Source: Isoetes taiwanensis (taxonomy: Eukaryota; Streptophyta; Lycopodiopsida; Isoetales; Isoetaceae). Taken from it: a stretch of DNA of 64,000 nucleotides. Made by a program: the position numbers and the translations under genes. The number at the start of each line of letters is the position of its first letter. Position 1 is the first letter of the stretch. The stretch lies in assembly GCA_021234155.1 (NCBI GenBank), contig JAJEKV010000084.1, positions 248,001 through 312,000 of the forward strand. The letters are read 5' to 3'. The notes under the pieces were generated by a model. That model had not been told where the DNA came from and made no database searches. It worked only from the letters and a program-made list of their open reading frames with translations. This document shows, in pieces, positions 1-64,000 of this stretch.

Positions 1-300
1 GCCTCATAGGTACCGACCGGGCGCCGTGGCCTTCTTGAAATCCGCCAAATTTCAGAAGTCTACGAGCTTCGGACGAAAGTTACCTTTTCAAAGTGCAGTA
101 CCGGGTACGAGATCGCACGGCAATTCAAGACCGATCTCCATTTCCGCACCTTTGCAATTTTACGCCCAAGAGGTCGGCCGAAGCCTACTTGGTGGCACTT
201 TTAAGGTGACGCCAATCTTTGCGCTATCCACGCAAAGAGGGTCACCATAATGCCTAAGGATCTAGCCCTCGCCCGTAGGATACGGGAGGAGCAACCTTAG
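1..300 (+). pseudogene. Histone H3-like sequence, decayed, 5' end off the window
   Basis: The first 300 bases encode most of the histone H3 core with several single-base frameshifts. Base 2 starts PHRYRPG, which in H3 joins tail and fold. FQKST and RKLPFQ (74-91) match the alpha-N helix. In another frame EIARQFKTDL (109-138) matches alpha-2 start. In a third frame 214-297 gives [16 protein letters not shown] followed by [12 protein letters not shown], then TAG. That last stretch matches canonical H3 at 23 of 28 positions by my count, and it ends where H3 ends. H3 normally packs with H4 in nucleosomes. Divergence at usually invariant sites (REEQP for RGERA) is more than expected of a host H3. 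No LTR edge or PBS lies between this and the downstream accessory ORF at 516, so it appears to be inside the chromovirus. A processed H3 pseudogene is the alternative. The H3 identity is secure; membership of the element is inferred. Confidence 0.85.
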
Positions 301-515
301 CTTACTTGCGGGAGTCCGCATTTGTAAATATTTTTTTTGTAATATTTAATAAAGAGACTTTTATTTTGAATTAAAAAGTTTAATGGTTTTTATGTTAATA
401 ATAAACTAAAGTGCTGACGCCAGTTTTTTTTTTTTTTTAAAAAAAGGGGGTTTAAAAGGGGACTCTTAAGGGTTATTTCAAACGTTTCTTTTCCTCTCTC
501 CTCCCTTCTAGCGCC
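301..515. other. Spacer between H3-like sequence and accessory ORF
   Basis: AT-rich spacer with an AATAAA-like signal near 350 and a long T run then A run at about 424-446. It has no coding potential. I see no LTR boundary or primer binding site here, which is why the flanking ORFs are read as one element. Confidence 0.5.
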
Positions 516-857
516 ATGGCTGCCGCCGACCTTGCCGCCTGGTACCATGATGGAGAGAAATGGGATCCACAAGTTCCCTTCGATCTGCTGCAACCTTTGC
601 TATGCCAACGCATAGACCTCCTCACAAGTATGCAAAATGCATCGGGATTACGCGATTCCCTTGACTTCTACCGTATTATTCCTCACGGGATCCTCCCCAA
701 TTGTATTTGGAGCGGGAGATAGTCCGGCAGATGTTAGGCGGGGACACACATGCTTATGACGTCCTGAAGGGGAAACTCCGATGGGGAAAACACCTGCCAG
801 TAGTCCAACATCAGGGGCATCAATATCTGGAAGCTACTTTCGCCCTAGCCATCCTCA
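516..857 (+). pseudogene. Accessory ORF A of the chromovirus, 5' part (interrupted by CACTA insertion)
   Basis: An ORF starts at ATG 516 (MAAADLAAWYHDGEKW) in a GCC-rich start context (GCGCCATGGC). It stops at 722 because of a one-base shift near 690 in a C-run. The next frame continues without stops from about 690 through 857, where the CACTA-like element interrupts it. Removing that element with one TSD copy leaves the frame in phase with the ORF beginning at 9915, so both parts are one gene. I do not recognise the protein. A segment here (LPVVQHQGHQYL) resembles LPVIYHQGQEYL in the downstream half, suggesting an internal duplication of about 20 residues. It lies after the H3-like sequence and before gag. 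Function unknown. Confidence 0.6.
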
Positions 858-875
858 CACAAGGCCCCCAAAATT
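858..875 (+). repeat. Left terminal inverted repeat of CACTA-like element
   Basis: CACAAGGCCCCCAAAATT, matching the complement of the right end apart from one extra A there. It is preceded by the TCA target duplication. Confidence 0.8.
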
Positions 876-2095
876 GAATTAGTATGATTTTTTTATATTG
901 ATTTCTTAATAAAAACTAATTCTTAAAATCAATACTGGTATGTGGGCCAAAAAGTTTACAAACCATGTCTAGTTATACAATACAGTTCATTAATGCAATT
1001 TCATAACGTGACAAACAAATATTGTTTCTTCACATGGTGTTGAAAGATAATTATTTATAGGTGGTTTTCATGACAACTTAAATATATGATGTTTGCCACT
1101 ACTTAACTTATCAAGTTTATTGAATTGATATTTTGTCACATTTATCATCTTTGGTTTATAGATGTTGTAATTTTGAGTGCATAATTAGTATGATGTTTTA
1201 TAGCGGTTAATCATCATTGTAATCTTAAGTGGATAGTTGTTATAATAATTTATAGCGATTAATCATCGATAAAACTATGCTTGGTTTAGATAAGCTGGTA
1301 TGCATATTTTGGTATGATACCAATACATTTAAACAATATTATAAATGTATCTGATTTTAGTACGATTATAGAACATTGTAAGTATACATGACTTTGAATA
1401 TGGATATCTAATCGTGCTTCATATGTCAAGTTTGGTGATGACTTTGAATATGGATATCTAATCGTGCTTCATATGTCAAGTTTGGTGATGTGGTAAGAGA
1501 CGTATTCCGCCTCAATATATTAATACGATAAAGTTGGAGAACTTTGACATGCATTTTTACCACGTGATTCCAATGTGTGATGCGTGGTGACTAGTATATT
1601 TCAGCATAATGTGCATTTGTTTTTCAAATCTTGATTTTTCTTATTATGAATATTTTTATTTATGAAAGATCACAAAAGCAATAGAAGACAAAGATTGTTC
1701 AATTTTTTTTTTCCATTGAACATTCGTATCAGCATACAATAATATATCAAACAAGAATATATCAAACAAGATCTTTCCTATCTGACACTTGAAGGACAAG
1801 TCTCAAGAAAGTCCAATATATATTTTCGCAACTCGTACTAGACAACTTGGCCCTCAAATAGCAGAAGTATGTTGTTGAAAAGATTGGAGCATGCTGAAGG
1901 AAAGATATCATTGATGTGGATTACATGTACAAACTGTTGCGAGATTTTGATAGTTCGACAGCTTGTGGACCTATCTACACCAGTCGATAGTCGATATACT
2001 ATGCACGAATAAAGTCTTCATCAGCCCTACAACCATTTTCCCCCGCACATAAAAACAGAGATTTTAAGGTAGAAAAATGTTGTAAGCAAAATTTT
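876..2095. other. AT-rich left subterminal region of CACTA-like element
   Basis: No gene seen. It contains short recurring motifs (variants of TATAGCGATTAATCATC around 1200-1270) of the kind found as subterminal repeats in CACTA elements, and the 50-bp tandem duplication listed separately. Confidence 0.4.
1388..1487. repeat. Perfect 50-bp tandem duplication
   Basis: The 50-bp unit starting ATGACTTTGAATATGGATAT at 1388 is repeated without change at 1438-1487. Identity indicates a recent duplication. Confidence 0.95.
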
Positions 2096-2104
2096 CTCAC
2101 TTAC

Positions 2105-2790
2105 CAATTGCGACACGTTTTTTCTGGCCACCAATCCTCATTGCAACACAAAATCTGGAAGTATACACAACATCCGCAATATGTGTTCCACGTCCCACAT
2201 CATAATAAATCAAATCAACTTGCAGTAAAAGCAGCACGTGTCTTCAAAATGTAGGGTGTAACTACTTTGTTTTGGACAGAGGTCTGCTTGCTAATGTAAT
2301 AAAAAAAATAGAAGGGCTCAAGAAATCTGGAGGTACAAAGAACATCTGCAATTTGTCTTCCACAACCTATGTAATAACAATTGACATAACAATTGACGTG
2401 TGTAAAGAGCATGTACCTCCAAGATGTAGGCTGTCATTACTTTGCTCGACAGAGGAGGCTCCCAATTAATTAAAAAACTAAAAGAGCTCGAGAAATGACC
2501 CTAGTTGCTCATTTGCAATGAAAGAAACACACCTTTATAAAAATGTCAAGTTCTAGCTACTGGGGTTATTTCAAAGATTCATCTAACTTCGAAATCAAAT
2601 CTAGAAGAACCACAAATGTTGCGATGATGCAAAACTAACAGTATACATATTATTGAAAATTGAAGCTTACCTTGTCTACTCCCAATACCTTGACATCAGG
2701 CAATTAAAACTCAAGTGTTTCTTGCACTGTCATCTCACCAATGTGCAAATCGTGCTGGCTAACATAACCAGACAATTTACCTCTCTTGCA
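2105..2790 (-). pseudogene. Captured fragment of PDR-type (ABCG) ABC transporter, with a duplicated exon
   Basis: Reading the minus strand from 2790 down, GYVSQHDLHIGEMTVQETLE matches the Q-loop region of plant pleiotropic-drug-resistance ABC transporters. It is followed, after a frameshift, by CQGIGSRQ and a GTAAGC donor. Next come two diverged copies of one exon: VMTAYILE (about 2400-2480) and VVTPYILK (about 2215-2300), each followed by IADV-like text. The lower copy ends with MRIGGQKKRVAIG and a GTAAGT donor at 2104, matching the ABC signature stretch of PDR proteins. Order agrees with the family. Walker A, Walker B and membrane domains are absent, and there are stops and shifts, so this is a non-functional captured gene piece. 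Introns are retained, so capture was from DNA, not mRNA. Confidence 0.75.
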
Positions 2791-3119
2791 ATTTGAACTG
2801 AAATAATAAGCAAATTTTGTATTGGCCCCACTAGCGATTAAAATTCATACTGGCTCCACTAGTAGAGTTACAACAGTTTCAGTCCATAATATTTTCAATA
2901 AGTAGTTAACAGAGAAAATGTGAAGTTAAGCATGACATGTCCCACATGTGACAAATTTAAGAAGGAATATGAACACAAAAGTGTGAAGTTACGAGCACAA
3001 GCTATAGAAGATGTTTTATGCTGTTTCTACTATAGCGTATAATGAAAACACACCAAGGCACTGGAAAGTTCCAAATGCTTGCAGCATGCAATGAATGTCT
3101 AGGAATAGTAAGCTGAATA

Positions 3120-3790
3120 CCTTGATAGCAGCACAAATTGCATCACCGTTAACACCATTAATCACCTCCCTACACTGCATCACTGTTAACAAGAACAACT
3201 CCATCAATCAGCTCCCTGCACAGGCGGAATGTTTCTCACCAACTTGTTTCACAAACGTGCATTATTGAGGAGAAACGTAACATTGGATATCCAATATAAA
3301 GCTGTTTACCTTGTATAGGTCAACTGGTTTTTGTGAGATTTTTCTATTGCTGATTCAAACTCCTCTGCATCTGCCGGCATCTGCTTGGACCTTGGATTCA
3401 CAGAGGGATTCATTATCAAGGCCAGAGACACCAAATAGCTCATTTATTTCCTTTCCACCACTAGAAAATGTATCTAGTGTCATGGACATAGCATTTTCAG
3501 CCTGCTTAAGAGGGTTCCTACTACCACATCTGATGCAAGTCCAGCATCCACAATAACATAATGCAAATTGATAACAAATTGACCAGATAATTACGCAAAG
3601 ATATTGTTTGATGCCAATTCTATTTTAAACCCGCTTAGGGAGCCATACAACAAGCTGCATCATATACCTTATCGTTGGAAAACAACTTACCTGATACATC
3701 ATCGTGGCATCCGTTGAAGAACTCCAAATGATTTCCGCCGTAATGCTTTATCCTGGCAGAGGCATTTCTCCATACCGGATATTCGAACTG
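3120..3790 (-). pseudogene. Exon-like blocks of an unrecognised captured gene
   Basis: On the minus strand three coding-like blocks end in good splice donors. About 3690-3790 reads ...WRNASARIKHYGGNHLEF... and ends CAG|GTAAGT. About 3311-3540 reads CGCWTCIRCGSRNPLKQAEN... with one frameshift, ending CAAG|GTAAAC. About 3125-3180 reads REVINGVNGDAICAAIK and ends AAG|GTATTC. The middle block has two CxxC pairs. I do not recognise the family, and I cannot say whether they belong to the same gene as the adjacent ABC transporter pieces. They lie in the CACTA-like element in the same orientation as those pieces. Confidence 0.4.
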
Positions 3791-3849
3791 GATGTTTAGA
3801 TTGATCTTCTGTGGCGTTTCTTCTGATTCCGCTGCCCCTGCTTCTGCAT

Positions 3850-4015
3850 ATGTGACTCCAAGCGACGGCCTCCCAGCCTCATCTGCATCGGCTCATCGCC
3901 TCATCTGCATCGGCTCATCTGCATCGGCTCACCGCATACATCATCTGCATCTGCTCACCTGCATCTGCCTCCCAGCATCTGCATTGGCTCATCTGCATCG
4001 GCTCACCACCCACCA
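3850..4015. repeat. Short imperfect tandem repeats (CATCTGCATCGGCTCA)
   Basis: Variants of a 15-18 bp unit around CATCTGCATCGGCTCA recur about eight times. The plus-strand ORF over it (3792-4046) is low complexity and is not called as a gene. Confidence 0.7.
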
Positions 4016-4539
4016 TGCTCGGCCGGCTGCCGCCACAAATCTGTAAAATTACCCAAGGTCCAAAAAAAATTCGAACAAAACCCTAACTCCTATTTTCCGC
4101 TAAACCATTGACAAAATCATAGCAATAGATAATTTGCGAACCTTAGGACTATACTACTACATGGATGAGCATTTAAAATTATGAGTGATTTTTGAAATAG
4201 AATGCTCATTCTTGACTTAAGAAATTCATTACGCAAGCAAGACACAAGTATATGAATTCAACATTGGGAATGAAGGCATAAGGTTCAGGTTCTTGAAGTT
4301 CATGCCTAAATTTGGAGAGGGTTCATTTGCGGTTAATTTGTCATGATTAAGGTTTTTGGATTGAAATGTGTGGATTTTTTGAAATAGGTACTTTATGCGA
4401 ATGCTGATACTTGATAACATACGAAAGCCGTCTAAGCATACGCTTTGATTTATAACTTTGTCCACGCTTAAAGTTCTAAAAGCAGGACACAGTTCCTAGC
4501 ATTGGAAATGAAGGCATAAGGTAAAAGTTTGGGAGAGGG

Positions 4540-5280
4540 TGCACGTTGCTAAGATCGAAATATGGTAAAAGCATATCAATGATATGCTCATCCGTTCAGG
4601 AGTGCTGCGAATGTGTGGGCATGTTTCGTGAACCACGTGTGGTGCCATAGGCAACTACCTCATAGTGTAATAATATACCTCCAGCTCATAGTTAACCACC
4701 ACATGTGATTCAATCGTGTAGGCATGTTTCCTGAACCACGTGTGATGCCATAGGCAACTATGTGTTATGAGAGGCCACTTGTTATGACCACATAGTTGGG
4801 GAAGGAGTAGGATAGTTAACTACCTATTTAATCTATGAATACATAAGGTGACAACAACCACGGGTGCTGCAAACATGTGGACATGTCTCGTGAACTACGT
4901 GTGGTGGCAACCACCTGTTATGAGAGGTCACCAAAGCATTTAAATATTGAAATGTAAAAGAAGTGGTCATGTGTATAAATACACACGATGTTTAATGACT
5001 ACAAAGTTCGAGGAAGAATAGTACAGTTAGCAAAAGAAGGAATCACTCAAATAAGTTTATCCAGCGTTTTGTAACTACATAGTAAAGGGCAGAATATAAT
5101 AGTTAACTATCTAAGCATTACCTTAAGCTCAACGGTGACAACCATAGGTTCTGCAAACGTGTGGGCATGTTTTGTGAACCACATGTGGTGGCATAGGCAA
5201 TCACTTGTTATGAAAGGTCACCAATTCATTCTAAAATTTTGAAACATGGAAAGAAGTGGTCATTTAAATGGTCATTCAAA
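4540..5280. repeat. Diverged direct repeats in CACTA-like element
   Basis: Blocks containing GTGGGCATGTTTCGTGAACCA and a following GGCAACCACTTGTTATGA-type stretch recur at about 4615, 4720, 4880 and 5155. Spacing is irregular and similarity moderate. No coding content seen. Confidence 0.65.
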
Positions 5281-7035
5281 ACCGACTTGTTACGTGCAAC
5301 TAGCCGACCTTTCGCTCAATGCACTCTTCGCCTAGTGCGCTAATCTAAACGTGGCATGTACTTAGCAATAGAGGCATTTGATCCATCTTCTGCTCTTCAA
5401 ACATGTGTCCTAGGGTAACTCTGGCCTTCTAGATTTAATCACGATCCGAGAAAACCCTGCATGCAAGCTCTTAACCACTCCAATGGCAGGGAAGGTTGCC
5501 AAAACCTAAACCCTACATATGTAGTAGGGTTGAAGTATCGGGACACCAAAACTGCTCCATCTGCTAATCCCATCGTCCAAATAGTAGCTCGTGTCCCAGG
5601 AGATATCTTCGAAAAAAAAAATGAACATCCATCGCACAAATGTGACAAGCCCCCAAATTTTCCCCTCCCTGACGTAGGGACATGGCGTGTTCCTCTAGTT
5701 CGGCCACTCTACCGAGCTCGAAATATGGATTTGACTTCGCGCATGAGTCTAAAGCATTAAATTTACTATAGGGACCAACTATTATGACCAACAGAGCCAA
5801 ACCCAACTTGCTATGTGCAACTAGCCGACCTTTCGCTCAATGCACTCCTTGCCTAGTGCACTCCTCGTCTAAATGTAGCATGTGCTTGGCAATAGGGGTG
5901 TTTCATCGATCATCTGCTCTTCAAACATGTGTCGGAGGGTAATTCTGGCCTTCTAGATGCAATCGCAGAGTCGAAATGTCGTTCCCTGCCTTTCTGGCAT
6001 GGCTGGTGGTACGTTGTCCAGCTTGTTACGAGCCATCGCAATGGAGAAACTTTGGAAACGGTGCCTGGGGAGTGTTTTTTTGTTCTCTCTCTTGGGATCT
6101 CTTTTCAGACCCTCGAGGAAACCCTGCACGCAAGCTCTTAACCACTCCAGAGGCAGGGAAGATTGTCAAAACTTAAACCCTACAGATGTAGTAGGGTTTA
6201 AGTATCGGGGCATCAAAAAAGCTCCATCTGCTAATCCCATGTCCAAATGGTAGCTCATGTTCCATGAAACATCTCAAAAAAAAAAAAAAAGGAACATCAG
6301 ATGTGCCAACCCCAAAATTTTTCCCTTTCCAAAGTAGGGGCACGTCGGGGACATGGCGTGTCCCTCCAGTTCGGCCACTCTACCGAGCTTGGAATGTGGT
6401 TTTGACTTCGCCCATGAGTTTAAAGCATCAAACTTACTCTAGGGACCAACTATTATAACCAACAGAGCCAAACACGACTTGCTATGTGCAACTAGCCGAC
6501 CTTTCACTCAATGCACCTCGCCTAGTGCACTCCTCATCTAAACATAGCATGTACTTAGCAATACGGGCATTTCATCAATCATTTGCTGCCTAGTTCTGGA
6601 TGCAACCGCAGAGTCGCAATGTCATTCCATGCCTTTCTGGCGTGGCCGGGGCACTACGTCCAGCTTGTTATGAGCCATCACAGCGGAGCAACTTTTGGAA
6701 CTGGTGCCTGGGGAGTGTTTTTTTGTTCTCTCTCTTAGGGTCTCTCTTTAGACCCTCGAGGAAACCATGCATGCAAGCTCTTAACCACTCCAGATGTAGG
6801 GAAGGTTGTCAAAACCTAAACCCTATAGATGCAGTAGGATTTAAGTATTGGGGCACCAAAACTGCTCCATCCATCTAAATGGTAGCTCATGTCCCAAGAA
6901 ATATCTCAAAAAAAAAAAAAAAAAAAAAAAAAAAGGACATCCATTGCACGGATGTGCCAACCCCCAAATTTTCCCCTTTCTGACATAGGGGCCTGTCGGG
7001 GACATGGCGTGTTCCTCCAGTTCATGTTCCTATAG
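5281..7035. repeat. Three tandem copies of a 0.5-0.67 kb unit with internal poly(A)
   Basis: Each copy starts near GACTTGCTATGTGCAACTAGC (5284, 5801, 6475). Each contains a block ending AAACCTAAACCCTA, a poly(A) run, and a GTCGGGGACATGGCGTGTTCC block. Copy 1 lacks about 150 bp present in copies 2 and 3. The A run is 10, 15 and 27 bases in successive copies. ORFs in the copies are not conserved as proteins. Confidence 0.85.
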
Positions 7036-7508
7036 TTTTAGAAAAAATGAGTTGCAATGGTTGAACGTGGTTTACAAAATGTTAAAGATAAGATAAGAGT
7101 TTAAAGATAAGATAAGATAAGTCTTTTAACGTCCACGGAAACGCAATCGGGTTATGGGACCAGAACAAAAAAAGAGGGCATGAGTCCTCACAAAGCTCAG
7201 AGGCTGCCCCCCACAACAAATCACAAATGAGAACAAACAGAAAAATAGAAACTAAACTAGAGCGAATCTCATGGATCAGAAGGCCACTGATCATGAATAA
7301 AAGGAAAAGCAAATTGTCGTGAAGCTCTAGCTGTCAATGATCAAATATTCATTTTTTCAAACTATTGGATTTTGAATTATTGAGCGTTATAATACTTGTG
7401 CCTATTTGCTTTGTGAAAAAAAATATCATAGCTTAGAATGATGGGGAAATCGATCGTGAAACTTTGCTCGAAGCTCAGGGTTTGCAAATTGATGATATCA
7501 TGAATGTC
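7036..7508. other. Gene-free AT-rich stretch
   Basis: No supported feature between the tandem triplication and the LINE insertion site. Confidence 0.4.
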
Positions 7509-7522
7509 AAAATGTATAGGCT

Positions 7523-8610
7523 TGGGATCACGTGCGTGTGCTCTTCCAGCTAGATTATGCCTCAGTTTATCACCACTCTTCTCCTTTCTTGTGGGTTCCT
7601 CTACCCCCTGCGTACTTGCCCTTGGCTGCCACTGTGCATGCTCGGACGCAGGCCCGTTGGAGGCGAGCTGCTGTGCTCACCTTGGAGGATTGGTATTGGG
7701 ATGGTCAGCTAGCTTCGTGGGAGTTCTTTCGAGCTCGCTTTCGCCTGAAGGACAGTGACCGGGCTATCTGGGAACAAGTGGCGGGGAGTATTCCGCTACA
7801 CATACCTATAGTCCCTCAGGGTGATGTGGTGGTGCAGGTTTGGAAGGTTCATCCAGATGTTGTATCTTCTTGTTTTGTGCGGTCTTGTTACCGGGTGTTG
7901 GCTATTCATGACACTCTGCCCCCTTCAGGCAAGTGGTCTCTGCAGCTTCCGGGTTCTCGATGGCGCTCGGTTTGGACGTGGACATGGAGCTCACTTCCCC
8001 ACCGGGTTTTCGGATGCTTCGTGGCGGTGGTGCACCCATTTGTATCGGGGTGAATGTCCTTGTGAGTCGGGTTTAGGCGGGTGTGAGCCCTCTTTGCCCT
8101 TGTTATGGCCTTCATCGTGAGGCTGTGGAGCATTATGCGGTTTTATGCCCTCACTTGCGTGTTGCCCGGGATTGGGTCGGGCTCTGTTTCGGGTGAGATT
8201 GAATAGCCAACAATTGCTTTGCTTCATGTATATCCCGGTGCTTGGCAGCCAGATGGCAGCAAGCCTTGCATCCTCTGTCGTGGCTTGGTTGGTGTGGTTG
8301 ATTTGGAAGCGGGCGGCGGTTGTGGATCTTCGGGGATTCAGCAGACTGCGACCTCTCCGATTCCTCGACTTCGGTACAAGCTATTTCAAAGCTTTTGGTG
8401 TTCCGGGATTAGTAGAGCGGAAGTTTTCCATTTGGCGGGACTTCTTGGGTGTGGTAGATGGTGATGGCCAGTTTGTACAGCAGTAGAGTTGCAGTTGTTG
8501 TGGAGTGTCGAGGTATCACTGTCTCTTTGGGGCAGTTCTCCTTCCTCCTCACTTGCTTTGTAACATTACCATTCTTTTAATATATTGCTGACACAGTTCT
8601 TCAAAAAAAA
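7523..8610 (+). mobile_element. 5'-truncated LINE (family 1, zinc-binding RT tail) with target duplication
   Basis: The insertion is flanked by AAAATGTATAGGCT at 7509-7522 and 8611-8624 and ends in a short A run, as expected of a LINE. The coding remnant (7532-8053, open for 173 codons) aligns with the C-terminal part of the LINE at 27738. Both share the WRRAAVLTLEDWYW / WILAGVVSIQAWYE type segment, WDxxxWEKVA-like text and SCYRVL/SVYRLL ahead of the zinc-binding motif. It includes no RT catalytic core. It lies inside the CACTA-like element and postdates it or was carried along. Confidence 0.85.
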
Positions 8611-8624
8611 AAAATGTATAGGCT

Positions 8625-9893
8625 CATAAAATTCTTGTGTTTTGTATTGGTTTAAAACATAACAAATTATATACAAGACTTGAAGGTTGGTGAATGCATG
8701 GGATGAATCTTTGACCTAATGATGTTTTGGATGAACGAATGTTTTGACCTAGTGATTTTATAAGAAAAATCAAATGTGGTCACAAAAACCATTGAGATTT
8801 ATGTTGGCTAAAATATAGGTCGGGTGAGCCAATTGGATTCGAGAGGATAAATAAGAACAAGATTGCATCCATCAGTTGAAAAGAAGCCGAATCCATTCTT
8901 GGAAAAATAAATTGGATTTACAGATGCAATTAAGATCATGCTTTGAAATCAAGCTTGTTTTTGTGTTTTCCATTGCTGCAATAAAGTCTTGCTTATTTAA
9001 TATAAGTGAAGCATGTTGTTCTAAGTTTTTGCCTACCTGAAGCTACTTATTTGAAGTATCCATGCATCTAAAATTTGAACATTGCTCAGGAATATCAAAG
9101 TCTTACGCTCGACATTATTTTATGTTTTACATTAGAACATTATAGTTGCTCGAGGAAGTTGCTTGATGTTGATGCTATAACTCTTCACCATTCGGATAAA
9201 ATATGTGCATGCTCTCAATACGTGTACTAACTAGTATATCATAGAGGATACATTGAAAAAGGTAAGTACAAACATACACTTGCCCCAATATAAAGCTATG
9301 CTACATATAATGTTAGAAAACAAAAAACAAAGCATAGACACCATGCAACCAGTAAAAGTCAATGTACATAATGCAAGTTTATAATTACAATTAAGGATCA
9401 CGCTCTAAAAGTAGGGCAAAATCAGATATAATAGTCAGAATTACTAGTTAACATAAATAACTATGCTCAAAGTCAGTAGTGACATTAAGGATTGAAACAA
9501 GTATATTAAATAAACAACTACTCAAACCAACGTAATATACCGCTAATAACCATAGTAAATAAGCAAGTGACAAAAACCATAGCACACTTGCAAAATCAAA
9601 TATGGTTCTCCAAAAACTAGGAAGGATTAAAACTAGGTTAAGAATTATATATGATAATGATAAACTAATATGTAAAATCATCTTAAATTGTAATATTAAC
9701 AATGTACTCTTAAGAACCACCTCCTAAACTAGTAATAACTTTAAGAAACTAGCGTTAGATACAAAATTAGTATAAGAACTATGATCATACTAGTAGTGAT
9801 TATGAAAGCCATATAGTTTTCCTTGATATTGTGAATTGCATGTAGTAAAAACCACTCTTATACTGGTTTCTATCATAATTATGAATACGAGTT
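8625..9893. other. AT-rich right subterminal region of CACTA-like element
   Basis: No coding feature. Short motifs such as ACTAGTAGTGATTATG and ACTAGTAATAACTTTAAG recur toward the right end and may be subterminal repeats. Confidence 0.4.
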
Positions 9894-9912
9894 AATTTTT
9901 GGGGGCCTTGTG
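9894..9912 (-). repeat. Right terminal inverted repeat of CACTA-like element
   Basis: Read on the minus strand it starts CACAAGGCCCCC followed by five A. It is followed on the plus strand by TCA, the second copy of the target duplication. Confidence 0.8.
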
Positions 9913-10951
9913 TCATGGACCAATACGTTGAGGATGAGACTTTGCCTGTAGAGAAGGGCAAACTGCCAGAATCCTCCGAGGAGGGGGATGATGAGCATAT
10001 AGGGATGGGCGACTTTGCCCGTTGGAAAGAGCTAGCAGAGGAGTTACCACCGCGCCGTGAACAAGCTATAGGCTTGTCAGGGTTAGACGGCCTTCCAGTT
10101 ATCTATCACCAAGGGCAAGAGTACCTTCTCTTGGATGATATTATCTGGACGTATCATATGGTGGCCGGATTTCGACGCAAGCGCAAAGACCATGTACTTT
10201 ACGAGCTTGCGGAGTATTGTATGGATGATTTTATCGACTTCACCTCTACCGAGCTTCCTTCGGAGGTGCACCACCTTCCGGTTCCGTCGGGGAGACCATA
10301 GAAACCCGCGAGACTCTACTACGCCGAGACTTTGTGATGCGAGGCACCGCTTCCGCGGCTGCACGAATGCCTTCCGCGGCTATGGGACCTCACGTCCCAA
10401 ACATTAATATGGTTGAGGTTCCCTCCGACTCAGATGATGAGGGTGAAGATTTATATCATAACCCTGCACACAAGAAGGAGGAGCAACAGGAGCTCAAGGA
10501 GGAAGAAGTCCCCATGGACTTGGATAAGGAGGTGGCAGCATCTGAGACTCCGCAAGGGAAGGTGCTGGGTAACCACCTTACCCGTTTCTTTTTGTCGGCC
10601 TTCCGATATGGGCAAGTCCTCTTCATAGCCCGGGATCTAGGGCCAGAGGCTGAAGCTTCATGGTGGGCCCTCCGTGCACTCTCTACACTGGCCGGCCACA
10701 AGAAGCTTCCCTATCGTACGTTTACTTATGTACTCGTACGACGGGATCTTGCCCTGACGGCCTTGGGTCAGGATATTGCGCCTTGGATGGGAATGAAGCT
10801 CCTCACGGCAGCCCCATTGGCCGTTGCCTATCCACCCGAGGTTGCATCTGTTGCGGCTGCCACAGTAGACCCTGGGGTTACTCTGCTGCGACACCGACCG
10901 CCTCCACCACCTCCTAGGGCTAAGGATAAAGAGGCAGGGCCTAGTTCCTAG
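9913..10951 (+). pseudogene. Accessory ORF A of the chromovirus, 3' part
   Basis: This continues the ORF of 516-857 after the CACTA insertion. The open stretch 9915-10301 is in phase with the upstream half once the transposon and one TCA are removed. A one-base shift near 10275-10290 moves it into the frame that stays open to TAG at 10949. The residues across the shift (SVGETIETRE...) show coding runs through. The N-terminal piece carries LPVIYHQGQEYLLLDD, similar to a segment upstream. The C-terminal piece has an acidic patch (DSDDEGED, KEEEVPMDLDKE) and ends with a proline run (PPPPPP) and KDKEAGPSS. Without breaks the gene would be roughly 460 codons. No family recognised. It sits between the H3-like sequence and gag. 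Confidence 0.6.
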
Positions 10952-10974
10952 ACTAATGGTGCTATACAAATTTT

Positions 10975-11120
<146 letters not shown>

Positions 11121-11236
11121 GTCTATTATGAGATTTTGGATTGGCAACTCTTTGGTCCCTATTGAAATATGGTGTACCTTATTTACTTATTAAATACAAA
11201 ATTCCCTTGAGGAGTACAACTGAATTGTTTTTTTTT

Positions 11237-11776
11237 ATGACATCCTCTTCCAAAGCATTAAAGTTTAGAATATACTGGAATTACAAAATGTTCTCTATTC
11301 ATTCCAACTATGTTGCAGAGGAAACAATTTGGGAATATGAGGAGAGAATCACCGATATGGTTAGGAGAGACGATCCCGGACCACCGGACCAAGACTATGG
11401 CCAGAGATATGGTGAATATCCAGAGTGGGAGGAAGGCTATGAAACCGAACCACCGCCACCAGGGGAACTCTACGACCCTGACAAAGGGCTGGAGATAGTT
11501 AACATCCTTAGGGACCGAGCTTTCGAGGATCTGAAAATGACCCTGTGTCGTACCTGGGACTACTGGAATATGAGCAGGCACGAGGCTTTCGAGGACGCCA
11601 ATGATCACCTTTGGCAACTCTTTTATGCTATGCGAAGGCTCTTTAACCTTCTGATTATCAGCCCGACATGGGAGTACCAAGCAATCATTGTTCAAGCCTG
11701 GGCACGCTATAAACTCGTCCGAGCTGTACGGGAGAGTACCCGCTACGCGATCCTGTACCCCTTCGCCAACCCCTAA
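11237..11776 (+). CDS. Accessory ORF B of the chromovirus, unknown function
   Basis: Open for 179 codons from ATG 11237 (an upstream in-frame ATG at 11141 lies just after the TA run and is less likely). The protein is acidic and proline-rich in its first half (RDDPGPPDQDYG, PPPPGELYDPDKG). The second half is aromatic- and arginine-rich and probably helical (WDYWNMSRHEAFEDANDHLW, then RRLFNLLIISPTWEYQ). No transmembrane segment, zinc motif or known retroelement domain is visible. It is the only unbroken gene of this element and lies 230 bp upstream of gag in the same orientation. Chromoviruses normally have nothing here. It could be an extra gag-like protein or an acquired gene. Confidence 0.55.
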   Translation: MTSSSKALKFRIYWNYKMFSIHSNYVAEETIWEYEERITDMVRRDDPGPPDQDYGQRYGEYPEWEEGYETEPPPPGELYDPDKGLEIVNILRDRAFEDLKMTLCRTWDYWNMSRHEAFEDANDHLWQLFYAMRRLFNLLIISPTWEYQAIIVQAWARYKLVRAVRESTRYAILYPFANP

Positions 11777-12007
11777 GCTTGGTCTCTTCCGTTATGTTTT
11801 CTTTGTTGCTGTTACGCTGTGTGCGAATAGAACTTTAAGAGTTTCCACTGTACCATACCTACTTTCGTCTTAACCCATGTAACCATCGACTCGTTTTGTA
11901 CTCAACTTGAATGAAATAAAAATATTGTTTTCTGTTTGTATATTCTTTTTGTCTCGATTATTTTAAAAGGATTGTACATTAATGTAAATCTGCTTATATA
12001 TTCATGA

Positions 12008-13191
12008 ATGCTCCCTATAGACGGTGTACGTAACGCCGCTTGGCAAACACCCTCCAACGCCAGTAGGCTCACCCCTGAACAAGAATTGATGTTAATGAAG
12101 AGGCAACTCGGCGAATTACAGGCCTATGTGTTGCATACCAATCCACTGCAACAAACTCAGGAGGACGGACCGGAATTACCTCCGCGACCATTGAGTCCAC
12201 CTGCACAACAGCCATCTTCTCCCAGAGCTAGCCCTGTACCTGTACAAAAGAGGACTCATGCTAAGCGTCATCGAAGTTCCTCTAAGGATAGTGCCGCTTC
12301 CTCACATTCAACCACTTCGGTGTCTTCGGGGTCATCGCTATCAGACAGTGACCATTCGAGGCGTAAGGATAAGGAATACCGAAAAACCGTTGACACAGCC
12401 ATAACTAGTATATGGAAGAACCGAAAGCTGGCTCAGTTTGATGGGAAATCCAGAGGAGGCTTGAATGCAGAATCTTGGTTGGATGAGATGAAGGAATTTG
12501 GGAAGTCCTATGGAATGACAGAGAAAGACACAGGGAAGGTCGCCACCACCAACCTTACCGGAGCTGCCCGTATTTGGTGGAAGGGTTACGCCAGAGCTAA
12601 GCACACAGGGCGGGAGCGGATGCAAGTTCAAGAAGTTTGCTAAGGCTTTTAAATCGCATTACGTGCCTCGTGCGCACAAATGCCAACAGATTCAGACCTT
12701 CTACAGGTTGGAACAGAAGGGCATGTCCGTGCAGGCCTACACTGACGAATTCATGCGTTTGAGGTTATATGTACCAGGAATGAATGAGAAAAGGGCAGTA
12801 GAGGGCTATATTGAAGGGTTGGCCCCATCCATTAAACGCATGGTCAAGGCCATAGACCCAAAGTCGATGCTTGAGGTGGAAGCTAAGGCATTAAGCCTTG
12901 AGGAAGACATGCCAAGGAACCAAAGATCCGCGACCTGCTCCTTACTCGCGACCCACGGCCGTCCACACCTTACAAACCCGTTAAGCCAAGTCCGGGGCCC
13001 TCTCAGCACAATTCTTCACGGCGCCCGGGGAGAAGAAAGTCGCCTTTAGCACGCCAGATAAGCAGAACAATGCCGGTAAGGAAGTTCGGGGCCTCTTACA
13101 GTCCATTCCTAAAGAGGCCAGAGAACAGCTCCGCCGGGATAAGGCATGCTACCGGTGTATGAGGCCTGGACACTTCATGCAGAATTGCCCG
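12008..13191 (+). pseudogene. Gag of the chromovirus, frameshifted
   Basis: ATG 12008 opens a 211-codon frame with a Ser/Arg-rich linker (KRHRSSSKD, HSTTSVSSGSSLSD). The retrotransposon gag capsid region follows (KLAQFDGKSRGGLNAESWLDEMKEF and ATTNLTGAARIWWKGYA). A one-base shift near 12625 moves it to a frame read as KFKKFAKAFKSHYVPRAHKC and on through QTFYRLEQKGMSVQAYTDEF to about 12920. A zinc knuckle C-x2-C-x4-H-x4-C lies at 13147-13188 (CYRC...GHF...C) in yet another frame. Capsid order and knuckle are typical of Ty3/gypsy gag. It would package element RNA, but three frames are needed to read it. Confidence 0.8.
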
Positions 13192-13571
13192 TACGCCAGC
13201 TGGCCATGGCCGACCTTGATTGGGAAGATCTGGAGTCCAATCTCCCTGCGGAGGACGAGGCTCCCGAGTACATTCACGGTGCGTCTCATATTCTTGCCGC
13301 TATAGAAACAGGCAACGCTGAAAATCAGCCTTCTGTTATTTCTACAATAGGCCAAGTAGACAGTAAGCCCTTCATAATTTTGATGGACACGGGTAGTACG
13401 CATAATTTTGCTTCTCCTAGAATGGCCCAGGTACTGCAGCTGGAAACATTGAGATCCCGACCTAAGCCAGTCACATTAGCCAGTGGTAAGATCAGACACA
13501 CTCATGGCCGCCGTATTAACCTTAAGATCACGGTTGCCGAGTGCACCGGTTGTCTTGGGTCTTTGAGTTAA
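13192..13571 (+). pseudogene. Retropepsin-like aspartic protease domain of the chromovirus
   Basis: The frame 13146-13571 contains KPFIILMDTGSTHNF (about 13365-13410). This is the D-T-G-S catalytic loop of Ty3/gypsy proteases, followed by the expected LASGK segment. The frame stops before the second conserved hydrophobic-GMEFL segment, which is found in the next frame at about 13580-13620 (YDLIVGMEFL). So a one-base shift breaks the domain near 13550. The domain normally cuts the gag-pol polyprotein. Catalytic aspartate is present. Confidence 0.8.
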
Positions 13572-13749
13572 TGGACATTGGTAAATATGATCTTATTGTT
13601 GGAATGGAGTTTTTAGCATCTGCCAAGGCCAACATAGGCCGTGAGAAACGGAGGTCACCTTCAACGCCCGCTAATGGAGCACGTGTGACTATAAAAGGTG
13701 ATTCATTCCACTCCCGCTATGCGATCAATGTCAATAAAGCAGTTAGGAA

Positions 13750-14770
13750 AAGCTATACGCAGGAATGAACTCCTTTGCTTCATTAAACTTGCTTCCATTG
13801 AGTCTGACTCCAAGCAGAAGCAAGTCATCGACGCCTTACCACCAGACATTGCTACCCTTCTTCGGGAATTTAGCGATCTTTTTCCAGATGAGATCCAGAA
13901 GCTTCCTCCTTTCAGAGGGGTAGAATGTGAGATAGTTCTACAACCAGGTACTAAGCCTACCAGCAAGGCCCCGTACCGAATGAGTCCTCCAGAGTTGGCA
14001 GAGCTTAAGAAACAACTTCAAGAGTTATTAAACCTAGGTTTTATTCGGCCTAGTGTTTCACCATTTGGCGCTCCTATTCTTTTTGTCAAGAAGAAAGATG
14101 GCTCCTTAAGGATGTGTATTGATTATAGGCAACTCAATAAGCATACCATCAAGAATCGCTATGCTTTGCCTAGGGCAGATGATCTTATGGGGACCCGATT
14201 CACGGGGAGCAAAATATTTCTCAAAGATTGATTTGCGCTCCGGATACCATCAGATAAGGATAAAGGAGGAGGACATTCATAAGTCTGCTTTTCGCACTAG
14301 ATATGGGCATTATGAGTTTACCGTCATGCCTTTTGGATTGACCAATGCCCCTGCAACGTTTATGAGGTTGATGAATGACATCTTCCGCCAATACTTGGAT
14401 GACTTTGTTGTTATTTTCTTTGATGACATTCTCATCTATAGTAAAACCTTGCAGCAACATGAACAACATCTTCGATTAGCTTTGCAAAAGCTAAGACGCC
14501 ATCAGCTCTTCGCCAAGTTTTCTAAATGCAAGTTCGCCACTCCGAGGGTAGACTATTTGGGGCATATTATTTCAGCAGAGGGAATTGCTACAGACCCAGC
14601 CAAAATAGAAGCAGTAAAGGATTGGCCCATTCCAGCTAATGTTTCAGAGGTCCGGAGTTTCTTGGGGCTCGCAGGATATTATCGGAAATTTGTTAAGGAT
14701 TTTGCAATAATTGCCGCACCTCTTACTAATCTCACAAGGCATGAGAAAGTGAAGGATTGGATGGAACATT
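13750..14770 (+). pseudogene. Reverse transcriptase domain of the chromovirus, one frameshift
   Basis: The frame from 13698 gives [20 protein letters not shown], the typical start of the Ty3/gypsy RT region. [20 protein letters not shown] follows, then the frame ends at 14231. The next frame (14210 onward) carries [26 protein letters not shown] and [11 protein letters not shown], which holds the catalytic DD pair (about 14420-14428). [11 protein letters not shown] and [14 protein letters not shown] follow. All main RT blocks are present in order. Fingers and palm are split by a shift near 14190-14215, so no active enzyme could be made without frame correction. Confidence 0.9.
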
Positions 14771-15329
14771 GGAAAGCAAAAGTCCAAGTCGGCTTTCAGA
14801 AGCTCAAGGATGCTTTAACATCTACACGGTCCTCACCTTGCACGATCACGAAAAGGATAAATCGGTAGCCACCGATGCTAGTAAGATAGCTACCGGTGGA
14901 GTCTTAATGCAGGAAGGGAGAGTTGTTGCCTACGATTCAAAGAAGATGAATGATGCAGAGCAGCGATATCCTACCCATGATCAGGAGTTGCTGGCAGTTG
15001 TTCGTGCTCTCCGTATTTGGAGACACTACCTTCTTGGTAGAAGGTTTCAGCTCGATACGGATCATCAGAGTCTCCGCTATCTATCCACCCAGCCAAATCT
15101 AAATCTCCGTCAGCGAAGATGGATGGAATTCCTCGAGGAATATGACTTCGAGATTGTATACAAGCCAGGGAAGCACAATGTGGTTGCGGATGCTTTGTCA
15201 CGTCATCCCTTCATAACCCGGACCCATTGTAACGCCATTTCCACACTCACCAGCGAGTTTGGGAAGCAGATAGAAACAGACCACGGCCCGCGGATCCCGA
15301 TTACGTATTATTTGGGAAAGTTTGAGTAA
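14770..15329 (+). pseudogene. RNase H domain of the chromovirus
   Basis: The frame 14757-15329 has [18 protein letters not shown] (first catalytic Asp), YPTHDQELLAVVRAL (Glu), FQLDTDHQSLRYL (Asp) and HNVVADALSRH (fourth Asp). The full RNase H set of a Ty3/gypsy element is therefore kept. Before it, the 14119-14868 frame runs out, so one more shift separates RT and RNase H near 14850. The frame ends at 15329 shortly after the domain, at another shift into the integrase frame. Confidence 0.88.
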
Positions 15330-16560
15330 GGAAGCCCGTACCAATAAAGAACGTGAAGCATTCCGTTCATATAAGAAAGAGGGCAATTTGTTATATCACA
15401 AAGATAAGTTGTGTGTTCCAGCGACTTCAGGGGTGCGAAAGCTGATTCTCCATGACACACACAACAGCCCTATAGCGGGACATGCGGGTTTTATGAAAAC
15501 TTACTTTAAGATCCGCTCCAGCTATTTTTGGCCTTCGATGAAGAAGGATATTGCTAGGTACATCAAGCGATTAATGGGGTTTGTCGGCAAACCAAGGCTG
15601 AGCAATTAAGAGTTCGGGGGAGTTGCAACCTTTGGATGTGCCCAACGCCAAGTGGGAAGTCATAACCATGGATTTCATTGTGGGCCTTCCACGCCTTTGT
15701 CGCGTGGATATGATGCATTAATGGTGGGTGGTCGACAAATTATCAAAGATGGCTCACTTCACCGCCATGTCGCACCACGGACACCGCATTCGACACCGCC
15801 TTGCTCTTTGCAAAAGAAATTTTCAGGTTACACGGGGATGCCGAGAGTAATTGTATCGAGATAGGGATCCTAAGTTTGTCGATTGCATTACGGAAGGATT
15901 TCTTCACCACCATACTGACCAAGCTTGCCATGAGTACAGCTTACCATCCTCGGACGGATGGTCAAAGCGAGCGTGTCAATCATTATTATCGAAGATATGC
16001 TTTCTGAAGCTATGTATGGAGTAAAATGATCACAATGGGCGGATTATATTTATCCGGTAGAGTTAAGCCTATAATAAAGATCTGGCGGGGAGTCTTTAAA
16101 GATGTCTCCCTTCATGATAAATTATGGCTATCAATGTCTTACTCGGACCGTGGCATAACCACGTTTCTAAAGTAGAGGTCTCTCAACAACTCCTTTTTAG
16201 AAATCACGGGCCTTGGTGGAGGAAGTTCGGGGGTTACTTATTGGCCGCTTGATCGTCGAGAAGAGTCTAGCGGATAAGCACCAAACCCCACGAATCTTCC
16301 GGTGGGCGAATCGGTTTGGCTTAAGATCAAAGTAAAACAAGCCAAGCTTAAAATTGGTAATCTTAAGAAGTTGGCACCCGGATGGGCTTGGGCGTTCAGG
16401 ATTACTGAGCGCTGCGGGGGCTGAGGCATGTCGCTTGGACTTGCCACCCGGCTTGAAGATCCACAAGGTCTTTCCGTGAGTCTTCTGAAGCAACACCCCT
16501 GATCCGGAGGAGGTTTTGGATACCCCAACTCTCCTAGAAATGATCAAGAGCAAAATGAAA
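15322..16560 (+). pseudogene. Integrase of the chromovirus, heavily decayed
   Basis: The zinc-binding H-x-H part is seen as LILHDTHNSPIAGHAGFMKT, followed by FWPSMKKDIARYIKR; its CxxC pair is lost. The catalytic core start (TMDFIVGLPR, first Asp) is near 15665-15700. ITEGFFTT-like text, MSTAYHPRTDGQSERVNHYY (about 15930-15985) carries the glutamate. The frame shifts repeatedly between 15600 and 16560. At about 16280-16490 a C-terminal segment LDLPPGLKIHKVF is readable, as in the GPF/Y region. The segment would insert element cDNA into the genome; here it is clearly dead. Confidence 0.8.
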
Positions 16561-16790
16561 TAGTGCCCGAAGCTCTTCTTGACCGAGCTTACAAACAGAC
16601 CAGAAGGACTCAAATGTTGCAATACTTGGTCAAGTGGAAGCACTTACCAGTTGAAGATGCTACCTGGGTGATGAAGCTAGACCTTGAGAAGCACTATCCG
16701 GACTTCATGCGGGAAACTCAGGGCCGCACCATCAACGATGCTATCAACCCCGCTCCCGGCGGTAAGCTTGAAGGCTTGATTTGTCGAGAA
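16561..16790 (+). CDS. Chromodomain at the integrase C terminus
   Basis: The frame 16563-16919 begins PEALLDRAYKQTRRTQMLQY, then LVKWKHLPVEDATWV and LEKHYPDF. That is the chromodomain pattern of chromovirus integrases: an aromatic strand, LVKWKxLP, ATW, then a C-terminal helix. In characterised chromoviruses this domain biases insertion toward chromatin with particular H3 marks. The domain itself is unbroken, although the upstream integrase is shifted. The later part of the frame past about 16790 shows no conserved content. The combination with an H3-like gene in the same element is noted under findings. Confidence 0.85.
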
Positions 16791-16919
16791 TCATGTTCTA
16801 GGGGGGTAGATGCATCGTATATTATAATAATAACCAATGATGAGATCACCTTTGTGTTCTCTAGGACATGGTGTATTGTTGATGGTGACATGACCGCGAA
16901 TTGCTTAAAAAGCATTTAG

Positions 16920-17402
16920 TAAATAGACTGCGTTCATTCCGGCTATACGGGGAACTGAACCATTCCTTATGCCACAATGAATTGCAAGCCGTAGACATGA
17001 TAGGTTCCCTTCTAGATGCTTTTTCTTTTATTTATAGGGGGTGGTCCCTTCAACCACAATTTAATCATATTATTAACCTGCGGGTATGTTGATGTGTGCA
17101 GGCCAGTGAACAGATCGTCACCTGCCACCCAACTTTTCCCGTATTGGTTTTGTCTACATCTGTGATTTTTGTTATCCTAATGTTTTAAATCGGACTTTGG
17201 TCCTAAACTCTCTTGATGATAAGCTGTATAAGGCACCTTGGTGCTTGTACTTTGATATTTTCAACTTCGATGTATTACTATCCGAAATACTATAATTTCA
17301 AAGTATTCATGTTATATTTTTTTAACTTCATTTTATAATTCAGTTGTTCACGTATGTCTTCAATTAGCTAACCTCAATGCTGAGGACAGCATTATTTTTT
17401 TT
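16920..17402. other. 3' untranslated region of the chromovirus
   Basis: No coding feature. AT-rich stretch between the chromodomain frame and the polypurine tract. Confidence 0.5.
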
Positions 17403-17414
17403 AGGAGGGGAGAA
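17403..17414 (+). promoter_or_regulatory. Polypurine tract of the chromovirus
   Basis: AGGAGGGGAGAA directly precedes the 3' LTR start TGTGACG. This is the expected plus-strand priming site. Confidence 0.85.
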
Positions 17415-19029
17415 TGTGACGTTCCATGTAGTTATACGGTCTCCGTCACGTACTTATACGGGACACGTACAAATACAAGCACGTCACCACGCTACCATGG
17501 GGGTAGGGGAACTTAATTGCAACCTAGGGGGTTACCTTAAAAAGGATTAAATTAGCTATGCTAATTTAACACATTAATAATAATAACCTATAACCTAGGA
17601 AATTAGGCTAATTACCATTTGGGAAGGCGCCACCTGCCCCAATCGATTGGGCAGCATGGGGGTTGCCAAGTTTGGATGCCAACTTGACCCCTATCCCTGG
17701 GATTGACTCCTGAAGATCGACCAAGGAAGGCCAGGAGCCGGCGCCATATACACCCAGAGAATCACCATAACGATGCGTCCCTCGTGAAGCAACAGCTGAA
17801 TTCTCAACTCCCAGGAGATGGAGGCGCCCCATGGAAATGAGTCCAGCCAGAATTCAGGTAGGTGGCTATGTGAATTCTAGATAACGCTTGGTTGTGTCCG
17901 TTTCTCTGTTCTCTTTGTGATTCAATCATAGAAACTAACCCTTGATTGTACAAGCCTCTTTATATTCGATTCTGGTTTCTACTCTGAAAGGATGGATTGT
18001 TAGTTCTTTTTTTAAATCTGACTCTGAAACGGGGGGATTACGGGGGGTAGAGACCTCTGAGCCGTGTATTGAAGTATGCTCCTAGATAGCGCCATACAGA
18101 GAGTCCCATTAAATGCGGCACTGTGCACAAGAGCCCACCGGGTCCTAGATGCTATGGTCTGGCTTAGCACCAGACAAGGAACACAGTGGTGACATGAGGG
18201 GTGGGGTCTTGCACGAGCATACAAGGCTCCTGAGACTCCTACAGTGGGCTAGGCCTGATAGCCGGTCACGTAGAGGGCCGGGTATGGGTCTGACACTCCC
18301 TGGGTGTAGAGGTGTGATCCGTATGGAGCACCTTGCACTTTGAGTAGATTTAGGGTGAGTAAGTCGGGTACGGATGCGGGGGTCGCTGATGCGGCACGTA
18401 TTCTCTAGCTCACCCATGGAACCACCGTGTGATTACGGAAGGGGCGCTTCCCCGGACCTGCCTCATCGGACCAAAGGCCATGAACCCAGAGTAGGCTCAA
18501 AAGGGTGATCCCTTGGACCTGCGTCTCCGGAAGGCTATAGCGAAGCCATAGCATGAATTGACCCATCTGCAAAGTGTGCACAGGAGGGGCGGATGGAGTG
18601 GACAACCCTAGCCGATGTTCTATGCCAGCCAACGCCATGCCAAGACTCGGTCCGCTGATCTCTTGAGGCCCAGCCGTCAGTCGATCCTCACTGGAGTCTG
18701 AGCCGGGGTAGAACCTGGGTTTTGGGCGTTTTCTTAGGATTAGATGCATATTCTATGCCGTTGGTATTTTGGATGGGTGCGCCACCCTTCGTGGTGGTTA
18801 TTTATGTATATTCGTGCTGTGTGCTAACCCTTGTATTCATGCTTCCGCGACGTAGGAGTCCCATTGAAGGCGTGGGCCGAATGACCCCTTCGTGTCCTTC
18901 TTCGGGCCTCATTTCATAGATGGCCCGAAACAGACGGAGGGCCCTGCTCATGGTGAGATGATCGCCATGGGAGGGGAAAGTCCCCGTATGTATACGTCCG
19001 AGGGTCGTATATATTCTGGGAGCGTCACA
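17415..19029 (+). repeat. 3' LTR of the left chromovirus
   Basis: Starts TGTGACGTTCC and ends GGGAGCGTCACA, an 11-bp imperfect inverted repeat as LTR ends usually have. Length is 1615 bp, close to the related LTR at 61547-63165 (1619 bp). The two share the ends and internal blocks such as GGGGTAGAGACCT, AGTATGCTCCTAG and GGCGGATGGAGTGG. ORFs inside are not conserved. Confidence 0.9.
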
Positions 19030-19533
19030 GGAACAAGAAGAAGAAAACAGAACAGAAGAGAACAATGAGAGGAAAATGATAAGCTTCCTTGATGTCAATG
19101 ATGAACATACATGAGCTCTCGCAATCGAGAGAAGACTGAAGAGAGACAAGACTCAAAACTCATCTAAAAATCATGTGCTAGCTCTACTCATATATATAGT
19201 ACAATGGCCTTTGGCCCAATATAGACACACTGACTGATCTCGGTGCCGACTCCTGGAAGGAGGCCTGATTTGCAGGAATGTTGGCGGTGCCTCTTGAAGT
19301 GCCTAGAATCTCGTTGGCCGCCGGCCGGGCGGTGTGATGTGCCATCACCTGAGCCATCACTTGTCCGAGCGGGCCCTCTTGTTGACGGGCCTTGAGGCTT
19401 TGATTGCGTGGTCTCTACCTTGGTCTTCTGCTGGGCTTTGGACGGCTGACCCGTGCCTGTCTGTGGATCCTTAAGCTTGACCTGGTCCGTCGTATGCATG
19501 AATAGTCCTGTACCAGGAGGCACAGGACTAACA
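19030..19533 (-). mobile_element. Copia-type LTR fragment, cut by the chromovirus insertion
   Basis: Read on the minus strand the segment starts TGTTAGTCC at 19533, has a TATA-like ACTATATATATGAG at about 19188-19202, and then a CT-rich leader (TCTCTCTTCAGTCTTCTCTC). It ends at the chromovirus LTR with no LTR 3' end, so it was cut there. The position inside a LINE RT frame (19453-21858 reads through it) shows it inserted into that LINE. Assignment to copia is tentative, from LTR style only. Confidence 0.5.
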
Positions 19534-21858
19534 AGTCCAGGTCCAGATGGTCTGCAGCCAGAATTCTACAGGGAATTCTGGGAAATCATGAAGAAGGATT
19601 TAACTATTTTCTTCAAAGGTGCCTGGAAGGCTTACAAGTTAAATCCAGCCATTAATGCAGGTCATATAGCCTTGATTCCCAAAGTTGACTGTCCTGAAGA
19701 GATTGAACAGTGGAGACCTATCTCTCTCACAAACACAACTTACAAGGTGTTAGCTAAAATTTTAGCTAACAGATTAAAAGCTGGGTTGCAGTCTGTTATC
19801 AATCCATGCCAATCTGCTTTTCTTCATGATAGGCACATCTTGGATAATTTCATTGGAGCCACTGAAGGTCTTCACTGGAACAAACAATCTAATCAAGGTT
19901 GTATGCTTTTGAAGCTTGACTTCAAAAGAGCTTATGATACAATCAGTTGGGACTTCCTTAAGAGAGCTATGCTGCACCTTGGTTTCTCGGAAAAAGTTTA
20001 TGAAAAAATCTGGGGAATGAATATAACAGCTTCATCAGCCTTGTTAATTAATGGTTCTCCAACAAAGCTATTTGACTGTAGAAGGGGAGTCAGACAAGGT
20101 TGTCCCCTGGCCCCCTATCTTTTTCTTATTGTTGCAGAAATGGTGACCAGACTAGCCAACAGGTTGCATGAACAGCAGAAGATCAAATGTTTGGAACTAC
20201 CACATGAGGGAGGCCCTTTCATTCTTATGCAATATGCTGATGATACTTTTGCCTTTTTAAAGGCAGAAGATGATAGCCTCAAAAACTTCATTTCTGCCCT
20301 GGAGCTATTTGGTGATGCATCTGGAGTTAAGTTAAATAAAGCAAAATCTGCCATTATTTTGGAATCTGATTTGTCAGAAATACAAGGCATCAAAATCATT
20401 GGTAACACTCAGGCTACCAAGATCTTAGGAATCCCAATCTCTCTGAATATGTCAATCCATGGCTTATGGGATTCCATTGTTACAAGAATCAAGAAAAAGT
20501 TGCTTCTGTATCCCTCCACACTCTCACTAGCAGGAAGGGTTGAAATTGCAAACTCTGTTATAGCCAGCGCTCATGTTTTCTTCTCTTCAGCAATGATTGC
20601 TGACAAGGCCTCCTACAAATGTATAGAAGTGGCTATAAGAAAATTTATTTGGCAGGGAGCTCATAAGGTTGCCTGGACAGATTTAATCAAATCAAAGAAA
20701 GATGGAGGACTAGGTTGCAAAGACTTGTTCACCCAAGCCCAAGCTCTAGTAGCTAAGATGATCTGGAGGGCAATCTACTCCACAAACCCCTCACCTGCCT
20801 TAAAGTTGGTCCAATACTGGGTTAGGGAATCCCATCCAGTAGGCAGCTCAACAATTAAACATCAGTTGCCAGACTCTGCCTTTTTTCAATTCTCCCCTAA
20901 AGCAGGTACTTCAATGATTATGAGGAGGATGATAGCTGCTTGGAATGAAGCTGCACTATGTTTCAGAGCTCCAGAAATTGATTCCAGGTGCCAGCAGGTC
21001 AATCTTTTTTGGCATCCTTGTTTTGTTGAGGAGGAAAATGGTTGCATGGCTTTCAAACATCCTCAAAAATACATGCAATGGTATAGGGCTGGAATTAGGT
21101 ATGCTGCAGACCTAAGAATAGAAAACAGATGGCTGTCTTGGGATGAGGTCAAGGATAAAATAAAAGGCTCCAAGGTAGACAGAGATATCTTTCAAGCTTT
21201 TATGAATGTGCTGCAGCAATATCAGGAGTTGGCTATGAACTCCAACTATTGGACTTTGAGTGGCAGTATTGGATATAAGGTCAGTACCATCTACAAAGGA
21301 CTTTTAAATCCTAAATCCTCAAGAGCTACCCTGATGTGGAACTGTAGTGAGGGTCAATTAGCAAAGAATTGTGCTAAAGGTTGGAAATCCTACATGGCAA
21401 GTAAAATTCAGACATTTAGATGGCTGATCCTACATCAAAGTCTTCATACAAATGCTACAAGGAGTAAATATGATCAGAATACTTCAATGTTGTGCCCTTT
21501 AGGGTGTGGAGAGAAGGAAACATCCAATCATGTCTTCCAATGCCCCTGGCTCCAGGAGTTCTGGACTTGGACTTCTCAGCTGAATAAAGGTTCACTTGGT
21601 GATCTGAGGCATTTCTTAGAAACTGAGTCGAGAATAGTGATAACCACAAGGGCCTTATGCTGTTGGTGCATATGGAAACATAGAAACAGAGTGGCAATAG
21701 AAAAGAAACAACCAAATCTCACCTGGTTCAAAGTCAATTTGTTACAGGCATTAACAGACTCGGCAAATGCACACTGGCTAAAGGGAAAAGCTATGACAAA
21801 GAATGGGATAGAATTGGGAAGTTCTGTGGAAATTTCAATTTCTTCTTTTTATTACTAA
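19534..21858 (+). CDS. LINE reverse transcriptase with C-terminal zinc-binding domain
   Basis: About 774 codons without a stop, the longest open frame in the window. RT blocks in order: LIPKVDCPEEIEQWRPISL, QSAFLHDRHILDN, LLKLDFKRAYDTISWDFL (first catalytic Asp), GVRQGCPLAPYLF, LMQYADDTFAF (YADD catalytic site) and GVKLNKAKSAII. The thumb segment KKKLLLYPSTLSLAGRVEIA follows. The zinc-binding motif CPLGCGEKETSNHVFQC is near codon 680. This is the plant L1-like layout, and all catalytic residues are present. The upstream part of the open frame (19453-19533) is LTR sequence and not part of the gene. The enzyme would copy LINE RNA at nicked target DNA. Intactness suggests a fairly recent copy. 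Confidence 0.9.
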   Translation, partial: SPGPDGLQPEFYREFWEIMKKDLTIFFKGAWKAYKLNPAINAGHIALIPKVDCPEEIEQWRPISLTNTTYKVLAKILANRLKAGLQSVINPCQSAFLHDRHILDNFIGATEGLHWNKQSNQGCMLLKLDFKRAYDTISWDFLKRAMLHLGFSEKVYEKIWGMNITASSALLINGSPTKLFDCRRGVRQGCPLAPYLFLIVAEMVTRLANRLHEQQKIKCLELPHEGGPFILMQYADDTFAFLKAEDDSLKNFISALELFGDASGVKLNKAKSAIILESDLSEIQGIKIIGNTQATKILGIPISLNMSIHGLWDSIVTRIKKKLLLYPSTLSLAGRVEIANSVIASAHVFFSSAMIADKASYKCIEVAIRKFIWQGAHKVAWTDLIKSKKDGGLGCKDLFTQAQALVAKMIWRAIYSTNPSPALKLVQYWVRESHPVGSSTIKHQLPDSAFFQFSPKAGTSMIMRRMIAAWNEAALCFRAPEIDSRCQQVNLFWHPCFVEEENGCMAFKHPQKYMQWYRAGIRYAADLRIENRWLSWDEVKDKIKGSKVDRDIFQAFMNVLQQYQELAMNSNYWTLSGSIGYKVSTIYKGLLNPKSSRATLMWNCSEGQLAKNCAKGWKSYMASKIQTFRWLILHQSLHTNATRSKYDQNTSMLCPLGCGEKETSNHVFQCPWLQEFWTWTSQLNKGSLGDLRHFLETESRIVITTRALCCWCIWKHRNRVAIEKKQPNLTWFKVNLLQALTDSANAHWLKGKAMTKNGIELGSSVEISISSFYY

Positions 21859-21861
21859 CTG

Positions 21862-22230
21862 ATGCCAATGGTTTGCTTCATAGAACAAATGAAGAGAATG
21901 ATTGAAACTGGTGCTCCCTCCAGATGGGGACATGATCGATTGTCAAGGGATGAGGTAGCTGATACTTTCATTATGTTGAAGCAGGAAGTGGTACACGCTA
22001 TGGCTATACAGAAAATGCTGAAGAGGAGGGATGTTTGGCGTTTCAACAACCTCAAGCCGTACTTTACACGACTTTTTCATAAATGGCAGCAGAGGAGGGA
22101 GGCACACATTTTACTGCTCCTTGATTTCACCTCCTTCTCCATTAAACACTTAGATCGGATGCTATGCATCTTTGGCAACTCGGCTGTTGCTGATCTAACC
22201 ATACAGGATCTTATGGAGGCGTATGACTAA
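21862..22230 (+). other. Small ORF in the 3' region of the LINE, unknown
   Basis: A 122-codon frame begins 4 bases after the RT stop (MPMVCFIEQMKRMIETGAPS...). It has no motif I recognise and is rich in Met, Arg and Leu. It might be a continuation of the LINE protein after a frameshift, or a chance frame in the 3' UTR. It ends 215 bp before the A-rich tail. Confidence 0.3.
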
Positions 22231-22479
22231 GACTATTGGATAGTTTGACAGTTGCCTCTTTTTTGATAACTGTTTACATTGTATCTCATAACTAACTTTT
22301 CAGTTATGATTTAAAATTATGCTGCTAATGTTAAATTTTGAGCAACAGTGGAGGTATATCTCTAGATTCCTCCAGGTGATCTTTTCACCTTTTTTCCTTA
22401 TGTATCTTTTTTAGATGAAATATAAAAACCACCGTGCCTTCAAAACAAAAAAAAAAAAGATAGTCGGAATTGCCTGGCT

Positions 22480-23115
22480 GCTTTGTTGATTTTGCAAAGG
22501 CCTAGACACTATACCTTGGGAAAAGCCATGGGAAAGATTGAGACAGTTGAAGGCCCCTATGGATCTATAAAATGTGGTCTACAGGTTGTATAAGACTTGT
22601 TCTCAAGACAATTGACATCGCACTACCAACCATTCAACATTAGTATTGGGGTCCACCAGGGATGCCCACTCGCCAATGCTGGTGGTCTTTACATTGACCA
22701 GTCGGAAGGTTGATTTGCTAAACATAGGGGCGGTGGGACTTGCTCATGTACCAGATCATTAGGCAGCTCATATATGCCAACAATGTGGACCTCTTAGCCT
22801 ACACCTCGAATGACATGCAGTGCCACCTGGATGCCCTAGATGCTTTTCGCCAGCCCATTGACATGGGCATTAACTTAGCCAAGACTAATGTGCTGCTCGT
22901 CTCATCCTAGCACCAGCCAACCTCTCATTCGTTCAATTATCAAGGAAAAAAGAGGAGATGACACCGATCTACAACGAGGGTGGAGTTTCCTTCTACCAAC
23001 TACTGGGGCACTTCTATGCGTTTACAAGTGACAGTGTGTTGAAAGGCACTGTGTACAATGTAGAACAAACAGTCACAAAGCAGAACTATATGAGTGCATT
23101 CAGGAATATATGTCC
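22480..23115 (+). mobile_element. Decayed LINE fragment (family 3)
   Basis: Nucleotide similarity to 30560-31140 is plain. TTTGTTGATTTTGCAAAGGC matches the VDFAKAFD region of an RT, then GTCCACCAGGGATGCCCACT matches the RQGCPL block, and GTGGAGTTTCCTTCTAC recurs in both. Many stops are present. It lies directly right of the family 2 LINE, which interrupts it. Confidence 0.75.
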
Positions 23116-24360
23116 TACGTCTAGTGTCATCAATAGAAGAAAACATTAAAAGATTATATTGCAATCATCACTAAGGCTACGGTTAAAAATAATTCTAGAT
23201 TTTGCTCTGCTTCAATTTCATTTTATATAAAAGAATCCCAATGCCATTGTGACCTCCCTCCCCTCCCCTCCGTGCTTGGAGGGGGGATTTCATTACAATA
23301 AAGTTTATTATAAGCCATTAAGATAGGCAAAATTAACAAGGTGCTACGCACGGAGGGTTGCCCTCCAATTTCTCGAGGGTGAAGTGGCCTAAATCATAAA
23401 TCAAACCGTGAAGTCATATTTTCACAATATTTAAAGATAATTGAGTTAGGCCGAAAAAATTGAACCTCAAAAGATGCATTCTTGCAATTAGACTACAATT
23501 TTGGTTCTATTGGTAGTTGCTAGCCAAAACCTTCTATAAATTGCAAACTTATGGACTCAAGCTTGTGTACCTTAGAGCTTGGATTCCATTCCAATAACTA
23601 AACTTTTTCCAATGGACATGGTTGTCTGGGTCTACTTGTGAGGATTTGCACAATAGTGTTTGGTTGGGTTAAGTTGTTTTTGCTATTACCTTTGACTTTT
23701 TGTAGGTTGAGTACAAGAGATCATGTTAGTGTTATTGGACATAAACATCCAAGTGAAGCACAATGTTGTATATCAAGCCTCAATGCTTGTTGTGCTTCTA
23801 GTTATCTATATGAAATTTCCATTTCATCTTTGCTATTATTGAGATCTATTGGAAAAAATAGAACGATATTTGCAATTTGTCTTTACATACAAAACCTGTT
23901 TGCGATCCAGTAACGGAATATTCATTCCAGTAATGGAATATTCATAGCACTTGTTGGCTATTCCTTCTAATTATTTCGTCGGCAACAATACCTATGGTAA
24001 AGAGGAAATGATATTCACGAGTAAGTTTCTTGATATAATGAACGATTAACATGTGACAGCCTCCAAGTTGTACATACTAAAATTCTTTGTTAATATAAAT
24101 TTTCATGGTGAATTTTATAAGTCGAGTTGTTGCATTTGAATTCTCTCTCTGTTGCCTTGCCGTATATTATCACATGGGATGGGATAATGGAATTGAAAGG
24201 AATAATATTTTAACAGTGAAAATGAATTCAACATGATATACTTCTCTCACGGATCTGGCAACTCCAACTTTGTTGAGGGAAGGCATGTAAAATTTCATTC
24301 CAAAAATCTCCATTTGTTTCTACCTCTCTATATACTCCTGGTTAGAGAAGTCTCGGCGGC
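23116..24360. other. Gene-free stretch upstream of the fibrillin remnant
   Basis: AT-rich, with no supported gene. The ORF at 23638-23913 lacks recognisable features. It may include 5' sequence of the decayed fibrillin gene. Confidence 0.4.
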
Positions 24361-24381
24361 TTCAAATTGCGGACAAAAATA

Positions 24382-25012
24382 ATGGTCGAGGAAAATGAGA
24401 GCCATGGAGCCAAGCACAAACAATCATCCGACCATGATGTAGTTACAACTGTGGAAACACCTTGAAGATAATACAATATTAGGGCTTAAGAAGGCATTGA
24501 TTGATTACTCGCTTTTTTTAATCGAGCCTTGACCTTGTTGCTAGCAAAGTGAGGTCCGTCACGAGAAGTTATAGAACAGATAAATGAGCTGGAAGCTAAG
24601 ATTCCTACCTTGGCTCCTACAGATGCACGGCAACTGCTCAATGGAAAGTGGATTCTAGTGTAAGTTGTTCATTTCCCATGTAAAAAAATCATGAAGCAGA
24701 ACCTGGTCAATATCCACACATATCATCACTTCTTCCTGGTTAACTGTCTCTTTAGTTAACTTGTGCAATTTTCTGCTATTGTTCTTTGTGCTCACGAACA
24801 CAAATGTGATGTCTTGAGATACACTTCTGGTCGAACTTTTCCCCCTTCTTGCAGCAGGAATCTTGCTCCTTGTCAAAGTTCCAGAAATCTCGCAAACCAT
24901 TGATGCCGAAGCATTCAGTGCCCAAAATTCCGTCACCTTCTTTGGGCCTTATGCATCAACTTCCTTTTCTACTACAGTATCTTTTGAAGTTCGCAGCCCA
25001 CAATGAGTACAG
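24382..25012 (+). pseudogene. Plastid fibrillin (PAP/plastoglobulin) gene remnant, two exons
   Basis: Exon 1 (from about 24382 to 24659) reads ILGLKKALID, then [20 protein letters not shown] and LLNGKWIL. It ends at a consensus donor GTAAGT (24660). Exon 2 (24819-25012) starts after CTTGAG and restores the Val codon, giving VYTSG. It continues with [30 protein letters not shown] and [14 protein letters not shown], and ends CAG|GTAAAA. These match the PAP_fibrillin domain: the LExxNP, LLNGKWxLxYTS and EISQTID segments. Fibrillins coat plastoglobules and thylakoids and bind lipids. Breaks: shifts near 24475, 24525 and 24565, an extra base in a C-run near 24846, and TGA in place of a codon at about 25003. 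Later exons were not found. Either a dead host gene or a captured piece. Confidence 0.82.
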
Positions 25013-25815
25013 GTAAAAGTTAAATGCTTCAAAACTGCCATTTTTGAAATCAAATAACAAAATATATCAAATAGACATGCTACTACATAATAAGAATGCA
25101 TTCTATATCTACGTTTGCAACTTCAACAAATCAACATTAGAACATGCAAAGCATTTCTGTAGAGAGAAAAAATTAACAGTCGGATATTGCTTTCCTTTCC
25201 CATGAATATTGTGTTACAATGCAACTCTAGTGGCTTCTCATAATCATGACTTATACAACTACAAAAGGCTTCCAGATCTAAAAGGGTAAGAAACAATTCC
25301 TAATTTACCACAAACACAAATTTATTCGAAAGCATAAACCTGCAATGAAGATCAATTTAAATGCACTGCCATTAAATCTAGTCTTTGAAAAGCAACCTCA
25401 GTCATAAAGGCTCCTGAACTTTATGACCTAGATAGAGATTGTTAATGTTTTAATGATGATATTCTTTTTCTTGTAGATTGTCATCTTAAGCAAGAGAGCA
25501 TGCACAAGGTGCATTATCCAAGGGTGTTGTAAGCCATTTGCATTATCAATCATGAAGCCTCTATTCTTTGCCATGAAAAATCACTAGATTAGCTTCATGC
25601 AGTGCCAAATATGAAGAATTTTTTTATCCAACAAATCTTTATATCTCGGGCTCGTGTAGTTTTTTCATGTTCCTTATGCTCTGTAAATGCAACCAGAACA
25701 TAGAACAATTACCTAGCCCTGTTCTAAAGCAGTAGATATGTCCAATAGGAATTAATAATTTTTCTTAACAGTAGCAACGTTACTAGGATATGTATAAAAC
25801 CCCAAAATATCATAC
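25013..25815. other. AT-rich stretch, no gene seen
   Basis: Downstream of the fibrillin remnant. No continuation of the fibrillin domain was recognised. Confidence 0.4.
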
Positions 25816-25940
25816 CTTTGAGGCTCTTGTTTAACCACAAACCAGCGGCTAATATACAGTCTTGAAATTTGCTCTTTGCTAAAACTTGAAGTCGCACCCA
25901 AAACACGAATATTCATAATGGACTGGCCACTAAGCAAATC
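25816..25940 (-). other. Possible exon of an unrecognised gene
   Basis: On the minus strand a 125-bp open block lies between a good acceptor (TTTTGTTTTAG at 25951-25941) and a good donor (CAAAG|GTATG at 25815). It reads DLLSGQSIMNIRVLGATSSF and ISRWFVVKQEPQR. Codon use looks coding, but I recognise no family and found no partner exons. It is opposite in strand to the fibrillin remnant. Confidence 0.3.
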
Positions 25941-27269
25941 CTAAAACAAAAACGCATTATCATCATGTTTCTTAATAAGTTCTAAAATAAAATTCCTTTT
26001 GTACCAGCTAAGTAACATGTCCAACACTACATCAGTAATAATTTTAGTATTTCTGGATTAGAAGATCCACCCAAATTGCATGTGTGGGAAGACATCACAG
26101 TCCCATGGCTTCATTATGGTTTTTACAGCCTTTTTCCTTTACCCCAGATGCAAGTATTCTTAGCCCCTCTATTCTATTTATTTACAAAAATACTTGCCAT
26201 AAGTACATGGGAAGCAGCATTTAACCAATCTGTTCTGACACCCCATAAGTTTTTCATCTACTAAACAATGCTCCCACTGCTTCTTCATGAGTTGGGCATG
26301 GTGCAATCTCCCTGCTTCATGCAAAAGCAGGAATAATTCTACTGCAAAATTTATCCCTAATATCCCTTCAAGGCAGAAGTAATGCAGAAGTAACACAAAA
26401 CATGTCTGTTCCTAGTGCCTAAAAATGGATAGCCACAGCCAAAGACAACGTTTTTGAACTGAAGAAGAAGAAAAGGAAGAAGTTTCCAAGAAAAAATTCG
26501 CATTGTGGTTCCATGCAATACCTGGTTCTGTGGATTAAACAGAGGATCTGTTAGTTCATATCAGCACTTGCATTTTTTGCCGGATTTCCTATATCAGTCA
26601 CTTCCTTGCTTCCTAGGCTTAACCGCTTTCTAGGCCTATATAGATTCGCTGAAGTTGGATTTGCATTCCCATTTGCTTCCGTTATCTCTGAAAGGTATTT
26701 TGCTTGCATGATCGCATCGCTTCTGCTTGTTCACTCCTGCCCACAAGTGTTTTATAGACAAATTTTTACAGAAAAGGATGCCTCAAATGATATCTCCATA
26801 CATGTACATTGATGAGAAGATGAGGCCCTCCTACACCCATCAGAAAGACTTGGATTCAGGTAAGCTTCTTCACTCTTTGATTCCCTTACCCGGTTGGAAC
26901 GTCCGAGATCCAGAATGCGCGAGACCGCCAGTTTACAGGTAGCAATGGGTTTTGAGCAGTCACCAGCATATCCTAGGTATATTCTAACATATACCTAGGA
27001 TATGCCATAAACCCACATAAACAAGGGTTTGCCCCCTTAGGGGCAACCCAATAAATAGAGGTATGTACTTGGCAAACAGGAGTTATTAGCACATTTAGCA
27101 TAAAGTGCATACATCCAATTAGTACAAAAACGAAAAAAGTTTGATTTACAAAACGTTGCATGCTGATTCTTGTATTCTTGAATAAGATAGTGTCCCAAGT
27201 CATAACTGAGTATGTATATCCATCATTTTTTGCAGATATGATGCCAGCAACCGTATTGAAACCGTGTTC
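25941..27269. other. AT-rich stretch, no supported gene
   Basis: Short ORFs only. Around 26770-26870 a frame reads MRPSYTHQKDLDSG just before GTAAGC, which could be an exon end, but nothing supports it further. Confidence 0.3.
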
Positions 27270-27439
27270 AACATCACATGCAACGATTGGTTGGGCCGGA
27301 CCAACTCGGCATAACGTGTCCGAATATGTTCATACACTGGACAACTCTAGGCTAAGATCAAATCCCTAAATCCGACGGCCTGGATCAAAAGCCCCAAGTA
27401 AAGGGGCTACTTGAGGCATCACAAGGTGGCTCCATGTAC

Positions 27440-27720
27440 GCCATCGATCTCGCACATACGATGGCCCAGGTGGCGACACCTCAATCTTCACCCACAAGGG
27501 GGCTGCTTGATGTGGATTTATGTGGCACTGTCTTAGCCTTCAATCTCAGATCTGGATGGCCCAGACAGTGACACCTCAAATACTGGACCACTGGATAAGG
27601 GGGGAGCTTAAATAGTGGTTCAATCCAGGACGTCCATCTCAGATCTGGACGACCCAGATGGCACACCTCAAAATATTGGAACACTGGATACAAGGGGGTG
27701 CTTATATAATTGTATATATA
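27440..27720. repeat. Three diverged direct repeats (about 90-100 bp)
   Basis: Blocks of the form ATCTCAGATCTGGATGGCCCAGA...CACCTCAA...CAAGGGGG recur around 27450, 27545 and 27635. No coding content. They directly abut the LINE insertion at 27738. Confidence 0.65.
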
Positions 27721-27737
27721 TAAGAGATAAGAGATAT

Positions 27738-29369
27738 GGACATTGGATACTCCGACTCCGGTGTGTGTTCATGATTATCCATGGAAATTACTTGCACATG
27801 GACATGACATCAAGTTGTTGGGGATTCCAGTTGGCATCCATGTTACTATGGGAGCTGCATGGGAGGAGATCATTAAGGGTTTGGAGAAGCACTTGTTCTG
27901 GTGGTCCACCGCAAAGTTATCGGGTCGCATTACAGTGGCCAAGTCAGCCTTAGTAGTACCCACGTTTATATGGCATCTATACTGCAAGCCCCGCAGAACA
28001 AAGTACGTGAGCTCCTTGCAATAGTTCGAAACTTTATATGGGCGGGTACTGAGGAAGGTTTTGTATGATGGACTTCTTACTGCAGAGCAAAGTCCTTATT
28101 TCAAAGTTCATTTGGAGACTCCTAAATGGTGAAGATGATTCTCCTGGTTTACGCTTTCTTAAACAAGCTCTTGGTCACTATATCCCTCTAGGCAAAAAGG
28201 CTGTCAAACCAGATTTCAGACTCTGCTGCTTTTTCCAAGTGCTTCTCCATTTTTTCATGGCTTGTTGACAGCATGGGAGGCAGTCAAACATCTTTTCTGG
28301 CCATGCCCCTCCATCCACGACCTATTGGAGACTCCATGGTGGTGGGCACCACTGCCTCCAGACCCCTTAGCAGCTCCACTGGCAGCATCATTTCATCCCC
28401 TTACACAGAGACGATGGATTCTGGCAGGCGTTGTCTCTATTCAAGCATGGTATGAAGCGGGTCGCCTACTATCTTGGCCTGAATTTCAGGCAAAGTTCCT
28501 GCTCGCCCATTGGGATGTGTCTCTATGGGAGAAGGTCGCAGAACATTTGCCTCTTCTAGTGCAAGTTGGTGTTGCTGAAAGAGTGCCATGGGACAGTCAT
28601 GAAAATATTCACAAAAGCAAGCACTTTGTCAGATCAGTATATCGCCTTCTTTTAGCACCACAGCCCCTCCAGTTGCCAGAGCGGCACCTACAGGTTCCAC
28701 AACGCACTTTGTGTCGTACATGGCGGTGGCTTTGGGATAGGTTGCTCCACCCTAAAGTCTCTGTACTATGGTGGCAGGTTATCCACAGGTGCCTGCGCAT
28801 TAATGCCTTCCAACATCGCTATGATCCTTGCATATCTGCAGTATGCCCGCTCTGCCTTTCAGCCGTTTAGACTCTTGAGCACTGTCTCTTTGATTGTCCA
28901 GAGGTTCAACCAGCGTGGTCCTGGCTACAAGGCTTGTTTAACAGTACTTTGGACTGCCAATGCATCCTCTTGGCTTCCTATCCTAATGCATAGCCCTCAG
29001 CTAAACAGAGGGCATTCAATCTTGGTTCTGGTTGGCTCCTATGGTCAATATGGGAGCGTCGCAGACACCACATCTTCTAAGGCATTTATTCATCTGCACA
29101 TGGTGTTATTACGGTGGCCCAGATAGCCTATGAGTGCTCCTCTCTTGATTCAAAAATGATGGAACGCATCTGGATTCGGTATCTTCGAATTGATTCTTAT
29201 CGTTAGTCTTCCTTTCTGGAGTAAGCACATTGTGTTCCAGGCTCGTGCTCCTGTGGCATCTTCTTTGTGCTTATACAGTTAGATGAGACATGTAAACTTT
29301 GTACTTTTTATCTGATTAATAAACTTTTTGGCTTTCGTCCGTAAAAAAAAAAAAAAAAAAAGGGAAAAA
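27738..29369 (+). mobile_element. 5'-truncated LINE (family 1) with RT tail and zinc-binding motif
   Basis: Flanked by an imperfect target duplication (AAGAGATAAGAGATAT at 27722-27737; AAGAGATATAAGAGATATA at 29370-29388) and ending in A runs (29343-29369). The frame 27743-28024 encodes the RT thumb region: LLGIPVGIHVTMGAAWEEII, then LSGRITVAKSALVVPTFIW. The frame 28262-28870 carries WRWLWDRLLHPKVSVLWWQV and then CPLCLSAV, the start of the zinc-binding domain, whose H and last C are in the next frame (LEHCLFDC). Many shifts; dead. Same family as 7523-8610 and 34390-35640. Confidence 0.85.
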
Positions 29370-29388
29370 AAGAGATATAAGAGATATA

Positions 29389-32250
29389 TAATGGGTCATG
29401 CATGCAGTGGAACTACTTAGAAAATGAAACACCCCAGGGGGGCGGGAAAACCAGGGGGGTGGATCTAGTGTGGTGGACTATGTGTTGGTGCCTGAGCAGG
29501 ATATGCATGTCATCAAGCACTTTCAGGTGGGAACAACTAATCGGGATGAAGAGATCGACTCAGACCACTTACCACTTTACTTGAAGTTGGCTTGGCAGGT
29601 TGTGCGAACCCCCGGTGCAACAACTCCTCACATGCCTCAGCTGCGATTGGATTATGAACATGCAGGGGCTTATGCCCAGATGCTTATAGATGACCTGGCA
29701 GAAATTTTGCAATATCCTACACTAGAGCAAATGCGGGGGCGGTGGCCCGATGTGCTTAGGAGGCTGGCGAGAGGTGCTTTGGGATAAGCGCCCCGTGACG
29801 GACCTCAAAGAACACAACCTTCCCCGCGTAATCAATGGTTTGATCACGAGTGCAAGGAACAAAAACGGCTCCGCCAAGTCCGCAGAACCACTTTTTACGC
29901 CCACATGCGGTAAGACATTACCGCATCTTCCCTAAAGCTAAGAAAGCGGGTACATTGCAGCGCATCAAAGGGAAATGTTTTACCTCCTGGAACGTCACCC
30001 TAGGACCTTCGGCGAAGGGTTCTTAGAAAGCGATCTGACCCACGGGGAATATCACTCCCGGCGATGGAGGCAATACTTGCAACAAATATCATAACCCTCG
30101 GGGTGCACATGCGGCATTACCCTTGCAAGAAGGCCCAGTCTTTGGAAATCACAGTCCGGGCGTGGAACAAGGCTTACAACGTCTTGCCAATGGGAAAGCC
30201 CGGACTTGGATGGTATGCGGGCGAGAATTGCTTAAGTGGGCGTCCATAATACCGATCTTGACCGCCTTGTTCAACAAGGCATTACAGGAAGGCTTCCCGC
30301 TGCAGTGGACCAATAGCAGAGTTGTTCCCATCTATAAGGCAGGTGACCCACACTGCCCAGCCAATTACCGAACAATCATGGTCAGTTCGGTGTTTGCAAA
30401 ATTGCTTCTTTGGGATTCTCGAGCGGCGGTTGGCGGAGCTGGCTGGCGAGGCGGCGAGGTCGCGGGCCCTCACCCGAGGCGAGGATTGAGACCTCGGCAC
30501 TCAACCATTGACCATATCTTCCGCGTTCTGCGAACTTCGATTGAAGGCGGCGAGGCTGCCGTCAGGATCTATATTGTTGCTTTGTGGATTTTGCGAAGGC
30601 GTTTGACAACTATGGGCAAGACTGCAACAGCTGGGGGTTCCTGTAGATTTGTAGAATGCAGTGTACAGGCTATATGAAAGATGCTCGGGTCGGTTTGTAG
30701 CGAGACAAGCCAACCATTTGATAGTAGTATCGGGGTTCGTCAGGGATGCCCTCTCTCCCCAACATTGTTTGGGCTCTACATTGATCAATTGGAGAGCTAG
30801 CTTGCTGATAATGGGGGCGATGGAGCTCACCTTCTCTATCGGTCATCGACCGGTTAATATATCTTGATGATGTGGACCTCCTAGCTTACACACCAGGCAG
30901 ACATGCAACGACATCTCGATGCCACGGACACATTACGCCAAGCAACCGATATGCGCGCGTCAACCTGCCAAGACTAAGGTGGTTTTCATATTATCTTCCG
31001 TCGGTAGAGGGTCCCCTCCTTCCGATTACCAAGGCGAGAATGTGGAAGTTGCATCCACATACAAGTATTTGGGAGTGGAGTTTCCTTCTACTATGCCTTT
31101 GGGACACATCCATACGTCTACAGTGGCCGGTGGAAGGCACTATATGCAATGCAAAACAATAGTCATAGAGCGGAGTTGTATGATTGGGCCCATCAGTCAC
31201 ACCTGTTCAAGGTCTTAGTAGAGCATGTCCTTTTATACGGGGTGGAAGTATGGGGCCTAGTAGTGTCACTTGCTACTTGGAATGACTTGGAGCAGGTCCA
31301 GAAAGCCTTCTTAGTACGAGCACTAGGGGTGAAGTCCACAGTCCCATATCAAATTCTACTGCAGGAGACAGGATTCTTGCCTCTTCACAAGGCGGCCCTT
31401 GATCGCCACATTGTCTATTTTCAGAAGGTGGTCAATATGGACGATGCTCGTCTCCCTAAACTAGCTTATATCATGTCAATGGGGCCGCAGCGCCTCAAGG
31501 CCTGCTGGAGGGAAAAGAGAGCTCAATGGTTGGCTAGATGGAATGCGCTTGAGAACGCAGTGCATACATATGCAAGCAGAGGCGGTCGCCATAGCTTGAG
31601 GCAATATCTTGGCGCTTGCTTCCTCAGCAAGCTTTGGGATGCCAATGCCCTTGAACATATCAAGACAGCACACTATCAGCGCCACATAAATCCCACATTG
31701 GAACGAGGCCCGCAATGCTACCTGCGTACCCACTTGCCCATGAAAAGGCGCACTCATTGCCTCCATTCGCACAGGGGCACATCATCTTCGAATTGAGATG
31801 GGCAGATGGATTGGTGAGCCGTGCCGGGGCGAAAGTCTATCAATGCTTTGCCAAATGGGAGTCATTGAGGATGAATCTCATACCCTTCAAAGTTGCCCAA
31901 AGATATGATCAAATTCCGAGTTGGTCGGGCACGGCCACCGTTACATGTGACATTGAGCCGCGGCATCCGATCCGGTCTTTGGGATCATACCTTCAGGAGG
32001 TTATGGACATGCGAGATCAGCTATGTCCTCGGGCACACACTTGACATATATATATATACATTGATGTATACTTGTACAGTTTGACAGCATTCTTATTACT
32101 GCCACGGTTTTTCCCTCGAAAACCCTTGGTGAGGGGTTTTAACCCGACAAGAATAAGTTTGTTTGCGCCCTTAATGGGTCCCATAGGCCGATTGGCCTCA
32201 GTGGACGATAAAAAATCATTCTCATTCTCATTATTTTTGTAGAAGAACAT
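29389..32250 (+). mobile_element. LINE (family 3) remnant: endonuclease end, RT, C-terminal region
   Basis: At 29450-29580 the end of an APE-type endonuclease is readable (GGGSSVVDYVLV, then SDHLPLYL with the catalytic SDH motif). RT follows in broken frames: FNKALQEGFPLQWTNSRVVP near 30265, VDFAKAFD near 30575 and RQGCPLSPTLF near 30745. The frame 31149-31796 (215 codons) encodes the C-terminal region: LVEHVLLYGVEVWGL, then QVQKAFLVRALGVKST and ILLQETGFLPLHKAALDRHI. That pattern belongs to a LINE type different from families 1 and 2, which have the zinc-binding tail. It ends near 32245 in short ATTCTC repeats rather than poly(A). Confidence 0.8.
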
Positions 32251-32339
32251 GGAATGCGATCATTCATACTATATGTCAATCATAGACTTATCGATATTGG
32301 CTCCCTATTCCCCTATTAAATCATAGAAATGCTTAAGAG

Positions 32340-32860
32340 CATTTCATATACGAAATAGTTGTGATGAAGGCATAAGGAAGAGGGACATCAATAAATTCAA
32401 AGAATAGGAGTTGAACCCACTATAATAGTGTGAAATAGTTATAGAGCTCACGCAATAAGGCTACATCTACATCTACATTTTGTCCCATAACACCACAACA
32501 AAACAATGATATGGCAACATTAGAACTCATGGGATTGAATCATGATTACAAAAAGAAAGTAAGCATGCCAAAACCATAGGCTGGGAGTGCAAATTAACTA
32601 TAAATACACCACGCACTCTAAAAATACTATTGGCATACCGTCACCCAGTTATATCAACACAATCATATGCAAACCAAAGTAAAATGAATGTATATTTATA
32701 CATTTTATGCGATGCCAAAATAATTGTGATGGAATTATAAGGAAGAGGGGCATCAATATATTCAAAATGTGGGAGCGGAACCCATTATAATAGCGAGAAA
32801 TATTTATAGAACCAACACAACAAAGCTACACCTACAATCAATGTTAATCTGGAATTGAAC
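32340..32860. repeat. Diverged direct repeat, about 370 bp apart
   Basis: GTGATGAAGGCATAAGGAAG with ATCAATAAATTCAAAG and ACCCACTATAATAGTG at about 32360-32430 recurs with changes at about 32727-32800. No coding content. Confidence 0.65.
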
Positions 32861-33285
32861 CATGATTACAAAAATATTGACCACCTGCCACTGCAAATTC
32901 AAAAGCGATTAAATATGCCAAGAACCTCAAAACTAAAAGAAGTTGAATATGAAAGATTACACATGGTTTCGCAAACCCTAGATGCTTTTTGACGCTAGAT
33001 AAACGGTAAGGCTCTCATGTGAAAAGACCTATGTGGCCACAAAAAAAAAAAAAAAAAAAAAAAAATGTGCCTTGACTATTGATTGATCATAGAAATCCAA
33101 AAAGCCCTATGCAATTTACTCAAAATTATGCCTTCTTCATCTCCTATATGGTGCATTTGACCAAAAAAGCATATGGTCATGAACAACACAAAAGGAGGGG
33201 CGACAAAAAGAAAGAAGTAATATAGAACAAATGAATCACAAATGCATGTGAACAGAAGTTGAGATTGATTAGCTAGAGGGACCTT

Positions 33286-33645
33286 TGCATGCAAAATCAT
33301 GTTAATGTAAACTTGAGATTCATTGGATGTAAAATGGTCTCACATACAAAAGCATGTGGATGGAAAACTAAGATTGACCAGGTAAGAACATACAGTGATT
33401 GGCAGAGAAGGTGCTATGCATGCATGGGCATAGGTATGTATGTCCAAACTAAAAGTGCATGCAAAAGCATGTTAATATAAACTTGAAATTCACTGGATGT
33501 AAAGTGGTCTCACATACAAAAAGCATGTGGATAGAAACCTAAGATTGACCGGGTGAAACGGGACATATGCATGCATTGACTAACAGAGAAGGGTGCTATG
33601 CATGCATGGGCATAGACATGCATGTCCAAACCAAAGGTTAAGAGG
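33286..33645. repeat. Tandem duplication of about 180 bp
   Basis: GCAAAATCATGTTAATGTAA...CATGCATGGGCATAGGTATG at 33289-33440 recurs at about 33466-33625 (GCAAAAGCATGTTAATATAA...). Similarity is high with small indels. A possible shared promoter or satellite origin is not evident. Confidence 0.85.
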
Positions 33646-33805
33646 GCAAACTAACTAGAAATATAAAGCGTGCTCTATAAATACAACTAGCATACTCTCA
33701 TAGAAATACAACACTCCAATCATATTGTGATATAGAATGTTTTAACTGTCAATATGATTTGAAAAAGATGCATTCACCATCAGGGTAAATTTTAAGGGCC
33801 CTAAA

Positions 33806-34065
33806 CCTACGAAAAGACAAAAGTTTATAGTTTTTTTTTTCTCGCAAAGTCTGATAGAATAAACCCTTTAGTTATCTTCCTACTTGACTAAAATGTAAAA
33901 TTTATATGATATGAAATTCTTGCATTGGCTAAACATACGAAAAAACAAAAGTTTATAGTTTTTTTTTTTTTCTGGCGAAGTCTGATAGAATAAACCCTTT
34001 AGTTATCTTCCTACTTGGCTAAAATGTAAAATTTATAAGATATGAAATTCTTGCGTTGGCGAAGT
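33806..34065. repeat. Tandem duplication of about 128 bp
   Basis: The block ACGAAAAGACAAAAGTTTAT...GAAATTCTTGCATTGGC occurs at about 33809-33925 and again at about 33938-34060 with few changes, including a T run of different length. Confidence 0.9.
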
Positions 34066-34389
34066 TTTCTTGTTTGCTAGCTAAAGTGCAATTATTTAAT
34101 TCAAATTTTGGGCACTCATTAGTACATGAATGACGACTTATTCAATATGTTTCTATTACAAAATGATAACAAAGATGTTCAAAGTACAATTCATATAGAA
34201 CTAACAATACCATTTGAAGTAACACACACGTTGAAGTTGGGGTCAAATCCATCCAAATGACTAACTAGTGCAGGGAGCCCTTTAGGGTCAACAATTTCAA
34301 AAACAAATCACGATTACTTATAGCTTAGAATGCTCATTACATAACATTTTTCATAATGCTTAATCTAAACAGCTTATAGATTCAAAATC

Positions 34390-35640
34390 AATATCCATCA
34401 AAGCATGATTAAGGTAGCTGCTATCATGGGAGGCATTTCAGTTAAAGTTTTTGTTGAGACGATGGGATAGAGCTCTTTGGCCAAAAGTTGCGGACTATCT
34501 ACAGCCTATTCTGCCACACCAAGAAGATATTGTGATATGGGTTTGACATGAGGAGGTTAAGGAGTGCGAATTTGTGAACTCTACGTATATATAGCACAAT
34601 AACAGGGGGTTCCAAAAGGATTTGATATGGATGTAAAAATTACAATTCCTGAAACCATAGACCATATATCCCTAAAACAATTCAATGGGTTGTTATAAAA
34701 AAAACATAGATTCAAGATAGAAAATAATCACATTGGCTCACTGGGTATTAGGACATTGAGTTATTTTGGTAGAGATTTGAGCCCACGTATTTCATATTTT
34801 AAAATCTTAGGCAAAGCCATATGGAGGTTCGATATTCCTTCAAAACCTTAGGCGAACTCGTATTTCATATTTCAAAATCATAGGCGCCTCCAATCATAAA
34901 TGACAGAGGCCCCAACAGACGATTTGGGCCGTAGGATAAACGAATCTGATGACTATGGTAGTCCAGAGTGCACTTCATTCTAATAAGTCACCATTTCAAC
35001 TCATTCCTTCAATGGCAGCAGATGTGGTATTAGACATGGCATAAGCTACTTCATCCTAAAGTGACGGTTCATTGGTAACAGATTCTTCATAGATGTATTT
35101 GGGTTAACGTGCTTGTAAGTTTAACCCTAGAATATCAGATCAGTGTCCGGTATGCAGACCTGAATCTACGACCATTGAGCATTGCTTTTTTATGTGTGGC
35201 CACCTCAGACATGTATGGGATTGGTTGTTCTCTCTTTTTCATGTTTCATTAACAAACAAGTGTTCTCGGCAATTTACCTAAGTACTTAGACGGAATTACA
35301 AAGCTAGGCTTTTCATCTTGCAGCAGGGTGTTTGCTTTGGACTATTTGGAAAAGACGAAGACTGGTAATCTTTAAAGGTTTGGATGTGGCAGATAACCGT
35401 GTTCTTCAAGAAGCCCAAGGTCACATTGCTAAGTCATACCATTGTTCTTCGCTTGCCCCTCGTAAGAGGCGATTGATCTTTGAGGAGTATTTGGATGTGC
35501 TTAGGCAGGTTGCTTTACTCGATGGGTCTCTGCTTATCTGCTGAGATTTTATTCCTATCTTTGCACTTATACTTTGATTAAATAAAGTCTGATGTCCTTG
35601 CGATTCAGAACACCATGCTGCAGCCAATCCTGGCTAAACC
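34390..35640 (+). mobile_element. Decayed LINE (family 1) C-terminal fragment
   Basis: Near 34445-34550 a frame reads KFLLRRWDRALWPKVADYL, matching the family 1 LINE at 28490. Then about 400 bp are unrelated. From about 35035 a second block reads LLHPKVTVHW, then CPVCRPESTTIEHCFFMC, a complete C-x2-C...H-x4-C zinc-binding motif. The frame 35332-35544 (TIWKRRRLVIFKG...) matches the usual end of such LINE proteins. The end is marked by an AATAAAGTCTG stretch near 35580. Several stops are present. Confidence 0.75.
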
Positions 35641-35649
35641 CTAGACATC

Positions 35650-38600
35650 AAGAATTTTCTCCCTTTTGGAATGGCTAAAATATTCTTTTTCTTAAAATTG
35701 ACCTTTATTACCTTTAGCCACAAAATTTAACTAAAGGTCTAAAAAGTAGCCATTTGGCGAATTTTAGCCACTCTTTAATACCCTGCTCACCATAATAGTA
35801 GTCTCACAATATAGGAGAGTCTTTGCATCATTCTCTCTATAAAGATCCCAAAAACTTCCATCAAAAACATAAAACTCATTGTGGACAAAGCAGAAAAAAG
35901 TATATATTTGTCAATACCATCATCTCTTAGCCTGTAGCGCGACTTGGTGTTTACATTGCCAGGTTACAACAGTATTGAGCATCACAAGTCACCAACATTT
36001 TCAGAACGCGTACTCCATGATCATCTCTAATGCTCATATGCAACATCTAGAAACATACATTTCAATCCATGCATCATGTTTGGAAGCTTTTTTTGGCACC
36101 TGATGCCATGTACCGATCAAGGAGTGAAATGATCTAAACCATGTCCTGGTGCCTCAAAACCTTCAAATTTATTGAACAAACTGGATTTATAGATTAGACT
36201 CTTGTTCGAAATGGCTAGTTTTGAATGAAATTAATGTAGAAAACACCAGAGTAGATTTGAAACATGCTAAAACATCTTCATGAATGTACCTACAAGATCA
36301 TCCTCTTCGACATCAGAAAGCTTCTTATACATGAATAATATCAATCTTTTGATAGGTTCATTGCATAAAACATTTGGAACGATTTAAATTGGATATATTT
36401 TTTTGAGAATACCATGATATTCAAATATATGATAGAGGTTCAGGCATATTTTGAAGTATTTTGAAGTATTTCATAAGAAGTATAACTTTGGTTTTTTTTT
36501 TAAAGCATCAATCATCATCAATCATGCTCTATACTTTGGTACATCCAAGTTCATTTGCTAGTGCAAATGTTGTATTATCAAGCTGCTGCTAAACATCAGA
36601 TATCAAACTCCTTATCTCAAACTTGCACCTATCAAGATAATATTCAAATGCACGAGTTGACACAATTGTTGGCATGCATAACAATACTCCAAGAAATTTG
36701 AACTCGATAATCTACCAAATTAAAGAACTCAAACAAAGCAAGGAACCATTTTCTATGGCTATTGCTGGGTATTTGGATTGCCCCCTATTAAGCGCCAATT
36801 CGTTAGGGGAAGGGTAGGTGCATCTTGAGGCATATTTTGGCATATCTAATGATCTGAAGGCTACAATCACTAGTTGTATTTCCGGCAGCGAAAAATATTT
36901 TTGTATTTTCCAGTATGAATACGGGCCTAAGGTTTTTAGCTTTTTGAATGCCAAAGGATTCCTTGGCCCATTGAATTTGCTTGCAAGCCCTGGCAAATGG
37001 AGCTATGTCGTGTGCATGCAGAGGGTAACGAAAAATACCCCTGTATACGATTTTTTGAAAGGAAATTTCAACCCCTTCCATATAGCCCTAACTCCTATGT
37101 ATGGGTGTGAAAATGGGTCAAAAAACCGCACTATGAGTCACTCAGGCACATTGTATGGCACCTCCAACCCCCAAAAAAAAAACCGCACAAAGACTAGCCT
37201 TGACAAAAGCCATACTAGCCACTTCTACATACCTCGGTCAATCCCTTGGTACTGTTATCTATCCGTACATGAGACCCTTTAGGTCAAAGACGGCACATCC
37301 AGTCCTTGATCTCAGGAGAATTAACAAGAAAAACCAAACTAAAAAAGGTCCACCAAACTTTTATTTTATCCAAACTATATTTGTCTTCAATACATGGATA
37401 ATCTCACATTTGATTCTGATAGACCATTAAATTTCAATTCCTTATTGAAGACATCTGCTTCCATGAATATCATAATAACCCCTAGTCATCTAACTTTGTT
37501 AATTTTGAACAGCCCTTTCAAGGCATCTTGTTCATAGGACAAAATACAAATCTTGTGTTCCATAGGCTTTACATGGATTTTTTCCAAAAGGTATAATGTA
37601 AGACGGATTCTGCTCTATCATATTGCCATTTGTCAGACTGTAATACTAAATTCGTAAGAACATCTTGCCCAATATTTCTTGTCTTTAAACTTTAGAAAAA
37701 TCCAATGACAACTGAAAAAAGGCCTCTAGCCTACATCAGCTCAGGTTTTAGGCCAAACATGTTACCTTGCCGCTAATATCTTGCAAGTTCAGTTTGAAAG
37801 CTATAAAATCAATTCAAAACCTGCCAAACAGCATACCTTATGCTCTTTTTTAAAAGCGAGAACAATGCAATTGCAAAAGCCAAGTTGCTCAAAATAAAAG
37901 GTTCCTCATCCGATATCCATCTCCAATGCTCCGAATTTGAAATGAATCGACAAAATAAGGACAATAAGAGAAGAAACCCTCGCATTACTGCGACCAACCA
38001 TGCACACGTTAGCAGTAATCCCGGTAACTGTGCAAGGGCCAAAAGGTACATATGGAGTTTCTTGGCTTATCGCCTTTCACTCATTGTACTCTTTTGCCCT
38101 TGCTCAAATAAAGAAGTAATGGAAATGAATTCAGATAATAGTCTTAAACCTATGGTCATTATGTTCAACCAATAGATTCATGTCACTTGTAATAAATCAG
38201 CTCGCTTAGGCTGCACCTCTGATCCAACTTACCATGTTGTTCAAATCAAAATGTATTCAAGTTAAAATATTACCCTGCATGATTGCTTACTGTCCCATTA
38301 AACAGAATAAGATACAGGTGCTGCAAATATACTCATAAAAAACACGAAGTATAAGCTTGAACCTCCATATCAGGTTATATGCCATATACCGTTAGTTCAT
38401 GTTAATATTTATTATTTTTGCTTAAATTCAGCAAGTAGACGTTAACACTTCATTAATACCATAATACTGCTGCTCAACTTCATAAAAAGCACAGCAACTA
38501 TACAAGCCATAAGGCTTCATATAGATCCGAAATGTTTAACCAGCTTTGGTATGCTTACTATCACTTCTACTTACTTTTGTGGCAGCATTGGCTTTTAACT

Positions 38601-38650
38601 GGACACATCTTCCCTATCTTGACATTTATATACTAAAATGACAGATTGTT
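35650..38650. other. Long AT-rich stretch without supported genes
   Basis: Includes ORFs up to 154 codons (36818-37282), but none shows a motif, codon bias or splice structure I can support. Confidence 0.4.
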
Positions 38651-38652
38651 TA

Positions 38653-38941
38653 CCTGATCTTCATTATGTTGCATGCATTCCCCATCCATTTGCATTTTAG
38701 GGACCGTATGCTCAAAGGCCTGGTTGCCTTGTCGAAAATTTGGCCGTTGTTCCTATTGAATGGATAAGCCCTTTTGCCATATGGCCCATCAGCATGATCT
38801 TTTCTGGGATCAAACCCTCTTCCACGACCATGTCTTTCCATTCCTTGTGAATCGGATAAGGTGTTCATCAAGCAACATTCTCTCGAGACTAACTGTGTCT
38901 AGGCGCTTCCCTTCCGCCTTATCAGATAAATCATGCCCTTA
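38653..38941 (-). pseudogene. Possible decayed exon of an unrecognised host gene
   Basis: On the minus strand, after an acceptor-like TTTAAG (38947-38942), frames read HDLSDKAEGKRLDTVSLERM, then GMERHGRGRGFDPRKDHADG, then QAFEHTVPKMQMDGECMQHN. They end at a donor CAG|GTAAAC (38652). Two one-base shifts separate the three parts. The middle part is Arg/Gly-rich. The absence of stops between shifts suggests former coding sequence. No family recognised. Confidence 0.35.
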
Positions 38942-39296
38942 AAGCTAGCTCCTGGATAGCTCTAGTCAAACAGTAGTACCAGTCTTAGCTATTCTCCAAA
39001 AACAAAGATCGGCCATGCCAGAAACCCTAGACAGCCCAAAAGAAACCATTTTTGCCCGTCATGGCTTTAGGCATTTTCTTTGAGTCACACCCCATGGGTA
39101 AGCATTAAACTTTGTCGTAAAGATTTCCATATAAGGCAATTTCTTAGCATTACGATGTAATGCTTGCCATCCATCCCATTAAATCCCATCATTGCATTTA
39201 TTCTTGGGTCTTGTTTCGAGGCCCATTTTTGGCCAACATTAAATTTTGCCTTTGGTATTCAACACCTTACGCAACTCCATTAATTATTTCATCCGT

Positions 39297-39420
39297 ATCT
39301 CCAATACCTTTTATAAATGCTTAGTCCATTTCCTCTTATATGCCTTATTCACCAAGGCTATCTCCAATACCTTTTATAAATGTTTATTCCATTTCCTTCT
39401 ATATGCCTTATTCACCAAGG
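39297..39420. repeat. Tandem duplication of about 62 bp
   Basis: TATCTCCAATACCTTTTATAAATG...CTTATTCACCAAGGC occurs at 39297-39358 and again at 39359-39420 with a few changes. Confidence 0.9.
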
Positions 39421-39584
39421 CCCTGCATTTATAACTTTAACATGGTCTATTCATGGCCATATGCAAAATCCATTCATAAAGGATCCCTTGCTAAAAAATG
39501 TTATTTACATCTATTAAGCATATTACTTTGCTTAGTCGGCACTTTTGCTTGTGGATCCATTCATTACATGTGATCCACTTCTAC

Positions 39585-39665
39585 CTAAAAAAAAACAAAA
39601 CCCTAAAAAAAACCAGACCAGACCCTAATCCACACAACCCTAAAAAAAACCCTAAAACTAATGGG
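39585..39665. repeat. Degenerate telomere-like CCCTAAA stretch
   Basis: Several ACCCTAAAA units occur in about 80 bp, resembling the plant telomere unit CCCTAAA but irregular and A-expanded. Confidence 0.4.
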
Positions 39666-39739
39666 AGGATATTCACACCCACCACAAAAGAAGCCTCCAC
39701 CACAGGATTTGCCCCCTTTTCTAAAATCAACGGCTAACA

Positions 39740-42700
39740 AAAGGGTGCACTCTATAAATACTATTTAGTACACCTGGATGAATACGGCCACCAAATCATA
39801 TGAAAACCTTAGAGAAAACAGTACAAAAACACAAAAAAAACCATGTTATAATGCTAGATATTAGAACTCAGGCATGATTCCCGGCTACACTCCGCCATCA
39901 ACTTGACCGCTGCCTTGCGGATTCACTGCACATGCACTCAATGGGGTTAGTCCTCGTGATTAAGTGGGGATCCCATAGCTGCTACATGGAAACACTCTGG
40001 AATCTTGGATAACAAGAACATGAACAATGCAAAACACAAGATGCTATGGTGCAATGCTAGACAATGACAACAAAAGAAACATCACAAGCATCAGGAGCAA
40101 GGAACACAAAGCCAAAGTACCAAAACAACATAAACAAAGCTCTGGGACAATGGAAAGCTCAGCCAGCCTACAAGCAGGCCCTGTTGGCAGAGAAATGCCC
40201 AGCCAGCTCACATTCCGAGCCACATTGGCAGAATTGGTAGGGTGAACCTCGTATGCGCATACGCTTCCCAGCCCACGTCTGGCACTGGAGGACCTCTTAC
40301 CATGGAGTCAGAAGAGTTGACGTACAACCTCACCAGGAAGCTACGCCCGTGAGGAAGCCACGCCCGGTGTCACAAAGCATAGATACAAAGAACACAGATG
40401 ACATGAGAATGCCGGAGCAACCTAGGCCACCGAACCTAGGCCACCGAGGTTCCAAGTACATAAATAAACACCAAGCACTGTTACATAATGGCTGTGACAA
40501 CATGTAATGTTCATTAGTTTCCTAAATAGGTGTCTAAACTATACCCTTACCAAGGTTGCCCATACAACCTGCCCATATTGGGGTAGCAGTTTCGGTCCTG
40601 AAATCTCAATAACAACCAAACTTGTCGATGCAACATGCTCAAACAACTGCTACAAAATCGATGTAGAACTAACTTCCCAACATTATTTATTTAAGACCCT
40701 TAGCTATGGTTTTAAAGTTTTTATATTAAAAAAGCCACTTCCTTAGCTAATGGATTTGTTTTACGTGCATACAGCTTTAAAATCTACAGGGTCTTACGAC
40801 CGCAACTACTTGTAACTTCTGCCAACTGGTCCCTAGGCTACGCCCCCTCTCCAAGAGCCAAGAATCGCCCACCTTTAGAAGTTCTCAAATTATTACTCTT
40901 TAATTACACTTATTCTTTATTACATGTTTATTCGAAGCAATACAATTTCTTACATATATTCCCGGCTCTTGTGTTCTCCCAATCACCTGCAACTTGCCAG
41001 GACTTCCTCGATGGATGGCCTGCTAGATTCCATCATCTTATACTTCCATACTTCCTTTCTTATATCTTTATATCCTAAAATAACAACTTGTTAACAAGCA
41101 ACAATTAGCAAATATAAATATAGACATAAACAACAAAGAAAACCACAAAAGTTACAGGACAGAAACAAAGAGAGACCTCTCTTTTGACTATGATTTTGGG
41201 CATTGATTCTCTCTATAACAATGACCCATAGGGAAGTTGGTCTGTTCCTGCCCCAAATCGGCCTGATCCAAGTGGTTTTCAATCAGAAAATATCCAGCAG
41301 CAACAAATGGGTTGGGTTTCTGAAACAGATCTAGCAGCCCCCAATCTGGACCGGTTCCTCTAGAATCATGGACATTATTGATGCTAAAGCCTATCTTGAC
41401 AGATCCATAGGAGATTCACATCATTTTATGGCAATTTTAAGTCATTCTAGACTGTTCTTTGGCACTACTGTCACCATCCAACAACTACTTCCAGCTCTAA
41501 ATTCAGCCAAATAACTATTGCTTCTACAATTTCGGCCCTTTAGGAAGCCAAATCGGTCTGTTCCATGTCATTTCCAAGAGTCTCAAGAAGATCCACTTCC
41601 ACTTATGATGATTTTGTTGCAGAATAAAACCCTTGCTGCAGCCCATAGTTTTCCAGTTAAACTCATCTTGGATTAATTCAGGCCTCCTTTAAGCCTTATC
41701 ATGATACTTCTCATATCCAAAAGCACCTCCTGCTTGCTTACTCTAATGGAAAACCTCTCAATCACAATTCTTACAAAATCGTATGCAATTTGATTCTTAG
41801 CAGCCTATGCAAGCCTCAATTCAACCCTTAGAATTCAAAACCCCACCTGAGAAAAAGATTTGATGCAGTCTCTTCAAGCTCTGACCTCCACAGCACCACA
41901 GAACTCCAAAACCCTCTCTTGCAAATCAGCCACGTTCCCAAAAGACCTCTTTTAAACAAAAATCCTTTGCTTAAATAGATATATGCTATATATGTATCTT
42001 TATGTATTTACGTGCAACTACCTTGTACAATACTGGTTCCTAACTTCCTACCGTTACACCTTCTGAAAGTAGATGATATGGCAATCAACTGCAGCCCTCT
42101 GAAGGGGCAAGCAACCTATCTCCTACAGAAGAATCTGATATTGAATTGTGGATTATACTACAAGCGCCGTAGCTGGAAAAGCTTTCTGTACCTACTCTAA
42201 TTCGAGGTGGCAAGGGATATCATTGCGCCCCAGACTTCGGCCCTATATAGCAGAACGACCTCCACCAAAATATCCTCCTTAATAAGGATTTAAAAAAGAA
42301 AAATGCTCACGACCGTCGTGATAAAGCTTCCCATATTCCGTTTTTTTTTTCTATAGTAAGATTTTGGAAGGATTTAGATTGTCTTCATATGTTGTGAGCA
42401 TAGCTTGCTACAGTGGCACCCTGGATTATGGTCCAGGCTCAATAGCTCTACATGTATGGTGGTTTTCCTGGGGTATCATGCTCTGTTTTTTAGGGGATGG
42501 GATGGCGCGTGGCATGGCCTTGGTGTGCATGCCTTCTAATTTCGTTTCCCTCTTTCTTTCCACTGGTTTTAGTGTTTGACCAGAGGCCTGCTTCTATTTG
42601 ACGCCTAAGATGCACCTGGCCAGAATCCCCTGCCTATAGAAGGGAAATTGGTAGCCCTTGCATTTGAGGGCAAGAAATTTGATGTCATTGACACTGACGG

Positions 42701-42933
42701 TAGAGGCATCAGCATTTGATGCTAAGTTTTGATAGCACTGTGAGTACATCTCTTCGTATTCAGTCATAATTTGTTGGCCCCCACTCCTATAAGGTGCTTC
42801 GATATGCCCCGTCGGTGCTTGCTTCCCAGTCGTCGGCGCTACCTTTCAGTTTGTCATCATCAGGTTCAGCAACCTCTGTGCCTCTATAGTTCGGTAAGAA
42901 TCATGTTCGCATGTTAAACAAAATGATGGAGGT
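39740..42933. other. Stretch without supported genes left of the Tat-like element
   Basis: Only short ORFs. A 14-bp tandem repeat (AACCTAGGCCACCG twice) lies at about 40422-40449. Around 42830-42892 a block ending CTATAGTTCG|GTAAGAA resembles an exon end near the LTR insertion site, but the protein is unrecognised. Confidence 0.35.
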
Positions 42934-44947
42934 TGATGGCTTACTCTTGCGAGTAGCCATCATATTTTGTCTCTAGTTTCTTTTTATCTAGCACTAATTG
43001 TTAGCTCATCTAGTTTGCATTTAGCAGGTGAACAATCAAGCAATTCAGGTCAGATAATAGCAGAGTACAAGGGATATCATACCATCATAGAAGATGCGGG
43101 CAGTGGATTTGCAGAAGTAAGTGTTTGACGAGGATACAAGTTAGCCAAGTTAGCCAAGTGAAGTTTGGTGTTTGCGCAAGTTTCTTAAGAAAAAAAAGAA
43201 AAGAAGGTTTGCCATGGATTTTCTCCATATTTTGCCCTTCTATTCCATGTTCCATGCCATGCACCTTAAAAGGCTTTTTCCTATTCTTGTTTCATATATT
43301 CCATGCCATGCATCTATAAGACCTTCTCTTGCCCTCATTCTAATGCCCATGTTCTAATGCCCATGTAGTGTTCTTATATTTCCATGGAGTTCTTCCTTGT
43401 AACCATAAGAGCAAAAAAAAAAAAGGGGGTATCAATGTCTAGTCCATGGAGCACAATCTGTGCCATTTTCTCTTCTTTTCCTACATCTTTATTTGCCAAA
43501 GTTGCCATTTGTTTTTTCATTTCCTATTGAAAAAGATCCAAAAAAAAAAAAAAAAAAAAAAGTGGTTGTCTTGTTGCTTTCCCCCTTTGCTATTGAAAAA
43601 GACAAAAAAAAGTGTTGCCGTGCATTGTTTTTTGGCTTTCATTTTCCTTTACCTTTGAAACAAAAAAAGGACAAAGAAAGAAAAGCTTTTATTGCAGGAA
43701 TGCCCTTGTGCCTCATTCTTATGTTGCCTTTATGACCATGGTGGATAAACGTGAGCTATATTAAGCCAATCATGTCCTTATCCAATCGTCTCCCAAAATA
43801 AGCATGATATTTTTATGGGCCATGTTTCAACGTAGCCAAAAGCCTTTTTGTTTCTAAAATACATTGCCTTTTTCTACCTTTTTGATTTTCAATGATATCC
43901 ACTTGCTTAGGAAATGCCCTTACAGAAAACGTCCTTATCCCTTATCTGTCCAAAATCCATGGCATGTATGTCGGTTCTGTAAAAAGAAAGAATCCATGGC
44001 ATGTATGTCGGTTCTGTAAAAAGAAAGAAGGATTTGTTACAGAAGTGGGTTTCCGAGATGATTGGAGGCAATTGCTTGAAGATTGAAGACTTCTATGATG
44101 GCTATGACACATCCCTGGTATTTTGTGAAAAATCTGAACTTTGATTTCGCTTGTTGGTTGATTCACTTGTGAATTGTTACTGTTATTGTGGCATTTTGGT
44201 GACAGTCCAGACAATTACATCACATCTCATCTACTTCTATTTTGTTATCCATAAATTCTGAACTGTTATGAGCAGTACATTTACCTTTCTATTCTAAAAT
44301 TATGCTCATGTACAAGTTAGCAGTGCTTGTGATTATCAGTTAGATCTTCTGATGTTTTCACTCTTACATTCTGCTGACAGTTAGTTTTCAATTCCTTAAG
44401 TGGTGATCTGATTTTTCTTGCTTTGAAAGTTCCCTTGGTCTTACACTTGAGGGCATGTCTTAATTGGCAAGCAGCAGCATAAGTTGAGCACTGAGTTAAG
44501 CGATTATCTGGGATTTGGCATTGATATCCACCTAGATCCCTTTGTTTAGGCAAAATCTTTAAGCAGCTAAGTCCTTTGATCAACATAAAATTCTTAATTC
44601 ATCATAAAAGATAGAGAGCATTGTGTTATATGAAATATTCTGTTTGTATGCATCACAAGGTAGGCATGCATCATCGAAATTTTATGTAGACATTGCTTGT
44701 TGCATTCTAAAAAAAAAAAGGTAAGAGACTTGGTGCATGTTTATGTAATTTACTGAATGGAGATAGCATGATGTCCGAATTGCTCTTGGTTGGTTAGCAT
44801 AAGAGTATTGATTTTATGGTCAGATGCATGTACGAAAAAGAATATATAGCAGAGGTCCCGCTTATTATTAGTGGCCCGGAGGTCCTAACCCATTGAATTT
44901 CATTTTCTCCGAGTGTGTTCTCACAAGATCCAGGCTAGTGAGAAACA
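42934..44947 (+). repeat. 5' LTR of the Tat-like element
   Basis: TGATGG...GAAACA, 2014 bp. It begins with a near-perfect hairpin (TGATGGCT, T, ACTC, TTGC, GAGT, AGCCATCA). It lacks about 210 bp present in the 3' LTR (54935-55144). It contains a 37-bp tandem duplication (AATCCATGGCATGTATGTCG...) at about 43970-44030 that both LTRs share. ORFs in it are not genes. Confidence 0.95.
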
Positions 44948-44951
44948 TATT

Positions 44952-44969
44952 TGGAGGTCCTACCGAGAT
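44952..44969 (+). promoter_or_regulatory. Primer binding site, tRNA-Gln type
   Basis: TGGAGGTCCTACCGAGAT begins 4 bases after the LTR. Its complement ends ACCTCCA, as the 3' end of plant tRNA-Gln does; I recall the tRNA sequence from general knowledge and expect one or two mismatches. Confidence 0.65.
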
Positions 44970-45003
44970 CCCTTCCCGAATTTCTCTTAGTGTTATTTAA
45001 ACT

Positions 45004-46110
45004 ATGGCTAGGGGAGTGATTGAGGAAGTCTGGCATGAGCAATCCTCTACAAATCAAAGTCCAAAGACTCGGCAGAAACACGAAAATACCCATTTCCCAT
45101 CCATTTCTGACTGGGGAGCGATATTAGCCCCATTAGCCAAAGATGCCCCAATCTATTATGGATCTTTAAATCCTACTGAGTTTCTTAGTGTGTTTGAGGA
45201 ATACTATGAATTGTATGGTCATAGGAGAGGGGATAAGTGTACTGTTTTTGGGAAGTGTATGAGAGGGAGTCTAAAAGGTGGCATGAATATCATATGCTTC
45301 ATGAGGGTAGTACATGGAATATTATGGCAGAATCGTTTGTAAGGAGGTTTGGTGTAGTTCTTAGCCAATCTTCTTTGGTGCAAGAATTACATCATTTTAA
45401 GCTGCAAGAAGGAGAGGGTATCACTGCTTATATAGAGAGGTTCTCGCACTATCTAAAGGTGTGCCAAGATCGAGGTGTGAAAAATGCTCTACCACATACC
45501 ATGTTTTGTTTTATCTCTGGTTTGAGAGCGAGGCCTAGGTTGTACAAATAGGTTGTGCGAGCCTTGATCAAGGCCATTTGATTCTATGACGCAGCTTTTA
45601 GTAAAGCTAAAGATTATCTTTGCATATCTTTGAGCTCGAAATTGAAGGAACAACGCATGCACCAAATTGATTTTTGGAAGGAGCAACCGCCGCTTTCTGA
45701 AAAGTACAAGTGCTACAGATATTCAACAAGAGCGAAAAAAAGAAAGACAAAGGTTCCGATAGTAGAGTGGACGAGCTGAAAGTGGAATTGGTAAAGGCTC
45801 AAAATCGCTTGAAGGGAGCAAAGAGGGACAGTTTCAAAATCTGTTACAGGATGAATTGAAGAAACAACAAGACTCCTTTACAAATCAAATGAAGATGATG
45901 ATGGAAGAAGTGCAAAAGAATATGAAAGAGTTTGCATCAAAATCAAGAGATGCTGGAGTATGTAACTATTGTAAGAAGGTGGGCCATGAAGAGAGCACAT
46001 GTTATAGGAGAGTATGCCCAAAATGTTCTAAACCCGTGGACATTATGGTAAGGAGTGCCCGGTGTGTAGCCATTGTGGTATGATTGGTCACGAAGTTAAG
46101 TTTTGTCCAA
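45004..46110 (+). pseudogene. Gag of the Tat-like element, frameshifted, three zinc knuckles
   Basis: ATG 45004 starts MARGVIEEVWHEQS; the capsid region follows (PIYYGSLNPTEFLSVFEEYY). A one-base shift near 45255 moves it to a frame with RESKRWHEYHMLHEGS and LQEGEGITAYIERFSHYLKV, which runs to 45551. After a broken Lys-rich segment, the frame 45856-46083 has the knuckle C-x2-C-x4-H-x4-C at 45961-46002 (CNYCKKVGHEESTC). A second knuckle at 46015-46058 is split by a shift of two bases (CPKCSKP, then GHYGKEC). A third follows at 46065-46106 (CSHCGMIGHEVKFC). Three knuckles in a row are more than the usual one or two. Gag would coat element RNA. Confidence 0.8.
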
Positions 46111-46399
46111 TCATGCAATATGAGAAAACCATGGGGAAGAATGTAGTAGTTGAGAAGTCAGTGAAGTATATTGAGGCGATTCAAGAACCTGATACATCAG
46201 TGCTTGCAGTGACAAGACAACAAACATTAAAGGAGACTCAAATGCAAGTGCCACACAAGGATCACGAGAATAACATTTTACCTCCCAAACCAAGTATGGG
46301 ATCAACAAGCCATGTGCTGTCGAAGGAAGTCCAGCAAGTGGAGCATTTATTGAAGAATACAAAGGTAAGCATTGATTTGCTAACATTGTTTAAAGAAGC

Positions 46400-46860
46400 A
46401 CCCACCTATAAGCAGGGATTTTTAAGGTTGATGAACGATAGTCAAAGTGAAGGGGCTGCACTAATGGTTTGCCAAGCCACGTTCGAAGATCCTGGTGCAA
46501 TAACATGTCAAGCTCGAATAGGTAATTTTGAATTGTCAAATGCTATTGCAGATGGAGGTTCGTGTATAAATGTTATGCCATATCATGTCATGTTGAAGCT
46601 TGGTCTTAGCGTAACTACCAAGTCCCCTTTCATAATTAGAGGCTTCACTCAAAATTGTGTTACACCTCTTGGGATAATAGAGAATGTGCAGGTCATTGTG
46701 GAGGGAGTTATTGCCAATACTGCATTTATGGTAATCTCATTCACTGAGCAAAAGGAAGATGAAGCTTATGATCTTATTTTAGGAAGACCATGGCTTTGGG
46801 CAGTAGATGCGTGCCCCGTTTGGCGTAAAGGGGCATGCACTATATCAGATGGACGTAACC
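46400..46860 (+). CDS. Aspartic protease domain of the Tat-like element
   Basis: Within the open frame 46062-47105, ITCQARIGNFELSNAIADGG contains the catalytic aspartate in the form D-G-G-S, where most retropepsins have D-S/T-G. Then SCINVMPYHVMLKLGL and the second conserved segment YDLILGRPWL follow. Spacing agrees with gag-polyprotein proteases of Ty3/gypsy elements. The third residue of the catalytic triplet is intact and the middle one is glycine, so activity is uncertain. The frame is unbroken here and continues toward the RNase H segment. Confidence 0.78.
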
Positions 46861-47004
46861 AAGCTGTGATCTATACCAAGGCCAAAGCAAATGCTCAATC
46901 TCCGCAGTCCTTATTCTTAGAATTGATCACTCCCTCGCTCGAACATACTCTTTGTGCAAACCTAAACAAGTGGATTTGTAATAATGTCGGATTGCCATCA
47001 TCAA

Positions 47005-47400
47005 GAGCAATTCTATGGTTCGATGGAGGAGTATCAAGGAAATTAGAGATGTCGACTATTGGAAATGTCTTGAAGGATGAGCACGCAATATACTTGAGGA
47101 GATAAGCACCATTATTGATTATTGCACTAATAATATGGCGAATACAAAGCTCTCAATGCCGGATTGCATTTAGCTTTGCGACATGGTATTAAGGAATTAC
47201 AGGTATATGGAGACTCAGAACTAATTCTAAATCAAGTGCAGCATATCTATCAAGTTAAGGATGCCAAGTTAATGCCTTTGTATGAGGAAGCAAGAAAGCT
47301 TATAGCGAGAATTTTCCAATGTGGCATTTACTTGTGTGTCATGGACCGAAAATGAACATCTGCATTCCCTTTGCAAAGCTGCCATATTTCAGGCTCTTAC
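47005..47400 (+). pseudogene. Additional RNase H domain (archaeal-type/plant RVT_3-like) upstream of the RT
   Basis: AILWFDGGVSRK (from about 47010) gives the first catalytic Asp. After a stop at 47103 and one lost base, TNNMA-EYKALNAGLHLALRHG (about 47128-47185) gives the Glu and the hallmark TNN.AEY. YGDSELILNQVQ (about 47206-47240) gives the second Asp. WTENEHLHSLCKAA (about 47340-47385) is the C-terminal part, where the fourth Asp is replaced by His. TNNxAEYxAL and GDSxLI are typical of the second RNase H acquired by Tat-lineage elements. Here it lies between protease and RT. It is broken by a shift and a stop. Confidence 0.75.
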
Positions 47401-47419
47401 AGAAGGATTGGAAAAAGAG

Positions 47420-48770
47420 GAAGAGTTACCATTTGGAAAGGAAATTCATTTTTGTGACATTCTAACTATAGACGCAGTGGATGAGCCTGACACTAGAACT
47501 GTTATTGTGAGTAAAAATGGACAAGAAAGAGGACTGCAGGTAGGAAAGGTAGCCACATCGGATGAAATGAATAAATTACAGTCCATGTTCCAGCAATATA
47601 ATGACGTTTTTGCATGGGAATACAGTGAGTTAAAGGGTATACCTCCGGAGATTTGCCAATTCCATATTAATCTTAAAGAGGGAGCAAAGCCAGTCCATCA
47701 TAAATTGCGCAGAATTAATCCCCATTTGCTTAAGATGGTGCATGAAGAGATCCAAAAATTGCTTTCAGTTGGATTTATATTTCCGATAGAGAATCCGAGT
47801 TGGGTGTTTTGTATTGTCCCTGTCTTGAAGAAAAATGGAAAAATAAGAGTGTGTATAGATTGTCAAGACCTAAACAGCAATACTCTTAAGGATCACTTTC
47901 CTCTTCCCTTTCAAGAAGACATTCTGTATCAGGCAGCAGGTCAAGAGGCTTATTCTTTTATGGATGGTTTTTCGGGGTTTAACCAAATTTCGATAAGAGA
48001 AGAAGATAAAGCTAAGACTGCCTTCATTACTCCTTGGGGCACATTTGCGATGAACGTCATGCCCTTTGGGTTGATGAATGCCCCGGCTACCTTCCAGAAA
48101 GCCATGATGATGGCTTATGGACCAATGCTCTCAAAGGGTCTAGGGATATTTCTTGATGATTTGTGTTTGTCAAATAGCAGGGAGCAGCATTTGGAGTCAT
48201 TGGAGAAGACATTGGAACTTAGTAGGGCTTCCCAGGTATGTCTTAATCCTGCAAAGTGCAAATTTTTAGTTGAAGGTGGAACGCTACTTGGTCATCATGT
48301 GTCTACAAAAGGCATTCAAATAGCGGAGGAGAAGCTAGAAGTCATCACCAAGCTGCCAATTCCAAAAACTGTTAAGGAGGTAAGGAAATTAATATGCACA
48401 TGTTCATTTTTGCGAGTGCACATTCCTCATTTTTCCCATAGCAAGATCATGCCAATACTGTGGACTGATGAGTGCCAACAAGCTTTTGATACAGTAATTA
48501 CCTTCATGAAGAAGAGAGGAGTTTTGAGCACCCCAGACTTGGATCAGCCTTTCATAGTATTCTTAGCCGTTACTGAGTGGGCTTGCGGTGTTACTCTATG
48601 CCAAAAGCAAGAGCGCAAAGAATTTAAAGTTATTAGTTATTCCGGAAAATTATGGAGTGCAATAGAGGCTAGATATCCCTTGCTAGAAAAGTATGCGGCA
48701 GCCTTGGTGTTTTGCTTTCAAAAGCATGAGCATCTTCTTTTGCAGCAGCATACAAAGGTGGTTGCCAAGA
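47420..48770 (+). CDS. Reverse transcriptase (with degenerate RNase H) of the Tat-like element
   Basis: One open frame, 47321-49483, covers RT through the first integrase part. RT blocks: YNDVFAWEYSELKGIPPEIC, VLKKNGKIRVCIDCQDLNS, AYSFMDGFSGFNQISI, VMPFGLMNAPATFQKAM and GIFLDDLCLS, with the catalytic DD (about 48155-48163). FLVEGGTLLGHHVSTKGI follows. The attached RNase H position (FIVFLAVTEWACGVTLCQK onward) keeps the fold pattern, but the catalytic Asp of TDAS is missing. So are the Asp at the LLLQQHTKV site and the final Asp of the usual DALSR. The extra RNase H upstream may have replaced it. The RT itself looks intact. Confidence 0.88.
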
Positions 48771-48989
48771 GGAACCCGATGAGTCTCATCAATAGTAAAA
48801 CTTTGAAAAAAGCAAAAATGCATAGGTGGATGGTGTTCTTGCATCAATTTGATTTTCATGTGAAGTTACTTACTGCTCAAAGTAATCCTAGCTCTTATTT
48901 GCCATATGCATTTCAATTTGATAATCAGGAATTAGAGGAAGAAGATAATATGCATGTTTCTCCATTAGTACATCATATTTCTGTGCACA

Positions 48990-49438
48990 ATTCTTGGATG
49001 TTGCCTTATATTAATTTGCTTAATGATATTCCTCTGCCTACTATATACACGAAGTCTGATCTTAGAAAATTTAAATCTGAATTGCATCATTATGTTATGG
49101 TGGAAGATATTCTTTGTAGAAAGAGTGTAGCAGGCCCACTTATGCGATGTTTGAATGAAGAAGAACAGGGTTGGGTATTAGAGTCATGTCACCGAGGGGT
49201 TTGTGCAGGACATTTTGCAGGAGATGCTACAGCAAAGAGGATACTTAGGGCTGGATATTATTGGCCAACAGTCTTTAAAGATGCGCATGCTTATTGCCAA
49301 CGATGTCATGCTTGCCAGTTGTATGCCCCTAAGCGATTAAATTCTGCTCCCTTGGATACCATCCCACATATTGAGCCATTCCATACTTGGGGATTAGATT
49401 TCATAGGCCCATTGCCCCCTTCTTCTGCAGGTCACCAA
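48990..49438 (+). pseudogene. Integrase of the Tat-like element, N-terminal part
   Basis: Continues the RT frame. The zinc-binding domain reads LESCHRGVCAGHFAGDATAK (two His) and ends CQRCHACQ (two Cys), about 49180-49318. The core begins HTWGLDFIGPLPP with the first catalytic Asp. At codon CAA ending 49438 the Helitron begins. The frame resumes in phase at 52953. Confidence 0.85.
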
Positions 49439-50944
49439 TCTTATATTATAATGTTATTGTGTAAGTGTTGGACCCAGCCCTAATTTGGGCGGCCCAGATT
49501 TGATGAAATCAATGGAAGAGATGATGCCACGTAAGATTCTTTAAAATAACATGGTTTTTTTTCTAGGGTTAGCGAGGGGACGTTTGAGGTTTTGATGCTG
49601 CCAGACTTCCTTTGATGCTCCCTTTGGTGCAGAAAGTAGTCTTCGAAGCAGCAGAGATGTGCCAGAGTTTGAATACATTCCCAGTCCATGCCTCACCCTC
49701 ACAGCTTGGCCATCATATCCCAGAACCGAACTCAGATGGTTGGTATCGTGGCTTCTGATATGCGGCAGCAGAATTCCGCCTTCAAGGTAAGTGGATTTTG
49801 CCATTTTTTTTTTGCTCTTCTTCTTGCTCTATGCCGGATTTGATAGATCGGTTGCTCCAGAGGCCAGTCTCTTGCCGATTTGCTTTCCTAAGGGGCTATG
49901 GAGACGGCAGAGGCTATGGCACTTGATCCCGTTTAGGGAGCCAGAAAGGAAGAAATTTGTATAGAACTCACGTATCTGCATCATCTCTTCTCTGGAGCAT
50001 CATCTCACAGATCACCAGGGGCAAACCCCTGCATCTGGAAACCTCTGTTATCATATGCAGAAGGAGAGGGCTTACAATATTAACATACCCTGGTTGCAAT
50101 GATTCGAGCAATAATACCCTGGTTATCGTACCCTGGTAATATTAACATACCCTGGTTATCGTATTAAGAGCTCTTCCAAGGCTGTACCTGAAGGCCAGGA
50201 AGCCACGTCCGCCACTTACTGTATCAACGTCTATGATGTGGCAAAATAATTCTTCTTTTATTCCCTTGATGTCGTGGAGCAAAAGCAGAAGCATACTCTT
50301 TGGATGTCTGCAGATCGGAAGCAGAACTTTTTTTTTGATTTTGTGTTGTCTGATTCATTCCAGCAATATTTCACAAAGCTTGATTTCTGAACATGATTTG
50401 CCTCTTGCTATGATCTACCCAGATTCAAAGCCTTTGCCCAAGGATGGCTAAAAATGCCAGTTCATAGCTTTGTCGGAGTTGAGTTCTTCAGAGGATTTCT
50501 ACGTTAATGGCAGGTAATTGCTACATGTAATTATTTTTACTATGAATTGTGCTTTAAACTGTAGTTGTTTTGATCTTAGCTAGCTTATAATATAGGGATC
50601 CACTCCACGAACATGTGCTTTTAGAGCTGGGTCTCTATCTACGTCAGCTTATAGTTAGATATTGCCCTTAGAATTGGTCTGGTTGAAATAGGACATGGCA
50701 GAGTTAGTTGCAGATCATTATGTGTTTTCATTCTGTCTAAAGCAGAATATAAAGATTTTGTCTTTCGCTTTTAGGGTCGAACTGTGTCCAACGGCCATGT
50801 ACAAATGCACAAAAGGGATCTGCCATTTCGTCAATTCTCTATTCCAAATTGTTTAAGCTTGGTGGGACAAAACTTGGTTAGGAACATTTGCATTGGTTGC
50901 TATTTTGATTGAATTTGCTGGTATATGATTGTGAATTTCTGCAG

Positions 50945-51343
50945 GAGTCTTCAAACTGGCCATATGTTCAGCCTTCCATCAGAATGTGCATGGCAGCAGA
51001 CATGTTTTGTGATGAATACCATCACATCAAGCTAAAGATATGAGGTTATGTCTCCAGCGTCCTCCAGAGATATATCTGAAAATGTTTATTGTAATTCAAC
51101 AAAGAATCTGTTGTTTTCAACAAAGGATATGTTTATTTGCTTTGGATTTGATAGGGATTGAAATGTTTTTTGACTGCTAGAATAGTTGGGAGCAGCATAG
51201 TCTTATTTCTTGCATGGTAGTCAGGAGACCCAAGGTGTACAAGAATAAAATCCTATTTGACTACATGTGTGCTACCTGCAAAAGACCATTTCGTCCATGT
51301 CAAGAATCATATGAGGGATGCCGCTCAGCTGATATTCAAACAG
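50945..51343 (+). other. Exon-like blocks captured in the Helitron (unrecognised gene)
   Basis: After a clear acceptor (TGTGAATTTCTGCAG) 50945 opens SSNWPYVQPSIRMCMAADMF. After CATGGTAG, 51221-51343 is open in one frame (RPKVYKNKILFDYMCATCKR...) and ends ACAG|GTAAGA. The second block has four cysteines, including a CxxC. The splice signals support former exons, but I do not recognise the gene. Confidence 0.4.
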
Positions 51344-52612
51344 GTAAGATAGCATGCAAAGTTTGAGATGGTCTGTAGACTAAATGTTTATTTTCTAAAT
51401 GTTCAGCATTGCCCTGTGCCAGAAGTGTAATTTATATTTTTTCAAATAATCCTCTTATGGAGTATGCTGATCTATAAGAAAGACTCTAAGTTCATGTAAC
51501 AAAGCTAGCATGACATGGAATATTGTGCAAAGACAATGTCAAATGTAATTACTGCATATATAAAATATACAATAGTTGTTTCAAAAAATCATCTTTGCAT
51601 ATACAATAGTCATTTCAAAGAACCATTTCAATAAACAAAGCTCAAAGGGAAAAATATGCAAACAGATAATTAATTAAGCTAGGCAAAAAAATGGCCGTTG
51701 AAATAGCTCAAAAAAGAAGTTGGCATACAAATTAAAGACAACATATACGCTCCCACAAATAATTATATGGCCAACAAGTTTCCAACATTTACAGTTACCA
51801 AATTACAATTATATGGCAGGCTTTGGGTAAATTTGTAAAATGCTTAGAACTTCCTGTGAATATGTCTAAGAATTAGTGCAAAGGTATCTTTGCATGGAAA
51901 TTGAATAAAATAAACCAACAGGAGCTACAGGAATTATGCAGGTCGCAAACAAATGATTGGACTTGATTTGCATACTCTTACACTTACATGTCCCTACATG
52001 GGTAACATCATCTTTTTAGAACACTCAACGAGTTATGTTCCAGTGATGTTTGGAGACAAAGGCTGTCATAGATTAATGGGATGCCCAGACTTTGTTTACT
52101 TTGTGCACTTTTTGAGGAATGATTTTATATTTTGAAAAGACTTTGGTGTTTGTTCCTTTATATACTTACATAACTCTAATGCCATGTTCGTTTCCAACAA
52201 CTACAACTTTATACTTTAATAACTGTATTGCCATGTCCTTTTCTACAACTATGCGCCATGTCATTTTTCAACAACTACAATTTTATACTTAAATGATTGT
52301 ATTGTCATGTCCTTTTTTAACAACAACTACAAGGGTTATACGAAACGAAAGGGGGTATGGTAAAATGACGTGTGACGTGGATAAAAAGGCCCTTTTTTAA
52401 AGAACTTTCTCTTAAAATTCTCCCCTACAACGAAGATGGAAGACAATAAGGAACACACAACTTAGGTATCGAAAGATCTTGGCATTGTTATCAACCCTAG
52501 GATAAGACATATTTTTCGTTGCATTCAAAAAAATATATCAATTAACGTCATGCTTTTGTTTTACAGGCATCCAGAAAAATGTATCAATTAGCATCATGCT
52601 TTTGCTTTACAG

Positions 52613-52726
52613 GCACCTACAAAAAATGATGCAGACGATGTGCTCGAACACATTGCTCAGCTGGAGCAATCAACCGATGATTTATATGGTTCAATGACGT
52701 TATTCGATGTGAACTTGAATGAATGA
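52613..52726 (+). other. Possible last exon captured in the Helitron
   Basis: After TGCTTTACAG an open block reads APTKNDADDVLEHIAQLEQS and LYGSMTLFDVNLNE, then TGA. A 60-bp tandem duplication just upstream repeats the acceptor (TTTTGTTTTACAGGCA and TTTTGCTTTACAGGCA). Family not recognised. Confidence 0.4.
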
Positions 52727-52952
52727 GACATCACCCTCCTACTATTGAAGGTATTTCAAGCTATGCTTTGCCAACATTTTAATGAACGAATCCAACAACA
52801 TATTCTTGGCACCCGTTCATTTTTTATCCTTTGTACAGAAATTACGAGAAAAGAGTACAAATATTAAATTGATACTGTGTAATTTTCTCATTGCAGCTAG
52901 AACTTTCATAGGCTTCCAAATTATGCCCAGCAACGCTGGGCACCATTACTAG

Positions 52953-53420
52953 TATGTCATAATGGCTACCGATTATTTTACCAAGTGGGTGGAGGCGCTG
53001 CCAACCAGAACTGCCACTGCAACAGTAACTAGTTCATTTGTGTTTCACCAACTTGTGTGCAGGTTTGGAGTTCCACAGGTACTGGTCAGCGACAGCGACA
53101 GAGACAGCCATTTCATGAACGAAGTTGTTGCAGATCTTGTTTCACAATTAAAGTTGAAGCAGAGGTTTTCAGCTGCATATTATCCCCAATGTAATGGGCA
53201 AGCAGAAAGCTCCAATAAGCAAATGATTCAGATATTGCGGAAGACAATTGAAGAACACAAAGGAAATTGGCATTCTCATATATCAGCAGCATTGTGGTCA
53301 TATAGAACTCATGAGAAACACGCCACAGGATATACACCTTTCCAATTGGTATATGGGAAGGAATCGTGTTACCTATAGAGATTGAGTCCTTGCCGTCTTT
53401 GAGGATAACCTTAGAGCATC
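52953..53420 (+). pseudogene. Integrase of the Tat-like element, catalytic core continued
   Basis: From the host T at 52953: YVIMATDYFTKWVEALPTRT, then FGVPQVLVSDSDRDSHFMNE (second catalytic Asp), AAYYPQCNGQAESSNKQMIQ (catalytic Glu) and WSYRTHEKHATGYTPFQLVY. Wording matches Ty3/gypsy integrases. The usual D-R-G-S/T-x-F reads S-D-R-D-S-H-F. The frame ends at a stop at 53378, but shifting one base continues VLPIEIESLPSLRI. Together with 48990-49438 it makes a complete core with D, D and E. Confidence 0.88.
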
Positions 53421-53444
53421 ATGGTACACAAGAAGACCCGGTTG

Positions 53445-53769
53445 AGGAACAAAGTTGCTAGCTTTGGAGCAATTGGACGAGGATAGGCACATGGCCTATT
53501 TGGCACAAAAATTCAGAAAAGAACAGCAACAAAGGAGGTTCAGCAAGAAGTCTCAGCATACGCAGTATTTTCAGCATGGACAATTAGTCCTTCGATGGTA
53601 CAAGCCCAAGGAAGATAACCGCAAGAAATTTCAGAGTATTTGGCAGGGACCATATGTTATTGATGAGGTGTTAAGGAATCATGCTTATGTGCTGAAGACC
53701 CTTGATGGAAAGCGACTTCATAATCCAATCAATGGTTCATCACTCAAGGTGTACTGGCCAACTGGCTGA
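53445..53769 (+). CDS. Integrase C-terminal (GPY/F) domain of the Tat-like element
   Basis: The frame 53455-53769 reads LALEQLDEDRHMAYLAQKFR, then QHGQLVLRWYKPKEDNRKKF, WQGPYVIDEVL (GPY/F motif), LKTLDGKRLHNPINGSSLKV and YWPTG before TGA. This is the usual DNA-binding tail. It ends 30 bp before the 3' LTR, with no chromodomain and no extra 3' ORF. Confidence 0.85.
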
Positions 53770-53798
53770 GGGGACCAGCCAGTCGTTTTTGGGCCTAA

Positions 53799-56046
53799 TG
53801 ATGGCTTACTCTTGCGAGTAGCCATCATATTTTGTCTCTAGTTTCTTTTTATCTAGCACTAATTGTTAGCTCATCTAGTTTGCATTTAGCAGGTGAACAA
53901 TCAAGCAATTCAGGTCAGATAATAGCAGAGTACAAGGGATATCATACCATCATAGAAGATGCGGGCAGTGGATTTGCAGAAGTAAGTGTTTGACGAGGAT
54001 ACAAGTTAGCCAAGTTAGCCAAGTGAAGTTTGGTGTTTGCGCAAGTTTCTTAAGAAAAAAAGAAAAGAAGGTTTGCCATGGATTTTCTCTATATTTTGCC
54101 CTTCTATTCCATGTTCCATGCCATGCACCTTAAAAGGCTTTTTCCTATTCTTGTTTCATATATTCCATGCCATGCATCTATAAGACCTTCTCTTGCCCTC
54201 ATTCTAATGCCCATGTTCTAATGCCCATGTAGTGTTCTTATATTTCCATGGAGTTCTTCCTTGTAACCATAAGAGCAAAAAAAAAAAAGGGGGTATCAAT
54301 GTCTAGTCCATGGAGCACAATCTGTGCCATTTTCTCTTCTTTTCCTACATCTTTATTTGCCAAAGTTGCCATTTGTTTTTTCATTTCCTATTGAAAAAGA
54401 TCCAAAAAAGAAAAAAAAAAAACAAAGGGGCTGTCTTGTTGCTTTCCCCCTTTGCTATTGAAAAAGACAAAAAAACGTGTTGCCGTGCATTGTTTTTTGG
54501 CTTTCATTTTCCTTTACCTTTGAAACAAAAAAAAGACAAAGAAAGAAAAGCTTTTATTGCAGGAATGCCCTTGTGCCTCATTCTTATGTTGCCTTTATGA
54601 CCATGGTGGATAAACGTGAGCTATATTAAGCCAATCATGTCCTTATCCAATCGTCTCCCAAAATAAGCATGATATTTTTATGGGCCATGTTTCAACGTAG
54701 CCAAAAGCCTTTTTGTTTCTAAAATACATTGCCTTTTTCTACCTTGTTGATTTTCAATGATATCCACTTGCTTAGGAAATGCCCTTACAGAAAACGTCCT
54801 TATCCCTTATCTGTCCAAAATCCATGGCATGTATGTCGGTTCTGTAAAAAGAAAGAATCCATGGCATGTATGTCGGTTCTGTAAAAAGAAAGAAGGATTT
54901 GTTACAGAAGTGGGTTTCCGAGATGATTGGAGGCTGTTTTTGGAAATATGGGACTGCAACAAAAGAGACAAGAGGCATGCATTTTTCCCATTTGATCGGC
55001 TACAGAAGAAGTGCTGCGGCTGTTTTGGATCCAGGTAGTCTTTGCACAGAGGGTTTCCTTCACAAGGCCACATTTTGGAGGATATTGCTCTACCGAAACC
55101 TTGGAGGAAGCTACATTTATGTGGTGAAGATGTCTGTGTGCTGCAATTGCTTGAAGATTGAAGACTTCTATGATGGCTATGACACATCCCTGGTATTTTG
55201 TGAAAAATCTGAACTTTGATTTCGCTTGTTGGTTGATTCACTTGTGAATTGTTACTGTTATTGTGGCATTTTGGTGACAGTCCAGACAATTACATCACAT
55301 CTCATCTACTTCTATTTTGTTATCCATAAATTCTGAACTTTTATGAGCATCTCCTTTCCTTTGTTATCCATAAATTCTGAACTGTTATGAGCAGTACATT
55401 TACCTTTCTATATGCTCATGTACAAGTTAGCAGTGCTTGTGATTATCAGTTAGATCTTCTGATGTTTTCACTCTTACATTCTGCTGACAGTTAGTTTTCA
55501 ATTCCTTAAGTGGTGATCTGATTTTTCTTGCTTTGAAAGTTCCCTTGGTCTTACATTTGAGGGCATGTCTTAATTGGCAAGCAGCAGCATAAGTTGAGCA
55601 CTGAGTTAAGCGATTATCTGGGATTTGGCATTGATATCCCTTTGTTTAGGCAAAATCTTTAAGCAGCTAAGTCCTTTGATCAACATAAAATTCTTAATTC
55701 ATCATAAAAGATAGAGAGCATTGTGTTATATGAAATATTCTGTTTGTATGCATCACAAGGTAGGCATGCATCATCGAAATTTTATGTAGACATTGCTTGT
55801 TGCATTCTAAAAAAAAAAAGGTAAGAGACTTGGTGCATGTTTATGTAATTTACTGAATGGAGATAGCATGATGTCTGGAATTGCTCTTGGTTGGTTAGCA
55901 TAAGAGGATTGATTTTATGGCTGTATGCATGTACGAAAAGAATATATAGCAGAGGCCGCCTGCTTATTAGTGGCCTGGAGGTCCTAACCCATTGAATTTC
56001 ATTTTCTCCGAGTGTGTTCTCACAAGATCCAGGCTAGTGAGAAACA
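53799..56046 (+). repeat. 3' LTR of the Tat-like element
   Basis: 2248 bp, TGATGG...GAAACA. Nearly identical to the 5' LTR by eye except for indels: an extra 210 bp at 54935-55144, a short duplication near 55330-55390, and small gaps at about 55420 and 55637. Few substitutions imply a recent insertion. Confidence 0.95.
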
Positions 56047-56535
56047 TAGGTGTTCTTAACATTTCTTGCTGAGTTCCAGGTATGGCAGACTACATCCCAA
56101 TAGCTATAGTCGACGGCTTCCTCGTGGTGGAGCTCGGCTTTCTGGAGGCTCTCCAGGAGTGCAGGCTTGAGAGTCTGCAGGAGCATCTTCGGAGTCGTGC
56201 TCTGGTAGAGGTGCCGCCAATTTCTATCGCCATACCCAACAGAGAGGGTTGTGGATGCATTAGGTCCCTATGAAAGTTTCCAACGTTTCCAGAATCTCCG
56301 GGCACGAGACATTCGATGAGGAGTGGGCAAAGAATCTGTTTGCCTACATTCATGAAACTGAAGTGTCGAAGGAGTTTTCTGCGAAGTGTGGCTGCAAAGG
56401 TTCTGCTGGTTCAAAGCGAGTGAAGGAGGAGCCAGATGATGGTGATTTTGTGTTCCCGGTTGAGGACCCAAGTTCTGGGAGGGTTAAGTGGTCTACCAAC
56501 AAGGTGTGTCTTCATTCGCTGCTGTTAGTTTGATG
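56047..56535 (+). other. Exon-like block right of the Tat-like element, unrecognised
   Basis: After an acceptor-like GAGTTCCAG, a frame from 56082 reads MADYIPIAIVDGFLVVELGF... to 56273. A second from 56270 reads FDEEWAKNLFAYIHETEV, then KRVKEEPDDGDFVFPVEDPS, ending at TCTACCAACAAG|GTGTGTC, a possible donor. GC content is higher than the surroundings. No family recognised. The 5' side would lie left of 42934, where the LTR element inserted. Confidence 0.35.
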
Positions 56536-56970
56536 TTCTTTATTTCTGTTGCAACTAAGTCACTGCATGAACTATGCAGAGAAAACGAGGCGGCCCCAGC
56601 TGTAGTGCCTAGCTGTCGAGGATTAATGAAAGCGGAGAGTCTACTTTTTTTAGTTTTTGTTGACATGATTTCTTTGATTCCGTGGGATTTCTGAATTCCT
56701 CTCTGGTTTTGAGTTCCTGCTAGCTCCCTTGTTTCCTCGGCTTAAGGCCCTTTTTGAGAATATAAATCTAAGTTAATTGATGTTCAGTCTGTGCAGTTAC
56801 CTTCAAATTGCATGCCCACTCTTTTTGTCTTGTATTCGGTTACATGCAAATGCAACTTGTTCATGCACACAAACTATTTTTTCCTAATGTGTTCTGTCCA
56901 ATGCAATCTGCCATCATTGGTGATTCCATACCATGGAATGTCTGCGTGATTTGTACATGCAATATTTTTA
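56536..56970. other. Gene-free stretch
   Basis: No supported feature between the exon-like block and the minisatellite. Confidence 0.4.
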
Positions 56971-56974
56971 CATA

Positions 56975-57563
56975 TGTAGAGTAGTTATGCATAGCGTATT
57001 TATACATAGAGAATTTATACATACATATTTATACATAGAGCGGATAAACATAGAGTAATTAGACATTTAGTGGAGTATTTATACATAGAGTACAGAGTAT
57101 TTGTACATGGAGTATTTGTACACAGATTAGTTATACATAGAGTATATATACATAGAGTATTTGTACATGGAGTATACATAGAGTACATGGAGTTATACAT
57201 AGAGTATTTGTACATAGAGTAAGTTATACATAGAGTAGTTATACATAGAGTATTTGTACATGGAGTATTTGTACACACATTGATTATACATAGAGTATAT
57301 ATACATAGAGTATTTGTACATGGAGTATTTATACATGGAGTATTTGTACATACATTGGTTATACATAGAGTAGTTATACATAAAGTATTTGTACATGGAG
57401 TATTTGTACACACATTGATTATACATAGAGTAGTTATACATAGAGTATTTGTACATACATTAGTTATACATAGAGTAGTTATACATAGAGTTATTATGCA
57501 TAGAGTATATATAGGGTATATAGAGTGTATTTGCCCATTCAGAATTTATACATAGAGTAAATT
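56975..57563. repeat. Minisatellite block 1 (TATACATAGAGTA / TTTGTACATGGAGTA)
   Basis: About 40 copies of a mostly 15-bp unit with two main forms, AGTATTTGTACATGG and AGT(A)GTTATACATAG. The minus strand reads as MYKYS pentapeptide repeats across 132 and 87 codons; this is a consequence of 15-bp periodicity. Confidence 0.95.
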
Positions 57564-57650
57564 TCCAACACACCTTGATGCCCCAAGCCATTTCCATTTC
57601 CATTTTCACTTCCAATTGTATTTCCCAACACATCTAAGCAAGGTTTTCCA

Positions 57651-57877
57651 TTTATGCATAGCATATTTATACATAGAGAATTTATACATACATATTTATA
57701 CATAGAGCGGATAAACATAGAGTAATTAGACATTTAGTGGAGTATTTATACATAGAGTATTTGTACACAGAGTATTTGTACATGGAGTATTTGTACACAG
57801 ATTAGTTATACATAGAGTATTTGTACATAGAGTATTTATATATAGAGTATTTGTACATGGAGTATTTGTACATACAT
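57651..57877. repeat. Minisatellite block 2, partial duplicate of block 1
   Basis: The first 110 bp (TTTATGCATAGCATATTTATACATAG...ATTTAGTGGAGTATTTATAC) repeat the start of block 1 (56985-57095), and short units follow. An 87-bp unrelated spacer lies between the blocks. Confidence 0.95.
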
Positions 57878-58712
57878 TGTGATAGAAATCATGTGTCATG
57901 TGAATCTTTTTCATACAGTTGAACTCAGAACTTGCAAGCAGAAGCACAGAATAAAGCTAAAGTCACAATGAGAACATATTTGGTTAACTGGAGAATATAT
58001 TAGGCTAACTTGGTTAAGTTGGTTGAGGGTACAATACAATATTGAAGGTTATGTTGACACCATGGAGATGAGACGAGATGCAAGTAATATTAAACAAGTG
58101 TTTAATATTACTTCAATGGTTCAAGTGTTTTTTATTTTAATGGTTCAAGAGTCGAGTTCAAGCACAACGTCTGTGGGATATATCGAGATCTGAGTCAAGT
58201 TCAAGCACAACGTCTGTGGGATATATCGAGATCAACGAATTCTAAACTTAGAACTCTTATCCGATCTAAACCGACGGAGAACATGATAAATACAGATTGC
58301 ACTGATGCTGAGCAATCCATCAGACTATAGATTGAATTGACTGAAGACATTCTACGCCGAGAAGGTTCTTTGTTTGGTTCGGTCAACTGTAGCTACAGTG
58401 TTCAGGTCAATCCCGTAGCTACAGTAATATTGAGCATTAATTACTATGATTTAAGTGCAAGGTTGAGTCAAGTAATCTTTTAATACTTGTTATATTGCAA
58501 GGGATTAGGAACCATCTTGTGGCTCCCTTGCTTGCTTGAATTTTTCTAGGAAATTCATGCTTAATATCAAGTAGATACTTGATTTGTTGAAGCATAGATC
58601 ATATGTTGATCTAAATCTATTTGACTTGCTTGCAAAGCCATAATATTTATTTGTCAAGTTGCTTGTCAAGAAGTTTGTGAAGTTGAATAATCTAGTTGAC
58701 GTAATTTTAACA
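57878..58712 (+). repeat. 5' LTR of the copia element
   Basis: Begins TGTGATAGAAATC or, two bases on, TGATAGAAATC, at the end of the minisatellite. It ends TTTTAACA just before the PBS. Length is about 833 bp. It includes a 43-bp tandem duplication at 58150-58235 (GTTCAAGCACAACGTCTGTG...). The start is less certain than the end because the 3' LTR is not in the window. Confidence 0.7.
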
Positions 58713-58713
58713 T

Positions 58714-58728
58714 TGGTATCAGAGCCAA
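58714..58728 (+). promoter_or_regulatory. Primer binding site, initiator-Met tRNA type
   Basis: TGGTATCAGAGCCAA, one base after the LTR, is the standard plant copia initiator-methionine primer site. Confidence 0.95.
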
Positions 58729-58744
58729 GTTGGCTTGAGCTACT

Positions 58745-59785
58745 ATGTCTACTACATTTGCAGCAAATTTGTTAAACCAAATTGAAGTATTCAAGGGGGA
58801 TACTAGATTCAAAGTTTGGAAGGAGTCTATCAAGTCTGTTCTGGAATTTGAAAAGTTGTGGCATCTTATAGATGGTAGTCAAGCTGGAGCAGTCAGTTTT
58901 GGTAATGCCAGTCCAGGTGCCAGCTCAAGTGGTCCAGGAGGAGTTGGAGTTACATGAGATTCTGGTGTATCTTCAGCTCCTGCTATTACTGTTCCAGACG
59001 AAACTAAGATTATGGAAGCACAGCAGATAATCTTGTGCAAGGTAGGAACTGCTCTTAAACTGAGGTTAAGAGGGTTGAAGCCACATGAAATGTGGCAGTA
59101 TCTTATAAGTCAATATGCGGTAAAGAGTTCTTCTCAAATTGATTTGTTGAAAAAACAACTAAGAAAGCTAAAACTATTTGAAAAAGATGATCTAACAAAT
59201 TTTTTGGAGAAGTTTGATTCAATTGTGGCAGATCTTGAAGGAGCTGGAAATGTTTTGAGTGAACAATATCAAATATTGGCACTATCTAGAGCTATTTCTC
59301 ACAATTCCCAGCTTGCAACATTAGTGAGAAATATTGCCATATCAAAGGAACATGTCTTGAGGATGATTTGAACAGAATTTGAGCAGTCAAAGGGTATGCA
59401 AGAGGATGATCAATCTCCAGAGGTGTTGTTTGCAAGAAAGCAGAAAAGAGGAGCGAGCTTTGCAAAAGAAAGAGTGGGGCTCTGCTATACTTGTAATCAG
59501 TATGGACATCTAAAAAATGAATGTCCAAGTGAAGGTAAGCAATTTAAATGCTTTAATTGTGATGGTAAAGGTCATATATCTGCAAATTGCCCAAGTCCAA
59601 AGGGTATTGGAGGAAGAGGGAGAGGTCGAGGAAGAACACAAATGGACTCTAAAAAAGGAAGGGGACGGTTCAAAGGAAATGCTAGTTTGAATATTGTGGA
59701 AGAAACAAATGAAGAAATCTCTGAGGACATTGAGGTAAAACGTGTGCTTAATGTTTCTCAGGATCTTAATAAGTATGGTAACTGA
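58745..59785 (+). pseudogene. Gag of the copia element, two in-frame TGA codons
   Basis: ATG 58745 starts MSTTFAANLLNQIEVFKGDT, typical of copia gag. TGA at 58955 and 59369 are the only breaks, all in one frame. Capsid wording follows: LKPHEMWQYLISQYAVKSSS, then LDEKFDSI-like LEKFDSIVADLEGAGNVLSE. Two zinc knuckles, C-x2-C-x4-H-x4-C, are present: CYTCNQYGHLKNEC (about 59480) and CFNCDGKGHISANC (about 59549). An Arg/Gly-rich tail follows (GGRGRGRGRTQMDSKKGRG). Both TGA sites are explained by CGA-to-TGA changes or similar transitions. Confidence 0.85.
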
Positions 59786-60799
59786 TTTCTCATTATAGAT
59801 TCAGGAGCAGAAAAATCAGTAGTGCATGATTTGAAGATCTTAAAAGAATGTAAACAAGAGTATGTTCAAGTTCAGCTTGGAGATGGTGGGGTGCAGAAAA
59901 TTAGAGATTCTGAAATATTAGAACTGTTTGATTTGAATGGAAAAATAGTGATGCTTAAAGAAGTCTTATGTGTACCTAAACTTGTGAGAAACTTAATTTT
60001 AGTCTGCCAACTTGTGGATCTTGGTTACAAGGTTGTCTTTGAGAAACTTGAATGCAAAATATTTCTGAATAATATTTTGAAGTTTATTGGAAGAAGAGTA
60101 GGCAATTTGTTTGGATTTGACAAAGATCATATTTTGTCTATCAATCTGGTTGAATATCCTTCAAAGACAACTTGGCACAATAGGTTATGTCACAATAATC
60201 CATCTAATATTGATTTGCTCATTAAAAACAAGTTCATAACAGCAAAAATAGATGAAGGAAAAAGGCCATGTGCAGGTTGTCAACTTGGAAAGCAATCTAG
60301 GCTTGCATTTAAAAGAAATGCAAAAAGAGCTAAAAGAGTGTTGGATTTAATACACACAGATCTGTGTGGGCCTATTAATGTCACAGGAATAGAAGGACAT
60401 AGATATTTTATGACCTTTATAGATGACTTTAGCAGAAGAACAAAATGTTATCTATTGAAGACAAAAGATCAAGCCTTTGAAGCTTTGAAACTATTTATAG
60501 CTGAGGCAGAGCTGGAGACAGAAAGAAAAGTTAAATGCATAAGATCAGACAGAGGAGGAGAATACTTGTCAAAAGAATTCAAGTGGTATTGTGCTAACCG
60601 TGGTATTAAAAGGCAGTTGACTTGTAGGTATTCTCCACAACAAAATGGAGTGGCTGAAAGAAAAAACAGGACCTTGCTAAATGTTGTTCGTTCCATGCTA
60701 AAATACTCAGGTTTGCCTAATTTTCTATGGAGTGAAGCTTTGAAAACAACAGTAGTTGATGTTCAAAATATATTGTTCAAAATATATTGCCTTCTGTAA
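59786..60799 (+). pseudogene. Protease and integrase of the copia element
   Basis: After TGA at 59783, probably TGG originally, the same frame gives the protease loop IIDSGAEKSVV (about 59793-59825). GAG-pre-integrase follows: VPKLVRNLILVCQLVDLGYK and the zinc site WHNRLCHNN...CAGCQLGK. The catalytic core is HTDLCGP (Asp), RSDRGGEYLS (Asp) and QQNGVAERKNRTLL (Glu). The D, D and E residues are all present. Near 60765 a 16-bp local duplication (GTTCAAAATATATT twice) causes a shift and a stop at 60797. Integrase would insert the cDNA. Confidence 0.88.
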
Positions 60800-60869
60800 A
60801 GTATAAAAGGTACAGTACCTAACATGCTATAGTCAGGGAAAACTCCTGGTTATGAACATTTAAGATCAT

Positions 60870-61546
60870 TTGGTTGTTTGGCTTTTGCTCACATTCCTGA
60901 AGAAATTAGAAAAAAAACTTGATGATAGGGCATGTATTACATATCTGGTAGGCTATGATCTGCATTCAAAAGCATACAGGTTGTATGATCCTGCTCATAG
61001 AAAAATCTTGATTAGTGGAGATGTAGTGTTCAATGAAAACAAGTTTTATCGAGCAATTCCTAATATTAATGATGATATCTTGAATGATGATCAAAGTAAC
61101 ACTGATGTGAAAGAAACAGTTGAGCATACTGCTCAGACTGAATTTAAAATGCAGGATACAAGGGAAGCTCTTGACAGTGAGAGTGAAGATGGAGATGAAG
61201 ACAAAACTGAGGTACAAGATGAAGAAAGTCTATCAGAATTTGAACCTGCAGGTGAGATAACAGTGCCTGAGTCTGAGATAGCAGAACCTGAGCCACCTGT
61301 GTATTTGGAAAAGCCAAAGAGAAAAATCAGAAGAACTGAGGCTCAGATCTTGGCTGATGAGAGTAAGTTCAAATTAGAGTTGCATGGTAGAACCGAAACA
61401 GGTAGAAGCAAAAGACATCATGATAGTAAAGGTGAAATTCATTCTGTGTTTGATATTCTAGTGTTAGAGACTGATAAATTGCCAAATAATTTTGAAGAAA
61501 CTATAAAAAGTGATGATTCAGAAAACTGGAGAAAAGCTATGGAGGA
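60870..61546 (+). pseudogene. Integrase C-terminal and linker region of the copia element, cut by LTR
   Basis: From about 60900 the frame reads KKLDDRACITYLVGYDLHSK, then YRLYDPAHRKILISGDVVFN, the copia integrase end. An acidic linker follows (ESEDGDEDKTEVQDEE), then the beginning of the RT region (DSENWRKAMED). At 61547 the chromovirus LTR interrupts it, and codons beyond are LTR. RT with its YVDD site lies to the right of the window or is lost. Confidence 0.85.
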
Positions 61547-63165
61547 TGTGACGTTCCAGGGGAGTATACGCTATAAATACGTATATTCTTGGACCCGTCA
61601 CCATACAAGTCTACCTATGTAGCCTTGTATGCCTTAGAAAGTGGCAAGGGGTGCACATCTAAGTTAATTGTTTAACTTAGATAACCTTATGATAAGGCCC
61701 ATTTCCACATGGCCTTATCCTATTGGGCAACCGCCACACGGTCCCATCCTAGTGGTGCCACGTGGCATGGCACGTGGACCCTCACCTATATTGGCTCAAA
61801 CCCTAACCCTAGACCCTTTTCCTGACTCTAGCACCTGAAATCTCATCTACGCGCCCGAAACCTCGATTCGAGCATCGTTCGTCATAGCATAGCCTGGTGC
61901 AGCAGCCCCTGGAAGGTGTGCACGATCGTAGAGGGAGCAAGCCTTCGACCCACGTCAAGGAGCATGGAGACGCCAGGAATGGGAGGAAGCGCTTCTGGAG
62001 CAGATAGGTGGAGTAGAGTTCATGGTAGTTCATCTGGGATTTAGCATTCCAGATGGGTTTGTATCTTGTATCTAGAGTAGAGCCATCCTAGAACCCTTGT
62101 TGAACATCTTGCACCCTAATCAAGGAACCCTAACCGTAGGTTAGATATGTATGATTAGGTTAAGATGTTCTTATGATGTTTATCATGATATGATATATGT
62201 GATGTTGGTTGATCACGTTGCTCCTCTTGTATTGGGAAGGGGGGTAGAGACCTAGGGCCATATGTAGTATGCTCCTAGTGTAGATCCCTTAGTTCCTATT
62301 AGTTGCGGCCTGTGCATAGGAACCCACCAGGCTATTGAGACTATGCTGCGACTCAGCACTACACAACAGGGCCAAAGGCAATATGGAGGGAGGATCCCTA
62401 CCGAGTGGGGGCTACGGGGGATCCCATAATGGGCTAGGCTTATGGTCGGTCACTTCGTGTGGGCCGAGCATCGGTCCGACACCTCCTGGGGCAACAGTGT
62501 CGCCCTGCCTCTCAAGAGTTGCAAGTGTTAGCTTGGCTCTCGTTTTGGGGGGTTCAGTCGGGTATGAATCGTGTATCGCCACGATTCTCTAGCCGCCCGA
62601 GGAGCCTCTAGACCCCGGGAAGGGGAGATGCAACCCTTCCTGCCTCGTCGGACCAGGGAGATGCAACCTGGAGTAGTTCCGATGGGTGATGCCATGGGAT
62701 TGCGTATCCGGAAGGCTAGAGTCATGTCAGAGTCTGATCTAGCCCATCTGCAAATTATGCACAGGAGGGGCGGATGGAGTGGTCAACCCTAGCCATTGTA
62801 TTATGCCAGCCCTCGCCATTGTTATGACTCGGTCTGCTCTACCTTGAGGCCTATCCAGTCAGTCGACTTCCTTATGAGTCAGAGCCACGGGTAGGAGCTC
62901 TCATGTTTTATGGCATATGATTATCTTCTTTGCAGCTATTGTTATGTGGATGAGCTACCCTCGAGGTAGTAGGATGTATTGATTATTGCTAGTTCTGACG
63001 ATGTTATGCTTCCGCTGTGATAGGAGCCCATAGGGGAAGGGCGCGCAATTCGTGTCCATTCCAGAGTGCGGGATAGATGGAGGGCCCGTGTGGTCGAAGG
63101 ACCGGATGGAGGATTTCCTACGGAGTGTACGGCTGCGAGCCGTATATTTAGTAGGGAGCGTCACA
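61547..63165 (+). repeat. 5' LTR of the second chromovirus-family element
   Basis: Starts TGTGACGTTCC, ends GGGAGCGTCACA, 1619 bp. It is recognisably related to the LTR at 17415-19029, and both have the same terminal inverted sequences. Confidence 0.92.
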
Positions 63166-63166
63166 A

Positions 63167-63179
63167 TGGTATCAGAGCG
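63167..63179 (+). promoter_or_regulatory. Primer binding site, initiator-Met tRNA type
   Basis: TGGTATCAGAGCG begins one base after the LTR end. Confidence 0.92.
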
Positions 63180-63713
63180 ATGTTCTTGGTTGACCAGGAA
63201 CTAGCACTGACCATATCCTTGAAAGTAGTCTAACAGGCCCGATAGGGTGCGAAATGGAAAAAGAATTTCCACCATGGAACCTCGAAAATAGGGAAAAATT
63301 TTCTCCTAGGTAGTGGGTCCGTAAGAATAGAGTAAAAGAATGAGTCAAATTAACATTCTAGTAAAATTGGAGTGGAAATTATGAATCAGCATCAAATTTC
63401 ACCTAACACGGGTCGAAGAACCATGCCAATCCGCGACCTGGGTGAAAAATGGCGCAAATTCATAATTAACACTTCAAACCATTAGGAAAAATTCAAAATT
63501 TTAATATAATATTGTATTAAGTATATACTAATAATTAAGCATATTGGAGTAATTAATAAGGGAGGCTAATTATTAGACCTATTAATGGTAGGGGAATATT
63601 TCTAGAACCTCTTCCTTTTAAATATCCTTGCCACCTCATTTCCCCCCAAACCTTTTCCTCCACCTTATCTCTCTTAGTCAGCCTTACATCACCCATTTTT
63701 CAGACCGTCAAAT
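63180..63713. other. Leader of the second chromovirus-family element
   Basis: About 530 bp without a supported gene; GC-poor near 63470-63600 and C/T-rich before the ATG. Confidence 0.6.
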
Positions 63714-64000
63714 ATGGCTCGAACCAAGCAGACAATGAGGAAAGTTGGAGTGAAGCCCACCTCTTCAATGGCGGAGGTAGCAGCAGGCCGACACGGTAAG
63801 CAGATTCCACCACACCTTAGGCCAAGACCAGAGGAGGAGGCGTCGTCTTCGACGGATGACACCTTCCACCCTTCAGAGGAGGGCAGCCCCAGCAGCAGCA
63901 ATTCCTTGTCGGTCGAGACCCAGCGGACCGGCGAGACAGTCCCAGTTGGTGATCTCTCCGGCCAAGAAGAAGAGCAGGAGGACGATCAAGAGCAGCAGCA
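63714..64000 (+). CDS. First ORF of the second chromovirus-family element, with histone H3 tail-like N terminus
   Basis: ATG 63714 (context CAAATATGGC) opens a frame that stays open to the window edge, 95 codons. It starts MARTKQTMRKVGVKP. After the Met, residues 1-9 are ARTKQTMRK, against ARTKQTARK in histone H3. K4 and K9 positions are kept and only residue 7 differs. GVKP that follows is like GGKAP of H3 with one residue less. PPHLRPRP (about residues 36-43) vaguely recalls PHRYRPG. From residue 44 on it is acidic, Ser- and Gln-rich (EEEASSSTDD, EEEQEDDQEQQ), not a histone fold. It is the first ORF after the leader, where gag or an H3-like gene would be. Role in the element unknown. Confidence 0.8.
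   Translation, partial: MARTKQTMRKVGVKPTSSMAEVAAGRHGKQIPPHLRPRPEEEASSSTDDTFHPSEEGSPSSSNSLSVETQRTGETVPVGDLSGQEEEQEDDQEQQ

Follow-up and report, generated by a model that had tools for sequence, protein, structure and literature searches.

The window, that is, the whole stretch of 64,000 nt that was analyzed, is packed with transposable elements, the types of which suggest a plant-like origin. At its left end, a decayed histone H3 core is located upstream of a Ty3-type element and in the same orientation with it. At its right end, an LTR with the same termini as that of the left element is followed by a primer-binding site and by an ORF whose product begins like H3. The features of both elements are given in table 1. 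No tRNA was found by ARAGORN (bacterial code) and no Rfam family was found at the gathering score.

Table 1. Features of the left and right elements in the window.
Feature	Position	Strand	Evidence or remarks
Decayed histone H3 core	2..300	+	tblastn; frameshift-aware alignment; Pfam; PDB
AT-rich spacer after the H3 stop, then pyrimidine-rich leader up to the next ATG	301..515	+	Direct reading; composition
First part of ORF region (eORF-5′F-like), function unassigned	516..857	+	One frame change; no Pfam match in 2 pieces
Insertion of 9,055 bp bounded by inverted termini (CACAAGGCCCCCAAAA type)	858..9912	+	Termini; target duplication
Second part of ORF region	9913..11776	+	In frame with 516–857 across the insertion; no Pfam match in 3 pieces
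gag	12008..13046	+	Within 12519–13046: Ty3_capsid 1.6e-12, Retrotrans_gag 7.9e-11
Aspartic protease	13143..13571	+	PF13975 2e-6
Reverse transcriptase, RNase H, integrase zinc-binding domain	13695..15609	+	4.4e-32, 9e-34, and 2e-15, respectively; shifted frames
Integrase core, decayed	15732..16137	+	Frameshift-aware alignment
Integrase C-terminus with chromodomain	16503..16919	+	PF00385 1.1e-8
3′ LTR of left element	17415..19029	+	1615 bp; polypurine tract upstream
LTR of right element	61547..63165	+	1619 bp; inserted in copia element
Primer-binding site TGGTATCAGAGC	63167..63178	+	Direct reading
First ORF of right element, open to window end	63714..64000	+	Begins MARTKQTMRK; 95 residues in view

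The H3 Remnant and the Left Element

The H3 core at positions 2–300, which had been proposed in an earlier sequence-only reading, was recovered by tblastn with an E value of 5e-16. In the frameshift-aware alignment, nt 2–294 cover residues 39–135 of an H3.3-like sequence, with 68 of the 94 aligned residues identical, the respective value for an H3.1-like sequence being 66/94. The aligned path contains six frameshifts and zero stops, and its score (282) is to be compared with a maximum of 42 among mononucleotide shuffles (n = 60). The stop codon at 298–300 is found at the normal position of H3. The stop-free piece 205–297 matched the Pfam family Histone (PF00125, E 1.4e-10), as well as H3 chains of the PDB (best E 3e-11), whereas the N-terminal 35 residues, when read in a single frame and searched alone, matched zero Pfam families. 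In detail, all four approaches (tblastn, alignment, Pfam, and PDB) show that the histone fold core is present. The start of the window cuts the gene at residue 39, and any N-terminal tail would lie outside it. A remnant of a host CENH3 was rejected as the identity of this core, with a score of 282 for the H3.3-like sequence versus 152 for CENH3, the latter represented by an Arabidopsis CENH3 core.

The spacer 3′ of the H3 stop contains an AATAAA at 348–353. The next ORF starts at 516, that is, 215 nt after the H3 stop, and neither an LTR nor a primer site was found between the H3 and this ORF. The ratio of observed to expected CpG is near 1 in the H3 piece (1.10) and in the spacer (1.02), 0.69–0.74 in the 5′ ORF pieces, the gag-pol and the LTR of the left element, and 0.59–0.63 in the right element. 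The higher CpG of the H3 and its spacer compared with the left element is a hint, from small counts, of a different history. The frameshift load is six in ~293 nt of H3 versus seven in ~406 nt of the left integrase, both counts being dependent on the scoring used. An H3 older than the element was considered on the basis of this density and rejected; since the decay of the integrase is about equal, the H3 is not visibly older than the left element. Thus, decay and CpG point in opposite ways as to whether the H3 and the element share their history.

The ORF region which begins at 516 is split by the 9,055-bp insertion, and a 3-bp target duplication (TCA) flanks the latter at 855–857 and 9913–9915. 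Judging by its termini only, the insertion appears to be CACTA-like. The four ORFs tested within it gave no Pfam match at E 0.01, and internal repeats are found at about 4676–7023. When the flanks were joined (68 + 70 nt), one of the three frames was open across the insertion site, an agreement that would by itself occur by chance in one of three cases. Because termini, TCA duplication, and frame concur, it is supported that 516–857 and the sequence from 9913 onward were once contiguous. The second part of the region is not continuous, owing to frame changes and to a long (TA)n run located at about 10964–11141. The piece 10229–10948 retrieved 6695 candidates in the protein-database search, zero of them at E ≤ 1, and its AlphaFold2 model, computed with no alignment, has a mean pLDDT of 38.8.

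The remaining left element shows the Ty3 order of gag, protease, reverse transcriptase, RNase H, and integrase in shifted frames, and it carries a chromodomain at the C-terminus of the integrase, as chromoviruses do. The chromodomain had also been recognized in the sequence-only reading. In its decayed integrase core, 39 of 129 residues are identical to another Ty3 integrase of the window, with seven frameshifts in between. The same domain order with a C-terminal chromodomain is described for plant chromoviruses in the accessible part of PMC6317226, where the clades Tekay, Galadriel, Reina, CRM, Tcn1, and Chlamyvir are distinguished and an H3-like part goes unmentioned. The comparison by eye of the translated chromodomain with the description in that part of the source suggests that it looks like the plant type that does not have the full aromatic cage.

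The only LTR of this element in the window is the 3′ LTR, 17 kb from the H3. Because there is no second LTR of the element in the window, the location of the H3 and of the 5′ ORF region inside it is something that we infer. The claim that an H3 lies at the 5′ coding end of the element therefore stands as far as position and orientation are concerned, and is left conditional as regards membership. About 420 bp beyond the 3′ LTR begins the frame of a LINE-type reverse transcriptase (19450–22230), with 802 open residues and matches to RVT_1 (3.5e-32) and zf-RVT (1.9e-7).

The Right LTR and Its First ORF

The LTR at 61547–63165 interrupts a copia element (58958–61546, with gag, zinc knuckles, integrase, and SH3 domain). 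It was taken as a 5′ LTR because the primer site and a leader come after it. The primer site, TGGTATCAGAGC, is presumably of the initiator tRNA-Met type. Only 835 nt of the right element are in view 3′ of the LTR, and the first ORF past the primer site starts in them at 63714, 548 nt from the LTR. Its first residues, MARTKQTMRK, match residues 1–10 of H3 except for residue 7, that is, eight of nine after the Met.

A chance origin of this start, with the H3 at the left as an unrelated pseudogene, was weighed on account of the short match (ten residues only) and of the motif being chosen post hoc from the whole window. However, among the 3049 ATGs of the window (both strands) the next best match to the start of H3 has four residues, and in a third-order Markov model derived from the window, 0 of 4,000,000 simulated ATG starts reached 8/9 and a single one reached seven. 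Besides, the match is located at the first ORF past the primer site, and chance is in our view an improbable explanation. The N-terminal H3-tail motif exceeds chance expectation, as a histone-mimic motif should.

Beyond this motif the similarity ends. In the comparison of the whole ORF (95 residues) with H3, a single shuffle of 5000 did equally well, but the part past residue 10 is no more similar to H3 than shuffles are (1611/5000), and an H3 core was not found in residues 40–95 (4581/5000), the rest of the ORF being outside the window. After the ten-residue start the protein is acidic and rich in Ser, Glu, and Gln. Because of the shuffle-level similarity past residue 10 and of the absence of a core in residues 40–95, the right ORF is best described as encoding a different protein, acidic in nature, that bears the tip of H3 as a motif. 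The H3 tail that had been reported here is thereby reduced to ten residues. There was no Pfam match for the 95 residues, the protein-database search with residues 1–60 (X-padded) returned three candidates with zero at E ≤ 1, and the single PDB match was weak and to an unrelated protein (E 1.9).

The same ORF could also be the beginning of a full, divergent histone of the H3 or CENH3 type, with a long acidic insertion or tail and with the core past the end of the window. CENH3 proteins begin with MARTK and their tails are variable, and residues 32–39 (PPHLRPRP) loosely resemble KPHRYRPG, the opening of the H3 core. On the contrary, the tails of CENH3 are basic and the one found here is acidic, the likeness past residue 10 does not exceed that of shuffles, and the core is absent from all 95 residues in view. 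A divergent histone is, thus, unlikely.

Relationship of the Two Elements and of Their H3 Pieces

The two LTRs (17415–19029 and 61547–63165) have common ends, TGTGACGTTCC and GGGAGCGTCACA, and near equal lengths (1615 vs 1619 bp). In their 3′ parts, the identity amounts to 64.6% in an alignment of 1013 columns. Over the full length, 859 of 1509 aligned bases are identical, and because of this value the LTRs appear to belong to distant families that are related at the lineage level and are not copies of each other. Hence, the LTRs are of one type, as previously suggested, in their ends, length, and 3′ part, and not over their full length. Similarly, the designation of both elements as chromoviruses holds for the left one by its Ty3 order and chromodomain; the right one offers 835 nt and an ORF devoid of Pfam matches.

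The comparison of the right ORF with seven ORF pieces of the left element gave no convincing match. Homology to the left gag was rejected, as even the lowest shuffle count (piece gag12008) was 42/1000 as good, both sequences being Ser-rich. At the DNA level, the 835 nt that follow the right LTR scored 22.5 against left positions 300–862, which is marginal, given that mononucleotide shuffles (n = 40) reached up to 22.0. The respective score against 9913–12100 was 26.5, within the shuffles (maximum 38.5), and in the control against the left LTR it was 23.0 (shuffle maximum 33.0). One copy of each H3-bearing kind is in view. At the left the H3 is a separate ORF with its own stop, whereas at the right the H3 tip is fused to another protein.

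Tentatively, and with somewhat less than even confidence, we prefer the reading that the region 5′ of gag in a plant Ty3 chromovirus lineage contains sequence stemming from a host H3. Several observations speak for it: the upstream, co-oriented H3 core; the continuation of the ORF region after H3 past the later insertion and towards gag; the lack of an LTR and of a primer site in the interval that separates H3 from the following ORF; a decay of H3 like that of the integrase; the 8/9 match in the first ORF after the right LTR and primer site; the ends and length shared by the LTRs; and, weakly, the marginal DNA score (22.5 vs 22.0). Against it are the end of the similarity at residue 10 of the right ORF, the separate ORF of the left H3, the dissimilarity of the seven left ORF pieces to the right ORF, the CpG contrast, the single copy of each kind, the frame agreement which chance gives once in three, and the left 5′ LTR being outside the window.

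The two H3 pieces could alternatively be due to separate events. The left one would be either a pseudogene of an ordinary host H3 or the outcome of a single capture, next to a chromovirus incomplete at its 5′ side, and the right one a histone mimic that arose by itself as a short linear motif. This possibility has to be taken seriously, even though we consider it rather less than probable. The H3 stop in its normal place with an AATAAA soon after resembles the end of a gene, the element has a lower CpG than H3 and its spacer, the similarity of the right ORF to H3 is confined to ten residues, and the window does not include a 5′ LTR for the left element. Nevertheless, two independent rare events would be required within one window of 64 kb, and in both cases beside LTRs whose ends agree, and the ORF found 215 nt past the H3 stop goes with the sequence leading to gag, provided that the insertion is read rightly. 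These two coincidences, that is, an H3 core upstream of a co-oriented chromovirus and an N-terminal H3 motif after a related LTR, favor a link; because it is hard to accept both as independent, some connection between the LTR lineage and H3 is favored.

Returning to a chromovirus lineage with host-derived H3 sequence, we infer a shared origin of the two H3 pieces, as well as any function of them. The observation made in the sequence-only reading is mostly real and it is partly confirmed here. A single H3-bearing family is plausible, on one copy of each kind and with the left boundary off the window. The further proposal of that reading, that tail and fold were split between subfamilies, exceeds the data, given that the left tail is off the window and the right ORF has no H3 similarity past residue 10.

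Possible Role and Comparison with Known Systems

In the proposed scheme, the H3-derived part would sit at a place in which additional ORFs are frequent among plant LTR elements. The left, old copy would represent an H3.3-like gene that ended in a stop of its own and has since decayed, and in the right copy the first ten residues alone would have remained recognizable, at the N-terminal end of an acidic protein. The first Met is usually removed before Ala. If translated, the right protein would then expose Ala-Arg-Thr-Lys-Gln-Thr exactly like H3, and this tip could be bound or modified by the readers and writers of H3K4 and H3K9 of the host. Such binding might tether the particle or the pre-integration complex to chromatin, or might distract the silencing machinery. 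The most likely role, if any, would be to bring the protein into contact with chromatin or with silencing factors of the host. Binding of the mimic by the element's own chromodomain is possible and is not predicted, because the left chromodomain appears to be devoid of the full aromatic cage. The most elaborate form of the scheme is doubtful. In it, a host H3 gene was domesticated by a chromovirus lineage to serve as an accessory gene at the 5′ side, and in one branch it shrank to an H3-tail mimic on an acidic protein, which would engage chromatin readers or writers alongside the integrase chromodomain.

Extra ORFs upstream of the polyprotein (eORF-5′F) are known from plant LTR elements, and they are heterogeneous and were probably acquired independently from many sources, according to the accessible part of PMC6317226. 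The left ORF region, ahead of gag and devoid of known domains, resembles such ORFs. The eORF domains named in the part of that source at hand include no histone, and eORFs are mainly reported there from the OTA (Athila, Tat, Ogre, and Retand) and SIRE lineages.

The capture of histone H3 has been described for fungal hAT DNA transposons, that is, for H3L of Pyrenophora tritici-repentis (PMC3538342) and for Pseudocercospora fijiensis and relatives (PMC6710886). As far as the accessible parts of these sources go, the likeness consists in the presence of an H3 gene in a mobile element, by which it may be amplified, and in copies that may be decayed; unlike the present case, the fungal elements are DNA transposons with many counted copies. 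Here, plant LTR elements are concerned, with one copy per kind, one of which has just a ten-residue tail. The right motif is also like the histone mimics of viral or host proteins, in which a short motif copies the modified N-terminus of H3, and here it is located at the very N-terminus, as in H3 itself.

No histone mimic in an LTR retrotransposon was found among the best 20 of 34 literature matches on such mimics. Likewise, neither an H3 gene nor an H3-tail mimic in an LTR retrotransposon was found among the literature matches listed, a scope outside which most subscription papers fall. In a term search, the main text of a review of gene capture by plant elements (PMC13317346) had no word beginning with "histone". 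In IMG/VR, one reverse transcriptase piece gave four pattern matches, none of them a relative, and a MARTKQT[MV]RK-type pattern gave zero; the pattern of LTR end plus primer site gave zero both in IMG/VR and in prokaryote genomes. These negative outcomes are uninformative on plants.

Elements with chromodomains are well known. If one of them additionally produced a copy of the histone tail, this would represent a new way in which a retrotransposon targets or evades host chromatin. Such an element would provide a direct test of plant chromodomain integrases and silencing enzymes facing an H3 decoy. The capture alone, if shown, would extend the fungal hAT cases to an H3-bearing LTR element of a plant.

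Elsewhere in the window, a second Ty3-type element has an apparent LTR pair of its own (42934–44949 and 53799–56048), with identities of 99.2% and 92.4% for two pieces of the pair, and it includes a long open reverse transcriptase frame at 47306–49483 and an rve match at 52953–53375. An array of 15-bp tandem repeats extends over 56949–57879, and the ORFs on both of its strands look like repeat artefacts.
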